Source: Lachnospiraceae bacterium (GTDB lineage: Bacteria; Bacillota; Clostridia; Lachnospirales; Lachnospiraceae). From it: DNA of 64,000 bases. Of the stretch, positions 1-64,000 are shown piece by piece (the stretch's first letter is position 1; each line of letters begins with the position of its first letter). The stretch is from contig JAFZVZ010000036.1 in assembly GCA_017617545.1 (NCBI GenBank), positions 21,789 through 85,788 of the forward strand, written 5' to 3'. The position numbers and the translations under genes are program-made. The notes beneath the pieces were generated by a model. It was not told the origin of the DNA. It saw only the letters and a program-made list of their open reading frames with translations, and did not search any database.

Positions 1-977
1 TCGAACCGGTTCACACGGAACTCCGCCGCCGACACGGCGTTGGTCTCGAGCCGCGAGTCGAACAGGCGCATCACGGCCTTATTGTCCTCTGCCGCCACGA
101 TCGCCGGCAGGAAATTGTCATGGATCTGCGTGAACTCGTCCTTCGTGTGTCCGATGATGTCGTAAAATACATCGTTCGCGTACACAACCTCAGGCACGTT
201 GTCTCTTGCGATACGGCCCTGGTACTCGAACACCGCGACACCCACGGGGAGCGTCTCCAGAAGGCCGGAAACCTGGCGCTTGCGGAGCATTTCACCCGTG
301 ATCTGCGTGATGGTAACATCGAACAGGCCGTTCTTCATCATTTTCTTCTGTCTGCGCACGAAGCACTGCACCGGGATCGCGCGGCCCTCCGCGGAGATCA
401 TGCGGTGCTCAATGCAGACGACCATCTGCTTGCGGATCTTCTCGTCGAGAATGCGACGGATCGCTTCGCGGTCGTCGGGGTACACATAGTCAAGGTAGCT
501 GCCGAAGGTCGCGCCCGCATGGCTTCTGGTGCGGCGTCCGCCCTCGCTCTCGTCGGAGAGGCCGAGCATCTCGCTCACGCCGGCGTCGCAATCCACGATC
601 GTGTACTGGTCGTCACCCTTGATGGTGCATGTTCCGTAGTACACCTGGCGCGCGGTCCCCTTGCCGCCTTCCGCCGCAAGGTTGCCCTTGTCACCGACAA
701 GTTCATTCAGGAAACCCAAAAGCACGGGCTCGCCGGCGTAGGAATTCAGGATCAGCTTCCTCGCCCGGGGCTGTCCGGTACAGATGAACAGGCATGACAG
801 GAATATCGCCCACGTCAAAGGATACGCTCCACGCTCGATGGAACTCACCGTCTGCCTCGTGATACCGATCGTCTCGCCGAATTCTTCCTGCGACAGTTTC
901 ATGTTCTTCCGATACGTCGGCAGGTTCTTCGCAAAGATGGTCAGCATCTTCTTCCGTTCATTGTCCTCCAGTCTCAT
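1..977 (-). CDS. XRE-type HTH plus PAS sensory protein, C-terminus cut by window edge
   Basis: The frame stays open from ATG at 975-977 to the window edge, so about 325 N-terminal residues are visible and the C-terminus is missing. Residues about 10-60 form a Cro/C1-type helix-turn-helix (LSQEEFGETIGITRQTVSSIERG), followed by a hydrophobic stretch (WAIFLSCLFICTG). Two PAS-like regions follow, one around residue 115 (YTIVDCDAGVSEMLG) and one near 230 (LPVGVAVFEYQGR, VYANDVFYDIIGHTKDEF). The start is supported by GAGGAG seven bases upstream. Fusions of this kind usually end in a GGDEF, histidine kinase or similar output domain, but the output domain is not visible, so only a sensory/regulatory role can be claimed. 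Confidence 0.75.
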   Translation of the reverse strand, partial: MRLEDNERKKMLTIFAKNLPTYRKNMKLSQEEFGETIGITRQTVSSIERGAYPLTWAIFLSCLFICTGQPRARKLILNSYAGEPVLLGFLNELVGDKGNLAAEGGKGTARQVYYGTCTIKGDDQYTIVDCDAGVSEMLGLSDESEGGRRTRSHAGATFGSYLDYVYPDDREAIRRILDEKIRKQMVVCIEHRMISAEGRAIPVQCFVRRQKKMMKNGLFDVTITQITGEMLRKRQVSGLLETLPVGVAVFEYQGRIARDNVPEVVYANDVFYDIIGHTKDEFTQIHDNFLPAIVAAEDNKAVMRLFDSRLETNAVSAAEFRVNRF

Positions 978-1151
978 ATGCACTCCTCTCTCTTCCGCCG
1001 CGGTTCCCGCCCGCCCCGCTCGCGCGTTGCGTCAGCGTTTCCCTGCGGCTTTGATACAACATTTTTCCGTTTCTGTATATACGTAATATTGCTCAGTCTG
1101 TCCGGCTCAATCCGATCGATCCGTTTAGATCAGTACAGCCCCTCGTCCCGG

Positions 1152-2372
1152 TCAGTCAAGCCTCCCGGGACCGTCCCCGATCTCGACGACGTAAAATGTC
1201 GCCGGATACCCGATCGTCTGCCCGTACGTCTCACCGACCTCGCGGATCAGCTGCTCGACATTCTCCTCCTTCACAAGGCACACGGCACAGCCGCCGAACC
1301 CTGCTCCGGTCATGCGCGCCCCGATGACGCCCGGCACCTTCCACGCCGCCTCGACTAATGTGTCGAGCTCTCGGCCGGTCACCTCGTAATCGTCGCGAAG
1401 CGACACGTGCGACGCGTTCATCAGCTGCCCGAACTCAGCGAGATCACCGTTCTTCAGCGCTTCCACCGCACGGATCGTGCGACGGTTCTCATACACCGCG
1501 TGACGCGCTCTTCTATAGCGCACCGGCGACGCGATCGCACCGGCCATCGCCTCAAACTCCGCTTCGGTGAGGGATCCGAGCGACGGGATTGCCGCTGCCT
1601 GCGCTGCCACAGCATCCGTAGCTTTCGCCGCAGCCGCCTGCAGCTCCGCAAGCGCCTCCTCACACTCCGCGCGCCGCTCGTTGTATTTCGATTCCCCAAG
1701 GCCGCGCTTATGGTTTGTATTCATGATGACGATCCTCACACCGTCCATGGCGATCGGCGCGTACTCGTACGCAAGCGTCGCCGTGTCGAGGAAGATCGCG
1801 TGATCCTTCTTGCCCATCGCGATCGCGAACTGGTCCATGATGCCGCAGTTGACGCCGATGAAGGCATTTTCCGCGCGCTGACCGATCAACGCGTTCGTGA
1901 TCCCGTCGTAGTCAAATCCGAACATGTCCCGAAGGATCTCACCCGTCAGAACCTCGATGGATGCCGACGAGGACAGACCCGAGGAGTTCGGTATCGTCCC
2001 GCAGTACATAATATCGAGCCCGCGGTCCGCAGCATACCCCTGCTCCGCGGCCGCCCACAGAACGCCCTTTACGTAATTCGTCCAGCCGTCCTCGGCGCGG
2101 TACGAAAGCCCGTCCAGCGAACTCTCGATCACACCGTTCTGCGGAAAATTCACCGAGTACATCCGCAGCTTCCGATCATCCCGCTTCCGCGCGACCGCGT
2201 AGGTTCCGATCGTCAGCGCACACGGGAACACGTGCCCGCCGTTATAGTCGGTGTGCTCGCCGATCAGGTTGACGCGACCGGGCGCAAAATACACCCGCGC
2301 ATCCCCGCCGTCGCCGAACACCTCGGCAAACTGTCTGCGCAGCTCTTCGATTGTTATCGTATCCTGCTCCAA
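1152..2372 (-). CDS. galK: Galactokinase
   Basis: GHMP-family kinase that phosphorylates galactose to galactose-1-phosphate in the cytoplasmic Leloir pathway. The three family motifs are present: substrate/phosphate signature GRVNLIGEHTDYNGG (residues 32-46), the glycine/serine-rich ATP loop GLSSSAS (132-138), and GARMTGAGFGGC near residue 350. NCGIMDQ near 180 carries the catalytic Asp. Length 406 aa is slightly longer than usual. The start is a TTG (2370-2372) preceded by GGAGACACAGC; no better in-frame start is visible. It lies 36 bp downstream of a diguanylate cyclase with a sugar-binding-type domain, suggesting co-transcription. No galT, galE or transporter is in the window. Confidence 0.95.
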   Translation of the reverse strand: MEQDTITIEELRRQFAEVFGDGGDARVYFAPGRVNLIGEHTDYNGGHVFPCALTIGTYAVARKRDDRKLRMYSVNFPQNGVIESSLDGLSYRAEDGWTNYVKGVLWAAAEQGYAADRGLDIMYCGTIPNSSGLSSSASIEVLTGEILRDMFGFDYDGITNALIGQRAENAFIGVNCGIMDQFAIAMGKKDHAIFLDTATLAYEYAPIAMDGVRIVIMNTNHKRGLGESKYNERRAECEEALAELQAAAAKATDAVAAQAAAIPSLGSLTEAEFEAMAGAIASPVRYRRARHAVYENRRTIRAVEALKNGDLAEFGQLMNASHVSLRDDYEVTGRELDTLVEAAWKVPGVIGARMTGAGFGGCAVCLVKEENVEQLIREVGETYGQTIGYPATFYVVEIGDGPGRLD

Positions 2373-2408
2373 AGCTGTGTCTCCAACCAGAAACCTCGCT
2401 TCCCGCGA

Positions 2409-4331
2409 TCACTCCTCGGGAGTCTCGCGCAGAAAACTGCGGGATTTCTTATTTTCCGTCTTATTCTCGTACATGCGGTCGTCGCTCATCGTCATCCACT
2501 CACCGAGCTCACGCTCCTCCGTGCCCTTGCAGATGGCGTGGCCGTAGCTTGCGTACACCAGGTACGGCCGCTTCGAGCGGTTGTTGTAGTCCTCGAGGAA
2601 GGCGTCGAAGCGCTCGTAGAACCGCTCCACATCCTCCTCGTTGTAATCCGTCGCGAGCACCTGGAACTCATCTCCGCCGACGCGGTAACACAGCTCGTTC
2701 GAGAAGCATGCCGCGCAGATGGAGTTGGCGATCGCACGCAGCGCGAGGTCGCCCTGCGCGTGTCCGTAGTTGTCGTTGATCTTCTTTAGGTTGTCCATGT
2801 CGATGGAGATGATGGCGAGCGTGCGCCCGGTATCCTTCACCTGATCGTACATGCGCTGCGAATCCTCCTCGAACCCGTAACGGTTCTTAAGCCCCGTCAA
2901 AACGTCGCTGACATAGAGGCTCGACAGCTTCTTCACCAGTCTCCTCATGCGCGCGTTGATGCGCAGGCGCTCAAGGACGTTGCTGATGATCGTGATGATG
3001 TATTGGAAAAATGCGAGCGGCGCCTGATGGTCGCGGAAATTGATCATCGCGTAGCCGTAGCATAGCTCCTGAAAATGAAGCGGCACAATGTAGTAGCCGC
3101 ACGGCACGTCGTACACGTACTCATCGGGCAGGATGTCCTCCCTCGCGAACACCTGGTCCACGTGTCCAAGGAGGATCGTCTCCTGGATCGCCGTTCGCAG
3201 ATGCACCTTGTCCGTGAACGTGCGCATCTCCTCCGGCTCCGCCACCGAGAAATCCGTATCGTTCAGAACAATGAAGAAGTCGCGGAAATCCTCGTTGTTG
3301 AAAATGTATGTGTAGATGCATTCGTTCAGATCATCCATGTTGTCGGCATTTTCCACGTCGATGCTCATGAAGATCGTCTGCATGTTGTTGTGGTCCGCAA
3401 GCTTGTTCGCCTCAAAATACTTGCGTACCGCTGCCGCTGCCCCCGCGACGCCGTCCCCGCGGCAGCCGCACGATTCGCGGCACACAACACGCGTCGTCAC
3501 GTAATCGATTTCCGGCACGGTCTCGTTCTTCATCAATCCGACAAGCATGTCGACCGCGCGGCGTCCCATACCGGCGACGTCGACGCGCACCGAGGTGAGC
3601 GACGGGATCTGTGTCTCCGCGTCGCGCGCATCGTCAAAACCCGTGACGGCGATCTCTTCCGGCACCTTGATCCCGCGGTCCGCGAGCGCGTTGCACACGG
3701 CCATCGCCATGTAGTCGTTCGCGCAAACGATCACGTCGGGGTAGTCGGTGCGGATGTCCAGAAGCTCCGCCACGGCGGCGTTGCCCATGTTTCTCCAGAA
3801 ATCACCGTAAAATATGTCATCCTCATCGAGGGGAATATCGTACTTTGCCATCATCCGGCGGAAGCATTCCAGTCGCTTGATCGCATCCGGGTGATCCTTC
3901 GGGCCGCTGACGTAGCAGAAATCGCGGTACCCGTGCTCCTGTACCAGATGGTCGACGATGCCCTCCATCGAGTTGTCGTCGTCCACCAGGACGCTGTTGT
4001 ACCCGTCGTACTGCCGGCGCACACAGACAACCGGGCAGGTCGCCCTCATCCGCACGCGCTCAAGTAACCGGTTGACAACGGTATCGTCGGTAAATGTGTC
4101 CAGACACAGAAGCAATCCGTCCAGATTGCGGAAGTCCGGCAGATCCGCGAGCATGCGCTCGCCGCGCACAAACAGTTCGTTCTTGCCGTACCCGCCGAAA
4201 ATCGAATAGACCAGCGTATAATAGCCGTAAGAAGCAGCTCTCTGTTCAATGCTGCTGAGAATGTCGTGCTGGTACTCCGCCGTCGGCTTCGAGATCAGCA
4301 CACCGATCTTTTTGCTCTTCCCTAAATTCAT
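2409..4331 (-). CDS. LacI-like ligand-binding domain fused to GGDEF diguanylate cyclase
   Basis: Residues about 8-285 have the fold pattern of type 1 periplasmic binding proteins as found in LacI/GalR regulators (KIGVLISKPTAEYQHDIL, VVCVRRQYDGYNSVLVDD, PDVIVCANDYMAMAV, EEIAVTGFDD), but there is no N-terminal DNA-binding helix-turn-helix and no signal peptide. A linker region of about 180 residues follows, then a C-terminal GGDEF domain with an intact RVGGDEF (about residues 550-556) and the upstream IDMDNLKKINDNYGH metal-site segment. No inhibitory RxxD site is seen five residues before GGDEF. It probably makes cyclic di-GMP in the cytoplasm in response to a sugar-like ligand. It is upstream of galK, which suggests galactose or a related sugar. 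ATG is supported by GGAGGAGAGT. Confidence 0.88.
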   Translation of the reverse strand: MNLGKSKKIGVLISKPTAEYQHDILSSIEQRAASYGYYTLVYSIFGGYGKNELFVRGERMLADLPDFRNLDGLLLCLDTFTDDTVVNRLLERVRMRATCPVVCVRRQYDGYNSVLVDDDNSMEGIVDHLVQEHGYRDFCYVSGPKDHPDAIKRLECFRRMMAKYDIPLDEDDIFYGDFWRNMGNAAVAELLDIRTDYPDVIVCANDYMAMAVCNALADRGIKVPEEIAVTGFDDARDAETQIPSLTSVRVDVAGMGRRAVDMLVGLMKNETVPEIDYVTTRVVCRESCGCRGDGVAGAAAAVRKYFEANKLADHNNMQTIFMSIDVENADNMDDLNECIYTYIFNNEDFRDFFIVLNDTDFSVAEPEEMRTFTDKVHLRTAIQETILLGHVDQVFAREDILPDEYVYDVPCGYYIVPLHFQELCYGYAMINFRDHQAPLAFFQYIITIISNVLERLRINARMRRLVKKLSSLYVSDVLTGLKNRYGFEEDSQRMYDQVKDTGRTLAIISIDMDNLKKINDNYGHAQGDLALRAIANSICAACFSNELCYRVGGDEFQVLATDYNEEDVERFYERFDAFLEDYNNRSKRPYLVYASYGHAICKGTEERELGEWMTMSDDRMYENKTENKKSRSFLRETPEE

Positions 4332-4438
4332 ACTCTCCTCCGGCCGTCCACGGCCCGGTCCAAGCTTCCTCTGATACGCTTACTCAGTGACAGTTTCCCA
4401 TACTGCTACATTCGACATTTTACACTGTAATTTGCACT

Positions 4439-4513
4439 TTTTCAACGTTAAATTGCTCATTATTTATGTTTTTTGCAATATTTCTATACATTTTCAACGT
4501 TCGGTGCTATACT
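4439..4513 (+). promoter_or_regulatory. Candidate tadA promoter region with two TTTTCAACGTT direct repeats
   Basis: The AT-rich divergent intergenic region holds two exact copies of TTTTCAACGTT, at 4439-4449 and 4491-4501, 52 bp apart (about five helical turns). The second lies directly before a TATACT -10-like box at 4508-4513. Each copy contains the palindrome AACGTT. Spacing on one face of the helix suggests a regulator binding site for tadA or for the divergent GGDEF gene; the regulator is unknown. Confidence 0.35.
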
Positions 4514-4569
4514 TCAGAAAAAAGTACTTGACAAATATAACGCGTTTTTCGTTCGAAAGGAGTCAGTTC

Positions 4570-5067
4570 ATGTCCAACCAGCAACCGGACCATTCCTATT
4601 TCATGCGCAAAGCCATCCATCAGGCGCATCGCGCAACGGCGCTCGGCGAGGTTCCCATCGGCTGCGTCATCGTCCACGAGGGCAAGGTCATCGGCCGCGG
4701 TTTCAACCACCGTCTCACCTCGCATTCCACGCTCGCGCACGCCGAGATCATCGCGATCCGCCAGGCTTGCCGCAAGCTCGGTGACTGGCGCCTGGAGGGC
4801 TGCACGATGTATGTCACGCTCGAGCCGTGCCAGATGTGCTCCGGTGCGCTCGTCCAGGCACGCATCGACCGCGTCGTCGTCGGCGCGCCCAACCCGAAGG
4901 CCGGCTGCGCGGGCTCCATCCTCAACCTCCTTCAGGTTCCTCAGTTCAACCATCAGGTCGAGATCGTGAACGGCGTGCTCGCAGAGGAATGCAGCGCCCT
5001 GCTCACCGACTTCTTCCGCGACATGCGCACGAGAGAACGAAACAATAAGAACAACGCGGATGCCTGA
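4570..5067 (+). CDS. tadA: tRNA-specific adenosine-34 deaminase
   Basis: Zinc-dependent deaminase that converts wobble adenosine 34 to inosine in tRNA-Arg(ACG). The 165-residue product has the cytidine-deaminase-like zinc site: HAE at 57-59 (Zn ligand His and catalytic Glu) and PCQMC at 86-90 (two Zn ligand Cys). The open frame extends upstream to 4387, but GAAAGGAG ending seven bases before ATG 4570 and the normal family N-terminus fix the start. It is transcribed away from the GGDEF gene. C-terminal RERNNKNNADA is a hydrophilic tail. Confidence 0.93.
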   Translation: MSNQQPDHSYFMRKAIHQAHRATALGEVPIGCVIVHEGKVIGRGFNHRLTSHSTLAHAEIIAIRQACRKLGDWRLEGCTMYVTLEPCQMCSGALVQARIDRVVVGAPNPKAGCAGSILNLLQVPQFNHQVEIVNGVLAEECSALLTDFFRDMRTRERNNKNNADA

Positions 5068-5112
5068 CGCATTTTCCGTCAGATAAAATATCTGTCTCTT
5101 TCGGAAAATGTG
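5067..5112 (+). terminator. Hairpin after tadA built from an inverted CATTTTCCG pair
   Basis: CATTTTCCG and CGGAAAATG face each other around an inner AGATA/TATCT stem, followed by CCCTTTTGAT. It would end tadA transcription before the nrdG-like promoter at 5122. The stem is imperfect, so termination efficiency is uncertain. Confidence 0.4.
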
Positions 5113-5121
5113 CCCTTTTGA

Positions 5122-5150
5122 TAGACTTTTTCCTCTAATCGCGGTACAAT
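5122..5150 (+). promoter_or_regulatory. Sigma-A-type promoter of the NrdG-like gene
   Basis: TAGACT (5122-5127) and TACAAT (5145-5150) are separated by 17 bp. The ATG at 5206 lies about 50 bp beyond the predicted start of transcription. Confidence 0.45.
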
Positions 5151-5205
5151 ACTTGTATCCCGTGGGGCAGTCTTTCGATACCGCGCCCCACTCACGGAGG
5201 TTCCC

Positions 5206-5904
5206 ATGCAAATACACGGTCTGCAGAAGCTGACGCTTCTTGACTATCCCGGCCATACGGCCGCAACGATCTTCACCGGCGGGTGCAATTTCCGGTGTCC
5301 GTACTGCCACAACAGCGAGCTTGTTCTCCAGCCGGAGAAGATGCCGATGATCTCCGAGGAGGAGCTCTTCAAATTCCTGAACCTTCGGGCGAAGGTCCTG
5401 GACGGCATCGCCATCACAGGCGGCGAGCCCACGCTGCAGCCGGATCTCCCGGAGTTTATCGCGAAGGTGCGCGCGCTCGGCTACAAGATCAAACTCGACA
5501 CCAACGGGCAGTCGCCCGCCATACTCGAGAAGCTGTTGAAGGCGAACATGCTCGACTACGTCGCGATGGACATCAAGAACTGCCGCGAGCGCTACGGCGA
5601 CACGATCGGCATTCCCAACTTCCGCACGGACGCCGTGGAGGCTTCCGTCGAACTTCTGAAGCACTGCGGCATACACTACGAATTCCGCACCACGGTCGCC
5701 ACGGAGCTGCATGACACCGAGGCGATGGCCTCCATCGGCCAGTGGATCGCGGGAGCGCGGCACTATTTCCTGCAGCCGTACCGCGACAGCGACAACGTCA
5801 TGGTCAAGGGACGTTTCCACGCGCCCGACCCCGACACCCTCCGCACCTGGAAGGAACTGCTCGCCAAGACGATCCCTCTCGTCGACCTCCGCGGGGTGGA
5901 GTGA
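5206..5904 (+). CDS. NrdG-like radical-SAM activating protein
   Basis: Radical-SAM protein of the type annotated as anaerobic ribonucleoside-triphosphate reductase activating protein (NrdG2/TIGR02495-like), 232 aa. The cluster-binding CxxxCxxC is CNFRCPYC (Cys27, Cys31, Cys34), and the SAM-contacting GGEPTL motif lies around 71-77. The family supplies a 5'-deoxyadenosyl radical to a glycyl radical partner. No nrdD lies nearby, so the partner is elsewhere and could be another glycyl radical enzyme. RBS GGAGG lies upstream of ATG. Confidence 0.85.
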   Translation: MQIHGLQKLTLLDYPGHTAATIFTGGCNFRCPYCHNSELVLQPEKMPMISEEELFKFLNLRAKVLDGIAITGGEPTLQPDLPEFIAKVRALGYKIKLDTNGQSPAILEKLLKANMLDYVAMDIKNCRERYGDTIGIPNFRTDAVEASVELLKHCGIHYEFRTTVATELHDTEAMASIGQWIAGARHYFLQPYRDSDNVMVKGRFHAPDPDTLRTWKELLAKTIPLVDLRGVE

Positions 5905-5925
5905 TACGAACAATAACCCATAACA

Positions 5926-5965
5926 ACAAAAAGACCATCCGGCACGATGCCGAATGGTCTTTCTT
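5926..5965. terminator. Bidirectional terminator
   Basis: Stem AAGACCAT-CGGCA / TGCCGAATGGTCTT with A-rich DNA on the left and TTTCTTA on the right. It lies between the converging NrdG-like gene and the hypothetical gene at 5986 and can serve both. Confidence 0.75.
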
Positions 5966-5985
5966 ACTGTCTTTCTGATTTTTGA

Positions 5986-6591
5986 TTACTGATTGCCGCC
6001 GATGAGCGCGTTCACGATCGGGATCAGGACAACCGCGTTGTCAAACTTGCTTGCGATCGGATTGACGACCGTATGGGTCTGATCCTGAGCAAGAATGCGA
6101 ACGAAGCAGGACGAAATCTCCGAGCCGCCGACGTCGGGCATCGGAACCGTTGCCTTCTTGAGACCGGACTTGCCGGAAATCTCGTTGGCTCCGACGGTCA
6201 CATTCGCGATGGTCACGGTACCGCCGTTGCGGATCGTCTCGAGGTACTCAGCCGCGCGCGCCTTGAAAAATGTGAGCATGCATGCCTCGTACATATTTGC
6301 AAAATAATCTCTCTTGAGCTTGTTCTTACCGAAGCCGAGGAATGCGTTGCCGTTGATCTTCCACTTCAGCTTTCTGCCGTCGCGGAATGTCATCTTAATG
6401 AAACCGGAGAAATTCTCAAGCAGGATACCATAGCGCATTGCGGAAGCATACACGCTTACGGTGTCCATCTCGCCGTACTTGTACGATTCTCCCTTATACT
6501 CCATGTGATCTGCGTAAAATACTGCCGGTTCCTTGTCCTTCTTCTTGCGTTTGCACTCAGCAATGATATTGTTGTTAGCGCCCTGTTCCAT
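5986..6591 (-). CDS. Hypothetical cytoplasmic protein
   Basis: A 201-residue product with no signal peptide or convincing membrane segment. The segment DGRKLKWKINGNAFLGFGKNKLKRDYF and the earlier YADHMEYKGESYKYGEMDTVSVYASAMRYGIL suggest a beta-rich pleckstrin-like or DUF-type domain, but I do not recognise the family. The RBS AAAGGAGAAGAGAC is strong, and a promoter at 6656-6684 fits. It is monocistronic, between terminator 5926 and the nucleoside transporter locus. Confidence 0.7.
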   Translation of the reverse strand: MEQGANNNIIAECKRKKKDKEPAVFYADHMEYKGESYKYGEMDTVSVYASAMRYGILLENFSGFIKMTFRDGRKLKWKINGNAFLGFGKNKLKRDYFANMYEACMLTFFKARAAEYLETIRNGGTVTIANVTVGANEISGKSGLKKATVPMPDVGGSEISSCFVRILAQDQTHTVVNPIASKFDNAVVLIPIVNALIGGNQ

Positions 6592-6655
6592 GTCTCTTCT
6601 CCTTTGTGCGTGTTTTTATATACTGTTTTCCTGCTGCGGCAGTACTGCCATATGC

Positions 6656-6684
6656 ATCTTACTGCATTTTCCGAAGAAACGCAA
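6656..6684 (-). promoter_or_regulatory. Promoter of the 5986 gene with CGGAAAATG in the spacer
   Basis: Minus strand TTGCGT (6679-6684), 17-bp spacer, TAAGAT (6656-6661). The spacer contains TTCTTCGGAAAATG. The same arrangement, including the preceding AATGC, recurs at the thiamine operon promoter (45823-45851). Confidence 0.55.
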
Positions 6685-6687
6685 GCA

Positions 6688-7665
6688 TTACCGTTCTTCG
6701 CGGAAATACGGAAGTCCGAGATGCGCGGGCGGCTGCGTTTCCTTCTTGCGCCTCGTGCTGATCAGGATCAGGATGAGGATGGTCACCGCGTACGGCGTCA
6801 TCTTGATCAGCTCCTGTGTTGCCATCGAAATCTGCAGCGACTCGATCTGCGCAAAATAGAAGTGGCATACACACAGTCCGCCGAAGAGGATCGATCCGAA
6901 AATGGCGAGCGCCGGGCGCCAGATCGCGAAGATTACGAGCGCGATGGCGAGCCAGCCGCGGTCGCCGAAGCCGTTGTTGGACCATACGCCGCTGGCGTAG
7001 TCCATGATATAGTACAATCCGCCGAAGCCGGCGATGATGCTGCCGAGGCAGGTTGCGACGTATTTGTAGCGGTTGACGTTGATGCCCGCCGCGTCCGCGG
7101 TCGCCGGGTTCTCGCCGACGGCGCGCAGGTGAAGACCGACACGCGTCTTGCGAAGCACAACAGCCATGATCACTGCGAAGATCACCGCGAGGTACGCGAG
7201 GAAGCCGTAGGACAGCACCTCGGGAAGACCTCCGAAGCTCAGCTTGCGCGCGAATGCCTCACTCGTCTTCGTCACCGTGATGGACGGAACATCCGCTTCG
7301 GTGAGCTTGATCAGCGAGCCGCCGAAGAAGTTACCGAAGCCGACGCCGAACGTCGTCAGCGCCAGACCGGCCACGTTCTGGTTCGCGCGAAGCGTGATCG
7401 TCAGGAAGCAATAGATCAGGCCCATCAGAAGCGACCCTAAGATTGAGCAAAGGAGTGTGATCAGGATCGCTGTCCCGCCGTGAAACTCCGTCGCCTTGGT
7501 CTCGTAGGTGAACGCGCCGATGACGCCGCCCATCGCGCCGACGTACATGACGCCGGGGATACCGAGGTTCAGGTGACCCGATTTCTCGGTCAGGATCTCA
7601 CCGCACGAACCGTACAGAAGAGGAATACCCTGGATGACTGCTCTGGTTATTAAATCACCGATCAT
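6688..7665 (-). CDS. BMP-type nucleoside ABC transporter, second permease (NupQ/YufQ-like)
   Basis: Integral membrane permease of the branched-chain amino acid/ribose (BPD_transp_2) superfamily, 325 aa with about eight to ten hydrophobic segments. The N-terminus LYGSCGEILTEKSGHLNLGIPGVMYVGA is typical of the YufQ/NupQ branch paired with BmpA lipoproteins. Its ATG overlaps the stop of the upstream ATPase-permease gene by four bases, so translation is coupled. Together with the fused ATPase/permease and the lipoprotein at 10861 it forms a complete importer, probably for purine nucleosides; the exact substrate is inferred from the family. Confidence 0.88.
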   Translation of the reverse strand: MIGDLITRAVIQGIPLLYGSCGEILTEKSGHLNLGIPGVMYVGAMGGVIGAFTYETKATEFHGGTAILITLLCSILGSLLMGLIYCFLTITLRANQNVAGLALTTFGVGFGNFFGGSLIKLTEADVPSITVTKTSEAFARKLSFGGLPEVLSYGFLAYLAVIFAVIMAVVLRKTRVGLHLRAVGENPATADAAGINVNRYKYVATCLGSIIAGFGGLYYIMDYASGVWSNNGFGDRGWLAIALVIFAIWRPALAIFGSILFGGLCVCHFYFAQIESLQISMATQELIKMTPYAVTILILILISTRRKKETQPPAHLGLPYFREER

Positions 7666-10600
7666 CGCTCCTTCACCTCCTCTTCCGTATTTTCCGCCGA
7701 TGCGTTCTCTTCCGCTGTTTCTTCTGCAGCTGCGTTCTCAAGCTCAGCGTTCTCCGCTGCGTCCTCTGTCGTTGCTTCTGCCGCTTTCTCAGCTTCCGCT
7801 ACCTCAGCAGCTGCCTTCTCCGCTGCCGCTTTCTCCTCGGCCGCCTTCTTCATCGCAACCTTCTTGCCGTGACGCGAGCGGTGGTCATGTTCCTGCTCGG
7901 CCGCCTTTGCGGCTTTCTTCTTACGTCTGTGGCGGAAGACCACGCGATAGTTGATGAAGAATTCGCTGCCGATGATGCAGAAAATGATGATGCCGACCAG
8001 GATATCGGCAAATGCCTCGTTCAAATGCAGGATCGTCGCGATCTCCTTCGCGCCTCTGGACATGAACGCGATCAGAAGCGATGTGACAAACATGTACAGC
8101 GGGTTGAAGTGCGCCAGCCACGATACCATGATCGCGGTAAAGCCTCTGTTGCGCACCGAGTTGGCCGCCACCGTGTGGTCCGTGCCGCCGACGATCAGCC
8201 AGCCCATGAGACCGCAGATCGCGCCGGACAGGAGCATGGTACGGATGATGACCTTCTTCACATTGACGCCGATGTAGCGCGCCGTGTTCTCGCTCTCGCC
8301 GACAACCGTGAGCTCATACCCGTGCTTCGCGTAGCGCAGATAGATGTACATCACGCCGGTGAGTACGAGGACAATGATGATATTCAACAGATAATCGAAC
8401 TCTCCGATCCTCGGCAGCCAGCCCGCTTCCGTGCTCGCGTTGATGATACCGATGTTCGCGGAGCTCTTCGGGAACGCCTTGAGGATGTAGTAGGACACGA
8501 GCTGCATCGCGATGTAGTTCATCATCAGCGTGAAGAGCGTCTCGTTCGTGTTCCACCATGCTTTGAAAAATGCAGGGAGAACCGCCCAGAGGGCTCCCGC
8601 GACGACACTCGCGATCAGCATGACAAACACAAGCAAAATCGACGGGATCTTGTCGCCGATATAGATCATACACAGTGCCGAGGCAAATCCGCCGGCAAGC
8701 ACCTGACCTTCGCCGCCGATGTTCCAGAACCGCATCTTGAACGCCGGTGTCAGTGCCAGCGCGATACCGAGCAACAGCACCGTCTCCTGGAGAAGCGACC
8801 AGATACGGTTGTTCGTTCCGAACGCGCCGTCAAACATGGCCTCGTACAGCTTCACCGGCGAAATGCCGATGATCATTGCCAAAACGCCGCACAACGCGAA
8901 GCCGACCACCACGGACAGGATCCGGATCAGCCATACCCGATGCCACGGCAGCTCTTCCTTCTTGACGATATGCATCAGCGGCTCTTTCACGCGCCGATGG
9001 ACCCTGCCCGCCGCCGCGGGTGCATTGTCCGCCGCGTTCTCCGCGGCTTCCGTCACGGCATCTGCCGCTTTCTCGGATACGGCTTCCGGGGTCTGCGCAG
9101 CATTTTCCGCTGCCTCCGCAACGTTCTCTGCCGCCTTCTCCGCGGTTGCCGCTACAGTATCCGCCGCCGCGTTTCCTGAGGTCATCGCCAGACCGATCTC
9201 CTCCTTCGTGGTGCTCTTGGCATCCACGATGCAGGCAACCTTGCCGGCGCTGACGACCATGATGCGGTCGCAAAGTTCAAGAAGAACGTCCAGGTCCTCG
9301 CCGACGAAGATGACGGCGGTTCCCAGCTTCTTCTGTTCATTCAGCAAATTATAAATCGTGAAGGAGGAATTGATGTCCAGTCCGCGCACGGGATAAGCAG
9401 CCATCAGCACCGCCGGTGCCGAGGCGATCTCGCGGCCGACCAGGACCTTCTGCACATTACCGCCCGAGAGACGGCGGACCGGCGTCTTGGCGCTCGGCGT
9501 CACAACCTCGAGGTCGTTGATGATCGTCTCCGCAAGGCCGCGGGGATCATCACGGTTTAAGAGAACTCCCGAGCCCTTGTTGTAGCTGCGGAGCATCATG
9601 TTGTCGATGATGTCCATGTTGCCGACGAGGCCCATGCCGAGACGGTCCTCGGGAACGAACGACAGACGCACACCCAGGTTGCGGATCTGCATCGGGTTCT
9701 TGCCGATCAGGTCCTCGATCTTGTCATTTTTCGGATTGTTGTACAGGATCTTGCCTTCGGACACCTGCTGCAGTCCGGCGATCGCCTCGAGAAGCTCACG
9801 CTGGCCGCTGCCCGCGATACCGGCGATACCGAGGATCTCTCCGCCTCTCGCCGTAAAATTGATGTTCGACAACACCGTCGCGCCCTCGCGGTTCACGACC
9901 TTGAGGTCCTTCACCTCCAGTCGGTCGATCGGGTTCGTGACCTCGCTGCGCTCGATGTTCAGGCTGATCTTCTTGCCGACCATCATCTCCGTCAGTTCGG
10001 AGATGGACGTCCTCGCGGTCTCCACGGTGCCGACATAGCGTCCCTTGCAAAGCACGGCAACCTTCTGCGAGAGCGACATGACCTCGTTCAGCTTGTGCGT
10101 GATAATGATGATGGATTTGCCGTCGTCGCGCATGCGTCGAAGGACGGCGAACAGCTTCTCCGTCTCCTGCGGCGTCAGCACGGCCGTCGGCTCATCGAGG
10201 ATCAGAATGTCCGCGCCGCGGTACAGAACCTTGATGATCTCCACGGTCTGCTTCTCCGACACCGACATGTCGTAGATCTTCTTATTCGGGTCGAGCTCGA
10301 ACCCGTAGCGCTCGCTGATCGTGCGCACGCGCTCCGCGTACGTCTTGATGTTATAGCGACCCTCATCCTTGAGGCCGAGGACGACATTTTCCGTCGCAGT
10401 AAACACATCCACCAGTTTGAAATGCTGGTGGATCATGCCGATCCCGTGGGCAAATGCGTCGCGCGGCGAGCCGATGGAGACTTCCTCGCCGTTGACATAG
10501 ATCTTGCCGCTGTCCGGATAGTAAATGCCGGCGATCATGTTCATCAAGGTCGTCTTGCCGCTTCCGTTCTCACCGAGGATGGAGAGGATCTCTCCCCGCT

Positions 10601-10730
10601 CCACGCGGAAACTCACATTGTCGTTGGCAACAACCTTGCCGAAAGATTTGGTGATGCCGACCAGCTCGATCGCGGGAACGGCATTGCGCACTTCCGTCCG
10701 TACCAATTCCGTGTTGTCGTGTTCGTTCAC
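7662..10730 (-). CDS. Fused nucleoside ABC transporter ATPase plus permease (NupO-NupP-like)
   Basis: A 1022-residue fusion. Residues 1-525 are a double ABC ATPase: first Walker A GENGSGKTT (53-61) with ILILDEPTAVLTPQE; second half with GIAGSGQREL and LSGGNVQKVLVGREIA. The first signature is degenerate (MSVSEKQTVEI), as often in this family. Residues about 526-600 are an Ala/Glu-rich linker. Residues about 600-935 are a YufP/NupP-like permease with multiple membrane spans (LLQETVLLLGIALALTPAFKMRFWNIGGEGQ). The last 90 residues are a Lys/Ala/Glu-rich cytoplasmic tail. Usually ATPase and permease are separate genes, and no internal RBS is evident. The start is GTG 10728-10730 with AGGAGGAAGTCT upstream. 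Confidence 0.9.
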   Translation of the reverse strand: MNEHDNTELVRTEVRNAVPAIELVGITKSFGKVVANDNVSFRVERGEILSILGENGSGKTTLMNMIAGIYYPDSGKIYVNGEEVSIGSPRDAFAHGIGMIHQHFKLVDVFTATENVVLGLKDEGRYNIKTYAERVRTISERYGFELDPNKKIYDMSVSEKQTVEIIKVLYRGADILILDEPTAVLTPQETEKLFAVLRRMRDDGKSIIIITHKLNEVMSLSQKVAVLCKGRYVGTVETARTSISELTEMMVGKKISLNIERSEVTNPIDRLEVKDLKVVNREGATVLSNINFTARGGEILGIAGIAGSGQRELLEAIAGLQQVSEGKILYNNPKNDKIEDLIGKNPMQIRNLGVRLSFVPEDRLGMGLVGNMDIIDNMMLRSYNKGSGVLLNRDDPRGLAETIINDLEVVTPSAKTPVRRLSGGNVQKVLVGREIASAPAVLMAAYPVRGLDINSSFTIYNLLNEQKKLGTAVIFVGEDLDVLLELCDRIMVVSAGKVACIVDAKSTTKEEIGLAMTSGNAAADTVAATAEKAAENVAEAAENAAQTPEAVSEKAADAVTEAAENAADNAPAAAGRVHRRVKEPLMHIVKKEELPWHRVWLIRILSVVVGFALCGVLAMIIGISPVKLYEAMFDGAFGTNNRIWSLLQETVLLLGIALALTPAFKMRFWNIGGEGQVLAGGFASALCMIYIGDKIPSILLVFVMLIASVVAGALWAVLPAFFKAWWNTNETLFTLMMNYIAMQLVSYYILKAFPKSSANIGIINASTEAGWLPRIGEFDYLLNIIIVLVLTGVMYIYLRYAKHGYELTVVGESENTARYIGVNVKKVIIRTMLLSGAICGLMGWLIVGGTDHTVAANSVRNRGFTAIMVSWLAHFNPLYMFVTSLLIAFMSRGAKEIATILHLNEAFADILVGIIIFCIIGSEFFINYRVVFRHRRKKKAAKAAEQEHDHRSRHGKKVAMKKAAEEKAAAEKAAAEVAEAEKAAEATTEDAAENAELENAAAEETAEENASAENTEEEVKER

Positions 10731-10860
10731 AGACTTCCTCCTGAAACCACTTCAGCGGGGCGCTACGGCCCCGCCGAAAGGATTGGGATAGATGCGGTCA
10801 CTCCGCATCATTTTTTCTTAATTCATCGGAAAATTCCGACCGGTCAACGTCAAACCGCGA
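10731..10860 (-). other. Intercistronic hairpins between BMP lipoprotein and ATPase genes
   Basis: Two stable stems: GATGCGG/CCGCATC and GCGGGGC/GCCCCGC. Neither is followed by a T tract on the minus strand, so they may act as mRNA stabilisers or partial attenuators that keep the lipoprotein in excess over the transporter. Confidence 0.45.
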
Positions 10861-12060
10861 TCACTCGCCGAAGTTCACGTTCAGAAGCGTGATACCGTCG
10901 ATCTGGAGATCGAACGCGGGAGCGCTTCTCTTCTCGGACTCATGGAAGTAACCGTCGCTGATAACTTCCGTATCCGGAGTAAAGTTCTTATCGTAGTCAA
11001 CGTCTGCCTTGTAGGAATCAAGCTTCTTGCCTTCCACGGTGAACGTGTTGGTATCGAACACCTTGATCTTGCCGGCCTTGAGGTCAGCAACAACGGCGTC
11101 AACCTTCTCCTTCGTTCCCGGAGCGGCAGCCTTCTCGTTGATGGCGGAAAGCTCTACGGAACCCTCGGCAAAACCGCCGGTCCAGTCAACAGCGATCTCC
11201 TTGCCTTCCTTCACGCAGTTGTAAACATACTCATAGTACTTAGCCCAGTTGATTCTCGAAGATACGATGAACGTGTTCGGGCAAGCCGAAACGGTGCTTC
11301 CGTTGTAGGATACGTTCGGAACACCGGCGGTCTCGCAGGCCGTCGGAGCGCCCATGGAGTCTGCATGCTGGCTGATCAGTACGCAACCCTGCGAGATCAG
11401 AGCGTTCGCAGCTTCCTTCTCAAAACCTTCGTTGTACCAGGAACCGGTGAACTGAACCTTCATCGTAACCGAAGGGCAAACCGACTTAGCGCCGAGGTAG
11501 AACGAGGTGTAACCCGAGATAACCTCTGCGTAGGTGAATGCGCCGACATAACCCATGACAGCCTGCTCAGCGGTGATCTTGCCTTCCTCGATCATCTGGT
11601 TGAGCTTGAGACCTGCAGCAACACCGGCTGCGTAACGGCCTTCGTAAATGTTGGCAAATGCGTTGTGGAAGTTCGGAAGGTTCTCCGTATGCGCCTTCGT
11701 ACCGGTCGCATGGCAGAACTGAACATCCTTGAACTGCTTCGCAGCCTGGATCAGATAATCCTCATGACCGAACGAGTCGGCAATGATGATCGTGCATCCG
11801 CGGTCAACAAGGTCCTTGCATGCATCGTAGCATACGTTGGACTCGTCAACGTTGGTCTTGTAAATAACCTGGTCTTCGGAAAGGCCGAGGTTCTTCTGCA
11901 TTTCCTTCATCGCGTCAATGAAGTTCTTGTCGTACGTAGAGTTCTCATCGTGCAGACAGATCAAACCGATCTTGATCTTGCCCGTCTCCTCCTCTTTACC
12001 GCAGGCTGCAAGGCTCAGAGCCGCAACCACGCAGAGGATCAATACCATGATCTTCTTCAT
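10861..12060 (-). CDS. BMP family ABC transporter substrate-binding lipoprotein
   Basis: Extracytoplasmic solute-binding lipoprotein of the BmpA/PnrA (Bmp, PF02608) family, 399 aa. The signal peptide MKKIMVLILCVVAALSLAAC ends in lipobox LAAC with lipidated Cys20. Typical segments are KIGLICLHDENSTYDKNF and the repeated aromatic ligand-site regions (GYVGAFTYAEVISGYTSFYLGA). The frame is open farther upstream, but AAAGGAGTG directly precedes ATG 12058-12060 and the signal peptide starts there. It binds substrate, probably a nucleoside, for the fused transporter downstream. Confidence 0.93.
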   Translation of the reverse strand: MKKIMVLILCVVAALSLAACGKEEETGKIKIGLICLHDENSTYDKNFIDAMKEMQKNLGLSEDQVIYKTNVDESNVCYDACKDLVDRGCTIIIADSFGHEDYLIQAAKQFKDVQFCHATGTKAHTENLPNFHNAFANIYEGRYAAGVAAGLKLNQMIEEGKITAEQAVMGYVGAFTYAEVISGYTSFYLGAKSVCPSVTMKVQFTGSWYNEGFEKEAANALISQGCVLISQHADSMGAPTACETAGVPNVSYNGSTVSACPNTFIVSSRINWAKYYEYVYNCVKEGKEIAVDWTGGFAEGSVELSAINEKAAAPGTKEKVDAVVADLKAGKIKVFDTNTFTVEGKKLDSYKADVDYDKNFTPDTEVISDGYFHESEKRSAPAFDLQIDGITLLNVNFGE

Positions 12061-12177
12061 CTGAACACTCCTTTGCTGTGTATATTGGGAGTTCCGAAAA
12101 CCCGCAGCTCCCTGTTTGCGGAACCGCTTCGGACCCGTCTCGGGACCGCCCCGGTTTTCCCGCAAAACTATGCCTTG

Positions 12178-12206
12178 ATTATAGACTTATTACGTCGGAA
12201 AATCAA
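12178..12206 (-). promoter_or_regulatory. Promoter of the BMP transporter operon
   Basis: Minus strand TTGATT (12201-12206), 17-bp spacer, perfect TATAAT (12178-12183). It leaves a leader of about 110 nt with two hairpins (around GGTCCCGAGACGGGTCC and GGGAG...CTCCC) that do not match a riboswitch class I know. Confidence 0.7.
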
Positions 12207-12207
12207 G

Positions 12208-12249
12208 GGAAACTGTGGCGGAAAATACAACATTTTCCCCACAGTTTCC
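12208..12249 (-). terminator. Long inverted repeat after the AI-2E transporter gene
   Basis: About 18-20 bp arms (GGAAACTGTGG.GGAAAAT and its complement) around a five-base loop, with one small mismatch. On the minus strand it is followed by CTTGATTTT. The inner part of each arm is the over-represented GGAAAATG word. Confidence 0.55.
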
Positions 12250-12317
12250 TCTCTCTGTTACACTGTATTTACTTTCTGTTTCCGCTGTCAGTCACAGGGT
12301 ATTTACATTGACAAATC

Positions 12318-14258
12318 CTACTGTTTTTCTTCGGTTTCCGTCTCTGTCTCAGACACCGTTCCGGTCAGCTCTTTCTCCGCCTCAGTCGCTGTCTCGACAA
12401 GCTCTTCGGCAGTGGTCTCACCGGTCTCCTCAGAGGTTTCCGCGGACGGATCTTCGTCCGCCTCAGGCGTTTTGTCCTTCTTTACGGAACCGGGCAGCGG
12501 CTTGTTGCCGTGCTCGTCCCAGTCCTCCTCGGCCTCCTCCACCATGCGGCGGATCAGACCGCGCACCGTCGTGCGCTTCGGTCTGCGCGTCGCCTCATGC
12601 TCGCGCTCCAGCTCATCGGCGATGCCGTTGTCGTTGAGATCCTCCTCGCCGCCGGACATCAGCCACTCGCGCTCCAGGCGCTTCTCACGTTCCACACCGG
12701 ACTCGAGATCGCTGTACGCGGACAGGTCGAGATCGCCGCTGTCATCATCCGAATCGAGCAGACCTGTTCCCTGCAGGAACGTCCTCGTCGCGCCGGTTCG
12801 GCGATGCCTCCTCTTTCTCTTGTTTCCGGTCACGGCAGCCGCGGATTCCTCCGCCGCCACAGCCGCCGCCTGCTGCGCGTCAAGCGCATCGGATTCGGCA
12901 ACCAACCTCTCCGTCACGAGGTCGACGCTCATGGCGTGGTTCGCGATCACCGCGCTCGGATGCGTCACGTACTCGCGTGTCTCAGTCGGAAGGTTCTTGC
13001 TCTCAAGGCGAACCTCAAGATACGATTTGGTAAGATAGTATACAAGGGCACAGGTCGGTGTCGCGAGGATCAGTCCGGGGATGCCGAACAATCCGCCGCC
13101 CAACATACATGCGCACAGCACGTACAGCGGACGAAGGCCGACCTTCTTGCCTACGATATGCGGGTCGAGAATGTTGCCGTCAAACTGCTGCAGCGCGACG
13201 ACGAACAAGGCGAACACAAGACCGTGCAGCGGCTGGATCGAGAAGATCAGGATCGCGCACGGGATACCGCCGAGGAACGGTCCGAAGAACGGGATCACGT
13301 TCGTTACACCGACGATCACGCTGACCAGCACCTTGTACTGTCCGATCGCGTCGAACCAGTATCCGAGGATCGTGGTACCGATGAAGCAGAGGATACCGAT
13401 GATCAGGGAATCCAGCATTTTCCCGAGAATGGCCGCCGAATAGATGATGTTAGCCTTGTGCAGCGTCTGGATCGCATTTTTCGAAGTACGCTTCGGCAGG
13501 ATCGCGAAGAACAGCTTCTTGCACAGACCGATGTAGTACTCCTTGCTCACCAGAAGATATACGCTGACGATCGTTCCGACAAGCCAGATGTAAAGAACCC
13601 GAACCACCGTCCACGTGCTCGAGAGCACAAACTTCGTGGCGTCGCCGGCCATGTCGATATTCATGTGCTTGGTAATGATCTCGGCGATCTTCTTCGTATC
13701 GCTGAACTTGTCCGTGATCGGCGAAAGCACCTCCGCCACACGCGGGTTGCTCAGCAGGTACTCGTCGATCGTCTTCTTCAACTGCTCCAGGTACCCGGCC
13801 AGGTTCACGGCGAGTGCCTCGACGCTCTTCGCCAGCTCCGGGATGATCGTGATCAGCAACAACGCGATGATCGAGAGCACGACCAGAAGCGTGATCAGTA
13901 CGCTGAACCGTCTCACTCTCCCGCGGGTTTTGATCATCCACTCGGAGTCGATCGGCTCATTCTTCCGGTTTCTGGTCGCGAACTTCATCAACCGTGTTTC
14001 CACGAAACGCACCAGAGGCGACATGATGAACGCGAAGACGAAACCGGCGATCGCCGGTCCCAGCGCCCGGAAAATGTTCTTGATGAGCTTGCCGATCGCC
14101 GGCAGCTTCAGCAAGAAAAACAACAGAAGCATGAGGGCCGTCAGAACCATGAACGCGACCACGCCTTGCGGCGCATAGTCTTTGATCCGGCTCAGGTTCC
14201 GTTTGGTCCGCATGTTTCGCTTTGTGCGGTTCATAGCCCGCTCATTGTTTTTTTCCAT
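12318..14258 (-). CDS. AI-2E family transporter (PF01594) with long acidic C-terminal tail
   Basis: Polytopic membrane protein of 646 aa. Residues about 25-430 match the AI-2E/UPF0118 exporter pattern: paired N-terminal hydrophobic segments, a coiled linker (LAVNLAGYLEQLKKTIDEYLL), and C-terminal spans with GVTNVIPFFGPFLGGIPCAILI and the QQFDGNILDPHIVGKKVGLRPLYVL signature. The last 210 residues are hydrophilic, first with Arg-rich then Glu/Thr-rich sequence, and presumably cytoplasmic; this tail is far longer than usual. AGGGAGG precedes ATG. Substrate unknown: family members move autoinducer-2, sodium/proton or other solutes. Confidence 0.85.
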   Translation of the reverse strand: MEKNNERAMNRTKRNMRTKRNLSRIKDYAPQGVVAFMVLTALMLLLFFLLKLPAIGKLIKNIFRALGPAIAGFVFAFIMSPLVRFVETRLMKFATRNRKNEPIDSEWMIKTRGRVRRFSVLITLLVVLSIIALLLITIIPELAKSVEALAVNLAGYLEQLKKTIDEYLLSNPRVAEVLSPITDKFSDTKKIAEIITKHMNIDMAGDATKFVLSSTWTVVRVLYIWLVGTIVSVYLLVSKEYYIGLCKKLFFAILPKRTSKNAIQTLHKANIIYSAAILGKMLDSLIIGILCFIGTTILGYWFDAIGQYKVLVSVIVGVTNVIPFFGPFLGGIPCAILIFSIQPLHGLVFALFVVALQQFDGNILDPHIVGKKVGLRPLYVLCACMLGGGLFGIPGLILATPTCALVYYLTKSYLEVRLESKNLPTETREYVTHPSAVIANHAMSVDLVTERLVAESDALDAQQAAAVAAEESAAAVTGNKRKRRHRRTGATRTFLQGTGLLDSDDDSGDLDLSAYSDLESGVEREKRLEREWLMSGGEEDLNDNGIADELEREHEATRRPKRTTVRGLIRRMVEEAEEDWDEHGNKPLPGSVKKDKTPEADEDPSAETSEETGETTAEELVETATEAEKELTGTVSETETETEEKQ

Positions 14259-14289
14259 GCGAAAAAAACCTCCCTTTCTTTGGGCATAG

Positions 14290-14647
14290 CCCGAGATCGG
14301 AGCATTTTACGAACAAAACGGTCCCTGATGCGCGCGAAAGAAAACTCTTTCCCCATCACGGGCAACCGCAGCCAGAGCATCAGTCGTTCCCTCGACGCCC
14401 GAAATCAATCCCGCTCCCGGTGGCTACGGACGAACCCTCGAACAAATTCTCGGGATGCGCCGTAAAATGTGGGGAGGCGCGGTCGCGCTCGCAAAAGCGG
14501 GCGGTTCCGCAGGAACGGGAGAACATAGGCGTGGGGTCATCGCGACGAGCTCGATGACCGTGCGTCTCAACCTGCGGGGAATCGCTATGGCGACTGCAAC
14601 CCGCAGGGAAACTGCATATCAATATGTTCGGATAAAACATTCCGTCA
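14290..14647 (-). ncRNA. Candidate structured leader or small RNA upstream of the AI-2E gene
   Basis: A 526-bp stretch without a credible gene (14259-14784) contains a promoter at 14654-14682 (minus). The transcript would run through dense secondary structure before the AI-2E ATG at 14258. Visible stems include CCTGCGGG/CCCGCAGG with inner TCGC/GCGA (about 14570-14612), GTCATCG/CGATGAC (about 14535-14560), GTTCC/GGAAC (about 14504-14518), and GCGCC/GGCGC (about 14458-14482). I cannot assign a class; 6S RNA and clostridial leader RNAs are possibilities. The 126-codon minus ORF here has no coding character. Confidence 0.4.
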
Positions 14648-14653
14648 CTGTAT

Positions 14654-14682
14654 ATACTACGCCATTCCCGCGTCCCTTGCAA
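14654..14682 (-). promoter_or_regulatory. Promoter for the structured leader/AI-2E transcript
   Basis: Minus strand TTGCAA (14677-14682), 17-bp spacer, TAGTAT (14654-14659). The predicted start is near 14647, almost 390 nt before the AI-2E start codon. Confidence 0.5.
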
Positions 14683-14696
14683 GAGAAAAATAAAGG

Positions 14697-14722
14697 GCGC
14701 CGGCACAAATGCCGACGCCCTC
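14697..14722 (-). terminator. Terminator of the 14785 lipoprotein gene
   Basis: Stem GGGCGTCGGCA / TGCCGGCGCCC with TTTG loop, followed on the minus strand by TTTATTTTT. Confidence 0.8.
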
Positions 14723-14784
14723 AGGTAATTCGTTACTGTTCTGTGTGATCGCTCACACATTGATCGAAATCCGATCCGTCAGGA

Positions 14785-16509
14785 TCAGTTCTCCTTCATG
14801 TTCGTAACCGACTCGCAAACAGACTTTGCAAGATCTGCACTGCCGATAACGGAAATACCTACGTAGGTGTCACCGGTTCTCTGGATGCATGCAAACATGC
14901 CGTCCGTAAGCTTGTAGATCGACCAGCCGTTCGTCGGATCGAGCTTCTCATACGCGGAAGCGTACTGCTCAAGCAGAGCCTGGAACTGCGCATCCGGAAC
15001 ACCGGTCATATCCATGGTCGTAAACTGTACATAATCGCTGCCCTTCGAAAGCATCAGCTCACCTTCCGAAGCATCGAACAACGTCCAGTCGCCTGCAAGA
15101 TCAAACGTAATGGTCTTGCCGTTTTCCATCGCGATCGTAGCCTTGCCGTTCGAGTAACCGGTTCCGTTATCAACGTCAGCCGGGGTAGGAGTAGGATCGC
15201 TCGGAACATCCGTCGGCTCCGGAGTAGGCGTAGCCGGAACATCCGTAGGAGCCGGTGCCTCGGTAGGAGTCGGGGTAGGATCGTCGATCACGATCGGAGT
15301 AGGCGTAAGGTCCGGATTCGGATTCGGAACCGGATTCAGGGAAAGAAGCGGAACAACGATGTCAGCGATCTCCTTGACGCTCATAACACCGTCCGGAGCC
15401 TTGACGTCAGGATTGCCGGGCTTCACGGTGAGCTTCAGGCTCATGGAACCCTTCGAATCCTCAGCATCCGAAGCAAGCTTCAGATCTGCGACATAGGTGT
15501 CATCATCAACCGCAACGCGGATGGTCGACTTCAACGGAACCTCGCCCTCAAATGCCTTGATCTTCTCAATCGCGTCATCGAGTTCCTTGGTCATCTCATT
15601 GATCTGCTCATCGGTGATCACAGCCTGAGCTGCCTCTTCCTCGTACTGCTTCTTCATCTTGTCGAACTGCTCGTTCAGCTTCATATCCTTCACGGACTGG
15701 ATCATCTGATCAAGCTGCTCCTCGGTAAGACCGTAGTCCTTGCCGATCTCCAAAGCGTCTGCCTTGTAGGTCGAAACAAGCTTATCAAAGTACTTCTCGA
15801 CATCAAAATTGAAATCCGTAACGGACTTCTTGGAATCCTCGAAGATACCCTTGAAATCGCTCTTGATGAAATCACGGATCGCCGTGACAGCCTGAGCGTA
15901 GTCTTCCTTGGTCTTCAGAACTGCGGTGTAATCGCCGTCCTCGCCTTCCTGCTTCGTGTTCTTGAGCATGTTCTCGAACAGGCTTACGAACGAGTTCACA
16001 TAGTTCTTCTGGAGCTTGTCATTGTAATCAGGCAAGTCATCCGGAAGCGGGAACTTGAACCAGCCGAGCTTGGAAGTGTCAAGCGAACCCTTCAGAGCCT
16101 CAGCCTGATCCGGGCTCATGGTAACCATCAGCTTCATAGCCTCATCGGCAATACCCTTGAGGTTGATGTAGAGATTGCTGTCCACAACCTTGGCAATGTC
16201 GTTGAGCGCCACGCTCATCTTCTGGCCCTTCACGTCGATGTCAAGGGAAAGACCGAAGCTGCAGGACTTGCTCGCTGCATCAACATCGTAAGTGATCGCA
16301 CCCTTGCCGGTCTGGCCGTCAAAGTCAAATGCGAACTCTGCCGTAACTACACCGGAAGTGGTGTTGCCCATAGCTTCAAGCATGTCAAACATGTCACCCT
16401 TGACAAGCTTCGGCTTGGGATTCTCATCTTCCCCATCCTTGCTTCCGCAACCTGCGAGAAGCGTAACGGAGAGGCAGAGAACCATAAGCAATGCTATAAG
16501 TTTCTTCAT
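14785..16509 (-). CDS. Putative lipoprotein of unknown function
   Basis: A 574-residue exported lipoprotein: signal peptide with lipobox LLAGC (Cys21). The middle (about 30-380) is rich in beta-strand and charged helical segments with repeated Lys/Asp/Glu, resembling LppX/LolA-like surface lipoproteins only loosely (TSGVVTAEFAFDFDGQTGKGAITYDVD). Residues about 395-450 are a Pro/Thr-rich linker with repeated PTPT, likely a cell-wall-spanning stalk. A small C-terminal domain (about 455-574) follows. RBS GGAGG lies before ATG. It is monocistronic, with its own promoter and terminator. I do not recognise the family. Confidence 0.8.
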   Translation of the reverse strand: MKKLIALLMVLCLSVTLLAGCGSKDGEDENPKPKLVKGDMFDMLEAMGNTTSGVVTAEFAFDFDGQTGKGAITYDVDAASKSCSFGLSLDIDVKGQKMSVALNDIAKVVDSNLYINLKGIADEAMKLMVTMSPDQAEALKGSLDTSKLGWFKFPLPDDLPDYNDKLQKNYVNSFVSLFENMLKNTKQEGEDGDYTAVLKTKEDYAQAVTAIRDFIKSDFKGIFEDSKKSVTDFNFDVEKYFDKLVSTYKADALEIGKDYGLTEEQLDQMIQSVKDMKLNEQFDKMKKQYEEEAAQAVITDEQINEMTKELDDAIEKIKAFEGEVPLKSTIRVAVDDDTYVADLKLASDAEDSKGSMSLKLTVKPGNPDVKAPDGVMSVKEIADIVVPLLSLNPVPNPNPDLTPTPIVIDDPTPTPTEAPAPTDVPATPTPEPTDVPSDPTPTPADVDNGTGYSNGKATIAMENGKTITFDLAGDWTLFDASEGELMLSKGSDYVQFTTMDMTGVPDAQFQALLEQYASAYEKLDPTNGWSIYKLTDGMFACIQRTGDTYVGISVIGSADLAKSVCESVTNMKEN

Positions 16510-16577
16510 TCTTTTTTTCCTCCGTAAAATCTGTTCCTATACTGCAGGGAAATACCATTTACCGTCCCCACGGACTA

Positions 16578-16606
16578 ATAATACTCCATTGCGCCGAAAA
16601 AATCAA
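16578..16606 (-). promoter_or_regulatory. Promoter of the 14785 lipoprotein gene
   Basis: Minus strand TTGATT (16601-16606), 17-bp spacer, TATTAT (16578-16583), about 65 bp upstream of the start codon. Confidence 0.6.
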
Positions 16607-16655
16607 TACTTTTTCGCAAATGTGAAGGGACTGTGAACACCGCGCGGATACGGTT

Positions 16656-17513
16656 CTACGCAAAATGATCCGCGATCTCCGCAAATTGCTCCAGGGTGAG
16701 TGCCTCGCCGCGCACGGTCTCCGGAAGCCCCGCGGCAGCCAGCGCTTCCGACGCCTGCTCCTTCGTGCAAGCAAGTTCGGAGCTGCCTGCCAGGCTGTTG
16801 ACGAGCATTTTCCGACGCTGCGCAAAGGCGGCGCGGATCACCGCAAAGAGCACAGCCTCGCTCTTCACCTCGACCGGCGGCTTCTCCCGAAGCGACAGCC
16901 GGATGACCGCCGAGCCTACGTTCGGGCGCGGCATGAAGCAATTTTGCGGGACGTACGCCGCGATGTAGGTGTCCGCGTAGTACTGCACCGCAAGTGACAG
17001 CGCGCCGTAATCCTTGCTGCCCGGTCCCGCCTGCATGCGCTCCGCGACCTCGCGCTGCACCATGACGGTAATGTTCACAACGGGGATGTGCCTCTCGAGA
17101 AGCCCCATGACGATCGGCGTCGTGATATAATACGGAAGATTGGCCACCACCTTGAGAGGGCGCCCGCCGCGCTCCCGCACGAGAGCATCGACATCCGTCT
17201 TCAAAATATCATCGTTGATGATCGTGAGATTGTCGTACTCGCGGCACGTGTCCTCGCGGAGGATCGGGATGAGGTTCTTGTCAATCTCGACCGCGATAAC
17301 CTCCTTCGCGCGCTCGCACAGCACCTGCGTCATCGTGCCGATGCCGGGGCCGATCTCGAGCACGACATCCTCCTTCGTCACGCCCGCCGCATCCACGATC
17401 TTGTCGAGCACATGCGCGTCGATCAGAAAATTCTGCCCGAATTTCTTCTGAAACATAAAATGATACTTCTGCAGTATCTCGATCGTCTCCTTCGGGTCGC
17501 TTAAGTAAGCCAT
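16656..17513 (-). CDS. rsmA: 16S rRNA dimethyladenosine transferase
   Basis: SAM-dependent enzyme (KsgA) that dimethylates two adjacent adenosines near the 3' end of 16S rRNA during 30S assembly; 285 aa, normal length. N-terminal FQKKFGQNFLID is the family signature, followed by SAM motif VLEIGPGIGTMTQVL, acidic VIAVEIDKN, and catalytic NLPYYITTPIV. RBS AAGGAG precedes ATG. It follows tatD by 24 bp, a common Bacillota order. Confidence 0.95.
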   Translation of the reverse strand: MAYLSDPKETIEILQKYHFMFQKKFGQNFLIDAHVLDKIVDAAGVTKEDVVLEIGPGIGTMTQVLCERAKEVIAVEIDKNLIPILREDTCREYDNLTIINDDILKTDVDALVRERGGRPLKVVANLPYYITTPIVMGLLERHIPVVNITVMVQREVAERMQAGPGSKDYGALSLAVQYYADTYIAAYVPQNCFMPRPNVGSAVIRLSLREKPPVEVKSEAVLFAVIRAAFAQRRKMLVNSLAGSSELACTKEQASEALAAAGLPETVRGEALTLEQFAEIADHFA

Positions 17514-17537
17514 TAGGGTCTCCTTACGTTCAAAAAA

Positions 17538-18395
17538 TCACAGTTCCCGGATCGCAAACAGCTGACGGGCGGTTTCCGTCGTCGTGCGGATGACATCCTC
17601 CTCCGACACGCCCTTGATCTCTGCGATCTTCGCCACGACATACGGCAAATACCCGGAATCGTTGCGCTTCCCGCGGAACGGCACCGGCGCCATGTACGGC
17701 GCGTCGGTCTCCAGGACGATCTGCTCAAGCGGCGCCGACGCCACCACATCCGGAAGGCGCCTTGCGTTTTTGAAGGTGATCACGCCACCCACACCGATAT
17801 GGAAGCCAAGTTTTCGGTAGGCTTCCGCCGTCTCGGGCGAACCGCTGAAGCAATGGATGATGCCGCCGGGGAAGGATTTTCCGGAAAATGAGAGGCTCTC
17901 CGTGCCGACCGTAAACCGGCCGTTCTCGCCAAATGCTTCCGCGTATTCTTTCATTATAACCAGCGTGTCGCCCTCGGCGCCGCGCGAGTGGATGATCACC
18001 GGGAGTTCCAATTCGACAGCTAACGCCAGCTGGCGCCGGAACCAGTACTCCTGCGCCCTGCGCTGCGCGGACCGCTCCTCGTCCGTGAGCTCGTCCTCGT
18101 GCCCGTAGTCAAACCCGATCTCGCCGATGGCGACAACCTTCTCATCGGCTGCCAAGGCGCGCAGCTCCTCGATGTCCGCCTCGCACATCGCCGGCGCATG
18201 ATCCGGGTGCACCCCGACCGACGCGTACACGAACGGCCACTCCTTCGCGAGCGCCACGGACTCCCGCGAGCCCCGCATGGACGCCCCGACATTGACCACC
18301 GTCCCGATGCCACGCGAAGAAAGACCGCGAAGCAAAGCTTCCCGGTCCTCGTCAAACCATTCATCATCGTAGTGCGCGTGAGTGTCGAAAATCAT
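17538..18395 (-). CDS. tatD: TatD family metal-dependent hydrolase/DNase
   Basis: TIM-barrel amidohydrolase-type nuclease. Metal ligands are visible in order: FDTHAHYDD, GEIGFDYG, VIIHSRGA, IIHCFSGS and LETDAPYMAP. The frame also allows a GTG start three codons upstream (18402-18404), but the ATG at 18393-18395 (MIFDTHAH) matches the family N-terminus and has AGG eight bases upstream. Of 285 residues. Family roles include 3'-5' exonuclease activity in DNA repair and possibly D-Tyr-tRNA processing; it is co-transcribed with rsmA. Confidence 0.92.
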   Translation of the reverse strand: MIFDTHAHYDDEWFDEDREALLRGLSSRGIGTVVNVGASMRGSRESVALAKEWPFVYASVGVHPDHAPAMCEADIEELRALAADEKVVAIGEIGFDYGHEDELTDEERSAQRRAQEYWFRRQLALAVELELPVIIHSRGAEGDTLVIMKEYAEAFGENGRFTVGTESLSFSGKSFPGGIIHCFSGSPETAEAYRKLGFHIGVGGVITFKNARRLPDVVASAPLEQIVLETDAPYMAPVPFRGKRNDSGYLPYVVAKIAEIKGVSEEDVIRTTTETARQLFAIREL

Positions 18396-18491
18396 GCTAT
18401 ACACCTGTCTGCATTACTGTCTTCGAAACAACCGCCCTCAAAGTTTACCGGCCAACTTCTGAATAGCGGTTCATTCCCGAGCCATAACTTC

Positions 18492-18785
18492 TCAGCCCTG
18501 CTTTCCATTCGACTGGCGGATCATATCCTCCACAACAATGTCGTAAATCTCGCCCACCGAATTGCAGTACTCAAGCAATTTCCACGGCTCATTCGTATGA
18601 AAATGAACCTTGATCATATCCTCGTCACCGACCGCGATCAGCGAGTTACCCTCGATGTGCGTGGTGATATACTCCGCGATCTCGTCCTCGTCAAGATCCC
18701 TGTCCCGACGATCAATCAACATCTGCGTGTCAAATCGATATGCGAAAGGATCGTCCTCCGCATCGATGCTGTGGATGGGTTCCAT
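18492..18785 (-). CDS. Stand-alone FakA/DAK-like domain protein (small)
   Basis: A 97-residue protein whose body matches the middle region of fatty acid kinase FakA/YloV: YRFDTQMLI, DEIAEYITTHIEGNSLIAVGDEDMIKVHFHTNEPWKLLEYCNSVGEIYDIVVEDM. In full-length FakA (over 500 aa) this segment follows the DhaL-type kinase domain, which is absent here. RBS GGAGGACCC precedes ATG. It is upstream of tatD-rsmA on the same strand. It could be a free-standing FakB-interacting or regulatory module rather than a remnant, since start, RBS and frame are clean. Confidence 0.75.
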   Translation of the reverse strand: MEPIHSIDAEDDPFAYRFDTQMLIDRRDRDLDEDEIAEYITTHIEGNSLIAVGDEDMIKVHFHTNEPWKLLEYCNSVGEIYDIVVEDMIRQSNGKQG

Positions 18786-18914
18786 AGTGGGTCCTCCATA
18801 TTATTAATGATGTATTACCGTGATACGGCATTGCTAAAGTCTTTATAAATACTTTCAAAGTTCGCTGTCCGAGCCCTTTGTCTGTCTGTATGCCTCACGA
18901 TTACTATTATGCCT

Positions 18915-19406
18915 TCAACTAGTCCTATTATACTGATTTCTTGTTGTAATTCCACTCTTTTTTCCGGTTGACAGCAAACGGATGATCTTATTGTTTATTC
19001 TCAAGCAACGAAGCTTTGGGGTATCGTTATCGGCAATGTCTATCGTCATAAATACCTTGTCATGTATATCCTCCAAAACATGAGTATAGACATTCTTCCC
19101 CCTCGGTCTAGGTGAATGCAAAACAACGCTACTTCTTTTCTCAATTGCGGCCTTGGTAAAAACTGACAAGCCCATCTTATGTCCGGGACAATTATGATTA
19201 TCGGCGTACATCTCAAGGCAACTATGAGAATAATTACCCCAGGTCATTATTTTCTGTTGTAGCTCTTCATCATCCGGACATTCCTATAAACAAATGATAT
19301 CCGCAGATACTTTCTCCAGGATCCTTTGAAAGAGCACTACATTCTGCTCATAATTACCGTTTTCGTATAAACTTCCCATGTTCCATGTCGCAATCTTCAT
19401 GCCCAT
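18915..19406 (-). pseudogene. EEP-family nuclease copy, nonsense-mutated and truncated
   Basis: Reading from ATG 19398-19400 (alternative 19404-19406; AGGGAGA upstream) gives MKIATWNMGSLYENG...VSADIICL, then TAG at 19284-19286, then ECPDDEELQQ in the same frame down to TGA 18915-18917. The stop replaces the Gln of the CLQE motif conserved in the intact neighbour, a single C-to-T change. The C-terminal GDxN and SDH motifs are also missing, so the copy is truncated as well. It lies 14 bp after the intact EEP gene and is AT-rich like it. An active suppressed gene is unlikely given the missing catalytic end. Confidence 0.8.
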
Positions 19407-19419
19407 TCTCCCTTTTTTG

Positions 19420-20223
19420 TTATGGCTGGTGGACATATTTGTCTTCGGTAAGACAATCAAAAATGCAAAGATAATGGTCAGAAAAATTCTTCACTTTTTC
19501 TACATTGACAACTTTTACTCCGGATGTTACAAAAAACGAATCCAACTTCTTCCCTCTGGGGAAGTAATGTCCCTCTCTCATCCCGGGCGGTGTAGTCGCA
19601 CCAATTAGTCGATCAGTTATGATGTCTTTGAGATCGGGAAATATCTTAATAAAGTCACGTGTATTTAGATCCCCTAAAACAATCATTTCCCTATCGCAGT
19701 TTTTTATCGCTTCGTAAAGGGGGCGATACGATTCCGGATAATCCTTCGCTTTTTTCCCAAAAGGCGCAAAACTTATTCCATGACAATTGAACAAGCGCAG
19801 ATTGTCTGACACAGACGACACAATAAATGCTTTGTCAAAAGACTTATATACAATACCTGTTCTGCTGATCTTCTCAAGATTCGGATTCATAAAATAGATA
19901 ATCTCATTTTCCGTGAATTCTTCCTTAGAAAATGTAGCAATGCCAATTCTTCCCCCTTTAAAAAGGAAGGAGGGACAGGTGTCAATACACGCAAAATGTT
20001 TCAGTCCGGTTGCTTCTGAAATTGTCTTTTTCAGACAATCTTCTCCATCAATAAGAAGTGGAAACTCTTGAAAGCAAACGATATCCGGATCGTAGTCTAC
20101 GATGGTATCAATAATCGATTGAATTATCTCTTCGATATCGTCAATCGACGATAGTTCAACTCCCTTTTTGAAGTCCCATACTGCAGGCACACATTCGCTC
20201 AGGTTCCAGATACATATTCTCAA
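19420..20223 (-). CDS. Endonuclease/exonuclease/phosphatase (EEP) family protein
   Basis: A 267-residue Mg-dependent phosphodiesterase-fold protein. All expected catalytic elements are visible: WN (Asn7), CFQE (Glu53), GDLN (Asp185, Asn187), Asp228 in KLDS, and FSDH (Asp249, His250). EEP enzymes cleave DNA, RNA or inositol/lipid phosphates; the substrate cannot be told from sequence. The start appears to be TTG 20221-20223 with only a weak Shine-Dalgarno, so translation may depend on the upstream gene. It is AT-rich and belongs to the tail of the vWA/tubulin gene train. Confidence 0.85.
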   Translation of the reverse strand: MRICIWNLSECVPAVWDFKKGVELSSIDDIEEIIQSIIDTIVDYDPDIVCFQEFPLLIDGEDCLKKTISEATGLKHFACIDTCPSFLFKGGRIGIATFSKEEFTENEIIYFMNPNLEKISRTGIVYKSFDKAFIVSSVSDNLRLFNCHGISFAPFGKKAKDYPESYRPLYEAIKNCDREMIVLGDLNTRDFIKIFPDLKDIITDRLIGATTPPGMREGHYFPRGKKLDSFFVTSGVKVVNVEKVKNFSDHYLCIFDCLTEDKYVHQP

Positions 20224-20324
20224 TTTACTGATATGGCATCACACCCCTTAACCGATTTCATAGACACAACATATTTATGTTTCTCAGCAGAACCATCAAA
20301 GCCTTTATAACTATGTTGAAAAAA

Positions 20325-21938
20325 CTATTTTGACCTTAGTTTTTTTATCGGTCCAACCGAGAAACCAGCCAGAGACAGTAATCCCGATGTAACGGTATTT
20401 TTGATATCCACTTTCAATGCGCAGTAAGCGCAAACTCCTGCTGCTGCCACACCGATAGCGACAGGCACCGCGTTCGGCATTGTTGCACTGACTATTGCTT
20501 TCGGATTCTTTTCATTTTGGATGAATTCAATAAGACAGCACTGCAAGTCATACAACCCGTAAATCGGGTAAAACAACGGCTCCTCACGTTTGCCCTGCAA
20601 AGCAACATATTCGTTATCATTACCCTTGAACCTGATCCTTGTTACATCCTTTAATAATCTGCAGTATGCGATGTAATTTGCCTTCTTTATTGTTCTTCTC
20701 TGCATCGGAGATAACTTCATAAAGTAACCCGACTTTATCAACCGTGTACTGTAACTGAGAAATACATATTCGGGAATTATCTCGTATTTGTCTTCCAAAA
20801 AGCTACCGCTTACAGCACCGTTATGTGTTTTGCATTCATAATAGTACTTGTACGTCTCGAGCAAGTCACTGTTTACATCAAGTTTAAAATCATTCAGATG
20901 GTCCAGCAGATACTTTACCGATTTGGAAAATGCCTTTACGCTTTCTTCCTCCAATTCCAGATCATACAAAAACACTATTTGGATCAGACAACTATGCAAC
21001 ACAGAAGGCATTTTTTCACTTGCGCTGGTTTTTCCGACCCCTCCGTCAACGGAATCTATGATTTTCCTTTTTGCCCAGGTTTCGAACTTAACACATGCAG
21101 CATGAATCCTATCAAGAATCCTTTTGTTCGTTTCTTGTGCCAGTTCATTACTTCCTTCGTCAGAATCGAAGAACAACCGATATTTCTTCAATGTTTCATA
21201 ACAGAAATGCGATGAAAGAATCGAATAGCGGATTTCCGTCCCGTCCGTTGTCTGGCACTTATCTCCATATGCCCACGCCGATTCCTTTTGACATCCTACC
21301 AACCAGGATAAAGCCCCGACAATCAGCTTATAACGTTCGCGAAGTTCCGTTTCCGCCTTCTTCTGCTCATCCCCCTCCGGCTTTTTATTCACGTAGCTGT
21401 TACTTATAAAACCTATTCTTAACAGTGCAGACAATGCTACTGTCGTTTGATTACAAGTTCCTGAGGAAACACTGTTCGTCTTATCAATTTTCGTCGGCCA
21501 GTAACATACTTCGTTTCCGTCCTGATCGGTTTCTCTACACGAAACTACTGTTAATGTGTTAACAAGGCGATCGATAAGGATCTTTATATTATCTACGTTT
21601 TCTCTTTCGCCGGTTTTTTCTATCTGTTCCAACCCCTTATATAAAATCAGAAGCGCAAAAGACAATGCGCAGACATTGATTTCATCAGTGGCGACTTTAA
21701 AAAAGACCGGGCATATAACAAATGGTGTGGGATCACCCTTCGTTTTCAGGCCGTAGCGTCTCGCATCCTTTTCCCAATCCACACCATATATGTTTCTTAA
21801 TGTATCTCCGGTTATCGGCTCGCAGGCATTGCATACAGTATTTACACTCTCTTTCACATAAAACTTGCTAAGTGAAAGCATTTTCTCTACGCTGACACTC
21901 TCATAATTCTTATCGAACAAGCTAATACTTTTTTTCAT
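20325..21938 (-). CDS. Alpha-helical toroid-like protein with hydrophobic C-terminus
   Basis: A 537-residue protein starting at ATG 21936-21938 (AGGAGACCGAGC upstream; the open frame extends farther but has no RBS there). Repeated helices with WPTKIDKTNSVSSGTCNQTTVALSALLRIG and similar segments recall the alpha/alpha6 toroid of terpene cyclases and prenyltransferase-like proteins, but no DxDD or QW motifs are clear. Residues about 485-525 are hydrophobic (VPVAIGVAAAGVCAYCALKV), suggesting a C-terminal membrane anchor. It lies between the radical-SAM and EEP genes on the same strand. Family not recognised with certainty. Confidence 0.7.
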   Translation of the reverse strand: MKKSISLFDKNYESVSVEKMLSLSKFYVKESVNTVCNACEPITGDTLRNIYGVDWEKDARRYGLKTKGDPTPFVICPVFFKVATDEINVCALSFALLILYKGLEQIEKTGERENVDNIKILIDRLVNTLTVVSCRETDQDGNEVCYWPTKIDKTNSVSSGTCNQTTVALSALLRIGFISNSYVNKKPEGDEQKKAETELRERYKLIVGALSWLVGCQKESAWAYGDKCQTTDGTEIRYSILSSHFCYETLKKYRLFFDSDEGSNELAQETNKRILDRIHAACVKFETWAKRKIIDSVDGGVGKTSASEKMPSVLHSCLIQIVFLYDLELEEESVKAFSKSVKYLLDHLNDFKLDVNSDLLETYKYYYECKTHNGAVSGSFLEDKYEIIPEYVFLSYSTRLIKSGYFMKLSPMQRRTIKKANYIAYCRLLKDVTRIRFKGNDNEYVALQGKREEPLFYPIYGLYDLQCCLIEFIQNEKNPKAIVSATMPNAVPVAIGVAAAGVCAYCALKVDIKNTVTSGLLSLAGFSVGPIKKLRSK

Positions 21939-21994
21939 GCTCGGTCTCCTATTCCATAGATAGTTTGTTTTATGTGCAAGCATTGGAAAATACA

Positions 21995-23326
21995 TTAGAT
22001 ATACTTATCGACTATATATTCACCATACAACGGCTGCTCTTCAAGGATGGACTCATCAATTGAAAAGCCTTTTATCCAACTGTTATTAATCGTGTCAGTC
22101 ATCGACAGAAACATATCCCAAATATCCTGTCCGTTAAGTTCGGCCAGATCATATACAGGAACGCTCTGACGATCATAATTCCGCCAGTCATGATCATGAA
22201 TGATCAAATCTTTTTCTGAAAAACGTTGTTCATCAAACGGGTATGGCACAAATACACAGTTCTTGACCTCGTCAATCATCCTTTCTTCCAAAAGCGTGGT
22301 AAACAGAGATGTGGTTGCATTGATATTCTTCATGGTGGATCCAGGAAATCCGATTGCTGAATACAACGAAATATACATGTCGGAATTATTCCGGATCATC
22401 TGAATTGCTTTCATTAATCTGCTTGTCTTAAGTGCACGTTTGTTGTGCAGCAACAATTCATCATCCGCTGATTCCGCTCCAAGCCGGATTTCTCTAAAGC
22501 CGGCTTTTACCATATTCTCTATTGTTCTTTCGTTGATCAGATCCGCTCTGAAATCACAACTGAGGATGAACTCATGCCCTGTTTCCTTAATCTTTCCACA
22601 GATTGTCTCGATCCTTTTAGAATTTCCTGCTCCGAGAACACTGTCAAAAAAATGAACACATGTGCGCGGCGGAAGATGCTCCTTGAAAAATGAAATGTTG
22701 CCATCATCATAAACCGGACAATAAGGAATCAATCTATCCTGACAGTAGTTGCATGTAAAAGGGCATCCAAGAGTGGAAAATGTATTGATAGCATATTCGG
22801 AAATCTTATCCGGTAGAAGCCCAAATTCCGCATACGGTCTTTCAATCGGCATTAATTCTGCCCCGACGATTTGCTCCGCTGCCGCAGCATCAAACCCTAC
22901 TGCATAAACATCAAAATTACCAAACAACTTTTGAGTAGTAATCGGTGCAACATTCAATTGTGCTCCACCAAGTACAAATCTCGTGGTTGGAAACAGGAGC
23001 CTATACTTGTCAACCGCCTCAGAGCACCCCGGAACGGTAGGACAAACCGCTGAAAAGGCAATTACGTCCGGCGGAATCTCCAACGTCAGCAAGTATTCCT
23101 CCAGGTTCTTAAACTCAATATATTTTACATCGTAACCATTATAATATAAAATCGTTGCGATCCTCAACAACCCCATTGCGTATGTTTTCTGTTTGGGCGG
23201 AATATGTTCCCCTAAACGCGTGTATCTCACAATGTTTTTTATCTTAAAATAGCGCCGCTTAAGATCTCGTAATCTTGGATCAATATCCTTGTCATATGTA
23301 GTTGCATCGACCAGAATTACCTTCAT
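21995..23326 (-). CDS. B12-binding-like radical-SAM enzyme
   Basis: A 443-residue radical-SAM protein. The N-terminal 160 residues have a Rossmann-type layout seen in cobalamin-binding radical-SAM enzymes (PPDVIAFSAVCPTVPGCSEAV, RFVLGGAQLNVAP), though no DxHxxG motif for base-off cobalamin is visible. The cluster motif is CPFTCNYC (Cys188, Cys192, Cys195), followed by GAESADDELL and the strand pattern of an Elp3/MiaB-type barrel. ATG 23324-23326 is chosen with AGGA eight bases upstream; a TTG two codons earlier is less likely. Its location after the 1732-aa gene suggests it modifies a component of that system; the substrate is unknown. Confidence 0.82.
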   Translation of the reverse strand: MKVILVDATTYDKDIDPRLRDLKRRYFKIKNIVRYTRLGEHIPPKQKTYAMGLLRIATILYYNGYDVKYIEFKNLEEYLLTLEIPPDVIAFSAVCPTVPGCSEAVDKYRLLFPTTRFVLGGAQLNVAPITTQKLFGNFDVYAVGFDAAAAEQIVGAELMPIERPYAEFGLLPDKISEYAINTFSTLGCPFTCNYCQDRLIPYCPVYDDGNISFFKEHLPPRTCVHFFDSVLGAGNSKRIETICGKIKETGHEFILSCDFRADLINERTIENMVKAGFREIRLGAESADDELLLHNKRALKTSRLMKAIQMIRNNSDMYISLYSAIGFPGSTMKNINATTSLFTTLLEERMIDEVKNCVFVPYPFDEQRFSEKDLIIHDHDWRNYDRQSVPVYDLAELNGQDIWDMFLSMTDTINNSWIKGFSIDESILEEQPLYGEYIVDKYI

Positions 23327-23380
23327 ACGCAATTTCCTGCCATTTCATTTCTCTCTCATACCACCCAAGATCTGTTCCGC

Positions 23381-26300
23381 TCACGCATTCTTAAACTTAA
23401 TGGTAATCGTTCGGATATTCTTGTCGCACGTGTACGTATAAGCGTTGCTCTTGATCTTCCGGTTCATGGAAGCCGCGGCGGCTACAACCTCGTAACCGTC
23501 GTTGCCGGTGTTGAACAGGCGATCCATCGCGGTCAAATACAGATCCTTCGTGGAGCATTTGAACGCAAAGGACTTCCTCTGCTCGCTCGCGGCCGTTCTG
23601 GCCATTGTTTTGATCATGCCGAGGTTGTACTCGTCAAGGACGTAATCGTTATGCGTAAAATAATTCGCCCGAACAGCAGCGCAGACCGGCATCGGCACGG
23701 GGCACAGGTCGATATCGCGGGTTCTCCGGATCTCCTCCGTCGTGACACAGAAATAGTCAAATCCAAGATCGGTGGACTTTACGGTCTGGACCGTATCGGA
23801 ACTGTCATCCCATGTCGCATCGAGGTAATAATAATCCCCGTCGATCTTCACGATGTTCCAAGCATGGGTCTCGCTCTTGCCGTTGTTGCTCTCTTTACGG
23901 ATATTGCCGACAACTTCCGCACACTCAACGCCGCATCTCTGGAGAAGGTACTGCAAAGCGCGCGCATAGCCTGCGCACACTGCCTTTCCGTTGATGAAGA
24001 CGCCGCAGATCGTACGAAGAAAATCGATCTTATCCTTGTCTGGACCGCCCTTCTCGTCCTCCTTATTCAAAGCGATCGTGTCGTAATCAACCGCCGCAAT
24101 GATCTTCGCCTGAAGACGAAGCGCTACGTCGTAGGCGCTCATGGAAGGCTCGATGTCATGTAAATACTGGGACACGGAGCTGTAGATCTGCCGCTGCAGC
24201 GACTCCGTCTCCTCCTTGGTCGCACCGTATTTCAAGGTCACAGTGCTGCCGATCCACGAGCATGTCTTGTACCAGAACAATTCCGGATGGTCGTATTTTA
24301 CGGCGTCGGAGACCTTGTCGATCTCCTCGGAAGTGCCCGATACGGTTATCGTTTCACTGAAGTTGCGGATACCCTCGACAAACTGATTGTACATGGTCTG
24401 CATTGAGGAATTGAGCCGGTTATAGTAGAAATACGGCACCTTGTCCGGCGCAACGCGGTCCATCCGCTTCGGAATGTACGGCCGCCCGAACTCATTGGGC
24501 GCGATCACCCTCGGGATCCTCGTGCCGATCTCCTCACCGTTCTTCTCGCGAAGATACCGGAACGGATTGTTGTTATACTGCGGGTTGGCCAGCAGTTCAC
24601 TTACCAATGCGCGGTATCCGATGCCGGCAATCCCCTCCGTGCTCTCGTAGTACGTCGTCCGCGCGGACGCAAGCGAACTCTGATGCAGAAACCGCAGGTA
24701 CTGCAGTGAAACAAGCGCGATCTGTCCTTCCGCAAACGCCTCGTCGAGCAACGGCAATTTCTTGATCTGCCACACGTGCGTGAGCTCACGCACCAAAAGC
24801 TCCGAAAGGTTGGCCGCGGGTATTGAATTTTCCACATAAACCTTCCGGTCGAGAATATACGACTTTAACGGGATATCCTGGCCGCGCTTGCTCACGGTCT
24901 TGTCATTTTTCAACGTGTTGTCGATCTTCTTGCTCGCGGCAAAGCAGAACTCGTAATCGAGCTCATCGGTCGCTACGCCGTACGTACTTTCGAGGAAAAT
25001 CTTCGCGTGCTCCAACGCGGTTTTGAGCGCTCTCCTGTCGTTACCCACAAGCTTCAGCTCGCAGGCACGGCACATGCGGCGCCCGTCCTCCAACACATGG
25101 AGGTGCTCGCTCTTGGCGTATCTCTTGCCGCAGAAATCACACGTCTCGGTCACCATCACGGCCTCGACATCGGTGAATTTCAGGTCATGCTTGTCATCGC
25201 CCAGGATCTTCGAAAGCTTGAACAGGGAATCGATGTCGAAGCAGGACACTTCGTTCGCGTAACCGAATTTCAGGTAGTTGCTGTCCCCGAGCGCTCCGGT
25301 ATACCAGTTCAGGTACTCAAAGACCGGATTGAACAGCGTGTTGAGGACATCGTCGCCGCCGGTCGCAAGCACCGACACGACACCGAGATCCGTCTCGCAG
25401 TCCTCGATGATCACGAGCGTAAAATCCTGCTCGGAGATCAGTTCGTCATCTCCCGCGCCCTCCGGATCCTTTCGGAGCACAAGCTGCGGCTGCGTGCGGA
25501 GAATGCTCTTCGCCTCGTCGTCCGTGAACTCGCCGTGAAGCACGGGGCACACGACCACGGAATCGGCAACGGACGGGAACATCGAGTGAATGATCTCGTT
25601 CAGCATCACCGCCGCGAGAAGCATTGTCTTATCAAGATTCTTTCCGAACTGTCCCTTGATCCGGATCGACATCATGCGCGCATCGTTCGCGTACGCGTTG
25701 ACGTTGCCGGACTGCAGGAAGAAGTCCGTCGGGGAGGTTGTGTTCCCATATTTGCGGTACGCCTGCTTCGCGAGCGCATCGTTTCCGGGATCACTGATGC
25801 TCACATACACGCTCCGTCTGCCCGAATCGCCGACATTCAGCGCCAGGGTGTGCGGATCGATCTCATAATATCCCTTTGTGAGCACTTCCATAGGCGCGCG
25901 GAACACGGACACATAGACATCGTCGATGCAGACGTCGTTGTCGCGGCGATGCAGCTCGATGTGCTTTGTGTCTCTCGTGATCTCGCGGTTCAACTCGACA
26001 TGATACTCTCTCGCCTGGACATACCTGTATACTTCGTTGTTCTTTCCGCCGACTGCCAGCCGGACATACAGACGTCCCTGAGAGATATCGATCTTGTCGA
26101 TGTGGTAAATATTTCCGTTATACAGCAGGTTCTGCCCCGCGATATAATTCTGCGTGATCCTTCTTCTGGGCAGCGGGAGGATGATCTCCGAACCCGCGAG
26201 CGACATGACAGCCATGTCGCGGCCGTTGATCATATCATAGATCTCACCGCGCTTGCGGAGTTTCACACGATTTTCCGAACAATAATCGCCGTTCTCGTCG

Positions 26301-28579
26301 AAGTCCTGCGACGACGAATACTCAAACGTGCGGAACAGCTCCGCATTTTTCTCGGGCGCATAGACGTGGAGCACCTCGCGGAGGATCGCCGACACATTGC
26401 CGGTGCCCGCGTAGGACGCGAACTGCGCGTCCCCGGACGCAAGGGAAAGTATCTCCCGCTCGGAAACACCGCCGGAGTTGGCCTTCACCATGATCCTCTG
26501 GGCAATGTCCTTCGAGGTCCCGATCTCGACGGGGATGCGCTCGATCTGGCTGCTGCTCCACAGGGAATTCACGTTGCGGATGTAGTAATCGCGCATCAGG
26601 TACGGTCTGGAAAATACCATGATCAACGAAGGCGTGTCGGACACCATCGCAGCATATCTGCGGATCGTTGCCGGGAGATTGTCCCCCGAATCCATCGCGA
26701 TGATCACGGAATAGTTGTCCGGGTTGCAGAACGGGGCGTTCAGGCGGATGTTGCTTCCGTCCGCGCTGATCGACACCTTCCCGCGGTTCGCCTGGATCGT
26801 CTCATCGATGTTGGCATACGGGATCAGATCCTCGGCGAAAACGGTGACCGTAGACGCTCCCTTTGCCAGGCAGAGGACTGCCATGTTCATAAGAACGCCG
26901 ACTTCCTCCTCCTTGGTATCGATAAACTGCGGATAACTGCGGCGTCCCTGACTGTCGAGCGCGCCCTCGTATCGATAGCAGCGGACCATGGTCGTCTTGT
27001 TGGTGATCATGGTGTCAGCCGCCTCGAACGGGACATCCAGCAGGTTCTTCAAAACCTTGTCAAGGCCGGGCGTGCGCGTGTCGTCAAAGCACACGTACCG
27101 CACCTGCTTCGACATGTAGCGCACGCGGAATCCCGCGTTGACCATGCTGTCCTTGGAAAGCAGCGCATTGCGCTTGGTAATGTGGGTCAGTTTTGTGTTG
27201 AACATGGTCAGCTGACGGTTGAACATGTTCACGGTATTCAGGCTGTCGACAAGCACGACAACGCTGAGCAGCTGCAGGAATCTGCTGTGAAGGCTCTCGA
27301 AATCCGTGGTGCAGAGGTATCCGAGCGATGTGACAAATATGCTGCAATCGTCGATCACCGCATTTTCCACGGACGTCTGCTCGCCCTTCGACTTGGCGAT
27401 CTTCCAGATCGGATTGTCGAAATTGATCTCGAAATGGGGCGTTCCCTCGTAGTAAATGCTTGCCTGCTGCGAAAAGCTTTCCTGCAGATAGCGGTAGACC
27501 TCGTCCACCTGCGCGTCGGAGTTACACACGAAGACAACGTTGTCTCCGCGCGCCACGACTACTGAAAGATACCGCAGAAAATAAGCCGAAAACTCGGAGA
27601 AGAAGGACCCGTTGATCAGCACGCTGTCGTCGGTCTCCGTAAGCTTGTCCGTGCACTTCAGATAGACGTCCCTGCACACCTGCGGGTTGCGGGGATCCTT
27701 CTCCACTGCCTCCGCGATGCATTTGGTCAGTGCCGAATGCGTGGACGCGATCTCCTCGTGAACGCTGTCCTCCAGATTGACCTCGCACGCGAAAAATCCC
27801 TTGAACTGATTTCTCACTTCCCTGTCGATCTCCGCGAGATCAACGGTCGTGTCCTTCAGTTCCACTTCATCGTTCAGAAGCTCCGGGCACTCGTATTCCA
27901 CAAGCTCGATGCCGCGAAGGAAGAAATACGCCTCCCACAGCGCGAGCAGCGTGATCGTCGGGTACCGGTAGCCGATGCGGAACAGCTTGGTCAACGATTC
28001 GTACGGAAGCCAGTCAGCATGGAACACGGTCGGTATCTCATACAGAACGAACAGCGTGACATACAGTGCCGTCAGGATAAAGCAGAGATACTTTATGATC
28101 TTTCCTACAAAGAACCAGGTCTCCGAGTAGAAGTAGCGGATAACCCGTCTCTCGATCCTCTGGAACAGGCTGAACGTGCCGTCCTTCTTCTTCGGAACGA
28201 CCAGATTGAGTTTCCTGGTCCCGGCCCTGACCGGGCTCGCAAGCCAGCGGAACAGAAGCCCGATGACGCCGTTGATGATGACAGCGGCGCTCACGCTCAC
28301 ACAGAAGATAAACCGGTCGCTCAGAGAAACTTTCTGCGCGATCCATCGCACAGCCGAAAGGTCACTCACTCCGGCGATCAGGTCCTTGACTACGGAGAGC
28401 AGGATCGTGATCAGAATTATGTATATGAATGTGAAGACAACAATACGAAACCGCTTGTACGTCCTCTTTTTTCTCTTATCCCACCAGTAGGAAAGTCCCT
28501 CCAGCAAAAACGGCAGCAAAAGAACAAGAGCGACAGCAAGCAGGAACAATGATTTAATTAGAATTGTTCGGAAACTCAT
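23381..28579 (-). CDS. Giant membrane protein: helicase-like region, Zn ribbon, DA1-like and transglutaminase domains
   Basis: 1732 residues. About five hydrophobic spans lie within residues 5-230. Residues about 320-1100 resemble a degenerate SF2 (MrfA/DUF1998-type) helicase: strand-rich segments such as NVVFVCNSDAQVDEVYRYL and LLSVVVLVDSL, and a YNGNIYHIDKIDISQGRLYVR module, with no Walker A loop. A Zn ribbon follows (Cys1147, 1150, 1170, 1173), then a DA1-like peptidase region with LLVRELTHVWQ, where the first His of HExxH is Arg1264 (His1268 and DEAFAEG are kept). The C-terminus has a transglutaminase-like domain with triad Cys1535, His1572, Asp1587 intact. The gene begins 17 bp after the 747-aa gene. 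Function unknown; the helicase and DA1 calls are by-eye inference. Confidence 0.75.
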   Translation of the reverse strand: MSFRTILIKSLFLLAVALVLLLPFLLEGLSYWWDKRKKRTYKRFRIVVFTFIYIILITILLSVVKDLIAGVSDLSAVRWIAQKVSLSDRFIFCVSVSAAVIINGVIGLLFRWLASPVRAGTRKLNLVVPKKKDGTFSLFQRIERRVIRYFYSETWFFVGKIIKYLCFILTALYVTLFVLYEIPTVFHADWLPYESLTKLFRIGYRYPTITLLALWEAYFFLRGIELVEYECPELLNDEVELKDTTVDLAEIDREVRNQFKGFFACEVNLEDSVHEEIASTHSALTKCIAEAVEKDPRNPQVCRDVYLKCTDKLTETDDSVLINGSFFSEFSAYFLRYLSVVVARGDNVVFVCNSDAQVDEVYRYLQESFSQQASIYYEGTPHFEINFDNPIWKIAKSKGEQTSVENAVIDDCSIFVTSLGYLCTTDFESLHSRFLQLLSVVVLVDSLNTVNMFNRQLTMFNTKLTHITKRNALLSKDSMVNAGFRVRYMSKQVRYVCFDDTRTPGLDKVLKNLLDVPFEAADTMITNKTTMVRCYRYEGALDSQGRRSYPQFIDTKEEEVGVLMNMAVLCLAKGASTVTVFAEDLIPYANIDETIQANRGKVSISADGSNIRLNAPFCNPDNYSVIIAMDSGDNLPATIRRYAAMVSDTPSLIMVFSRPYLMRDYYIRNVNSLWSSSQIERIPVEIGTSKDIAQRIMVKANSGGVSEREILSLASGDAQFASYAGTGNVSAILREVLHVYAPEKNAELFRTFEYSSSQDFDENGDYCSENRVKLRKRGEIYDMINGRDMAVMSLAGSEIILPLPRRRITQNYIAGQNLLYNGNIYHIDKIDISQGRLYVRLAVGGKNNEVYRYVQAREYHVELNREITRDTKHIELHRRDNDVCIDDVYVSVFRAPMEVLTKGYYEIDPHTLALNVGDSGRRSVYVSISDPGNDALAKQAYRKYGNTTSPTDFFLQSGNVNAYANDARMMSIRIKGQFGKNLDKTMLLAAVMLNEIIHSMFPSVADSVVVCPVLHGEFTDDEAKSILRTQPQLVLRKDPEGAGDDELISEQDFTLVIIEDCETDLGVVSVLATGGDDVLNTLFNPVFEYLNWYTGALGDSNYLKFGYANEVSCFDIDSLFKLSKILGDDKHDLKFTDVEAVMVTETCDFCGKRYAKSEHLHVLEDGRRMCRACELKLVGNDRRALKTALEHAKIFLESTYGVATDELDYEFCFAASKKIDNTLKNDKTVSKRGQDIPLKSYILDRKVYVENSIPAANLSELLVRELTHVWQIKKLPLLDEAFAEGQIALVSLQYLRFLHQSSLASARTTYYESTEGIAGIGYRALVSELLANPQYNNNPFRYLREKNGEEIGTRIPRVIAPNEFGRPYIPKRMDRVAPDKVPYFYYNRLNSSMQTMYNQFVEGIRNFSETITVSGTSEEIDKVSDAVKYDHPELFWYKTCSWIGSTVTLKYGATKEETESLQRQIYSSVSQYLHDIEPSMSAYDVALRLQAKIIAAVDYDTIALNKEDEKGGPDKDKIDFLRTICGVFINGKAVCAGYARALQYLLQRCGVECAEVVGNIRKESNNGKSETHAWNIVKIDGDYYYLDATWDDSSDTVQTVKSTDLGFDYFCVTTEEIRRTRDIDLCPVPMPVCAAVRANYFTHNDYVLDEYNLGMIKTMARTAASEQRKSFAFKCSTKDLYLTAMDRLFNTGNDGYEVVAAAASMNRKIKSNAYTYTCDKNIRTITIKFKNA

Positions 28580-28596
28580 CCCGCACCCCCGTTCTT

Positions 28597-30840
28597 TCAG
28601 TTATATATGGTCTTAATAAATCGTTTGTCGAAAATGGAATAGAAATTCCGGTTGTTCTCGCCCGAGCAGAACGACAGGCAGTAGTCGATCTTATCGCTCG
28701 CCGTATCGAACGGATCCGTGCTGCCACCGTCGAGCACGGCATTGTCCACCAGATCCTGGTTGATATTCTTGACCGTCTCCGCGCGGCGCTCAAGCTTCTG
28801 CGAATGATGCTGCAGCTTCGCTCTTGCGATCTTGCAGCAGTCTTCGTAAAATTCAACATCCACCTTGTACTCGTAAATCCATCGAAGCGATGGGATGTAA
28901 CCGGACAGCAGACGGTCAAACGCCTCCGCCGAGGCTGCGTTCTGCTGCAGCTGCTCCCTCGATTTCGCCCGGAATTCCTCCCAGACTTTACAGTATTTTC
29001 TGCGCTGAATGATCATTGCCACGGTCACGATGCAGAGCGTGATCAGCAGCGGCACCCCGATGCATCCGAGCGCGGCCAGCGCGTTGCGCCAGTTGCTTGT
29101 GATCGTCTTCTGCTGGAGCACAATGTACGGCAGATAGATCACCAACATTGCCAGGATCATACCGAGGGCGATCCGCTTGATCATCCTGAGGCTTTCGGTG
29201 ATCTGCTTGATCCGCGTGACATACCAGTTGTGCTGGTCCTCGATGTTGGCGACCGAAACCTCTCTCCCGGCGCAGTACTCCAGGTACTCCTTGCGCTTTG
29301 TATCGTACGCGGCATCCGAGATATCTCTCACCGTGTCGAGTGACTTTGTCTCTGCTGTCTTCGCCTTGCGGGCATACCGGTATTCCGTGCCGGTCCCCTC
29401 ATAGTCCTTGTCTCCGGTGCTGACGGTTCTCTTCTTCAAACGGATCGGACCGTTCTCATCGGAGCGTCCGGCATAGTTTGCGAGCATCTCCGAGACATGT
29501 ACCTTCAGCTTGCTCAAGTAATCCTCGTGGTTCTTCCGAAGCTTCTCTCCCGCCTCAAGGAACCGTGCCTCCGGGGACTTCGGAGTCAGCTTTGAATCGT
29601 CGACGAAACCGTTGTAGTCGAACAGCTCGTATTCCTTTTCCGCAAGCATGTTATCGGTGCGGACCTGCTGCGCGTCGACCACCCACTCCCCGTCGGGATG
29701 AATGATACGGTTGTCCGTTTCCTTCTTCTTCGTCTCCGGATCGACCTTGGAGGTAACCAGAACCTTTCCGGGCTTTCCGAACTCATCCAGCGCAAACCGT
29801 TCATTGTCCAGCTGCAGAAGGACCGGCGCAAGTCCGATCTCTGAATACTTCTGCAGATTACCGGTCACTTCCTTGTACTTCCGGCGGAACACGCCCTCCT
29901 CGCGCGACAGTTCATCACACACGAGGCTCCAGTCGATCTCGGGGAAGCCTTTCGGCGCATTCGTGTTTCCGCTGTCAAGGACCGTCTCATCCTCCACACA
30001 GGAAAGTATGAAAAAACACAGGCGCAACTCACGCCGCGTCTGTTCCTGCTTGTTTACATTGAAGTCCGTGAACCTTCGGTTCGAGACAAGCGAGGTCATC
30101 ATTATTTCCCTGTCATCCGCATCCCCGTCGACAACGCGCTGATAGAACAGGTCGAGCGCCTTGGTGTCGGCGCCGCTGCGGACTTCCTGGATGAACATCG
30201 CGATCTGTCCGCAGTATGCCGCCAGGAGTTCCCTGTCCGCACCATCCCTGATCAGCCCGTCAGCCGTTTCAAGAAGCTTTTCGGGCTTGAGTTCCCCGTC
30301 CTCTTCCGCAATCGGAAAATCCTTCGCGAATTTCATGAACGAGTCGTCGGAAACATGGAACAGTTTCGATACGTTCTCATAGATCAGCCGCTTTCCGTCC
30401 GGGGAATTCCTGTCCTCGTCGTCCGGCTTGACATGCTCGTCAAACACGATCAGGATCTGCTGCGGCTCACTACCGCGGACCTCCCGCAGTTCTTTCACAA
30501 GCGTGCTGTTTATATAGTGGCGGAGCATCGACCTAAGCGCAGTGAGGCAGGCAAACCGCTCACGGTGCCGCTCCTGCAGATCCGGAGGAAATATTTTCCT
30601 GGTCTCAAACGTAAACAGATCAATGTAGACGATCAGATTGAAACCGTTGTTGATATCCTCGTAGCTGTCGATCAGCTCGCCCATCTTGTTGACACAGGCT
30701 TTGAACCCGAGGTTCTCTTCATTCCATTTGGCCAGCGGACAATTGAGGGAAACCAGTCTGTGCGTTTCCTCCATTACTTCAAACACTTCCGGATACCTGG
30801 TCAGTTCATGTTCCGAAGTATTAACGAAAAATGTATGCAT
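28597..30840 (-). CDS. Two-TM protein of the vWA/tubulin cluster, unknown function
   Basis: 747 residues with no signal peptide. The long N-terminal part (1-550) is soluble and mostly helical. Two membrane spans lie at about 555-576 and 587-611 (LGMILAMLVIYLPYIVL and GCIGVPLLITLCIVTVAMII), followed by a charged, coiled-coil-prone C-terminus (FRAKSREQLQQNAASAEAF, KLQHHSQKLERRAETVKNINQ). Topology predicts both ends in the cytoplasm with a short hairpin through the membrane. RBS AGGAGG lies eight bases before ATG. Position directly after the tubulin-like gene suggests it links the filament/GTPase to the membrane. No family recognised. Confidence 0.78.
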   Translation of the reverse strand: MHTFFVNTSEHELTRYPEVFEVMEETHRLVSLNCPLAKWNEENLGFKACVNKMGELIDSYEDINNGFNLIVYIDLFTFETRKIFPPDLQERHRERFACLTALRSMLRHYINSTLVKELREVRGSEPQQILIVFDEHVKPDDEDRNSPDGKRLIYENVSKLFHVSDDSFMKFAKDFPIAEEDGELKPEKLLETADGLIRDGADRELLAAYCGQIAMFIQEVRSGADTKALDLFYQRVVDGDADDREIMMTSLVSNRRFTDFNVNKQEQTRRELRLCFFILSCVEDETVLDSGNTNAPKGFPEIDWSLVCDELSREEGVFRRKYKEVTGNLQKYSEIGLAPVLLQLDNERFALDEFGKPGKVLVTSKVDPETKKKETDNRIIHPDGEWVVDAQQVRTDNMLAEKEYELFDYNGFVDDSKLTPKSPEARFLEAGEKLRKNHEDYLSKLKVHVSEMLANYAGRSDENGPIRLKKRTVSTGDKDYEGTGTEYRYARKAKTAETKSLDTVRDISDAAYDTKRKEYLEYCAGREVSVANIEDQHNWYVTRIKQITESLRMIKRIALGMILAMLVIYLPYIVLQQKTITSNWRNALAALGCIGVPLLITLCIVTVAMIIQRRKYCKVWEEFRAKSREQLQQNAASAEAFDRLLSGYIPSLRWIYEYKVDVEFYEDCCKIARAKLQHHSQKLERRAETVKNINQDLVDNAVLDGGSTDPFDTASDKIDYCLSFCSGENNRNFYSIFDKRFIKTIYN

Positions 30841-30932
30841 CCCAAAAGCCTCCTGTCCAAATCTCGGTTTGCGGGAAGCAGCGCCTCCCGCAAACCGAGT
30901 CCGAATACGTTAACTAACTTATAGTACAGCGA

Positions 30933-33900
30933 TCAAAACCAATGCTGGATCAGATCAATGTTCTTCTTCGTGCGCGACGTCGAATTCTCGTAGATCGTCC
31001 TGCAAAGCTCAAGCGCCTTGCCCTGGATCTTATCGTCCTCGCTCACCGTCTCGTAATTGCTTGCCACAAGCTCACGGCAAAGTCTCTCAAGAGACTGGAT
31101 CATCATCACGCAGACCTCTTCACTGTGCTTCGGCAGCGCAAAATATCTGGCGATGATCGTGACCGCGTTCGAATCGTTGTTCGAGCCTACGCCGCCGATC
31201 TTCTCGACCTTTCCTTTGCCGCCTCTGGTGTTCGTCGTTCCGCTGAAGAACTCCGTTCCCTGATACGTGGACAGCTGGCTTTCCTCCTCGAACTTCTTCT
31301 CCAGGCGCTCCGCCTCGACCATGAAGCTTCCGTCGATCCGTAACGCCGCGATCAGATCGATAATGCTCGCTACGGGGATCGGCTTACCGTTGTTCAGGAT
31401 CACTTCCTGCGACAGGTAGGAACCGGTCGCCGTAGTTTTCTTCCGTGCGATCTGGTATTTGCCTTCCGCGTTCACGGAGATCATCTGATACGCGATCGCA
31501 AGCCAGAACAGGCGGAAGAACTTGCTGTCCTCACGGATCTGCTTCTCGGGCGTGATGTACGGAAGGAACAAGTGCCATGTCTTATCCAGATGAGGCGTGT
31601 AGATCAGTTCGCTCTCGTTGCCCTTGGCCGTCTCCGAAACCATGCTGCGCACGACATCATTGTAGTTTCTGAAATATTCGCCGCCGGCAAGCTCGTTGAA
31701 CTTCGGCACGTAACCCGCCTGCACGCCGTAGACCGCGCGGTAGCAGTCCAGCTCGCTCTTGCGGTACGCGTCCTTCTGCTGCTTGCTGACGTCAACTCCG
31801 AGGATGCTCGCAAGCTCCGGGCACTCTCTCACGACAACCGGGTTGAAGCCCCAGAACGTCTTGCGCTTCTTGATCGGAGTGAAAATGAGGCTGTCGTCTC
31901 CGTCATCGTCCGAATCCGTAAGATGCTCATCGGGATCCTCCGGGCACTCATCGTCCGTGATCAGGAACGGTGCGCTCATCGCGCGCAGCTCCTTCGTGAG
32001 ATCCATCATCGCCTGCACGTGTCTTCTGTGACGCTGTGCCTGCTCGGTTACCTCTTCCTCATCAAGGCCTCCCTCGCTGAGGCGGGCAGCGCTGTCGTCC
32101 TCCTCGTCATCCAGCTGCGCCTTGCGGCTTCTCTCCTCCTCATACGCAAAATCGGAGCTCGCGCACACGGCTGCATAGATGTTCAGATCGATGTCGCTGT
32201 TGTTCTTTTTCTTGATCCTCTCGCCGTACGCCTTGGTAACTTCCTTAAAGAACACTCTCTCAATGCTCTCATCCTTGTACTTCGCGTTGTTCGCCGCTTC
32301 GGAGTTTTCCTCCACGCAGAACCGGCTGTAGATCGCCTTCGCGATGATCGCGTTGATGTACTTGTTGCTGCTCACCGTATCAAGCTGCAGCGACTTGTAG
32401 CGTGCTTCCTTCTCCTTCTCGCTCGCGCAGACGTAGATGATCTTCTGGTTCGCCTCAGCGTTCTTCTGAATATTGTCAAAGAGCTCGTCGCGGACCGTGT
32501 TCGAAACCTTCACAAGGTTCCGGAAGAAGGTCTCCACAACCTCCGTCAGCGTGCTGATCCGCTCGGACAACTTCACCGCGGTATAGTACTTCAATGCATC
32601 GATCGCATACGCGCGGCACAGTTCAACCTGGCCGCTGTTGTGCTGATAGTAAAGGTTCCTGAACTCCGCGAGGAATTTCGCCTGGCTCTGGAATCTGCCC
32701 TTGCTCTTGAGGTACGCGATCGCGTCCTTCTCGACCTCGCGTGTCTTGGGGTTGTCGAAACTGATCTTCTTCTTGCCGTTTCCGTATCCCTTCTCAGCGC
32801 TGGAGTACGAGGATTCCAGATCCGTCTGGTTCTTGATCTCCTCCAGTGCGTCGTTCAGCTTGTACAGCAGGTAACGGATCGCGATCGGATGTACGAAGTA
32901 CGTCCTCTCCGCGTTATCCTTCTTGGTGAAGAAGCCGTAAACCGACGAACTATTTTCCTGGTTGATATCTCCGATGTTGGTAGGGCAAAGTGCGTCGACC
33001 ACGCCCTCTGCGATCTCATCCACAGCGTTCTTAAAGTCCGTGAGGTATCTGGTCACGTTCTTGGCCTTCGTCTGAACGGTTCTCTGCAGGGTGCCTGCGT
33101 CATCCGATTCCTGATTGACCCAGGTCTTGGGCAGCCGAAGGGAGCTGACGCTTCCTCTCTCGTCGGAATCCACCGCTCTGACGACAAGCTCGTTCAGCTC
33201 TTCGACGAAATCCTCCACCTTATCCGTGTACTCCGGCTCGTAGGTGCCGTCCTCCTGCTTTCTTCTCACCTCGTTCTTTACGTCGAGGGCGATGTTGACA
33301 AACAGGCGGTCCGATCCGATCTCATTGCCGGTCTTCGCAGCCTTATCCTCGAAGAGTCTCATGTACTCAGCACGAGGATCGATGCGGCGGATGGAAACCA
33401 TACCGTTTCTCACCTTCTCCTCCTCGCGGCGCTGCTTCTCCTGGATCTCCTCGTCGATTCTTCTCCAGCCGACGGAGATCGATTCCTGCGTTGCGCGAAG
33501 CACGCAGTACTCAAGCACGTCATCGAACGGGTAGACGGCCTTCGCGGTACCGCAGGCACCGAACACCGGCTCCTCGCTCTTCTGGAAGCGCTTGAACAGA
33601 TTGTCCTCCTCGGAGTACATATCGTCATGCATCGGGGCGAACAGCTGCATGTACACCAGTCTCGCGATCACCTGCTCGTAATCGCCGAGGCTCTTGAGTT
33701 CCCCGCCGCCCTCGGCAATATCGTCAACGAAAAATGCGTAGTTGTACACCGGAAGTCCGTCCGGCTGATTCTTCTCGCTGTTAAACAGATCGTCGATGAC
33801 AAGCGGACGGGACAGCTTGAAGCCCTCCTTCGTCTTGATCTTCGTGATCGCGTTCAGCTCACGGATCGCACCGTACGCGTTTGCGTACAGGCTCTGCTTC

Positions 33901-34496
33901 TCCGTATCATCATCGTGGATATCCTTGATCGTCTTGATGAAGACATCCGGAAGAACGAAGATACCGCGGATGGTGATCGAGCATCTGCGGCTGTTGAAGA
34001 ACTTCCGCAGCCACAGCGCAACCTGGATGAACATGCCGGATCCGGTTCCGCCCGCGAGGGAGGAAACGATCATGACGCGGACCTTGTCGTCGTCGCTCGT
34101 GCCGAACAGCTCCACAATGTATTTCTGGAGTTCATCGATGGTCTTATCCGCGATGCAGTCCATGAGAGCCAGTCTCGACTTCGGTCTCATCTGGGACGCA
34201 CCGTCCTTCATGCTCTCCATCAGCAGAGACGGTGACTCCGGCATCCAATCCTTGACGCCCTTCGCCGCATACATGCGGATATAATCCTTGATCGTACGGT
34301 TCTTGCTGGTCGCGATCACCGGCACACCGACCTTCGTATTGAGCAGCCGTTTGTTGTCGTTGGAGTCGGTATCGAGCACCGCGCAGCAAATCTCTCCGTT
34401 GTTAAATCCGATCTTGTTCCTTGTCAGTTCGTCAGCCACGCTGTTCACGATACGGCTGCCCGTACCTCCAAGTCCTAACAATAGTGTACGTGCCAT
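30933..34496 (-). CDS. Tubulin/FtsZ-superfamily GTPase (Tubulin_2-like), very long
   Basis: Starts MARTLLLGLGGTGSRIVNSV, the N-terminal nucleotide loop of Tubulin_2-type proteins, and carries the tubulin signature loop AGGTGSGM at about 148-155 (GGTGSG at 149-154). The predicted T7-loop region is near YANAYGAIREL. The GTPase core takes about 400 residues; the remaining 780 form a helical, charged extension with a Glu/Asp-rich segment (QLDDEEDDSAARLSEGGLDEEEVTEQ) and no membrane span. ATG 34494-34496 is chosen because AAAGGAGG lies six bases upstream; an ATG two codons earlier abuts the Shine-Dalgarno. The gene follows the vWA gene by 20 bp. FtsZ-like families next to vWA genes have been predicted to act in membrane remodelling; assembly into filaments is inference. 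Confidence 0.88.
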   Translation of the reverse strand: MARTLLLGLGGTGSRIVNSVADELTRNKIGFNNGEICCAVLDTDSNDNKRLLNTKVGVPVIATSKNRTIKDYIRMYAAKGVKDWMPESPSLLMESMKDGASQMRPKSRLALMDCIADKTIDELQKYIVELFGTSDDDKVRVMIVSSLAGGTGSGMFIQVALWLRKFFNSRRCSITIRGIFVLPDVFIKTIKDIHDDDTEKQSLYANAYGAIRELNAITKIKTKEGFKLSRPLVIDDLFNSEKNQPDGLPVYNYAFFVDDIAEGGGELKSLGDYEQVIARLVYMQLFAPMHDDMYSEEDNLFKRFQKSEEPVFGACGTAKAVYPFDDVLEYCVLRATQESISVGWRRIDEEIQEKQRREEEKVRNGMVSIRRIDPRAEYMRLFEDKAAKTGNEIGSDRLFVNIALDVKNEVRRKQEDGTYEPEYTDKVEDFVEELNELVVRAVDSDERGSVSSLRLPKTWVNQESDDAGTLQRTVQTKAKNVTRYLTDFKNAVDEIAEGVVDALCPTNIGDINQENSSSVYGFFTKKDNAERTYFVHPIAIRYLLYKLNDALEEIKNQTDLESSYSSAEKGYGNGKKKISFDNPKTREVEKDAIAYLKSKGRFQSQAKFLAEFRNLYYQHNSGQVELCRAYAIDALKYYTAVKLSERISTLTEVVETFFRNLVKVSNTVRDELFDNIQKNAEANQKIIYVCASEKEKEARYKSLQLDTVSSNKYINAIIAKAIYSRFCVEENSEAANNAKYKDESIERVFFKEVTKAYGERIKKKNNSDIDLNIYAAVCASSDFAYEEERSRKAQLDDEEDDSAARLSEGGLDEEEVTEQAQRHRRHVQAMMDLTKELRAMSAPFLITDDECPEDPDEHLTDSDDDGDDSLIFTPIKKRKTFWGFNPVVVRECPELASILGVDVSKQQKDAYRKSELDCYRAVYGVQAGYVPKFNELAGGEYFRNYNDVVRSMVSETAKGNESELIYTPHLDKTWHLFLPYITPEKQIREDSKFFRLFWLAIAYQMISVNAEGKYQIARKKTTATGSYLSQEVILNNGKPIPVASIIDLIAALRIDGSFMVEAERLEKKFEEESQLSTYQGTEFFSGTTNTRGGKGKVEKIGGVGSNNDSNAVTIIARYFALPKHSEEVCVMMIQSLERLCRELVASNYETVSEDDKIQGKALELCRTIYENSTSRTKKNIDLIQHWF

Positions 34497-34516
34497 CTTC
34501 ATCCTCCTTTGATGAT

Positions 34517-37144
34517 TTATTGCAATGTAGAATAACAAAATGCGTTAGCGCTCTCAATCACTTCCCGCTTGCCGGGACCGGAACGTTCGTAATCGATCTC
34601 AGCGCTGCTGAAGTAGTACACCGTATCATCCTGCGATACATGTCTGTCCTGCTCATCCATGACGCGCGACGGCGAGATTTCGTAAATGATCAGCTCTCCG
34701 TTGCCCTCGCTGCAGTACTCGACCACTTCCTTGGGTGACCGGATGACCAGTCCCCTCGCCTTCGGCCGGATCGCGTCCGAGTACCACGGGAACTGCTCGT
34801 TACAGATGATCGTATTCCCCCGTCCCGCAGTGACATTGATCCCGCCGACCGACACGGTCAATTCCTTGAACGGGTTCCACAGGTTCGAGAACTTATTGTA
34901 TTTTCTGAGCGGGAACTCCGCCAGCTCCAGGCTGTGCGAGCCTCCGCCGCCTCTGTTCCGTGTGATCGAACCGACATACAGCACGCCGTTCGGCGCAAAT
35001 CTTGCCTTCGTAAAATACCTTACGATATATGCGATGATCGATGCCAGCAGAAGAAGCTCCAGCAGAAGCGGCGCGTATACATTCCACATGACATACCTGG
35101 AATCCTCGCCGACAATATCGATCTTCGCTTTGCCCGTGCCGTACTGGTGGCGAAGCGTCACTTCAATGTCCTTGCCGGACAATCCGAAGTAGTAGGCCCA
35201 GTTAGTCCACCAGTTGCCGAACGTCAGCTCATGCTTTTCCTCGCTGTACGGCGTGACCGTGATCGTTCCGTCGTCGCTGACCTCGACCTTGGTCTTCAGC
35301 TTCTCGTGCTCCTTGTTCAGCATGATGTCGATCTGCTGCTCCACATCGGCTTTGCCGAGCCGGACACCGTCCTTGGTGATGTAAAATGAAACCGACTTCG
35401 AATTCTCAAACAGTTCCGTCTTTTTGACCGAACCGTCGGCGTCGACGGCAAACACCTGATAATCGGCAAGCAGTACGGTATAGCTTTCGCGTGCCGAGGT
35501 TCCGCCGAGGATCGTGCATGTTACATCCACCGTATAGCTTCCCGCGCTCATATCCTGCGTGGATGCCGAATTCGGTGTAAAGATGATCCTTCCGTCATCG
35601 GAATATGTGACGTTGCCTCCGTTCCCCTGCGGGGACACATCGATCTTGGGATCTAACGCCTTAACCTCTGCCGGATCGGTGATCGCCGTTCCGTCGGCGT
35701 ATACCGTGAAACTGATCGCCAGATCTTTATTCGATGCTATGTCGTCATACTTAACACTTTTTGTATCACTCTCGAACGCCGACGAGATCGTATAAACAAC
35801 CCGCGGCGCATATTCCTTGGGTGTAAACCGTACGAATCTTTGGATCGGGCTGAACCCTTCGATGATCACGGCCGCCGAAAGTTCCGTGGGTACCTGCTTT
35901 AACACGTAGTCGGACAGTGTCATCTCCTGTCCTGTGCTCTTCTTGACCTCCGTGCCGTTCTCAAGCACGGTTATCTCAAAACTTGTTCCTGCCGGCAGAA
36001 GCGAAGGGTCGATCTCCTTGTTCGTGCCCATTTCGTATATCTTGCAGGATACCGAAACCTTGTCATTTTCCTGAGCGTCATCCAGCTCGCTGTTGTCGAC
36101 GATCTCCTTACCGTTCAGGGTGATTGTCATCCGGGTTTCAAGGGCCGGCTCAAAGAGAACTACGACATCGTTAATGTCCACTTCCTTGTCAAACACGATA
36201 TTGTACGTTCCCGAACCGATGACCGTCTGCGAATCTCCGAGCAGATATGAGCTGCCCTGAAGGTTCGGATGGTTTGGATAATTGATCAAAGCCTGCCGGC
36301 TGATCGGTATTATCGAGTCCTGTCCGTGAGTTGCCTTGACGATCCTGACGTCGCTGCCCTGAACGAATGCCGCGATATTGAGCAGCGGGATCGCCGAGGA
36401 AACCTGAAGTGTATTGCTGTCAAGTATCGTAATGCTGCTCCGGTCAAGTCTGGTCCGTCCGGATACTCTGTCCGCCAGCCCGTTCATCGCGTCGATGATC
36501 TCCGCCGTGTTGTTCGCGTAATATGTGTATATTCCTTTGCTTTGATCCTCATCCGGCGCGAGGGCTCCTGCGATACTCAGGTAAGTAACCTTCGGCGTGG
36601 TGCCATTCGGCATCACGGTTTTGGTATACTCATCCAGATGATTGTTCAAAAACTTTCTGTCTTTGTCATCGATAACTCCGTCGGTCGCGCATTCGTCAAA
36701 CGCGCCGTCGGTAATGACAACCAGCCAGTATTGTGTGTTCGGATTGGCATCCGGCACCTGTTTCAGTTTATCAAATGCCAGTTCAACAGCAGTGTACGGG
36801 GTGGATCCGTCATCCTTGATCGCGCGGATCGAGTCTACAGACGCCTGTATCCCGACCGCCGACAGGTCGACCTTCTCCGGCGTGTACTCCGAAATGCTCT
36901 GCGAGCGATGCATGTATGTGACATACAGCTGGTCCTCGCTGTTGAGCATGCCGCAGAACATCTGCATCGCATAGTTCGCGTTCGCCCATCTGTCCTGGCT
37001 CTTCATGCTTCCCGAATCGTCATATACAACCGAAACGATCTTCCGGATGTACATTGACTCGGCCGTCGCCACTTCCGTCCTGTCAAAAACGAGCAAACTG
37101 CAAAGCAGCGTTAGCATCACTGTTATCGCTGTCTTTCTCCGCAT
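34517..37144 (-). CDS. Exported vWA-domain protein with C-terminal membrane anchor
   Basis: 875 residues. An N-terminal signal peptide (MRRKTAITVMLTLLCSLLVF) precedes a von Willebrand A domain with MIDAS DDSGSM (about 42-47), a TPYT threonine and VITDGAFDE. Extracellular beta-rich modules follow (about 270-680). A single membrane span at about 690-712 (LLLELLLLASIIAYIVRYF) leaves a cytoplasmic tail of about 160 residues with FHA-like beta pattern (LYVGSITRNRGGGGSHSLEL, GLVIRSPKEVVEYCSEGNGEL). Start ATG 37142-37144 with GGAGGAGG. First gene of the cluster; it likely senses or binds an outside or cell-wall ligand and signals to the tubulin-like partner inside. Confidence 0.88.
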   Translation of the reverse strand: MRRKTAITVMLTLLCSLLVFDRTEVATAESMYIRKIVSVVYDDSGSMKSQDRWANANYAMQMFCGMLNSEDQLYVTYMHRSQSISEYTPEKVDLSAVGIQASVDSIRAIKDDGSTPYTAVELAFDKLKQVPDANPNTQYWLVVITDGAFDECATDGVIDDKDRKFLNNHLDEYTKTVMPNGTTPKVTYLSIAGALAPDEDQSKGIYTYYANNTAEIIDAMNGLADRVSGRTRLDRSSITILDSNTLQVSSAIPLLNIAAFVQGSDVRIVKATHGQDSIIPISRQALINYPNHPNLQGSSYLLGDSQTVIGSGTYNIVFDKEVDINDVVVLFEPALETRMTITLNGKEIVDNSELDDAQENDKVSVSCKIYEMGTNKEIDPSLLPAGTSFEITVLENGTEVKKSTGQEMTLSDYVLKQVPTELSAAVIIEGFSPIQRFVRFTPKEYAPRVVYTISSAFESDTKSVKYDDIASNKDLAISFTVYADGTAITDPAEVKALDPKIDVSPQGNGGNVTYSDDGRIIFTPNSASTQDMSAGSYTVDVTCTILGGTSARESYTVLLADYQVFAVDADGSVKKTELFENSKSVSFYITKDGVRLGKADVEQQIDIMLNKEHEKLKTKVEVSDDGTITVTPYSEEKHELTFGNWWTNWAYYFGLSGKDIEVTLRHQYGTGKAKIDIVGEDSRYVMWNVYAPLLLELLLLASIIAYIVRYFTKARFAPNGVLYVGSITRNRGGGGSHSLELAEFPLRKYNKFSNLWNPFKELTVSVGGINVTAGRGNTIICNEQFPWYSDAIRPKARGLVIRSPKEVVEYCSEGNGELIIYEISPSRVMDEQDRHVSQDDTVYYFSSAEIDYERSGPGKREVIESANAFCYSTLQ

Positions 37145-37241
37145 AGACAACCTCCTCCCCCGGCAGGCTTATTGCAGGCCGGGAAGCCTCTTTCCCCCGT
37201 GCATCGGTATCGGTTTTCACAAAACCGAAAGAGTACATCAT

Positions 37242-37344
37242 ATTATACCATATACAGCCGCTTACAAACAAGTTTTTCGTCCGCAACTTTCCCGCTGTTT
37301 TTTCGCTTGCCGCATACTATACCACACTTCCTGCGTAATGTCAA
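37242..37344 (-). promoter_or_regulatory. Tandem promoters of the vWA/tubulin gene train
   Basis: The distal promoter on the minus strand is TTGACA (37339-37344), 17-bp spacer, TATAGT (37316-37321). A second, downstream box TATAAT (37242-37247) is preceded by TGG (extended -10) and a TTGTTT 18 bp upstream. Between the promoters and ATG 37144 lies a leader with hairpin CGGTTTT/AAAACCG (about 37211-37228). The 354-bp gap 37145-37498 otherwise holds only the next terminator. Confidence 0.65.
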
Positions 37345-37394
37345 TATTATTTACATATGAAAGTAATTAATATTTACTATTAGTATTCCAACGC

Positions 37395-37436
37395 ACAAAA
37401 AAGGCACGCGAAACCTCGGTTTGGCATGCCTTTATT
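37395..37436 (-). terminator. Terminator of the Na/Pi cotransporter gene
   Basis: Stem AAAGGCA...AAACC / GGTTT...TGCCTTT, followed on the minus strand by TTTTTTGTG. It separates the transporter gene from the vWA cluster promoters. Confidence 0.75.
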
Positions 37437-37498
37437 TTCCAAAAAATGTTCTGCAATTAATCTGTGAAACGCTCCGCCGCCCACTCGGCGCACCCGGC

Positions 37499-39310
37499 TC
37501 ACTCCAACGAATACTTCTTATCGAACGTGTCGTAGATCTGGTTGAATTCCATATTGCCGAACTTGATACCGCTTAAGTATTCGTGCGTGTCAAATCCGCC
37601 TCGCTCAACCTCGATGACCGCCACGGCGATGTTGCTGCAGTGGTCGGAGATACGCTCGTAGTTGTTGAGGATGTCGGAGAGGATAAAGCCCATCTCGATC
37701 GAGCAGCCGCCGCGCTGCAGGCGCGTGATGTGGTTGGTCTTGATCGTGCCGGTGAGCTTGTCGATCACCTGCTCGAGCGGTTCGACGCGGAACGCGTGCT
37801 CGAGGTCGTCCTTGGTGTAGCACTCGGTCGTCATGGCGAGGATCTCGTCGATGGCGTTCGTGAGAACGCGGAGCTCCTTGGTCGCCTCTGCGGTGAAGCT
37901 CAGGCGCTTCTCACGGATCTCCTCGGCCGCCTTGTAGAGGTTGACCGCGTGGTCGCCGAGACGCTCGAAGTCGCCGATGGTGTGCAGCATTTTCGAAATA
38001 ACGCGTCCGTCGTGGTCGGAGACGGTCTTCGAGGAAAGGTTCACGAGGTAGCTGCCGAGCTTGTCCTCGTACATGTCGAGCTCATTTTCCACGCGAAGCA
38101 CCTCGGCCACGCGCTCATCCGTGTAATTGTCGAACAGGCTCATCGCGTCGTAGAGGTTCTGGCACGCGAGCTCGGCCATTTTCTTCGTCAGGTTGTTACA
38201 CTCGGCAACGGCCACGGACGGGGAACGAAGGACACGGACATCGAGGAAGCTGAGGTTCTGCTGCATCTCCGACTCTTCCTTCGGCTGCTTGATGATGCGC
38301 TCGGTCAGGCGGGTAAGGCCTTTGGAAAATGGCAGGAGCACGATCGTTGTCAGAATGTTAAACGCAGTATGCACGATCGCGATGCCGACGCTGCCGATCG
38401 AGTTTGACAGGAATGCCGGCGGGTTGATCGCCTGGAGCAGGCAGAACACAGTCAGCCAGATCGCCGTTCCGAGGATCTTGATCATCACGTGCACGGTCGC
38501 AACGCGCTTTGCCTTGTAGTTCGTACCGATGCAGGAGATCAGGGACGTCGCGCAGGTACCGATGTTCAGACCCATAATGATCGGAATGGCCATCGCGAAG
38601 GTGAGGATGCCGCCCTCGGAGATAGCGATCAAAATACCGATGGTCGCCGCGGACGACTGGATCACGGCCGTGATCAGAAGGCCCATCAGCACACCGAAGA
38701 TCGGGTTGTTAAACTTGGTCATCAGCTCGCGGAACTCGGGGACGTCGCGCAGCGGGCTCACCGCCTCCGACATCATGCTCATACCCTTCATCAGGATGGC
38801 AAATCCGACAAACACGGTTCCGATGCTCTTGTACCGGTCCTTCTTGGAAAACATGATAAAACCGATACCGATGAGCGCCAGGAACGGCGAGAAAAATTCA
38901 GGTTTCAGAAGCGTCAGCCACCAGGTACCCGACGAGATCGAGCCGAGCGTCAGCAGCCATCCGGTAAATGTCGTTCCGATGTTCGCGCCGAAGATGACGG
39001 CGAGCGTCTGTCCGAACTGCATGATACCGGAGTTTACGAGACCGACCAGCATGACGGTCGTCGCCGAGGACGACTGCATCGCGATCGTAATGCCCGCGCC
39101 GAGCGCGATGCTCACGATCGGATTTGCGGACGTCTGCTTGAGCATTCGCTCCAGCCGGCCGCCGGCCATTTTCTCAAGAGCCTGTGACATGACCCTCATG
39201 CCGAACATAAAAAAAACAAGACCACCAACGAGCTCGGCGATGTTCATCATACTCATCCTGTTGCCCGCGGCAGTCGTAGCCAATACACTCATCATACGCG
39301 CTGTAATCAT
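37499..39310 (-). CDS. Na/Pi cotransporter family protein with C-terminal PhoU-like domain
   Basis: 603 residues. The N-terminal 350 residues are a NptA/YjbB-type sodium-phosphate symporter with the duplicated QSSSA motif (ITIAMQSSSATTVMLVG and TAVIQSSAATIGILI) and GANIGTT and GLNIGTCA repeats. Residues about 360-590 are helical and PhoU-like (TVSDHDGRVISKMLHTIGDFERLGDHAVNL, ERISDHCSNIAVAV). It moves inorganic phosphate or related anions across the membrane, with the PhoU-like domain as a probable regulator. Several in-frame ATG codons lie near the start; the first has AGGGAGATGAACA upstream. Confidence 0.93.
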   Translation of the reverse strand: MITARMMSVLATTAAGNRMSMMNIAELVGGLVFFMFGMRVMSQALEKMAGGRLERMLKQTSANPIVSIALGAGITIAMQSSSATTVMLVGLVNSGIMQFGQTLAVIFGANIGTTFTGWLLTLGSISSGTWWLTLLKPEFFSPFLALIGIGFIMFSKKDRYKSIGTVFVGFAILMKGMSMMSEAVSPLRDVPEFRELMTKFNNPIFGVLMGLLITAVIQSSAATIGILIAISEGGILTFAMAIPIIMGLNIGTCATSLISCIGTNYKAKRVATVHVMIKILGTAIWLTVFCLLQAINPPAFLSNSIGSVGIAIVHTAFNILTTIVLLPFSKGLTRLTERIIKQPKEESEMQQNLSFLDVRVLRSPSVAVAECNNLTKKMAELACQNLYDAMSLFDNYTDERVAEVLRVENELDMYEDKLGSYLVNLSSKTVSDHDGRVISKMLHTIGDFERLGDHAVNLYKAAEEIREKRLSFTAEATKELRVLTNAIDEILAMTTECYTKDDLEHAFRVEPLEQVIDKLTGTIKTNHITRLQRGGCSIEMGFILSDILNNYERISDHCSNIAVAVIEVERGGFDTHEYLSGIKFGNMEFNQIYDTFDKKYSLE

Positions 39311-39517
39311 TGTTCATCTCCCTGCTTCCGGCGAATGAAGGAAGGCTTGTAAAAGCCGTGCAATACATGTCTTCGGGCCGCGCCCAAGGCTTGCGATAGT
39401 GCCGGAATGCTCTCCGCTTGTTCACTGCGGTTGTCTTTTATCCTTAATCTACACCCGCAGTGTATCAGGGAAACGTGAAGAGACCGTTATCGTTGTGTTA
39501 AATCCATGTTAAAACAT

Positions 39518-39541
39518 GCGGGGAGCAGAATCACTCCCCGC
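39518..39541 (-). terminator. Terminator overlapping the stop of the YD-repeat gene
   Basis: Stem GCGGGGAG/CTCCCCGC with an eight-base loop that contains the stop codon (39531-39533), followed on the minus strand by ATGTTTTAAC. Confidence 0.6.
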
Positions 39542-40907
39542 GCTGGCGCACTATTGTCGGCATTTCCGTCGGATCATCCATATAAAACTTTTTGTTTTCC
39601 TCAAGCTGTTCCTTTGAGATTTGGATTTCCTTGTATTGGTATGTCGTACAGACACCCTCGTTCGAGCCGCTCCACTCGCGGATCAGATTTCCGTGCTGAT
39701 CATACTCGTAATACCATCCGTCACTCTCGTCCGCCGACCCTGTATAAATCAGCCTTCCCTCCTGATCATACCGGTATATCGTCTCCGTAAAATTCTCACC
39801 GTCTTTGGATGTCTTGTTCTTCAGGATGTGTCCGTTCTCATCATAGGTGTTGCGGACGATCCAATAAACCTTGCCTTTCGAATCGACACACTCTTCCCAA
39901 ACAGTCTGTCCGTCCCGGTCATATTCCCCGGTGGACACGGCACCGCTATTGTACACACGTTTTTCCGTATACCCTCCGTTGTCGGTATACTCGTAGGTTG
40001 TCAGGCATTCAACGAAGGGTTCGTCCGCAGACCAGTAGTCGTACTCCGCCACTTCGATCAACCTGTCGTCCGGATCGTATCGCCAGGAAAGTTTCGGGAG
40101 ATCTCTCCAGGTACCGTCCTCCCGGCTTTTCGAATATCTGGTATAATCCGTCTGACGCCGCGCTCCGTCGTCATCATACTCGATCTCGCAGGTCAGCTCC
40201 CATTCGCCGTCATTCAACACGTATCGCTTCCGAACTCTCCCCTCTTCGTCGCACTCACTTTTAATATTCGCAGACGGTGTCCACTCATCATTTTCCGGCT
40301 CCCATATTTCGTAGGAGATCTCATAGCCGTTCCTGTCAAGTTGATTTCTGTACTTGCGCTTCACACTGCCTTCTTCATCGTAGTCTGTCCAACCGGTCTC
40401 ATGTCGTTTTTCATCATAATACGTGCATCTCGAATACGATTGCGAATCCTCCTGCCAGTACTCCGCGTGGCTGCGGATCTTACCCGACGGATAATACTCG
40501 TACCTGTCTTTCTCAACCTCCGTGATGTCTTCGGTTTTGGTCGAATAATACGAATAATAACTGAGCGTCATCCGCGTAACCGGCAGATCCCCATCGTAAT
40601 AGTATTCCAGATCATATGACCTGTAAAGCTTGCCCTCCGGATAATACGACATGTTCGTCAGTCTTCCCTTCGAATCGTACCGATATTCCCATACGTCCGT
40701 ATCGTATTCCTCCTGATCTTTGCCCAAGTAGGAATATGACTTACTTGTTCTCTGCACCGACTTCAGTACCCAGATGGCCTCATCCCCATCCCCGCTCTTC
40801 TTCGAGCCGTGAAGCAAAACAGCGATCAGCACTCCCCAGACCGCGAGCATCAGCACGCACGCCCCGATGAGCACCAACCGCATCTTCTTTGACCGTGTAT
40901 TCCCCAT
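39531..40907 (-). CDS. Membrane-anchored YD/RHS-like repeat protein
   Basis: 458 residues from ATG 40905-40907 (GGGGGAGAATAC upstream). One N-terminal membrane span (VLIGACVLMLAVWGVLIAVLL) acts as signal anchor. The rest is a Tyr/Asp-rich series of about 20-25-residue units of the form YxYDxxGRLxxxxxY (WEYRYDSKGRLTNMSYYPEGK, YRYDQEGRLIYTGSADES), i.e. YD repeats that wind into beta shells in RHS/teneurin proteins. No toxin-like C-terminal domain or RHS core peptidase is present; the protein ends soon after the repeats. A paralogous lipoprotein is at 56496. Function unknown. Confidence 0.8.
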   Translation of the reverse strand: MGNTRSKKMRLVLIGACVLMLAVWGVLIAVLLHGSKKSGDGDEAIWVLKSVQRTSKSYSYLGKDQEEYDTDVWEYRYDSKGRLTNMSYYPEGKLYRSYDLEYYYDGDLPVTRMTLSYYSYYSTKTEDITEVEKDRYEYYPSGKIRSHAEYWQEDSQSYSRCTYYDEKRHETGWTDYDEEGSVKRKYRNQLDRNGYEISYEIWEPENDEWTPSANIKSECDEEGRVRKRYVLNDGEWELTCEIEYDDDGARRQTDYTRYSKSREDGTWRDLPKLSWRYDPDDRLIEVAEYDYWSADEPFVECLTTYEYTDNGGYTEKRVYNSGAVSTGEYDRDGQTVWEECVDSKGKVYWIVRNTYDENGHILKNKTSKDGENFTETIYRYDQEGRLIYTGSADESDGWYYEYDQHGNLIREWSGSNEGVCTTYQYKEIQISKEQLEENKKFYMDDPTEMPTIVRQRGE

Positions 40908-40941
40908 GTATTCTCCCCCCACAGAAGCTTACCTTCCTGTA

Positions 40942-40970
40942 ATTGTACCACATCCGGACATGTGCCACAA
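40942..40970 (-). promoter_or_regulatory. Promoter of the 39531 YD-repeat gene
   Basis: Minus strand TTGTGG (40965-40970), 17-bp spacer, TACAAT (40942-40947), 35 bp from the start codon. Confidence 0.55.
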
Positions 40971-41059
40971 TCCTTTGTTTCTCATGCTTTCGCGGAAAAT
41001 GAGCCCGCTCCCCGCGAGGAACTCATTTCATCCCACGGAAACGCGACGCTCCCACGCAA

Positions 41060-41103
41060 GAAAGCCGCACCTGCAACCGTTCGGTCGCAAATGCGGCTTT
41101 TCT
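41060..41103 (-). terminator. Terminator of the thiamine salvage operon
   Basis: Stem AAAGCCGCA/TGCGGCTTT with inner CGACC/GGTCG-like pairing, followed on the minus strand by CTTTCTTG. An inverted GGAAAATG...CATTTTCC pair (41110-41146) lies between it and the cytX stop. Confidence 0.7.
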
Positions 41104-41151
41104 ATGGTTCGGAAAATGTCGCTGCCGTTGCGGCGGCCATTTTCCGCAATA

Positions 41152-42351
41152 TTATTCAGCCTTTTCGGCAGCCTTCTCAGCACCCTTCTTTCCGAGGAAC
41201 AGGCCCGACACGACGCACAGAGCCATCGTGATCAGCATGTCCGGAAGCGTGTTGCCGACAGGGATGTCGACGCGCATCAAAAGGCGGTACACGACGAAAC
41301 CGATCACCCAGATGATGAGGTTGCGCCAGTCGAACGACTTCTTCGTTCCGTCGCGCTTGAGGATGAAGAAGTCCGCGATCTGCACCGCGATCATCGGCGC
41401 GAATACGGAGCCGATGAAGTACAGGAAATCGGTGATGTCATCCATCGGGAACAGGATCGCGCCGACCGTACCGATCACGGTCACGCTGATGCCGACCCAC
41501 CGGCAGTTCAGCTTCTTCGAGACGGACTCGCTCGATACACCGGCCGAGTACGCGTCGAGGAACGTCGTCGTCACAGTGGAAAATACGATGATCAGAAGTC
41601 CGACAACACCGAGGCCGGCTTTCACAACGATCTGCGCGATGTCCGACTCCGCCGTGAAGATCGAGGAGCCCATGCCGATCACATACATCCAGCAGCTGAC
41701 GATGCCGTAGACGATCGCGCTGGCCGCCGTCGCACGCACCGGTTTCTCCGCGTCGCGCGTGTAGTCGCTGATCAGCGGAAGCCACGACAGAGGCATTGCA
41801 ACCGACAGCTCCACAGCCGCGCCGAAGGTCAGGCCGTCATCGGCAACCTCATGGATGATGCCGTCGCCGAAGATGACAAAACTCAGGATCACGGTCAGGA
41901 TGAACAGTGCCGACATTGCGACCGTGTTCACCTTGCCGAGGTTCTTGATGCCGATGAAGATCCACAGGATGATCAGGCAGCCGATCACAAGGCACCACAC
42001 CCATTTGATCTTCTCGCCCCAGATCCCGCCGGCAGCACCCGCGCCGTCATAGATCATGATCGCCGTCCAGCCGACGAGCTGAACGATGTTGAGGATGGAG
42101 AACAACAGGCCGCCCTTCGAGCCGAAGCTCATCTTCGCGATCTCCATCGAACTCTCGCGGACTTTGCCGCCGATCAGGCCCGCGAGGAACAGCATGACGC
42201 AGCCGATCACATGGCCGAGGAGGATCGCCAGCAGGCCCTTTGTAAAGCCAAGCGGCGCAAAATAAGTACCGGTCAAAATCTCCGCGATGGAGACCGCCGC
42301 GCCGAACCAGATCAATCCGTTCTCAAAGACGGAAGTACGTTTCTCATTCAT
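41152..42351 (-). CDS. cytX: CytX-type hydroxymethylpyrimidine transporter (NCS1 family)
   Basis: 399-residue polytopic permease with about 12 hydrophobic spans and the NCS1 (nucleobase:cation symporter-1) pattern (FGAAVSIAEILTGTYFAPLG, SWLPLISDYTRDAEKPVRATAAS). CytX proteins in thiamine loci are taken to import HMP, the pyrimidine precursor. Its ATG lies within one base of the thiD stop, so they are coupled. Last gene of the riboswitch-controlled operon. The C-terminal KKGAEKAAEKAE tail is charged. Confidence 0.88.
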   Translation of the reverse strand: MNEKRTSVFENGLIWFGAAVSIAEILTGTYFAPLGFTKGLLAILLGHVIGCVMLFLAGLIGGKVRESSMEIAKMSFGSKGGLLFSILNIVQLVGWTAIMIYDGAGAAGGIWGEKIKWVWCLVIGCLIILWIFIGIKNLGKVNTVAMSALFILTVILSFVIFGDGIIHEVADDGLTFGAAVELSVAMPLSWLPLISDYTRDAEKPVRATAASAIVYGIVSCWMYVIGMGSSIFTAESDIAQIVVKAGLGVVGLLIIVFSTVTTTFLDAYSAGVSSESVSKKLNCRWVGISVTVIGTVGAILFPMDDITDFLYFIGSVFAPMIAVQIADFFILKRDGTKKSFDWRNLIIWVIGFVVYRLLMRVDIPVGNTLPDMLITMALCVVSGLFLGKKGAEKAAEKAE

Positions 42352-42352
42352 G

Positions 42353-43165
42353 TCACTCCGCCTCCTTCGCGTATTCGCCGGTCAGGGCAAATCCGTGCGC
42401 CATCGGGCCGGACCCCTGTCCCAGATCGAGCATCGCCGAAAGAGCGTCGGAGATGTATGCCTTCGCCCGCTTCACCGCCTCGGGAAGCGCGAACCCCTTG
42501 GCCAGGTTGGCCGCGATCGCGCTCGAGAGCGTGCAGCCCGTGCCGTGCGTGTTCGGGTTGTCAATGCGCTTGCCGTTGAACCAGGTCATCGTCCCGTCCG
42601 CGTACAGCAGGTCGTTCGCATCGTTGATATTGTGGCCGCCCTTCATGAGGACCGCGCAGTGATACGTGTCGCCGATCAGCTTCGCCGCCTTCTCCATGTC
42701 GTCAGCCGTCACGATCTTCATCCCGGAGAGGATCTCGCCCTCGGGAATGTTCGGCGTCGTCACGGTCGCGAGCGGAAGAAGCTCCTTCGTCAGCGTCTCC
42801 ACGGCATCGCTCTTGAGCAAAACCGAGCCGGAGGTCGCCACCATCACGGGGTCGACGACGACATTTTCCGCCTTGTATTCGCGAAGCTTCGCCGCGATCA
42901 CGCGGATCAGCTCCGTCGAGGAGACCATGCCGATCTTCACCGCATCCGGACGGATGTCCTCAAAGATCATGTCAATCTGTTCTCCCAGAAATTCCGGGTC
43001 AGTCTCCCGGATCGAACGAACACCGGTCGTGTTCTGCGCGGTCAGCGCGGTAATCGCACTCATCGCGTACACACCGTTCATGGTCATCGTCTTCAGATCG
43101 GCCTGAATCCCGGCGCCTCCGCTGCAGTCGCTGCCCGCAACGGTCAATGCTGTTTTCATCTTCAT
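42353..43165 (-). CDS. thiD: Hydroxymethylpyrimidine/phosphomethylpyrimidine kinase
   Basis: Ribokinase-fold kinase (270 aa) that phosphorylates HMP and HMP-P to HMP-PP for thiamine synthesis. Key segments: ALTVAGSDCSGGAGIQADLKT at the N-terminus, ENVVVDPVMVATSGSVLL, and the anion-hole motif NTHGTGCTLSSAIAANLAKG. RBS AAAGGAGTG. It supplies the pyrimidine half for ThiE in the same operon. Confidence 0.95.
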   Translation of the reverse strand: MKMKTALTVAGSDCSGGAGIQADLKTMTMNGVYAMSAITALTAQNTTGVRSIRETDPEFLGEQIDMIFEDIRPDAVKIGMVSSTELIRVIAAKLREYKAENVVVDPVMVATSGSVLLKSDAVETLTKELLPLATVTTPNIPEGEILSGMKIVTADDMEKAAKLIGDTYHCAVLMKGGHNINDANDLLYADGTMTWFNGKRIDNPNTHGTGCTLSSAIAANLAKGFALPEAVKRAKAYISDALSAMLDLGQGSGPMAHGFALTGEYAKEAE

Positions 43166-43330
43166 TGTGTCACACTCCTTTTTACTTCAGCATTGTTTTA
43201 TCACGGATCACGCGTCGCCGCGCTCTCCGAAGCGACACAAGGTGGTGCCCCCGGTGTGCCGCTGTGATATCATTTTTCGGAAAATGGGTTCACTCCCCCG
43301 CGAGATCTCTGCGCTCCGCAAAGGCTCCCG

Positions 43331-43972
43331 TCACTCTTCCACGGTCTCCTCCGCGATCGCTCGAAGCTCGCGGCAGGATTCCTCGATGTCGTCCGCGCCG
43401 AAGATCGCGCTGACGAGGGCAAATCCGTCCACGCCCGTGCCCGCAAGCTCGCGCATGTTGCCCTTGCCGATCCCGCCGATGGCGACGACAGGTACATCAA
43501 CCGCGTCACAGATCGCCTTCAGCGTCTCCTTCGGGAGCACATCCACATCGGTCTTCGTCGAGGTCGAGAACATCGCGCCGACGCCGAGGCAGTCCGCCCC
43601 GCCCTGCACGGCCTCGATTGCCTCCTCCACGCTGTGCGCGGAGACGCCGATCATCATGTCCTCGCCGACACGCTCGCGAACCTTCGCGGCAGCCATGTCG
43701 TCCTGGCCCACGTGAACGCCGTCCGCGTGGCAGGCGATCGCAATGTCCACGTTGTCGTTGACGAAGAACGGAACGCCGTAGCTTCTGCACAGCTCCGCGA
43801 TCTCGATCGCCTCCGCGCAGAACTCCTCCTCCGGCAAATCCTTCTCCCGCAGCTGCACGCAGGTCGCGCCGCCCCTAAGCGCCGCCTCAACCTGCTCGTA
43901 TAATGTCTGCTCCCCCGTCCAAGCGCGGTCCGTGACCGCGTAGAGAAGCATCGTCTTTCTGTCACACTTCAT
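43331..43972 (-). CDS. thiE: Thiamine phosphate synthase
   Basis: TIM-barrel enzyme (213 aa) that joins HMP-PP and hydroxyethylthiazole phosphate to thiamine monophosphate. Visible motifs: LYAVTDRAWTGE, VQLREKDLP (diphosphate site), FVNDNVDIAIACHADGVHVGQDD, IGVSAHS, and VAIGGIG near the end. RBS AAAGGACAGACCT. A 165-bp gap before thiD contains a CATTTTCCGAAAAATG-type inverted repeat. Confidence 0.95.
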   Translation of the reverse strand: MKCDRKTMLLYAVTDRAWTGEQTLYEQVEAALRGGATCVQLREKDLPEEEFCAEAIEIAELCRSYGVPFFVNDNVDIAIACHADGVHVGQDDMAAAKVRERVGEDMMIGVSAHSVEEAIEAVQGGADCLGVGAMFSTSTKTDVDVLPKETLKAICDAVDVPVVAIGGIGKGNMRELAGTGVDGFALVSAIFGADDIEESCRELRAIAEETVEE

Positions 43973-44041
43973 AGGTCTGTCCTTTCACTGTCCGAAGCCC
44001 ACGCCGCTTCGGGCTCATCGGATCCTCGCGGATCCTCCTGC

Positions 44042-44863
44042 TTACCGGATCTCGTACTTCGCGCCGCTCTCGAGCTGTTCGGGCGTCATGCGGAAGATCG
44101 CGTCGATGATGTAGTTCCGGTACGTCGAATTCCCATCCTGCTCGGACAGTCTTTGGAACGCGATCTCCCCGGCAAGTCCCATCGCGCAGACCGCCGCTGC
44201 CGCTGCCTCGAGCGTGTTCTCCGGGTTGGCCGTGATGTATGCCGCGGTCATCGCCGAGAGCTGGCAACCCGTGCCGGTGATCGTCGACATCATCGGATGG
44301 CCGTTCCGGATGCAATATGCCTTCTCGCCGTCCGTCACGATGTCGATCGCGCCGGTGATCGCGATGACCGTGCCGAGCGACTTTGCTGTTTTCTTGGCAA
44401 ACGCCACAGCGCCGTCGAGCGTCTCCTCCGTCACGGCGTCTGCCGTGTCGGCGTCCACACCCTTCGTAGTCCCGCTTCCCGCGGCGAGCGTTTTGATCTC
44501 GGAAATGTTTCCGCGGATGACCGCGAGCTTCGTCTCGCGGACGATCTGAAGTGCCGTCTCCGTGCGAAGCTTCGACGCGCCCGCGCCGACCGGATCCAGC
44601 AAGACCGGATGATCAAGTTCGTTGGCCTTCTTGCCCGCGACAAGCATCGCCTCGATCGTGCGCGAGTTGAGCGTACCGATGTTGATGTTCAGTCCGCCGC
44701 AGACCGCCGTGATCTCCTCGACCTCCGCAACGTCGTCCGCCATGATCGGCGAGCCGCCGCACGCGAGCAGGATGTTCGCGCAGTCATTGACCGTCACATA
44801 GTTTGTAATATTGTGGATCAAGGGCCGTTTCGCCCTGACGTTCTCAAGCATTTTCCCTAACAT
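44042..44863 (-). CDS. thiM: Hydroxyethylthiazole kinase
   Basis: Ribokinase-fold enzyme (273 aa) that phosphorylates salvaged hydroxyethylthiazole. Motifs: RPLIHNITNYVTVNDCANILLACGGSPIMADD, HPVLLDPVGAGAS, VIRGNISEI and the catalytic STITGTGCQLSAM. The open frame extends to 44905, but ATG 44861-44863 has AAGGAGAAG upstream and matches the family start. It overlaps the end of thiW by about 20 bp, implying coupling. Confidence 0.94.
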   Translation of the reverse strand: MLGKMLENVRAKRPLIHNITNYVTVNDCANILLACGGSPIMADDVAEVEEITAVCGGLNINIGTLNSRTIEAMLVAGKKANELDHPVLLDPVGAGASKLRTETALQIVRETKLAVIRGNISEIKTLAAGSGTTKGVDADTADAVTEETLDGAVAFAKKTAKSLGTVIAITGAIDIVTDGEKAYCIRNGHPMMSTITGTGCQLSAMTAAYITANPENTLEAAAAAVCAMGLAGEIAFQRLSEQDGNSTYRNYIIDAIFRMTPEQLESGAKYEIR

Positions 44864-45419
44864 GGCTCTTCTCCTTCCTGCTGTCCGGCTCACTCTGCCG
44901 GTCACCGTCCACCGTCTCCTGCATCATGCGGAGCATCCCGGCCTTCTTCAGGCTCATGATCACAACGCCCGCGACCGCGGCTCCCACAGCCGTGGAGATC
45001 AAAAACGGCACGATATATGCGTAAAATGCAACCTTCGACGCGTCGGTTCCCATGAACAGCACCGCGATCGGATACGCGCACAGGCCACCGAGCACGCCCG
45101 TTCCGAAGACTTCGCCCGCCACCGTCAGGGGCACATTTTTCGACTTCTTGTACGCGAGCCCGCACAGAAGCGCGCCGATCATGCTTCCCGGAAACGCGAG
45201 CAGTGTGCCAAGCCCGGTCAGGTTCCGGATCAGCGACGCGACGAACGCGGTCCCGACGCCGTACAGCGGTCCGAGCAGCACGCCGCAGAGCACGTTGACA
45301 AGGTGCTGCACCGGCGCACATTTGCTCCCGAACACCGGGAACGAGAACATGCTTCCCACCACGGCCGCGGCACAGAACATGCCTGCCATGGTCAGTTTCA
45401 TCAGATTGTTGTTTTTCAT
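44844..45419 (-). CDS. thiW: ThiW, energy-coupling-factor S component for thiazole
   Basis: 191-residue membrane protein with about five to six spans (LTMAGMFCAAAVVGSMFSFPVFGSKCAPVQHLVNVLCGVLLGPLYG). This matches the ThiW family, the substrate-binding subunit of ECF-type vitamin transporters presumed to import hydroxyethylthiazole. The energising EcfAA'T module is not in the window and is usually shared and encoded elsewhere. The open frame begins 87 codons earlier; AAAGGAGTGAGCTGT before ATG 45417-45419 and the hydrophobic N-terminus fix the start. First gene after the TPP riboswitch. Confidence 0.88.
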   Translation of the reverse strand: MKNNNLMKLTMAGMFCAAAVVGSMFSFPVFGSKCAPVQHLVNVLCGVLLGPLYGVGTAFVASLIRNLTGLGTLLAFPGSMIGALLCGLAYKKSKNVPLTVAGEVFGTGVLGGLCAYPIAVLFMGTDASKVAFYAYIVPFLISTAVGAAVAGVVIMSLKKAGMLRMMQETVDGDRQSEPDSRKEKSHVRENA

Positions 45420-45671
45420 ACAGCTCACTCCTTTGAGATATCGGAGACGGCTTTCGCAGCAACGCCTCCGTAATACAACGAAAGCCCACTGCGGGCCTCC
45501 GCCGGAAGTTCGGTCGATGCTTACTGGCATCCTCTCACGCCGGAACACGGCTTCCCATCGCTGCTGATACAAGACGCAGGGCGCTCCCCCTCCGTCCGCC
45601 GCCGAAGCGGATCGTTTCCTCTTACCAAAGGAATTCACACAAAACCATTTCTCCCTCAAGAAAACTACGAA
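45420..45671 (-). other. Long leader between riboswitch terminator and thiW, no gene
   Basis: About 250 nt without a credible ORF. It contains a strong hairpin CGGAGGC/GCCGTCTCCG-like just before the thiW RBS (about 45430-45470). This stem might hide the ribosome site. No known aptamer recognised. Confidence 0.4.
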
Positions 45672-45701
45672 GGGAGGCATGACCCATGATCAATGCCTCC
45701 C
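45672..45701 (-). terminator. Riboswitch-controlled terminator hairpin
   Basis: Perfect GGGAGGCA/TGCCTCCC stem with a 14-base loop, followed on the minus strand by TTCGTAGTTTTCTT. Located just downstream of the TPP aptamer, it is the likely expression platform (transcription attenuation when TPP is bound). Confidence 0.7.
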
Positions 45702-45715
45702 GGTACACTTCGTAT

Positions 45716-45806
45716 AACGACTACCTACGGCGGCATGATCCGCATCAGGTTGAAGGGTCGAAGTACACTAACTTCCTCTCAGCCTGTCCGCACAGACTCC
45801 CCTGTC
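45716..45806 (-). promoter_or_regulatory. TPP riboswitch (THI element)
   Basis: On the minus strand, in order: GGGGAGTC, the invariant CTGAGA (in ACAGGCTGAGAGG), ACCTGAT, GCGGATCATGCCGC and GTAGGTAG. These are the conserved blocks of the thiamine pyrophosphate aptamer. It lies upstream of thiW-thiM-thiE-thiD-cytX, all thiamine salvage genes, and about ten bases after the predicted transcription start. High TPP should lower expression of the operon. Confidence 0.95.
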
Positions 45807-45822
45807 ACTGTTTTGCACTCAC

Positions 45823-45851
45823 GTTATACACTCATTTTCCGAAGAATGCAA
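45823..45851 (-). promoter_or_regulatory. Promoter of the thiamine operon with CGGAAAATG in the spacer
   Basis: Minus strand TTGCAT (45846-45851), 17-bp spacer, TATAAC (45823-45828). The spacer holds TTCGGAAAATG, as at 6656-6684 and 57765-57793. A further GGAAAATG copy upstream at about 45862 (opposite orientation) makes an inverted pair around AATGCAAGCATT. Confidence 0.6.
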
Positions 45852-45891
45852 GCATTATTTCGGAAAATGATCCAAATCACCGATACATCCC

Positions 45892-46773
45892 TCACTCCGG
45901 CAAATGCACGATCACCGCAAGCCGCCCGTCCGCGTACTTCGCCTCGGCGCTGCCGCCCATGCGCTCAGCTAAGGTCCGCACGATGGAAAGCCCGAGCCCC
46001 ACGCCCTTCGCGCCGGTCTCCACGGTGAAGAAGCGGTCGAACAGCTGCCCTGCCAGGACAGGATCCAGTCCCGAAGCCGCGTTTGCAAACGTCACGTCGC
46101 CGTTCTCCGCGAGCGTGACCGACAGGTCTCCGTCACTGTAGCGCACGGCGTTTGTGAGGAGATTCGCGAACATCCGCGAGAGCTCCGTGCGGTTCGCCCT
46201 CCGGATCACGGGTGCGTCCGGAAGCGTCACCTTCGGCGCGATCCCTCGCTCCGTGAGCATCGGGTAAGCGCCGGCGATGCTCTCCGCGAGCACCGTGTTG
46301 AGCGACAGCTCCTCCGCATCCTGCGTGTGATCATCCGAGACGATGACCGAGTACTGCAGAAGTTCCTCCGTGAGCTGCCGCATGACCGCGGTGCGCTCAC
46401 CGAGCACCTTCAGGTACTGCTCCCGCTCCGCGGGATCCTCGGTCTCCGAGAGAAGTGTCAGGTATCCTCCGATCGCCGTCAGTGGCGTGCGAAGGTCGTG
46501 CGAGAGATTGGCCACCGCGCGGTTTAAGTCCGTCAGGCTCTTTCCGCAGGCACGCTCCGTGGCGCGCATCGTGTGGAGTTCCCGGTTGAGCACGTCCACA
46601 AGCCGGCACAGATCCTTATCGCGGTCCGGCGACCCGACGGAAGTGTCGGATTCGTCGCGCATGCGCGCGCCGAACTCGTCCGCGATCTGCCGCATCGCCC
46701 GCTTCATCAATGCAATTTTCACAAGAAGGCCCGCGCACAGGACGGCGAGGACGATCGACACGGCAATCCACAT
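45892..46773 (-). CDS. Sensor histidine kinase linked to ABC-2 exporter
   Basis: 293-residue kinase with one N-terminal membrane span (MWIAVSIVLAVLCAGLLVKIAL), a short linker, the HisKA box NLSHDLRTPLTAIGGYLTLL and an HATPase domain with NLLTNAVRYS, a weak D-box and GVGLGLSIVRTLAERMGG. Small intramembrane-sensing kinases of this shape pair with bacitracin-type ABC exporters. ATG 46771-46773 with GGAGGAAAAACC is preferred over earlier in-frame starts. The matching regulator is probably at 48741, four genes back in the same operon. Confidence 0.88.
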   Translation of the reverse strand: MWIAVSIVLAVLCAGLLVKIALMKRAMRQIADEFGARMRDESDTSVGSPDRDKDLCRLVDVLNRELHTMRATERACGKSLTDLNRAVANLSHDLRTPLTAIGGYLTLLSETEDPAEREQYLKVLGERTAVMRQLTEELLQYSVIVSDDHTQDAEELSLNTVLAESIAGAYPMLTERGIAPKVTLPDAPVIRRANRTELSRMFANLLTNAVRYSDGDLSVTLAENGDVTFANAASGLDPVLAGQLFDRFFTVETGAKGVGLGLSIVRTLAERMGGSAEAKYADGRLAVIVHLPE

Positions 46774-46846
46774 GGTTTTTCCTCCGCGAAAGGAGACGCT
46801 GCCCGTCCGCAGCGCCTCCTCCGGCTTTATCACAAGTATTATTATC

Positions 46847-46960
46847 GATTGACGCTTTCGCGTCAATCGCCGCCGAATGCGCGCCCGCGCAGCGGGCATT
46901 CCGCTGCGCATTCGTGCGATCCGCCGGAGGCGCTGAGGAAACGCTTCAGCGTTTCCTCAG
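46847..46960. repeat. Three clustered palindromes between permease and kinase genes
   Basis: GATTGACGC/GCGTCAATC (46847-46868); a nested stem CGAATGCGC/GCGCATTCG with GCAGCGG/CCGCTGC inside (46874-46914); and CTGAGGAAACGC/GCGTTTCCTCAG (46933-46960), a perfect 12-bp stem covering the permease stop codon. No T tracts follow, so these look more like REP/mRNA-stabilising elements than terminators. Confidence 0.6.
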
Positions 46961-47694
46961 CTCAGGTCTTTCCTCTTAATCACATACGCGCCGAGGACTA
47001 CGCACAGCGCGGAAAATGCAAGCGCGCACAGTATCGTCAGCCACGGCCGATCCGGCATGACGCTGACATTCAGGCCCGTGACCTGCCCCTCAGGGAAGCA
47101 GCGGGCGAGTATTTTCACAATCTTGCTGTCCGGCGCGGCATCGTACATGATCACAAAGAACATCAAAAGCGCGTAGGTGAACAGGTAGTTGAACAGCATT
47201 CCCTTTGCGCCCGGGATGATCACGGAGATCAGGATGCTCATGCACAGTTTGGAGATGAGCATGCAGACGACGATCGCCGCGGCAGCGATCACATTTTCCG
47301 TATCAAGGGCTGACGTATCGCTGAACAGCCCGATGAAAAGCGCCGCGGTGCCGAGGGACGCGGCCAGCACGATCAGCCCGTCCACCAGCCCGATCAGGTT
47401 CCACGAGAGATACACGTTCTCCCGCCGATGTCCGACGATCAGCTTGTTGCGGATCGCGCCGCCGGTAAACTCCGCGGAAACATACAGCATGTACGCGCCG
47501 CCGACGAAGAGCGGGACCAGCAGCACCGACATGGAACACAGCGTGTTGCAGATGGAAACGACCGCGGCTTCATTGTCCCCGCCGGAGCTTAGGAAGATAC
47601 ACGCATACACGATCGCCGTCACACCCACAAGCGCTACGTAAAATGACTTGGTCTTCAGAAGTCTCACAAAATCAGTTCTTAAAAGATTACGCAT
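46957..47694 (-). CDS. ABC-2 type permease
   Basis: Integral membrane subunit of 245 aa with six hydrophobic spans (FYVALVGVTAIVYACIFL, LLVPLFVGGAYMLYVSAEF, and four more). The N-terminal LLRTDFVRLLKTKSFY and SAEFTGGAIRNKLIVG pattern matches bacteriocin/lantibiotic-immunity permeases. It overlaps the ATPase gene end by eight bases; ATG 47692-47694 with GGAGGTGAGAGCC is chosen over an upstream GTG. It works with the ATPase at 47687 in export or self-protection. Confidence 0.82.
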   Translation of the reverse strand: MRNLLRTDFVRLLKTKSFYVALVGVTAIVYACIFLSSGGDNEAAVVSICNTLCSMSVLLVPLFVGGAYMLYVSAEFTGGAIRNKLIVGHRRENVYLSWNLIGLVDGLIVLAASLGTAALFIGLFSDTSALDTENVIAAAAIVVCMLISKLCMSILISVIIPGAKGMLFNYLFTYALLMFFVIMYDAAPDSKIVKILARCFPEGQVTGLNVSVMPDRPWLTILCALAFSALCVVLGAYVIKRKDLS

Positions 47695-48601
47695 GGCTCT
47701 CACCTCCCACCAGCGAGAGGAAGAAGCCTTCCAGATTCTCGTCCTGCTCCCTGCAGGTTATGATCTCGCACTTGTCCTTCCAAAGCGCCAGCGCAAGCTC
47801 CGTGATGTTCGGCTGCGCATAGATGTCCACGCTGTCCGCGCCCGTTACGGTGTAGTCCGTGCCGCGGCGCTCCAGCTCACGCACGAGCACATCCACGTTT
47901 GTCACGCGCACGCTCACGCATTTGCGGCAGGCGTTCTGAAGCTCATCCGCGCTCATTTCCCGAACGATGCGACCGCCGTCGATGAACCCGTAGTGGGTGG
48001 CGATCCGGGACAGCTCGTCGAGGATGTGGCTTGAAATCAGGATGGTGATCCCCTGCTCACGGTTGAGCTTGATGATCAGCTCGCGGATATCGACGATACC
48101 CTGCGGATCCAGGCCGTTGATCGGCTCATCGAGGATCATGAAATCCGGATGGCCGCACAGCGCGATCGCGATGCCGAGCCGCTGCCGCATACCGAGCGAA
48201 AACTGCTCCGCCTTCTTGCTCCCGGTGTCCGCGAGGCCGACGAGAGCGAGAAGCTCCTTGACGCCGTCGAAATTCGGCAGTCCGAGCACGCGGTACTGGT
48301 GCTTCAGATTTTCCTCCGCCGTCATCGCCGGAAAGATCGACGGCGTCTCCACGACCGCACCGATACGCTTGCGCGCCTCGTGGATCGCGTCATCCGTATG
48401 CTTCGCCCCGTACAGCGTCAGCTCCCCATCCGTCGGGAACTGAAGGCCGCACGCCAAGCGGATCAGCGTTGTCTTGCCTGCGCCGTTTCGGCCGACGAAT
48501 CCGTAGATCGCGCCTTTAGGCACATGCATCGACAGACCGTTCAGGGCGTTGAAATTCCGGTAGGTTTTTCGCAGGCCCTCGGTAGTCAGTACAAACTCCA
48601 T
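47687..48601 (-). CDS. ABC transporter ATPase, bacitracin/antimicrobial-peptide type
   Basis: 304 residues. Walker A GRNGAGKTT (about 37-45), signature FSLGMRQRLGIA (a variant of LSxG common in this branch), Walker B FMILDEPINGLDPQG and switch His in LISSHILDELS. The C-terminal 80 residues are a BcrA-type extra domain (VSVRVTNVDVLVRELERRG). Pairs with the permease at 46957. Flanked by response regulator and histidine kinase, indicating induction by its own substrate. Confidence 0.9.
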   Translation of the reverse strand: MEFVLTTEGLRKTYRNFNALNGLSMHVPKGAIYGFVGRNGAGKTTLIRLACGLQFPTDGELTLYGAKHTDDAIHEARKRIGAVVETPSIFPAMTAEENLKHQYRVLGLPNFDGVKELLALVGLADTGSKKAEQFSLGMRQRLGIAIALCGHPDFMILDEPINGLDPQGIVDIRELIIKLNREQGITILISSHILDELSRIATHYGFIDGGRIVREMSADELQNACRKCVSVRVTNVDVLVRELERRGTDYTVTGADSVDIYAQPNITELALALWKDKCEIITCREQDENLEGFFLSLVGGESHA

Positions 48602-48740
48602 ATAGATTAACCCCCTTTGCGGAAGGAGTGCTCTCCTTCCCGATTGGCCGTGTCCCGGGCTTCACCCGTGATCACCGGCTCTGAGAGGAGCATATCGGAT
48701 AATGGTTAAGAAAACAGTTAACGCTTTCGATATCTTCCGG

Positions 48741-49412
48741 TTAAGATTTTTCGCTTTTCAATATATACCCGATTCCCCAGACGGCCTCGATGACCGTATT
48801 CTCCGTCACGGACTGAATTTTCCGACGAAGATGATGAATGTGGATCTTCAGCGAATCCTCCGTGCAGTCCGGCGTGTCATGGCTGATGCAGTCGAGGATC
48901 GTCAGCTTCGCGACGACCTGCCCCGGGCGCTGCATGAGAAGTCGTAAAATGGCTGCCTCCGTCCTTGTCAGCTGTGCGCTCTCGCCGTTTGCGACAAGTT
49001 TTCTCGTGTCCGCGTGCAGAGTAATGTCTCCGAAGCTGTAGATCTCGGTCTCGGCGATCGTGCCCTTTCCGCGCAGCTGTACCGTGATGCGCGCGAGAAG
49101 CTCGTGCAGGTCAAACGGTTTCGTGACATAATCCACCGCGCCGCCCAAAAGGAGCGACACCTTGTCCTCCGCGGACGCGCGGGCGCTTAAGACGATCACC
49201 GGCACGGACCCGAGCTTCGGCAGAACATCCTCGCCGCTTAAACCCGGCAGTCCAAGGTCGAGTAGCACCAGATCCGGCTGCGCCTTTGAGAGCGCCAGGA
49301 GCGCCTCCGTTCCGGAGTATGCCTGCACAACGGAAAAGCCCCGCTTGGTCAGAGCCGTACGGAGCATTTCGTTGATAGATACGTCATCGTCAATTATAAA
49401 GATCGTTGCCAT
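48741..49412 (-). CDS. OmpR/PhoB-type response regulator (exporter operon)
   Basis: 223 residues. Receiver domain with acidic pair IDDD, phospho-acceptor Asp in LVLLDLGLPG (about residue 52) and Lys in VTKPFD. C-terminal winged helix with SLKIHIHHLRRKIQ and AVWGIGYIL. Preceded by GGAGGAAAC. It starts 18 bp after the PhoR-like kinase gene and precedes the ABC exporter, so it probably controls that exporter with the kinase at 45892. Confidence 0.92.
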   Translation of the reverse strand: MATIFIIDDDVSINEMLRTALTKRGFSVVQAYSGTEALLALSKAQPDLVLLDLGLPGLSGEDVLPKLGSVPVIVLSARASAEDKVSLLLGGAVDYVTKPFDLHELLARITVQLRGKGTIAETEIYSFGDITLHADTRKLVANGESAQLTRTEAAILRLLMQRPGQVVAKLTILDCISHDTPDCTEDSLKIHIHHLRRKIQSVTENTVIEAVWGIGYILKSEKS

Positions 49413-49430
49413 GTTTCCTCCGTGGCAGGA

Positions 49431-50849
49431 TTACTTCTCCGCAGCTTCCTCCGCGGGTTTTTCCTCGGTTTCCGCCGCTGCCTCACCCTCCGCCTTCTTC
49501 GGGAAGCGGACCGTGATCTTCGTGCCCATGCCGAGCTCACTGTCAAGCTGGACGGTCGCGCCGTGGAAGGCTGCGCCGTGCTTGACGATGGAAAGACCAA
49601 GGCCCGTGCCGCCGATCTCCTTCGAGTGGCTCTTGTCCACGCGGTAGAAGCGCTCGAACACGCGAGGCAGTTCCGCGCGCGGGATGCCGATACCGTTGTC
49701 GTGAACGATCAGGATCGCGTCGGTGCCTTCCTCCTCCACCGTGATCTGCACACGGCCGTTTTCGTTGTTGTATTTGATGGCATTGTCGATCAGGTTGTAG
49801 ACCATCTCACCGATGATCTGCGGCGAACCCGTCACCACCTCATGGGTACCGGAGAGGAACACGTTGACATGCTTGGCCGCTGCCGCATCGGACAGGACGG
49901 ACATCATCTCCTGCGAAACCTTGTACAGGTCGACCGGCTCGCTCGAGAGGATCGTTTCATCCTTCTCATCGAGCTGCGAGAGCTTGAGGATGTCGCCGAC
50001 GAGCGTGATCAGGCGCTGTGCCTCGTCGTGGATCTTGTTCGCGAAGCGCGTCACGTCCTTCTGCTCCACCATGCCCGCGCCGAGGATCTCGGCGTAGCCG
50101 GAGATCGACGTGAGCGGTGTCTTCAGCTCATGCGACACGTTGGCCGTGAACTCGCGGCGCATCGTGTCCTGCTTCTTGTGCTCCTCCTTGAGCTCGTTCA
50201 TCTGCTCAAAGAGCTGACGGTTCTGCGCCTGGATACGCTTCACGAGCGGCTGCAGCTCCGGATACGCGTCGCGCACCTCAGGGTTGGACGGGTCGATCGC
50301 GTCGATCGGCTCCGTCACCTTGCGTCCGATCCGCGCGGCGATCACAGCGGAAAAGATGAGCACCAGCACGAGCATGACCGTCATCGGGTAGATCAGGCGG
50401 ACCGCCAGCTGTCCGGGCGTAAAGCACTCCTGCGAAACGCGGAGCACGCGGCCGTCGGTCAGCTTCACGGCATAGTTAAATGTCGTCCTCTTCAGCGTGT
50501 CGGAGTACCGTTTGCTCTCGCCCTTGCCGCTTGCGAAGGCTTCCTTCACCTCCTCGCGTTCGGCGTGATTTTCCAGCGAGGACGCAACCTCCTGGCTGTC
50601 GTAATCAACGCTTCCGTCCGGCTTGATCACCGTCACGCGGAGACGGATATTTTCCGTCGATTCCGCCGTCTTCAACACATCCGTTCCCGACGTCTCAATC
50701 AGACCACTCAGGTACTCGGCCTGCTCGCGGAACTCCTTCTCCTGCTCCGAGCTGACATAGCGGTATTCGATGAACAGCGTGACAAGAGTGGTGATGATGA
50801 ACACCGCCACAGCCACGATGAATACATTTTGCAACACCTTAACCTTCAT
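49431..50849 (-). CDS. PhoR/WalK-like sensor histidine kinase
   Basis: 472 residues. Two membrane spans (about 8-28 and 165-190) flank an extracytoplasmic sensor of about 135 residues. It lacks a clear PAS domain between HAMP-like linker (ARIGRKVTEPIDAI) and HisKA box FTANVSHELKTPLTSISGYAEIL. HATPase has NLIDNAIKYN, DNGIGIP, FERFYRVDKSHSKEIGGTGLGLSIVK. The C-terminal tail is Ala/Glu-rich. The partner is most likely the PhoB-like regulator at 51454, two genes upstream, with a LURP-one protein between. Cell-envelope or phosphate stress is the inferred signal. Confidence 0.9.
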   Translation of the reverse strand: MKVKVLQNVFIVAVAVFIITTLVTLFIEYRYVSSEQEKEFREQAEYLSGLIETSGTDVLKTAESTENIRLRVTVIKPDGSVDYDSQEVASSLENHAEREEVKEAFASGKGESKRYSDTLKRTTFNYAVKLTDGRVLRVSQECFTPGQLAVRLIYPMTVMLVLVLIFSAVIAARIGRKVTEPIDAIDPSNPEVRDAYPELQPLVKRIQAQNRQLFEQMNELKEEHKKQDTMRREFTANVSHELKTPLTSISGYAEILGAGMVEQKDVTRFANKIHDEAQRLITLVGDILKLSQLDEKDETILSSEPVDLYKVSQEMMSVLSDAAAAKHVNVFLSGTHEVVTGSPQIIGEMVYNLIDNAIKYNNENGRVQITVEEEGTDAILIVHDNGIGIPRAELPRVFERFYRVDKSHSKEIGGTGLGLSIVKHGAAFHGATVQLDSELGMGTKITVRFPKKAEGEAAAETEEKPAEEAAEK

Positions 50850-50901
50850 ACTCGTTCCCCTGCCTTCTCTCTGTCTTCTCTATCTTACCGATCCGCACGG
50901 A

Positions 50902-51441
50902 TCATTCCCCGCAATTGGAAGTGGCGTCATCGAACATCGACTGAATAACCGACGCTATCGTTACGATGTACTGTTCCGTCTCCGGCACATAAATGTCAAT
51001 GCTGTACCTGTTGTGCATGGACCAGTTCTTTCGTCCGATGAAGGCAAGTATCCTGCCCTCTGCATCAAACAACGTGCAATTGCGGGCGAACCCTTCCATG
51101 CGAACGATCCACCCGAGCGGCACAATCTCAATAACGTCATTGCTGCTGTACAGTTCCGGCGTTGCGCCGTCATTCATCTGAACGCAATACCGGTAGTGCA
51201 GCGACAACACTACCCTCTCATAATGAGCAACCAATTGAGCCGTTGTATTGTCATAGATATCCGTCTTGCCATGGAGTGACAGTATCTTCCTTCTTACCCG
51301 GTACAGAACCCGATCCCCGCTGTCGACAATTTTCTCGGAATCCATATACAGGGAACGGACCGGCAGACCGTGCTGTGCCACGATCGCCTCGTTGACCGGC
51401 TCCCATGGTTCATGGTATCTGAACGTGCCGAACAATCCCAT
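50902..51441 (-). CDS. LURP-one-related (LOR/YxjI-like) family protein
   Basis: 179 residues with the beta-barrel LOR pattern (Tubby-like C-terminal fold): SLYMDSEKIVDSGDRVLYRVRRKILSLHGKTDIYDN, then LHYRYCVQM, VPLGWIVRMEGFARNCTLFDAEGRILAFIGRK. No signal peptide. Sits between a response regulator gene and its likely kinase, 12 bp after the former. LOR proteins are of unknown biochemical role, possibly lipid-binding. RBS AAAGGGGG. Confidence 0.78.
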   Translation of the reverse strand: MGLFGTFRYHEPWEPVNEAIVAQHGLPVRSLYMDSEKIVDSGDRVLYRVRRKILSLHGKTDIYDNTTAQLVAHYERVVLSLHYRYCVQMNDGATPELYSSNDVIEIVPLGWIVRMEGFARNCTLFDAEGRILAFIGRKNWSMHNRYSIDIYVPETEQYIVTIASVIQSMFDDATSNCGE

Positions 51442-51453
51442 TATTATCCCCCT

Positions 51454-52119
51454 TTACGAGATCCGGTACCCGACGCCGCGGACGGTCTCAATGTGCGCCC
51501 CGGCCTCGCCGAGCTTGCTGCGGAGCGTTCGGATATGGACATCCACGGTCCGGTTCTCACCGTCGAAATCGTAGCCCCAGATCGTATTCAACAGACGGTC
51601 CCTCGAAAGTACGATGCCCCGGTTTTCCAGAAGCATCTGCAGTATGTCGAACTCCTTCTTCGTGAGCGTAACCGGCTCTCCGTTCACGGTCACCGTATGC
51701 TTCTCCGGGCACACATACAGCTCGTCAAGCACGTACTCCGTCTCATCGCTGCTGTCCTCGGCTCTCCGCAGAAGTGCCTTCACGCGCGCCAGCAGTTCCA
51801 TCATTCCAAACGGCTTCGGCAGATAATCATCCGCCCCCTGGTCGAGCCCGACCACCTTATCGTACTCGCTGCTTTTGGCCGTCAGCATCATCACCGGCGT
51901 CTTCTTCGTGGACGGATTGGCGCGAAGTCTTCGTAATATGGACAGCCCGTCCTCCTCCGGCAGCATGATATCCAACAGGACAAGCCGCGGCAAACAGTCC
52001 CTGCACGCCCGGTCAAACTCGGACGGCCGCTCAAACCCTTCGGCCTTCAGCCCCGACTGCCGCAGCGTGTAGATCACGAGCTCGCGGATGTTCGCATCGT
52101 CTTCCACAAGGTAGATCAT
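51454..52119 (-). CDS. PhoB-like response regulator
   Basis: 221 residues. Receiver with VEDD, Asp in LVLLDIMLPEEDG (about 51) and LPKPFGMMELLAR. OmpR winged helix with VTLTKKEFDILQMLLENRGIVLSRDRLLNTIWG, TVDVHIRTLRSKL and VRGVGYRIS. First gene of a long operon running to 45892. Own promoter at 52155-52183. Confidence 0.93.
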   Translation of the reverse strand: MIYLVEDDANIRELVIYTLRQSGLKAEGFERPSEFDRACRDCLPRLVLLDIMLPEEDGLSILRRLRANPSTKKTPVMMLTAKSSEYDKVVGLDQGADDYLPKPFGMMELLARVKALLRRAEDSSDETEYVLDELYVCPEKHTVTVNGEPVTLTKKEFDILQMLLENRGIVLSRDRLLNTIWGYDFDGENRTVDVHIRTLRSKLGEAGAHIETVRGVGYRIS

Positions 52120-52154
52120 GGCTCACTTTGTCCCTTTCTTTGGATTGTCCTATT

Positions 52155-52183
52155 ATTATCGCACAAAAATGCTTGATTTACAA
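52155..52183 (-). promoter_or_regulatory. Promoter of the two-component/exporter operon
   Basis: Minus strand TTGTAA (52178-52183), 17-bp spacer, GATAAT (52155-52160), about 35 bp from ATG 52117-52119. Confidence 0.6.
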
Positions 52184-52203
52184 TACTTTGCGGGTGTTCG
52201 GGA

Positions 52204-52962
52204 TCATTTTCCGACAAGGCGGTCGATGTCCTTCTCCGAAGCGTTCGGGTACAGTTTGCGAATATGCCCCGCAATCCTCTCCCGAGATGCCGCCGGATCC
52301 TCCGAGTACGCCGCCGTCACCGCCTCGTAGCCCCAGATCGCCTCAGGCGGAAGCGGGATGGACACCGCCATGCCGTACTCCTCGCCGCGCTTGTTCTCGC
52401 GCCGCCTAAAATCTGAGATCACCAGGTACGTCTGCATCTGCAGTCCGGTCAGAATTCCCGGAAAATTCTTCTCGCCGCCCTTGCCGAACCCTGCTTTCTT
52501 CTTCAGCTCCGTCGCCAGGATCTGCTCGTCGCGGAACACGGTGTCGCCGTTCTCGTCCTCGCCGACATAAAAGTCCATGATCCGCTTCTCGCGCCGGCTC
52601 GCCAATCCGTCCTGCCACCGCGCGTCGAAGTCGTACCCGTTTCTTCGATAATTCGCAAAATACGGCAGCCACGTAAGGCTGATGAACCCCGCCTTACCGT
52701 CGAAGAATTTGCCGTAGGCCACCTCCCGCTCGGCTGCGATGATCTCTCGCCACTCCCACGGGTCCTCCTTGCGGTTGCCCGTCCACCAGTACCGCGTCGA
52801 GGTGTGTTCCTCCACGGAAAATCCTTTCACTTCATTGCGGAACAGCGGCACAAATCCGATCTCGTTGATCCACGCCACCAGCTCCTGCCGGCTGCGGATC
52901 CGCCCCGGATCGTTCCAAGCGAGGCCGCGCATGATCCATTCACCGTTTTCTACGTGCGACAT
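52204..52962 (-). CDS. AlkZ-related protein
   Basis: 252 residues resembling the short proteins annotated AlkZ-related in clostridia: N-terminal GLAWNDPGRIRSRQELVAWINEIGFVPLFRNEVKGFSVEEHT, then RYWWTGNRKEDPWEWREII and IGHIRKLYPNASEKDI at the C-terminus. Full AlkZ/YcaQ glycosylases have a QxQ active-site motif within a longer winged-helix protein; I do not see it here, so DNA glycosylase activity is doubtful. AAAGGAAAACC lies before ATG. The stop overlaps a CATTTTCC copy. Confidence 0.6.
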   Translation of the reverse strand: MSHVENGEWIMRGLAWNDPGRIRSRQELVAWINEIGFVPLFRNEVKGFSVEEHTSTRYWWTGNRKEDPWEWREIIAAEREVAYGKFFDGKAGFISLTWLPYFANYRRNGYDFDARWQDGLASRREKRIMDFYVGEDENGDTVFRDEQILATELKKKAGFGKGGEKNFPGILTGLQMQTYLVISDFRRRENKRGEEYGMAVSIPLPPEAIWGYEAVTAAYSEDPAASRERIAGHIRKLYPNASEKDIDRLVGK

Positions 52963-53039
52963 TGGTTTTCCTTTCTGTGCCGAACACCGGCAGTTTCACT
53001 TCTTGCCCCGCAGTTTACTTTTGAGGGGCCGCCGGCCGG

Positions 53040-54161
53040 TTACTCTGCCGGGAACTCGTACTCGCGCACCTCACAGTTTTTGATCCCGAAGGCCGCGTAC
53101 TCGTCGTTGGTCATCTCGAAGAAGTAGGACTGCACGACGCGCGCGATGCCGTTGTGCGCGACAAGAATGTAGGTTTTGTCAGGCTGCGCCTTCAACTCGT
53201 CCAGCAGATTGTAGACGCGCTGCGCGAGGTGAAGCATCGATTCGCCGTGACCGCCGTAGCGGCTCGCGAACTGCTTCTTCGACTCGCGGAATTCCGCGCC
53301 GTCCCGCGCGGTGGATTCGTATTTGCCGAAATTCTGCTCGAAGAGCCGCGGCTCCTCGCGGGCCGGAAGCCCGGTCACCTCGGCGATGCACATAGCTGTG
53401 TCCTTCGCCCGCGACAGCGGTGAGTACAGGATGCAATCGGCCTGAATGCCCATTGCGCGTACCTTCTCCGCGACCTCGGCTGCCTGCTGAAGGCCCTTCT
53501 CGGTCAGCGGACTGTCGGTCGCGCCGCAGATCTTATTTTCCGAATTCCACACGGTCTCGCCGTGGCGGATGAAATAGACCTTTGCCCTGGCAGAATTCCC
53601 GTTCCGACGTGTCTCCCACTCGTCCCGCAGGATCGCGTACACCGCGATATCGATCAGTCCCTGATTGTTGCGGCTCGCCTTGCGCATGACACCTTCCTTG
53701 TGCATCCCGACCTTCTCCATCACCTTGCCCGAGTTCGGATTGTTGATGTCGTGCGCGGCCTCGATCCGGTTGACTCCGACCTCGTCGAACAGGAAATCGA
53801 TCACCGCGTTCAGTGCCTCAGCGGTGATTCCCTTCCCCCACCAGTCGTAGCCGAGCGCGTACGTCACCTCCACGGTCTCCGTCCGCTCCTTCACCACCGG
53901 CGCCGCGATCGTGCCGATCACCTCGTCCGATGTCCGCTCGACGATCGCCCAGCAGTACCGCGACGGGCTCTCGTACCGCTCCTCGAACGTCTTAAGAAGC
54001 TCCACCGTATCGTCTATGGACGTATGAAGCTCCCACGTCAGAAAATGATTGACTCTGCCGTCGGAGTTCAGGTTTCGATACATGTCCTCCGCGTCTGCGG
54101 CAGTGAACCGCCGCAACAGCAATCGCCCGGTTGTTATCTCTTTTGTTCCGCAATGATTCAT
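53040..54161 (-). CDS. Fusion of GNAT N-acetyltransferase and histidine phosphatase
   Basis: 373 residues. Residues 1-180 are a RimJ/RimL-type GNAT (TGRLLLRRFTAADAEDMYRNL, YALGYDWWGKGITAEALNAVIDFLF, ANNPNS-like region DINNPNSGKVMEKVGMHKEG). Residues about 192-373 are a phosphoglycerate-mutase-type phosphatase with catalytic RHGETVWN, second Arg in SPLSRAKDTA, Glu in FEQNFGKYE and His in LVAHNGIARV. Both active sites look intact. Either activity may act on small metabolites or proteins; combined function unknown. RBS is weak. Confidence 0.85.
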   Translation of the reverse strand: MNHCGTKEITTGRLLLRRFTAADAEDMYRNLNSDGRVNHFLTWELHTSIDDTVELLKTFEERYESPSRYCWAIVERTSDEVIGTIAAPVVKERTETVEVTYALGYDWWGKGITAEALNAVIDFLFDEVGVNRIEAAHDINNPNSGKVMEKVGMHKEGVMRKASRNNQGLIDIAVYAILRDEWETRRNGNSARAKVYFIRHGETVWNSENKICGATDSPLTEKGLQQAAEVAEKVRAMGIQADCILYSPLSRAKDTAMCIAEVTGLPAREEPRLFEQNFGKYESTARDGAEFRESKKQFASRYGGHGESMLHLAQRVYNLLDELKAQPDKTYILVAHNGIARVVQSYFFEMTNDEYAAFGIKNCEVREYEFPAE

Positions 54162-54243
54162 CCGTATAGTCCCCGTTTTTTATATCTTCAGCGTCACTCT
54201 GTGTATTCGGCGGCGTCACTCCGTATATTTCGCGCTGCTTCCG

Positions 54244-54669
54244 TTACAACTGCCTCTCGTACTCCGGACAGCTCACCTCGCAGATATCCTCGATTGGGAT
54301 CACCTCGCCGCTCTCCAAAAGGATCGTATGTCGCAGCGCGTCATGCTTTTTGATCCGGCCGGTCACCGTCTCGTAGGACCCGCCGGACTTCATCTTGTCA
54401 GGTACAAAGTAGGTAAATGCTGCCTCCGAAGCCGGGTTCGCCGTCATCCACGTAAGCACGTCGTTGACCGCGACCTTCTCCTCCTCCGTCAGCTGAATTC
54501 TCGCGTCCGTGAGCCTCGCGGATTCCGCCACGAGATCGTCGTAGCCGGTCAGCGCCGCAAAGGGGGAAAACTGCGCTGCACGAGCGATCCTCGGCATCGG
54601 CTGGCGATGCTTCGACACATGGTGCTCCCGGTCGATGATGTCCGCATAGTCTTTTCTTGCGTCGTTCAC
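54244..54669 (-). CDS. YolD-like family protein
   Basis: 141 residues starting with GTG (54667-54669; AAAGGAGGG upstream). It contains RAAQFSPFAALTGYDDLVAESARLTDARIQLTEEEK, typical of YolD-like proteins, which are commonly encoded next to UvrX/UmuC-type Y-family polymerases and are thought to serve as UmuD-like partners. It follows the polymerase gene by 92 bp. Confidence 0.85.
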   Translation of the reverse strand: MNDARKDYADIIDREHHVSKHRQPMPRIARAAQFSPFAALTGYDDLVAESARLTDARIQLTEEEKVAVNDVLTWMTANPASEAAFTYFVPDKMKSGGSYETVTGRIKKHDALRHTILLESGEVIPIEDICEVSCPEYERQL

Positions 54670-54761
54670 GGTTTTCCCTCCTTTCTGCGATCTCGACTTT
54701 CAGCGTCGGTCTGTTACACAGCCGCGCCCTATACTAAACACTCTTTTATTTTCCGAAGCGG

Positions 54762-56288
54762 TCACGCCTTGTGTCCGCCGATCTGTTCGTTCCGATCCAT
54801 CGCGGTCGCCCCGTCCTTCATGTTCATGCCACGGACGATCGCGTTCTTGCCGTATTTGTCGCGGATGTTCAAAAGAGCTTTCTGCACCTTCTGTTCCTTC
54901 ATAAGCTCCGCCTGTTCCTCGGCTCGCTTGCGGTCGCGCTCCTCGTAGTCGACCAGGAAACTCATCTGCTCGTACTCAGGTTCCGCGCCTTCCAGTTCCT
55001 CCTGCGTCAGCAGGCGCGTCACCGCGATGCCGAACCGCCTCACCAGAAGCGCCGGATCGACGATGCGGTCGTAGATCTCCGTCGCAGCCTCGACGATTTT
55101 CCGCGTGGAGGCCGTGTGACGGTCGAGATTGTGTGAGCCGTGAACACCCTTCGGAACCTTGCGGCCGTACCAATCCGTCGCGACCTCGCCATGGAATTGC
55201 GCGCCGCGCTCGCCCTTCAGGTTGTCGACGTCATAGGTAACATCGAGCACCACCTGGTCGGTGAACAGCCCCTTGCGCACAAGATCCATCGAGAGCTGGT
55301 CGGCCATCTCCTGAACGACAATGCGCCCTTTGTCCGCCGGGTACGGCCCCGAGAGCACCTGCCCCTGGCTGAGGCTCTTGGTCTCGGGCGTGTAGGATTT
55401 GCAGTCGGCGATCTCCGTCGGCTCCCAGCCCCAGGCGTGGTCGATCAAAAGCTCCGCATTCACGCCGAACAGACGGTACAAAAGATCCTCGTTGTGGACC
55501 GCGCCGTCCGCCCCCTCCGAGCAGCGGGCAACATCGCCCATGGTGTACATGCCGTACTGCTCGAGCTTGCGCGCGATGCCTCGGCCGACGCGCCAGAAAT
55601 CCGTCAGCGGCCGGTGACTCCACAGCTGCTCGCGGTACGTCTGCTCCGTGAGCTCCGCGATGCGCACGCCGTCCTCGTCCGCCGGCGAGTGCTTCGCCAT
55701 GATGTCCATCGCGATCTTGGCAAGGTAGAGGTTGGTGCCGATCCCCGCGGTCGCGGTGATGTGCGTCTCCCGCATCACGTCGCGGATCATGGTCCTCGCG
55801 AACTCGTGCGCGGTCATCCCGCGCGCCTTCAGGTAGTGCGTCGCGTCGATGAACACCTCATCGATTGAGTAGACGAGCAGGTCGTCCATGGAGACATACC
55901 TTAAGTAAATCTCGACGATCCTGCGGGAATAATCCATGTAATAGCTCATGCGCGGCGTCGCGATGACGCAGTCCAGCTCCAGCGACGGGTCGGCGGCAAG
56001 CTCGGACGCGAAGACTGATTTTCCGGAAAATGTTTTTCCGTAAATCCCGCTTTTCCTCGCTGCGTTGACCTCGCGCATGCGCTGTTTGACCTCAAACAAA
56101 CGCGCGCGGCCGGGAATCCCCAGCGATTTCTGCGCGGGCGAAACAGCCAGGCAGATCGTCTTGTCCATGCGGCTCTCATCCGCCACGACAAGGTTGACGT
56201 TCAGCGGATCGAGCCCCCGCTCCACCGCCTCCACGGAGGCATAGAACGACTTCAGATCGATCGCAATGTATTGTTTTTCCTGTGACAT
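54762..56288 (-). CDS. Y-family DNA polymerase (UvrX/UmuC-like)
   Basis: 508-residue translesion polymerase. N-terminal palm motif IAIDLKSFYASVEAVERGLDP with the metal-binding Asp; second acidic motif YSIDEVFIDATHYL; fingers, thumb (GIGTNLYLAKIAMDIMAKH) and little finger (SLSQGQVLSGPYP). It has a longer C-terminal tail than DinB, with a beta-clamp-like QMSFLVDYEE. ATG 56286-56288 is supported by AAAGGAGG; the upstream in-frame start lacks one. Works with YolD in damage-induced synthesis. A -10 TGGTATAAT is at 56359-56364. Confidence 0.92.
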   Translation of the reverse strand: MSQEKQYIAIDLKSFYASVEAVERGLDPLNVNLVVADESRMDKTICLAVSPAQKSLGIPGRARLFEVKQRMREVNAARKSGIYGKTFSGKSVFASELAADPSLELDCVIATPRMSYYMDYSRRIVEIYLRYVSMDDLLVYSIDEVFIDATHYLKARGMTAHEFARTMIRDVMRETHITATAGIGTNLYLAKIAMDIMAKHSPADEDGVRIAELTEQTYREQLWSHRPLTDFWRVGRGIARKLEQYGMYTMGDVARCSEGADGAVHNEDLLYRLFGVNAELLIDHAWGWEPTEIADCKSYTPETKSLSQGQVLSGPYPADKGRIVVQEMADQLSMDLVRKGLFTDQVVLDVTYDVDNLKGERGAQFHGEVATDWYGRKVPKGVHGSHNLDRHTASTRKIVEAATEIYDRIVDPALLVRRFGIAVTRLLTQEELEGAEPEYEQMSFLVDYEERDRKRAEEQAELMKEQKVQKALLNIRDKYGKNAIVRGMNMKDGATAMDRNEQIGGHKA

Positions 56289-56358
56289 CGCATGCCTCCT
56301 TTCCGCGGGGCGGAGCATTTCCGAACACGCCGCAGCTAACCCGCATCATATCAGAATG

Positions 56359-56364
56359 ATTATA
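56359..56364 (-). promoter_or_regulatory. Extended -10 of the Y-polymerase gene
   Basis: Minus strand TGGTATAAT; the -35 is weak, consistent with an activated or repressed promoter. GAACAC and GTGTTC half-sites flank it at a distance but no proper LexA box (CGAACN4GTTCG) is present. Confidence 0.45.
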
Positions 56365-56435
56365 CCACAGAATGCGTGTTCGGTATATAATTTTGAGCCG
56401 AAACCGGCGCCTTTGCATCCGAAAATCAACCAAAA

Positions 56436-56470
56436 AACAAGACCGCCGCACGTTCCGTGCGACGGCCCCG
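56436..56470 (-). terminator. Terminator of the YD-repeat lipoprotein gene
   Basis: Stem GCCGTCGCAC/GTGCGGCGGT with GGAAC loop, followed on the minus strand by CTTGTTTTTTGG. Confidence 0.8.
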
Positions 56471-56495
56471 TTTCCTATTCCGCTGTTATTCTGCG

Positions 56496-57632
56496 CTACG
56501 GATTTTCCGGATTCCATCCCCTCTCCCTGTCCTCGTCCGTCAGGCATTCGATCGGGATGACGAGCGGTTCATACTCATACAGCATCTGATCAACCAGCCT
56601 TGCATTGTTATCAAGGTCCCCGTCATACGTCCTCTCACTGATCAGATTGCCGTAATCGTCATACCCGTAAATGACAGTCGTATTCGTAAGGTCCGCCTCT
56701 TCGCTGCCATAGGACTCGATTATGCTGACTCTTCCGTCGGAATCATACTGATACAGATAATAGTAATAATCCGGCGTTTCCGGATTATACGAGGATCTTC
56801 TCACTTCCTTCATGCACCGGAACACTCCGAAGCGGTCAAGTTCATACTCGCACTCTTTGGATACATATTCCTTCCAGGGTTGATCAAAATCTCTGATCTT
56901 TGAGATCACTCTGATCAAATTGTCATGCTCATCATACTCCATCGCTGCCGCCTGCCGTGAATAGTAAGGCGTATCATACTGTTGCCAGCAGATTTCCCTT
57001 CCCTTCTGATCATACGCACTGTAGTCATAAATATGTCTGTCTTCGTCAGGGCAGGTTTGATATATTTCACGGTAACTCCCGTCCTCGGCATACACGGTTT
57101 CATAGATGACCTCAAATACAGTACCTTCAAAGTCGGTACCGATTTCTTTCCGCACCACCTCACGACCGAGCGAATCATATTGATACTCCGCAATCTCGTC
57201 TTCGGGAACGCCTTGAAAAAATGTATGGCGGACTTTTTTGATCAATCGGTTCTGTTCGTCGTAAAATGATTCTGTTATGCTCCCGTCTTCTTCCGTCGTC
57301 TTGATCCGGTTCCCGTTCGCATCGTACTCATATTCCGACACCAGGGTACTGACTACGACCGGATCCATCCCCAGATAGTTATGCTGCAGCTCCTCCCTCT
57401 TCACGCGGAACACAAGCGCATACCCCTCCAGGATCTCCGGGATATCATAGGGAACCGACTGCGAGTCGCCGTTGTTCGGCTCTGCGTCCCGCAGCTCTTT
57501 CTTTCTCTTCTCATATGTCGTTTCGGTTGTTCCGGCACGTTCCGTGTTGTTGTCATTGGAACTCCCCGGGGTGCACGCGCCGAGCAACGCCGTAAACACA
57601 ATCGCTGCGATCACAAGGACCATGCGCTTCAT
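56496..57632 (-). CDS. YD-repeat lipoprotein
   Basis: 378 residues from ATG 57630-57632 (AGGGAGGAGCAGGAAA upstream). The signal peptide ends with lipobox LLGAC. The mature part is a series of YD units (YEYDANGNRIKTTEEDGSITESFYDEQNRLIKKV, YQYDSLGREVVRKEI, YQYDSDGRVSIIESY, YGYDDYGNLISERTY). It is a paralogue of the anchored protein at 39531; both lack an RHS toxin tail. Probably cell-surface, function unknown. The start codon lies in a CATTTTCC word. Confidence 0.82.
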   Translation of the reverse strand: MKRMVLVIAAIVFTALLGACTPGSSNDNNTERAGTTETTYEKRKKELRDAEPNNGDSQSVPYDIPEILEGYALVFRVKREELQHNYLGMDPVVVSTLVSEYEYDANGNRIKTTEEDGSITESFYDEQNRLIKKVRHTFFQGVPEDEIAEYQYDSLGREVVRKEIGTDFEGTVFEVIYETVYAEDGSYREIYQTCPDEDRHIYDYSAYDQKGREICWQQYDTPYYSRQAAAMEYDEHDNLIRVISKIRDFDQPWKEYVSKECEYELDRFGVFRCMKEVRRSSYNPETPDYYYYLYQYDSDGRVSIIESYGSEEADLTNTTVIYGYDDYGNLISERTYDGDLDNNARLVDQMLYEYEPLVIPIECLTDEDRERGWNPENP

Positions 57633-57764
57633 TTTCCTGCTCCTCCCTTTCTTCAACATCCGTTCGTTCGTATTACAGTTTCACCTATAAAGACGAAAAA
57701 AACAATCAAAGATTGCATTTCCTGTACAATTCCCTTCGAAACGGGTCATGGCCGGCTTTTCCGC

Positions 57765-57793
57765 TTGCGATTTCCTCGGAAAATGGGTATATT
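57765..57793 (+). promoter_or_regulatory. Promoter of the ABC exporter pair with CGGAAAATG in the spacer
   Basis: TTGCGA (57765-57770), 17-bp spacer, TATATT (57788-57793). The spacer contains CTCGGAAAATG. Third instance of the pattern seen at 6656 and 45823. The ATG is 38 bp beyond the -10. Confidence 0.6.
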
Positions 57794-57830
57794 GTAAAAG
57801 GCAGGAAAATCACTGAAGAGGGTTTGTTTT

Positions 57831-59633
57831 ATGCGCAAATTGCTTCGCTTCATGAACGGTTACCGGCTCCGCGCCGTGGCCGCTCCCATGTTCAAATTTT
57901 TCGAGGCGGTCATGGAACTGCTTGTTCCGCTGATCGTTGCCTCCATCATCGATATCGGTATCGCGCAGGGCGACCACGGCTACATCGTGCGTCGCGTTCT
58001 TTTGATGGTCCTCTTCGGCATCGCGGGGCTGGCGTTCGCCGTGACGGCGCAGTATTTTTCGGCCAAGGTGGCCGTTGCCTTCACCGGGCGGATCCGCCGC
58101 GCTCTCTTCAAGCATCTCGGAACTCTCTCCTACACGGAAATCGACACCATCGGCACGAACACGCTTGTCACGCGACTCACGGGTGATATGAACCAGATCC
58201 AGAACGGCGTCAATCTGACGCTTCGTCTGCTGATGCGCTCGCCGTTCATCGTCCTCGGCGCGACCGTCATGGCGTACACGGTCGACCACCGCGCTGCGCT
58301 TGTCTTCGTCGGTCTGATCCCCGTGCTCGCCGTTGTTATCTTCACGATCATGCTGATCACGATCCCGCTCTACAAACGCGTGCAGGGCCGTCTGGACCGC
58401 GTGGTCGGAGCGCTTCGCCGCAACCTCGCGGGCGTGCGCGTGCTTCGCGCGTTCAACAAGGAGGAGGCTGAGCGGAAGGATTTCCGCGAGCGCACGAGTG
58501 AGCTCGAGCATGAGCAGCGCACCGTCGGCGGCGTCTCCGCGCTTCTCAACCCGCTCACGTACTGCCTTGTCAACATCGCAATTCTCATCCTGGTCTACAC
58601 CGGCGCTTTGCGCGTCGAGGCCGGGATCCTTACGCAGGGCGCGGTCATCGCCCTGTACAACTACATGAGCCAGATCCTCGTCGAGCTCGTCAAGCTCGCG
58701 AACCTCATCATCAACATCACCCGCGCGATCGCGTGCGGCAACCGCGTGCAGAGCATTTTCGAGATCACGCCGTCCGTCGTATCGCCGGAGGGTGCGATCA
58801 AGGTGGATCCTTCGGAAAATGAGGCCGCCCCGGTCATCTCCTTCAACGACGTCTCCCTCCGCTACGCGAAGGCTTCGTCGGAGATGCTTGAACATATCAC
58901 CTGCGATATCTTCCCCGGCGAGTACGTCGGCGTCATCGGCGGCACCGGCTCCGGCAAGACTTCGCTTGTCCAGCTGATCCCGAGGTTTTACGATATCACG
59001 GGAGGATTGCTCAAGGTCTTCGGCCACGAGGTGAGCGAATACGACCTTGATTCGCTGCGCCACGCCGTCCGCATCGTTCCGCAGAAGGCGGTCCTGTTCG
59101 CGGGCACGATCCGCAGCAACCTTCTCTGGGGCAACCCGGGCGCGACCGATGAGCAGCTCTGGGATGCTTTGGAAAATGCATGCGCCGCAGATTTCGTCCG
59201 CGCTATCCCCGAGGGACTGGACGCCCCCGTCAACAAGGGCGGAACGAATTTCTCGGGCGGACAGCGGCAGCGCCTTACGATCGCGCGCGCATTTGTCACT
59301 GACGCGCGCATTCTGATCCTCGATGATTCCGGCTCGGCGCTCGACTACGCCACGGAGCAGAAACTCCGCAAGGCGCTCCACTCGATGAGCGACCGGACCA
59401 TCCTGTACGTATCGCAGCGCGCTGGCGCACTCACCGCCTGCGACCGCATCCTCGTTCTCGAGGACGGCGAGCTGGTCGGCAACGGCAAGCACGAGGAGCT
59501 CCTCGCGACCTGCCCTGTCTACCGTGAGATCGCCGCTGCTTCCGGGATCACGGAAGCGGCAAACCCTGCGGACGGTTCCGGTGACAGTTCTGCGCCTTCC
59601 TTCACGGTTGCGACGGAGGGAGGTGCGAGATGA
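57831..59633 (+). CDS. ABC exporter half-transporter with degenerate ATPase site
   Basis: 600 residues: six membrane spans (1-310) then an ATPase domain with Walker A GGTGSGKTS, Q-loop PQKAVLF, signature FSGGQRQRL and Walker B ILILDDSGSALD. The catalytic Glu after Walker B is Asp and the switch His is Gln (YVSQRAG), as in the BmrC-like member of heterodimeric exporters. The next gene overlaps its stop by four bases and encodes the canonical partner. Together they export drugs, lipids or peptides. Confidence 0.92.
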   Translation: MRKLLRFMNGYRLRAVAAPMFKFFEAVMELLVPLIVASIIDIGIAQGDHGYIVRRVLLMVLFGIAGLAFAVTAQYFSAKVAVAFTGRIRRALFKHLGTLSYTEIDTIGTNTLVTRLTGDMNQIQNGVNLTLRLLMRSPFIVLGATVMAYTVDHRAALVFVGLIPVLAVVIFTIMLITIPLYKRVQGRLDRVVGALRRNLAGVRVLRAFNKEEAERKDFRERTSELEHEQRTVGGVSALLNPLTYCLVNIAILILVYTGALRVEAGILTQGAVIALYNYMSQILVELVKLANLIINITRAIACGNRVQSIFEITPSVVSPEGAIKVDPSENEAAPVISFNDVSLRYAKASSEMLEHITCDIFPGEYVGVIGGTGSGKTSLVQLIPRFYDITGGLLKVFGHEVSEYDLDSLRHAVRIVPQKAVLFAGTIRSNLLWGNPGATDEQLWDALENACAADFVRAIPEGLDAPVNKGGTNFSGGQRQRLTIARAFVTDARILILDDSGSALDYATEQKLRKALHSMSDRTILYVSQRAGALTACDRILVLEDGELVGNGKHEELLATCPVYREIAAASGITEAANPADGSGDSSAPSFTVATEGGAR

Positions 59634-61399
59634 AGACGAAACAGATCCTTTCCCATCTCTACCGTTACCTGCGCCGCTCGCTGCCGCTCCTCGCGCTGGC
59701 GCTCCTGCTGGCGGCCGCGTCCGTCATCCTGCAGATCCTCGTCCCGAAGCGCATCGGTGACGCGATCGACACGATCGTCGGTCCCGGCGAGGTTGCATTT
59801 TCCGCACTTTGGGGCTTCCTGCGCACCGCAGGCATCTTCGTGCTGATCTCCGCGGCGTGCTCGTGGCTGATGACACTGCTTCTCAACCGCGTGTCCTTCC
59901 GCACCGTGCGCGATATCCGCAACGACGCGATCAACCATGTAACAAGACTTCCTCTGTCGTACCTCGACAGCCACCAAAGCGGCGACATCGTGAGCCGCGT
60001 CATCACCGACGTTGACCAGGTCGCGGACGGCCTGCTGCTCGGCTTTGCACAGTTCTTCACCGGAATCCTGACCATCGTGGGAACGCTCGTGCTGATGTTC
60101 ATGACGAACATCAAGATCGCTCTCGTGGTCATGCTCTTAACGCCGCTCTCGCTGTTCGTCGCGCGCTTCATCGCGTCGCGCACGTTTAAACTGTTCCGCG
60201 AGCAGAGCCTCGCCCGGAGCGCCCAGACCTCGCTGATCGACGAACTTGTCGGCCAGCAGAAGATCGTTCAGGCGTACTCCTACGAAGGCCGCGCCGTCGA
60301 GAGCTTCAACGCCTGCGACGAGAAGTTGTGCGACTGCGCTTTGAAGGCAACATTTTTCTCATCGCTCACAAACCCGTGCACGCGGTTCGTCAACTCGACC
60401 GTCTACGCGGCATGCACGCTCGTCGGCTCCTTCGCCGTCATCAGCGGCGGCCTCTCGGTCGGCATGCTGACCGCGATGCTCGCGTACGCCGGCCAGTACG
60501 CAAAGCCGTTCAACGAGATCTCCGGCGTCGTCACCGAGCTGCAGAACGCGCTCGCATGTGCGTCGCGCATCTTCGAACTGCTCGACGAGCCTCTTCCGGC
60601 AGATGAATCTCTTGCGGAAAATGCTCTGTCCGCAGACGGAACTCCCGTCGCCCTTCCGGAAGCGCTCCGCGGCGACATCGAGTTCAAGCATGTTGCATTT
60701 GCCTATGTAAAGGACCGCCCGCTCATCACGGACATGAACATCTCCGTGCGCGCGGGATCGCGCATCGCCATCGTCGGCCCGACCGGCTGCGGCAAGACGA
60801 CGCTCATCAACCTGCTGATGCGCTTCTACGAGATCGACGACGGCACGGTCACCTTCGACGGACTGACACACCGGAGCATCCCGAAGCCGTTTTTACGCCG
60901 CAACATCGGCATGGTCCTTCAGGACACCTGGCTCTCCGACGGCACCATCCGCGACAACATCGCGATGGGCAAGCCGGACGCCACCGACGAGGAGATCAAA
61001 GAGGCCGCCAAAGCGGCCCACGCGCACAGCTTTATCCGGCGACTTCCCGACGGTTACGACACCGTCCTCGGTGAGCACGGCGGCGGACTTTCCGCCGGCC
61101 AGCGCCAGCTTCTGTGCATCGCGCGCGTCATGCTCTGCCTGCCGCCGATCCTCATCCTCGACGAGGCAACCTCCTCGATTGACACGCGAACCGAGTGGAA
61201 AATTCAGGATGCATTTTCCGCAATGATGAAAGGCCGCACGAGTTTCATCGTCGCGCACCGTCTCTCGACAATCAAAAATGCCGACCTCATCTTAGTGATG
61301 AAGGACGGCAATGTGATTGAGCAGGGCACGCACGACACGCTCATGGCGAGCGAGAGCTTCTACCGCTCGCTGTACCTGGCGGGAAGCCGGGAGGCGTAA
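59630..61399 (+). CDS. ABC exporter half-transporter, canonical partner
   Basis: 589 residues: six spans (SLPLLALALLLAAASVILQILVP and others), coupling helices, and an ATPase with Walker A GPTGCGKTT, Q-loop LQDTWL, signature LSAGQRQLL and intact Walker B ILILDEATSSID plus switch His VAHRLS. It provides the hydrolytic site of the heterodimer. ATG overlaps the stop of the partner gene. Its 3' end is followed by a strong terminator. Confidence 0.93.
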   Translation: MKTKQILSHLYRYLRRSLPLLALALLLAAASVILQILVPKRIGDAIDTIVGPGEVAFSALWGFLRTAGIFVLISAACSWLMTLLLNRVSFRTVRDIRNDAINHVTRLPLSYLDSHQSGDIVSRVITDVDQVADGLLLGFAQFFTGILTIVGTLVLMFMTNIKIALVVMLLTPLSLFVARFIASRTFKLFREQSLARSAQTSLIDELVGQQKIVQAYSYEGRAVESFNACDEKLCDCALKATFFSSLTNPCTRFVNSTVYAACTLVGSFAVISGGLSVGMLTAMLAYAGQYAKPFNEISGVVTELQNALACASRIFELLDEPLPADESLAENALSADGTPVALPEALRGDIEFKHVAFAYVKDRPLITDMNISVRAGSRIAIVGPTGCGKTTLINLLMRFYEIDDGTVTFDGLTHRSIPKPFLRRNIGMVLQDTWLSDGTIRDNIAMGKPDATDEEIKEAAKAAHAHSFIRRLPDGYDTVLGEHGGGLSAGQRQLLCIARVMLCLPPILILDEATSSIDTRTEWKIQDAFSAMMKGRTSFIVAHRLSTIKNADLILVMKDGNVIEQGTHDTLMASESFYRSLYLAGSREA

Positions 61400-61432
61400 G
61401 TACATTTGTAAATCGCATATGGAAACAAAAAC

Positions 61433-61460
61433 GGCGGGGCATGTGCCCCGCCTTGTTGTT
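61433..61460 (+). terminator. Terminator of the ABC exporter pair
   Basis: Perfect GGCGGGGCA/TGCCCCGCC stem followed by TTGTTGTTAT. Confidence 0.85.
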
Positions 61461-61482
61461 ATACTCTGAGACAGATCTGCGA

Positions 61483-61626
61483 TCAATCTAAAATTTCGCC
61501 TTCCTTCCAACAAGTAGCTGTTTCCGGACCAATATCCTGTGCGTAAACCGGTGTACCACACTGGTCTGAAGCAGTGCATGGCAAAACAAAAAACCGCAAA
61601 ATATTTTTTGTAAATCCTATTGACAT
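61483..61626 (-). CDS. Possible 47-residue small protein
   Basis: In the 325-bp gap 61400-61724, a minus-strand frame from ATG 61624-61626 to TGA 61483-61485 encodes a Cys-containing peptide whose C-terminal half (DQCGTPVYAQDIGPETATCW) looks protein-like. There is no good Shine-Dalgarno and its start overlaps the -35 of the divergent SPFH gene. It may be real, a remnant or chance. Confidence 0.2.
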   Translation of the reverse strand: MSIGFTKNILRFFVLPCTASDQCGTPVYAQDIGPETATCWKEGEILD

Positions 61627-61680
61627 TTGTTTGAAGGTGTGATATTTTCCTATCAAGACGATATCAAATTGATATCACCT
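61620..61680 (+). promoter_or_regulatory. SPFH gene promoter with palindromic operator candidate
   Basis: TTGACA (61620-61625), 17-bp spacer, TATTTT (61643-61648). A perfect palindrome GATATCAAATTGATATC lies at 61660-61676, near the expected start of transcription, and a wider inverted pair GGTGTGATAT/ATATCACC spans -10 to +25. The ribbon-helix-helix gene two genes down is a candidate ligand of this site. Confidence 0.55.
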
Positions 61681-61724
61681 GATGCGTAATTTGGTTAACA
61701 TATATTCTATGAGGAGGATTTACT

Positions 61725-62762
61725 ATGAGTAATCAAACAACGATGCAGGCCAAATCACGTGAAGCCCTTGAAAATCGCAAGGAGATCACGCTGAAAGGCC
61801 ACAAGAACGGTATGGCGGTGCTTTTCTTCGTCGCCGTGCTCTACGTCTTTTCAATTCTGCTGGTGATCTTCGGTGCCTCGGAGCAAGACTTCATTCTGCT
61901 TATTCCGGGCGTTGTGATCCTCTGCATCGGCTGGTTCCCGATGCTCGGCCTTCGGGTCCTGAAGCCTGAGGAAGCTCTCGTGCTCACGCTGTTCGGCCGC
62001 TACTACGGCACGATCCGCGGCGACGGTTTCTTCTGGGTCAACCCGTTCTGCAGCTCGATCAACCCCGCTGCGAAGACGCAGCTCAACCAGAGCGGCGACG
62101 TCAAGACCGTCAACCCGATCACGGTTTCTTCCGCTGCCGGCCTTGTGAACAACAAGCTTTCGCTCAAGGTCATGACGCTCAACAACAACCGTCAGAAGAT
62201 CAACGACCGCCTCGGTACGCCCGTGGAGATCGGTATCGCGGTTACCTGGAGCATCGCCGACACGGCCAAAGCTGTATTTAACGTAGAAAACTTCAAGGAA
62301 TATCTCTCGCTGCAGTGCGACACCTCGCTCCGCAACATTGTCCGTATCTATCCTTACGATGTGGCACAGGGTGTTGACACGACCGGCGACGGCATCGCCG
62401 ACGAAGGCAGCCTGCGTGGCTCCAGCGAGATCGTCGCGGACCGCATCCGCCAGGAGATCCAGGACCGCGTGGCGATCGCAGGTCTCTGCATCCACGAGGC
62501 TCGCATCACCTACCTCGCATACGCTCCCGAGATCGCGGCGGCAATGCTGCAGCGTCAGCAGGCTTCGGCCATCATCGACGCCCGCAAGATGATCGTGGAC
62601 GGCGCCGTCGGCATGGTGGAGCTCGCGCTCGAGCGTCTTAAGGAAAATAACACCATCGACCTCGACGAGGAGCGCAAGGCTTCGATGGTTTCGAACCTGC
62701 TCGTTGTCCTCTGCGGCAACCACGACGCGCAGCCGGTCGTCAACTCCGGCAGCCTGTATTGA
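61725..62762 (+). CDS. SPFH/Band 7 domain membrane protein
   Basis: 345 residues. Two adjacent hydrophobic spans (about 30-50 and 56-76; [19 protein letters not shown]) precede an SPFH domain from about residue 77 ([35 protein letters not shown]). A helical C-terminus follows with [37 protein letters not shown]. Family members form oligomeric rings in membrane microdomains and scaffold or protect proteases. RBS GAGGAGG. A ribbon-helix-helix gene lies 88 bp downstream, a common pairing. Confidence 0.9.
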
Positions 62763-62849
62763 TCAACTGAGCACTGAACGCGATGGATGCGACCGCCACC
62801 CCCCGGCGGTCGCGCTACCGCTTTTCTGACATAGAAAGGAAGTATCATT

Positions 62850-63047
62850 ATGGCAGAAAAAAAACAGATCCCGCTCCGTCTCTCGGAGTCGTTATACAAT
62901 GCGATCGCTGCCTGGGCGGAGGACGATTTCCGGTCGGTCAACGGCCAGATCGAGTACCTCCTGACGGAATGTGTCCGCCAGCGCAAGAAAAACGGAAGTC
63001 CGCGCCCGAAGGAACTGGACGTTCCGCCGGATCTGGACCTCTCCTAA
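62850..63047 (+). CDS. Arc-type ribbon-helix-helix DNA-binding protein
   Basis: 65 residues: beta-strand [41 protein letters not shown] is the typical RHH fold (strand-helix-helix). RHH dimers bind short palindromes through the strand; the GATATCAAATTGATATC site upstream of the SPFH gene is a candidate. RBS AAAGGAAG. Confidence 0.85.
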
Positions 63048-63083
63048 GCAACCCTGCGCAATTTATTAACAGAGGAATTAGCA

Positions 63084-63602
63084 ATGACTCGTATTCATCA
63101 ACGTAAAATCGACATCGTCGTATATGCCCTCTGCCTCGCGGCAGTCATAAGCATGCTGATCTACGCGGCAGCTGCGTACGACCGTCTTCCCGAACAGATC
63201 CCGACACAGTTCGGAATTCTCGGAAAGATCGGAAGTTACAGCAGCAAGAAATCCATATTCTCACTACCCTGCGTAATGCTCGTCATGCTTCCGTCACTGA
63301 TCATCATAGGCATGTTCCCCGCCGCGTGGAATCTCCCGCGGATCAATGTGACCGACGCCAACGCGCCGTACATCGCGGCCGTCGTCCGCAACATGCTTGA
63401 CATCATGCTTTTGGTCATCACCGCAACCATGTCCACACTCTTCGTGTGCCAGGTCCGGAATACCGACGCGCCTGCATTCCTGCTCCCGCTGATGCTTGTC
63501 ATATTCCTTGTCAACATCATCGTCTGTATGGTCCGTGCAGGGCAGATCAGCCGCAGCATCGTTGAGGTCCCGACAGAGCCCGCAGATCAGGAACAAGAGT
63601 AG
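63084..63602 (+). CDS. DUF1648-like small membrane protein
   Basis: 172 residues with four hydrophobic segments and the extracytoplasmic signature YDRLPEQIPTQFGILGKI characteristic of DUF1648 (SdpI-like) proteins. Some relatives confer immunity to peptide toxins. It lies 36 bp after the RHH gene on the same strand, so it may share the SPFH transcript. RBS AGAGGAATTAGC. Confidence 0.8.
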   Translation: MTRIHQRKIDIVVYALCLAAVISMLIYAAAAYDRLPEQIPTQFGILGKIGSYSSKKSIFSLPCVMLVMLPSLIIIGMFPAAWNLPRINVTDANAPYIAAVVRNMLDIMLLVITATMSTLFVCQVRNTDAPAFLLPLMLVIFLVNIIVCMVRAGQISRSIVEVPTEPADQEQE

Positions 63603-63603
63603 G

Positions 63604-63701
63604 AGGGAGCCCGCGGAGCAGGACACACTAATAAGTGATCAGCGGGGTAGGAAAGTCCCCTGTTGGGATAGCTAACCCATACAAGTGCTCCCGAGTAACA
63701 C
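63604..63701 (+). other. Branched hairpin cluster after the DUF1648-like gene
   Basis: An outer GGGAGC/GCTCCC pairing (63605.. and about 63691..) encloses CACT/AGTG, GGGG...CCCC (GGAAAGT loop) and a near-palindrome GGGATAGCTAACCC. The layout looks like a folded RNA, but no family is recognised. Confidence 0.35.
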
Positions 63702-63710
63702 GATAAACAG

Positions 63711-64000
63711 AATTGCTGTGGAAATCGCCGATTTTGGCGATTTCCACAGCAATTTTTTTCAACCACTCAACTATGAAAAACACGCCAATCAGCAAAATTA
63801 CTGTTGTCTTCGCCCGGATCAGCGATTTCAACAGTAATTCTTCCCAATCGTCCATTTTGTGAAACGTGCCGGTTACAAAAATTACTGTTGTTTCCGCAAG
63901 TATCAACGAATTCAACAGTAATTCTTAGCAATCTTCCGTTTTAGGCATTCCGGACAGCACTCCGACCATCAAAAAAGCGGTGGTTTTCGCCCGTTCCGGC
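63711..64000. repeat. Tandem 84-85-bp repeats with conserved 44-bp inverted repeats
   Basis: Three units begin at 63711, 63796 and 63880; each holds an inverted repeat of exactly 44 bp. Units 2 and 3 share arms AATTACTGTTG/CAACAGTAATT; unit 1 has AATTGCTGTGG/CCACAGCAATT, a perfect 19-bp stem followed by TTTTT that may also end the SPFH transcript. Arm differences are compensated on the other side. A fourth, diverged unit (AAACCACCGC in place of CAACAGTA) runs to the window edge. On the minus strand the period equals 28 codons and reads in frame apart from one TAA (about 63927-63929), so it may be a decayed repetitive CDS. Confidence 0.65.

Follow-up and report, generated by a model that had tools for sequence, protein, structure and literature searches.

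Tubulins of the FtsZl1 type were first described as neighbours of vWA genes in 2010, and the open-licence literature searched gave no experimentally determined function. In the excerpts of PMC2875224 (Makarova and Koonin 2010) that describe them, the FtsZl1-vWA systems combine an FtsZl1 (Tubulin_2) protein of ~1100-1200 aa, whose C-terminal half is expected to be helical with long coiled coils, with an adjacent vWA protein having an intact MIDAS and with membrane proteins, OmpA-type and P-loop GTPase partners also being named. The DO-GTPase/GAP1-N2 systems (Kaur et al. 2020, PMC7159879), as presented in the excerpted text of that source, bring together a tubulin and an exported, TM-bearing vWA protein in Firmicutes, in a membrane setting and with variable effectors, the Firmicutes type having two tubulin and two vWA genes. 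In the signalling field to which Thoeris belongs, RyR domains have been tied to cADPR-type immune signals (preprint PMC13232231, in part); Thoeris itself pairs the TIR protein ThsB with the effector ThsA.

The locus analysed here lies in a stretch of 64,000 nt, hereafter the window (Lachnospiraceae bacterium, GCA_017617545.1, contig JAFZVZ010000036.1, positions 21,789-85,788, forward strand), from a rumen bacterium. It shares with the FtsZl1-vWA systems the tubulin of this family and size beside a vWA gene with an intact MIDAS and membrane proteins, but differs from those of the excerpted PMC2875224 text in a fixed two-TM gene and a giant protein with Zn-finger/HExxH or transglutaminase ends; OmpA-type or P-loop GTPase partners were not noticed in an inspection that included no dedicated OmpA search. 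No description of this four-gene set was recognised in the open-licence literature.

The four-gene core

The genes of the core and the site preceding them are as follows.
37316..37344, minus strand: promoter-like site upstream of the vWA gene (11/12 matches; TTGACA-17-TATAGT with TG)
34517..37150, minus strand: core gene 1, vWA protein, 877 aa, start possibly at 37144
30933..34538, minus strand: core gene 2, tubulin-like GTPase of the FtsZl1/Tubulin_2 family, 1201 aa from TTG or 1187 aa from a later ATG
28597..30840, minus strand: core gene 3, 747 aa, TM segments near residues 557 and 593 (hydropathy)
23381..28579, minus strand: core gene 4, giant membrane protein, 1732 aa, with N-terminal TM segments

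This set of exported vWA protein, tubulin-like GTPase, two-TM protein and giant membrane protein is present in 14 Clostridia genomes, and its order and strand are identical in all 12 giant-gene loci lying whole on one contig (the window and 11 others). The core genes co-diverge, the six pairwise distance correlations ranging from r 0.76 to 0.93 (12 genomes; 0 of 5000 permutations as high). Profiles of eight relatives match the vWA, tubulin and giant proteins of the window at 99.8-100% (99.8% for the vWA protein; 99.8% over 1120 columns for the giant one) and the two-TM protein at 77.9% (E 2e-5, 136 columns), each of the three controls in the same comparison staying at or below 0.3%. The four genes are one core unit, shared across families of Clostridia. 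A sequence-only reading of the window had listed long minus-strand ORFs, which were all found, and had proposed that recurrence of the same genes in unrelated flanks would mark a single system of eight; such recurrence was observed for the four core genes but not for the radical SAM, 556-aa and EEP genes. A joint action of all eight is not supported. The strong promoters placed by that reading at 37.24-37.34 kb are reduced to the one promoter-like site given above, in a scan that returned 27 sites in the region against 16.6 expected. The Rfam scan of window positions 16000-40000 detected no family.

The vWA protein of the window carries the vWA-type MIDAS motif DDSGS at residue 44 and a single TM near residue 691, with a tail beyond it. 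The MIDAS of the supposedly exported protein was thereby recovered, and its N-terminus looks export-type by eye; the hydropathy scan flagged no such N-terminus in the vWA proteins of the window and its sister species, and did so in the other 11. Pfam vWA models gave no match to the window protein. A DxSxS MIDAS is found in 12 of 13 vWA proteins, the exception being that of G163. The vWA gene adjoins the tubulin gene in 12/12 whole loci, and a second vWA gene was noticed only at the G417 locus; the core itself has one vWA and one tubulin gene, in contrast to the doubled pair of the Firmicutes DO-GTPase/GAP1-N2 type in the PMC7159879 excerpts.

The tubulin homologue of the window matches Tubulin_2 (PF13809, E 5e-51) and has the N-terminal tubulin-type domain with GTP loop by which the FtsZl1 family is defined; the GGTGSG signature reported earlier is present at residue 163, and GGTG[SA]G occurs in 12/12 core tubulins. 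In the tree, a 100/100 branch separates the core tubulins, that of the window among them, from the tubulins of the DO-GTPase type. DO-GTPase2 (PF19993) was found in 0/14 core genomes (G020 and G168 being incomplete) and in three of four genomes carrying more distant tubulins, and the third gene of the core shows no homology to its positional counterpart at three DO-GTPase-type loci. Pfam hits for the window genes and for 10 giant proteins include no GAP1 family, in a Pfam copy that may lack GAP1 models. The third gene of the window encodes, as first read, a protein with two TM segments.

The giant membrane protein

Three features were mapped in the C-terminal part of the giant protein.
25061..25141, minus strand: Zn-finger-like CxxC...CxxC, residues 1147-1173
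24767..24790, minus strand: degenerate metallopeptidase site RELTHVWQ, residues 1264-1271
23819..24151, minus strand: fused transglutaminase domain, residues 1477-1587 (PF01841 2.5e-7, above cut-off)

A conserved region of unassigned fold extends to about residue 1130, and no convincing Pfam match was obtained for the first 1100 residues of the family (10 giant proteins scanned). A reading of the middle of the giant protein as an inactive SF2 helicase was rejected, six SF2-type profile sets (named by eye from sequence and length) matching at 0.6% or less; in the positive control the DEAD-box, Mfd, RecG and PriA sets detect one another at 76-100%, and since SecA never rises above 28% with any of these four sets, the rejection covers a closer, not a very distant, relation.

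The ends of the giant protein turn over quickly among relatives. The Zn finger is found in 10 of 13 giant proteins and is followed by HExxH in eight; HExxH, in the form HE[LM]TH, occurs in 8/13, is degenerate in two and absent in three. With E values of 1 or lower admitted, the putative metallopeptidase model DUF6782 matches four of 10 giant proteins (the best at 1.9e-5) and does not match that of the window, which, together with its sister, has RELTH in place of HExxH. The peptidase site of the window protein therefore appears, from its residues, to have decayed. The Zn-finger/HExxH end may resemble the arrangement in plant DA1 peptidases. Behind the degenerate HExxH of the window protein lies the transglutaminase domain, whose Cys-His-Asp triad, noted already from the sequence, is C1535-H1572-D1587; NF045980 also matches (1.5e-20), far below its own cut-off.

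The low-GC block

The stop codon of the giant gene is followed, as far as the 3' flank, by a region of different character.
18968..23376, no strand assigned: low-GC block of ~4.4 kb, read as an insert
21995..23332, minus strand: radical SAM enzyme with a B12-binding-like domain
20325..21995, minus strand: 556-aa protein, hydrophobic stretch close to the C-terminus
19420..20223, minus strand: EEP-family (nuclease/phosphatase) protein, PF03372 1e-10
18915..19400, minus strand: possible second EEP-like gene, broken and cut short, by eye and in pieces

The block has 40-42% GC, with GC3 of 0.39-0.44 in its genes vs 0.69-0.78 in the core genes. Homology to the sister species G020 ends at 23377 and restarts at 18967, 41 bases further on in G020, and none of the three genes has a match there or in the fetched sequence of the 11 further core loci that are whole. 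Because of the GC3 difference and the absence from the sister species, the block is read as a later insert, probably of foreign origin. The claim that eight genes form one system consequently fails for 18968-23376. One operon and one pathway, with the three genes lost in the sister species, could be argued from the common strand, the short gaps and the 556-aa and radical SAM genes, which overlap by base 21995, as well as from a scan, working at chance level, that places no terminator-like site on the minus strand between the giant gene and the radical SAM gene; the GC3 values, the clean junction in G020 and the occurrence of the three genes in 0/11 other whole core loci make it very improbable, and a common origin of all eight genes is disfavoured.

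The radical SAM protein has the CxxxCxxC motif first pointed out (CPFTCNYC), its radical SAM and B12-binding-like domains both scoring slightly below the Pfam cut-offs; besides its own genome, 2/251 genomes of the order match at E 1e-12 or better, partially and with 27-30% identity. The 556-aa protein had been labelled a toroid, a label that was not confirmed: it has no Pfam or PDB match and, by sequence comparison, no similarity to the squalene-cyclase-type toroid of a relative. It was found in 1/397 genomes of the family, its own, and not in plasmids, phages or viral contigs. The EEP assignment is sound, the QE, GDxN and SDH motifs (by eye) being joined by the Pfam match. The eighth gene, a 110-aa ORF at 18915-19247, is doubtful, as by eye this ORF and the piece 19287-19400 resemble a cut-off second EEP-like gene, for which Pfam and tblastn searches gave no support.

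Distribution and mobility of the core

The core of the window is flanked by two genes conserved in the genus.
37499..39310, minus strand: Na/Pi cotransporter gene, genus-conserved
18492..18785, minus strand: conserved 97-aa ORF with a FakA-like middle domain, TatD coming next

The 97-aa ORF was considered as a gene cut by insertion, which was rejected, the small gene being conserved in the genus. The full-length 1732-aa query matched 222/391 genomes, mostly via its common transglutaminase domain, and the N-terminal part alone was therefore used for later censuses. With this query the core was detected in 9/397 genomes of the family and 5/391 of the class. It occurs in 2/22 genomes of the genus, and none of the 11 fetched genus-mate stretches carrying both flanking genes has it. 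By eye, what else genus mates carry at this site does not look like defence genes, which speaks against a conflict role. A Tn916-type integrase and excisionase lie near the core copy of G133. Searches of plasmids and viral contigs returned no giant core, four plasmid records matching only the transglutaminase part of the giant protein; the copy in the window has the base composition of its flanks. From this distribution the core appears to be patchy and mobile.

Neighbouring genes and the role of the core

TIR genes lie within ~6 kb of the core at 5/14 loci, which also carry a RyR-domain protein (three loci, the domain of G671 scoring below cut-off) or a relative without detectable RyR domain (two loci). 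The designation of all five neighbour proteins as RyR proteins was rejected, since those of G566 and G674 have no RyR domain detectable with Pfam. By eye, 7/7 TIR sequences show [WYN][VL]xxE. The G417 locus has TIR, RyR and Card1-like genes, and that of G595 a CAP12-type TIR with a nucleoside hydrolase. In 10 genomes, 6 of 42 TIR matches fall at 4 of 10 core loci, compared with 0.51 loci expected (P 9e-4, post hoc), and loci with and without TIR/RyR-type genes are interspersed on the core tree, with at least five changes. Against a conflict role, nine of the 14 loci, among them that of the window, showed neither a TIR nor a RyR-type gene; of these, G020 and G168 have contigs too short for a verdict, and for G133 and G163 the check consisted of BLAST and inspection by eye only.

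The TIR genes and RyR domains are shared with Thoeris/TIR signalling, for which the excerpts of PMC13232231 give no counterpart of the tubulin-vWA core. For the Thoeris TIR protein ThsB, no TIR match was found in seven window genes, nor did any TIR match of G000 fall on contig 11. The core proteins had no match in PADLOC, which likewise speaks against a conflict role.

Some of the neighbours could belong to separate systems, since the nearest TIR and squalene-cyclase-type genes of G566 are on the opposite strand to the core and the core of G674 adjoins an FHA-FtsK (EssC-like) gene. The latter, with WXG100-like genes nearby (by eye) and with separate transglutaminases having lipoprotein-like N-termini (by eye) in G671 and G674, might indicate an antagonistic secretion or contact system with a T7SS-like partner rather than defence. 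This seems improbable, as secretion-type genes were noticed at 1/14 loci and arrays of secreted toxins at none.

A membrane-remodelling role for FtsZ/tubulin-like and vWA proteins was put forward by Makarova and Koonin in 2010, and the link drawn to it earlier holds for the vWA and FtsZl1 genes. The core could accordingly be a housekeeping-type envelope machine, in which the vWA protein would read a wall or surface ligand, the tubulin would remodel the membrane, and proteases and transglutaminases would process envelope proteins. The TM segments of the vWA, two-TM and giant proteins, the lipoprotein-like transglutaminases, the subtilase downstream of the G133 core and the EssC-like neighbour in G674 all agree with such a machine, but patchy distribution, fast effector turnover and the TIR, RyR, CAP12-TIR and Card1-type neighbours at 5/14 loci suit a conflict system better. 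Between the two roles left by the sequence-only reading, these neighbours lend defence indirect support, remodelling being possible and, as an account of the whole core, rather unlikely.

The core is thus probably a variant of the tubulin-vWA systems and most likely a conflict (anti-invader) system with exchangeable effectors. In the fullest form of this reading, given a probability of about 0.5, the mobile four-gene core would make a membrane-bound complex for sensing and switching. In it the vWA protein would face outwards, held by its one TM, and the tubulin-like GTPase, two-TM and giant proteins would work at the inner face, probably via GTP-dependent assembly. Once activated, the complex would drive effectors exchanged between hosts: the Zn finger and zincin-like site with which the giant protein ends, transglutaminases that are fused to it or separate, and, in certain hosts, adjacent TIR and RyR-type genes, possibly acting through NAD-derived signals. 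The window version has an apparently decayed peptidase site, a transglutaminase fused behind it and, added to these, the radical SAM/556-aa/EEP block of foreign composition. A more specific proposal, which we regard as tentative, is an undescribed immune machine in which an invader would be sensed at the surface by the outward-facing vWA protein and the GTPase would relay this via the two-TM protein and a giant membrane platform to either the built-in zincin/transglutaminase or a TIR protein whose NAD-derived product would act on a neighbouring RyR-type, possibly channel-forming protein.

The analysis yields a sharply bounded four-gene core, a large protein family and a repeated link to TIR genes, which make the question of remodelling or immunity for tubulin-vWA genes directly testable. 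If the conflict reading is true, a cytoskeletal-type GTPase would serve these bacteria as an immune relay.

Gene content of the window

The eight head-to-tail genes at 18915..37144, which the sequence-only reading had taken for one membrane system, form two units instead, as was revealed by comparison with G020, a sister species in the genus, and by base composition. The host genome comprises 2.73 Mb in 45 contigs. The relevant features are as follows.

37344-37316: one strong promoter-like site (strong promoters had been proposed at 37.24-37.34 kb)
37150 to 19420, minus strand: seven solid genes, namely the core (vWA protein, tubulin-like GTPase, 747-aa two-TM protein, 1732-aa giant membrane protein) followed by radical SAM, 556-aa and EEP genes
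18968-23376: block containing the last three genes
18492-18785: 97-aa flanking ORF

The motifs reported earlier (MIDAS, GGTGSG, TMs, transglutaminase triad, CxxxCxxC, EEP motifs) were verified by direct inspection, the TMs of the core proteins by hydropathy. Pfam matches were obtained for Tubulin_2 (E 5e-51), the transglutaminase core of the 1732-aa protein (2.5e-7) and the EEP domain (1e-10); the radical SAM and B12-binding matches fell slightly below their cut-offs, and no convincing Pfam match was found for the vWA, two-TM and 556-aa proteins. For the proposed export of the vWA protein, a signal is visible by eye; the hydropathy scan flagged an N-terminal segment in the 11 other vWA proteins and not in those of the window and the sister species. 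PADLOC produced zero matches to the core proteins of the window and a single weak one, to the radical SAM protein (E 0.018).

The core in other genomes

A tubulin search of 99 relatives led to seven genomes, three harbouring the core (G000, the window's own; G020; G042) and four with a tubulin of a more distant kind. With a profile of the giant protein N-terminus, 9 of 397 genomes of the family were matched; a wider giant-protein profile matched 5 of 391 genomes of the class (the window's own plus a single genome from each of four further families). The core genomes total 14: G000, G020, G042, G566, G595, G671, G674, G723, G730, G753, G133, G163, G417 and G168. The core is a unit: in 12 of them it lies whole on one contig, in the identical order vWA, tubulin, two-TM, giant, and the genes flanking it vary from locus to locus (by eye), while in G020 and G168 contig ends interrupt the locus. 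In G163 the vWA ORF is short and devoid of the MIDAS motif, and a gap of 1.36 kb comes after it.

BLAST does not link all members, the third genes of the window and G042 showing no significant match. With profiles built from eight relatives, match values of 99.8-100% were reached for the vWA, tubulin and giant proteins of the window, and 77.9% for the two-TM protein. Position and two TMs were the main grounds for assigning the third genes of G674 (17.8%) and G163 (42.2%); direct profile comparison of the window's third gene with that of G674 gave 0.4%, and three control comparisons ≤0.3%. Pairwise distances of the four core proteins across 12 genomes were correlated (r 0.76-0.93; 0 of 5000 permutations that high), which may partly reflect common descent of the hosts.

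After the giant gene, G595 and G723 encode small proteins of 208 and 195 aa, respectively, that share 37% identity (L115:13618-14244 and L113:14199-14786) and may be an additional component linked to the core. The phage-labelled, UNVERIFIED record MT836542.1 (L176) from human faeces encodes vWA and tubulin proteins 63% and 84% identical to those of G566, next to an apparent purC (by eye), and is probably a bacterial contig.

Insertion of the core and of the low-GC block

Of 13 genus-mate stretches fetched, two are cut short (G003, and G020, where the core lies on other contigs) and 11 span both flanks, with the Na/Pi transporter gene on one side and the 97-aa ORF on the other. The gap between the flanks ranged from 39 to 6523 bases in these 11, and core genes were found there in none. 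Within the genus, only 2 of 22 genomes have the tubulin gene; the core cassette itself is a patchy insertion. Judged by eye, the alternative cargo of genus mates at this site comprises a HydF-like GTPase and small membrane proteins, with no defence genes. The 97-aa ORF matches FakA-like proteins in their middle domain only, and is kept as a small gene, 82-96% identical, at 12 fetched loci of the genus.

G020 proteins are 84-96% identical to those of the window. There, the 97-aa flank gene comes directly after the giant gene, with TatD next, and none of the radical SAM, 556-aa and EEP genes is present at this place. DNA homology ends at 23377, the giant gene stop codon, and restarts at 18967, 41 bases further along in G020. 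The composition of the block is foreign: its GC content is 40-42%, and the GC3 of its genes is 0.39-0.44, versus 0.69-0.78 in the core genes and 0.67-0.82 in the four flanking genes measured. Because of the homology break and the deviating composition, 18968-23376 is most simply read as a later, foreign insert. Loss of these genes in G020 is possible, but would leave the composition unexplained. The 556-aa protein was detected in none of the other genomes among 397 of the family. For the radical SAM protein, a search of 251 genomes of the order gave matches in two besides its own (partial, 27-30% identical). An apparent second EEP-like gene, broken and cut off, was seen by eye at the block end; none of the searches run supported it.

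The giant protein and its exchangeable effectors

Hydropathy places several TMs at the N-terminus of the giant protein. Ten of the 13 full-length sequences contain a CxxC...CxxC finger, and in eight (G566, G723, G671, G595, G730, G674, G417, G133) HE[LM]TH follows it. The effector part is exchanged: the window and G020 proteins keep the finger and carry RELTH in place of HE[LM]TH, with the transglutaminase next, while G042, G753 and G163 have neither motif. DUF6782, a putative metallopeptidase family, was matched in 4 of 10 giant proteins scanned with Pfam (best 1.9e-5), and weakly in G417 and G133. Stand-alone transglutaminase genes, all above the Pfam cut-off, occur at G566, G671 and G674. 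No relative of the middle region was found in the searches made; an SF2 helicase identity failed on profile comparison.

Neighbouring genes

TIR genes were located at five core loci: those of G566 and G674 (two each), G671 and G595, at distances of 2.1-6.3 kb, and that of G417, at 0.5 kb. All five loci also carry an RyR-type gene (0.1-9.3 kb from the core): a free-standing RyR domain in G417 (5e-35), three-TM proteins whose C-terminal part matches RyR, above cut-off in G595 and below it in G671, and BLAST relatives of the latter two in G566 and G674, in which the Pfam scan detected no RyR domain. The TIR-RyR pairing at three of these loci is meaningful, since according to excerpts of a 2026 preprint (PMC13232231) cADPR signals produced by TIR enzymes are cleaved or sequestered by RyR-domain proteins of phages.

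The core is linked to TIR genes. Ten genomes (G417 left out) gave 42 TIR matches, six at core loci; core loci with such a match number 4 of 10, where 0.51 would be expected (P 9e-4, post hoc). The RyR-related protein of G566 had five matches including itself, one per genome, four of them at core loci; the likewise post hoc P of 1e-7 is inflated, because the query was chosen at a core locus and is itself one of the four. The fifth lies on another contig of G000 (contig 4, L138:6621-11336), where the relative, with no RyR domain detected, precedes a TIR-LRR gene, with a gene for citrate synthase beside them. When the joint presence of TIR and RyR-type genes is mapped on the core tubulin tree, in which four rows have long branches, at least five changes are required.

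Other neighbours include a 705/707-aa protein shared by G671 and G595 (weak CASTOR/RCK channel matches, all under cut-off), a CAP12/Pycsar-type TIR and a nucleoside hydrolase (G595), a Card1-like endonuclease and an AAA ATPase, located upstream (G417), a protein kinase and an EssC-like protein (G674), a subtilase, a Tn916-type integrase with excisionase and a MazF-type gene (G133), and a RelB-PIN pair (G730). On G674 contig 16 (L139, L122) the core locus is followed by the kinase, then by FHA-FtsK (EssC-like) and, by eye, WXG100-like proteins. In G566 (L112:2079-5367) methyltransferase, TIR and squalene-cyclase-type toroid genes are grouped on the strand opposite the core, near a TIR-WD40 gene.

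Relation to known systems and possible mechanism

Association of FtsZl1 with vWA genes, with membrane remodelling inferred, is described in excerpts of Makarova and Koonin 2010 (PMC2875224), and excerpts of Kaur et al. 2020 (PMC7159879) treat conflict systems of Firmicutes in which tubulins and vWA proteins occur with DO-GTPases and GAP1. DO-GTPase2 of the type given in the latter excerpts was matched in three of the four genomes with more distant tubulins and in none of the 14 core genomes. The 12 core tubulins are separated from five of the distant ones by a 100/100 branch, at which, according to a program warning, long branches meet, leaving the exact position of the root uncertain. Between the two groups, the third genes are unrelated (0.1%, profile comparison). 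Since DO-GTPase2 was not matched, the tubulins are split and the third genes differ, the core is a new variant near the FtsZl1-vWA/DO-GTPase systems rather than a member of the DO-GTPase type.

In such a variant the vWA protein would sense on the outside, the tubulin-like protein would assemble in a GTP-dependent manner, and a signal would be relayed from the core to the effectors, the catalytic end of the giant protein facing either inward or outward. A conflict role for the core has, in our estimate, a probability of about one half. In the window, the effectors are likely the fused transglutaminase and the newly added radical SAM/556-aa/EEP block, the latter possibly acting jointly with the core.
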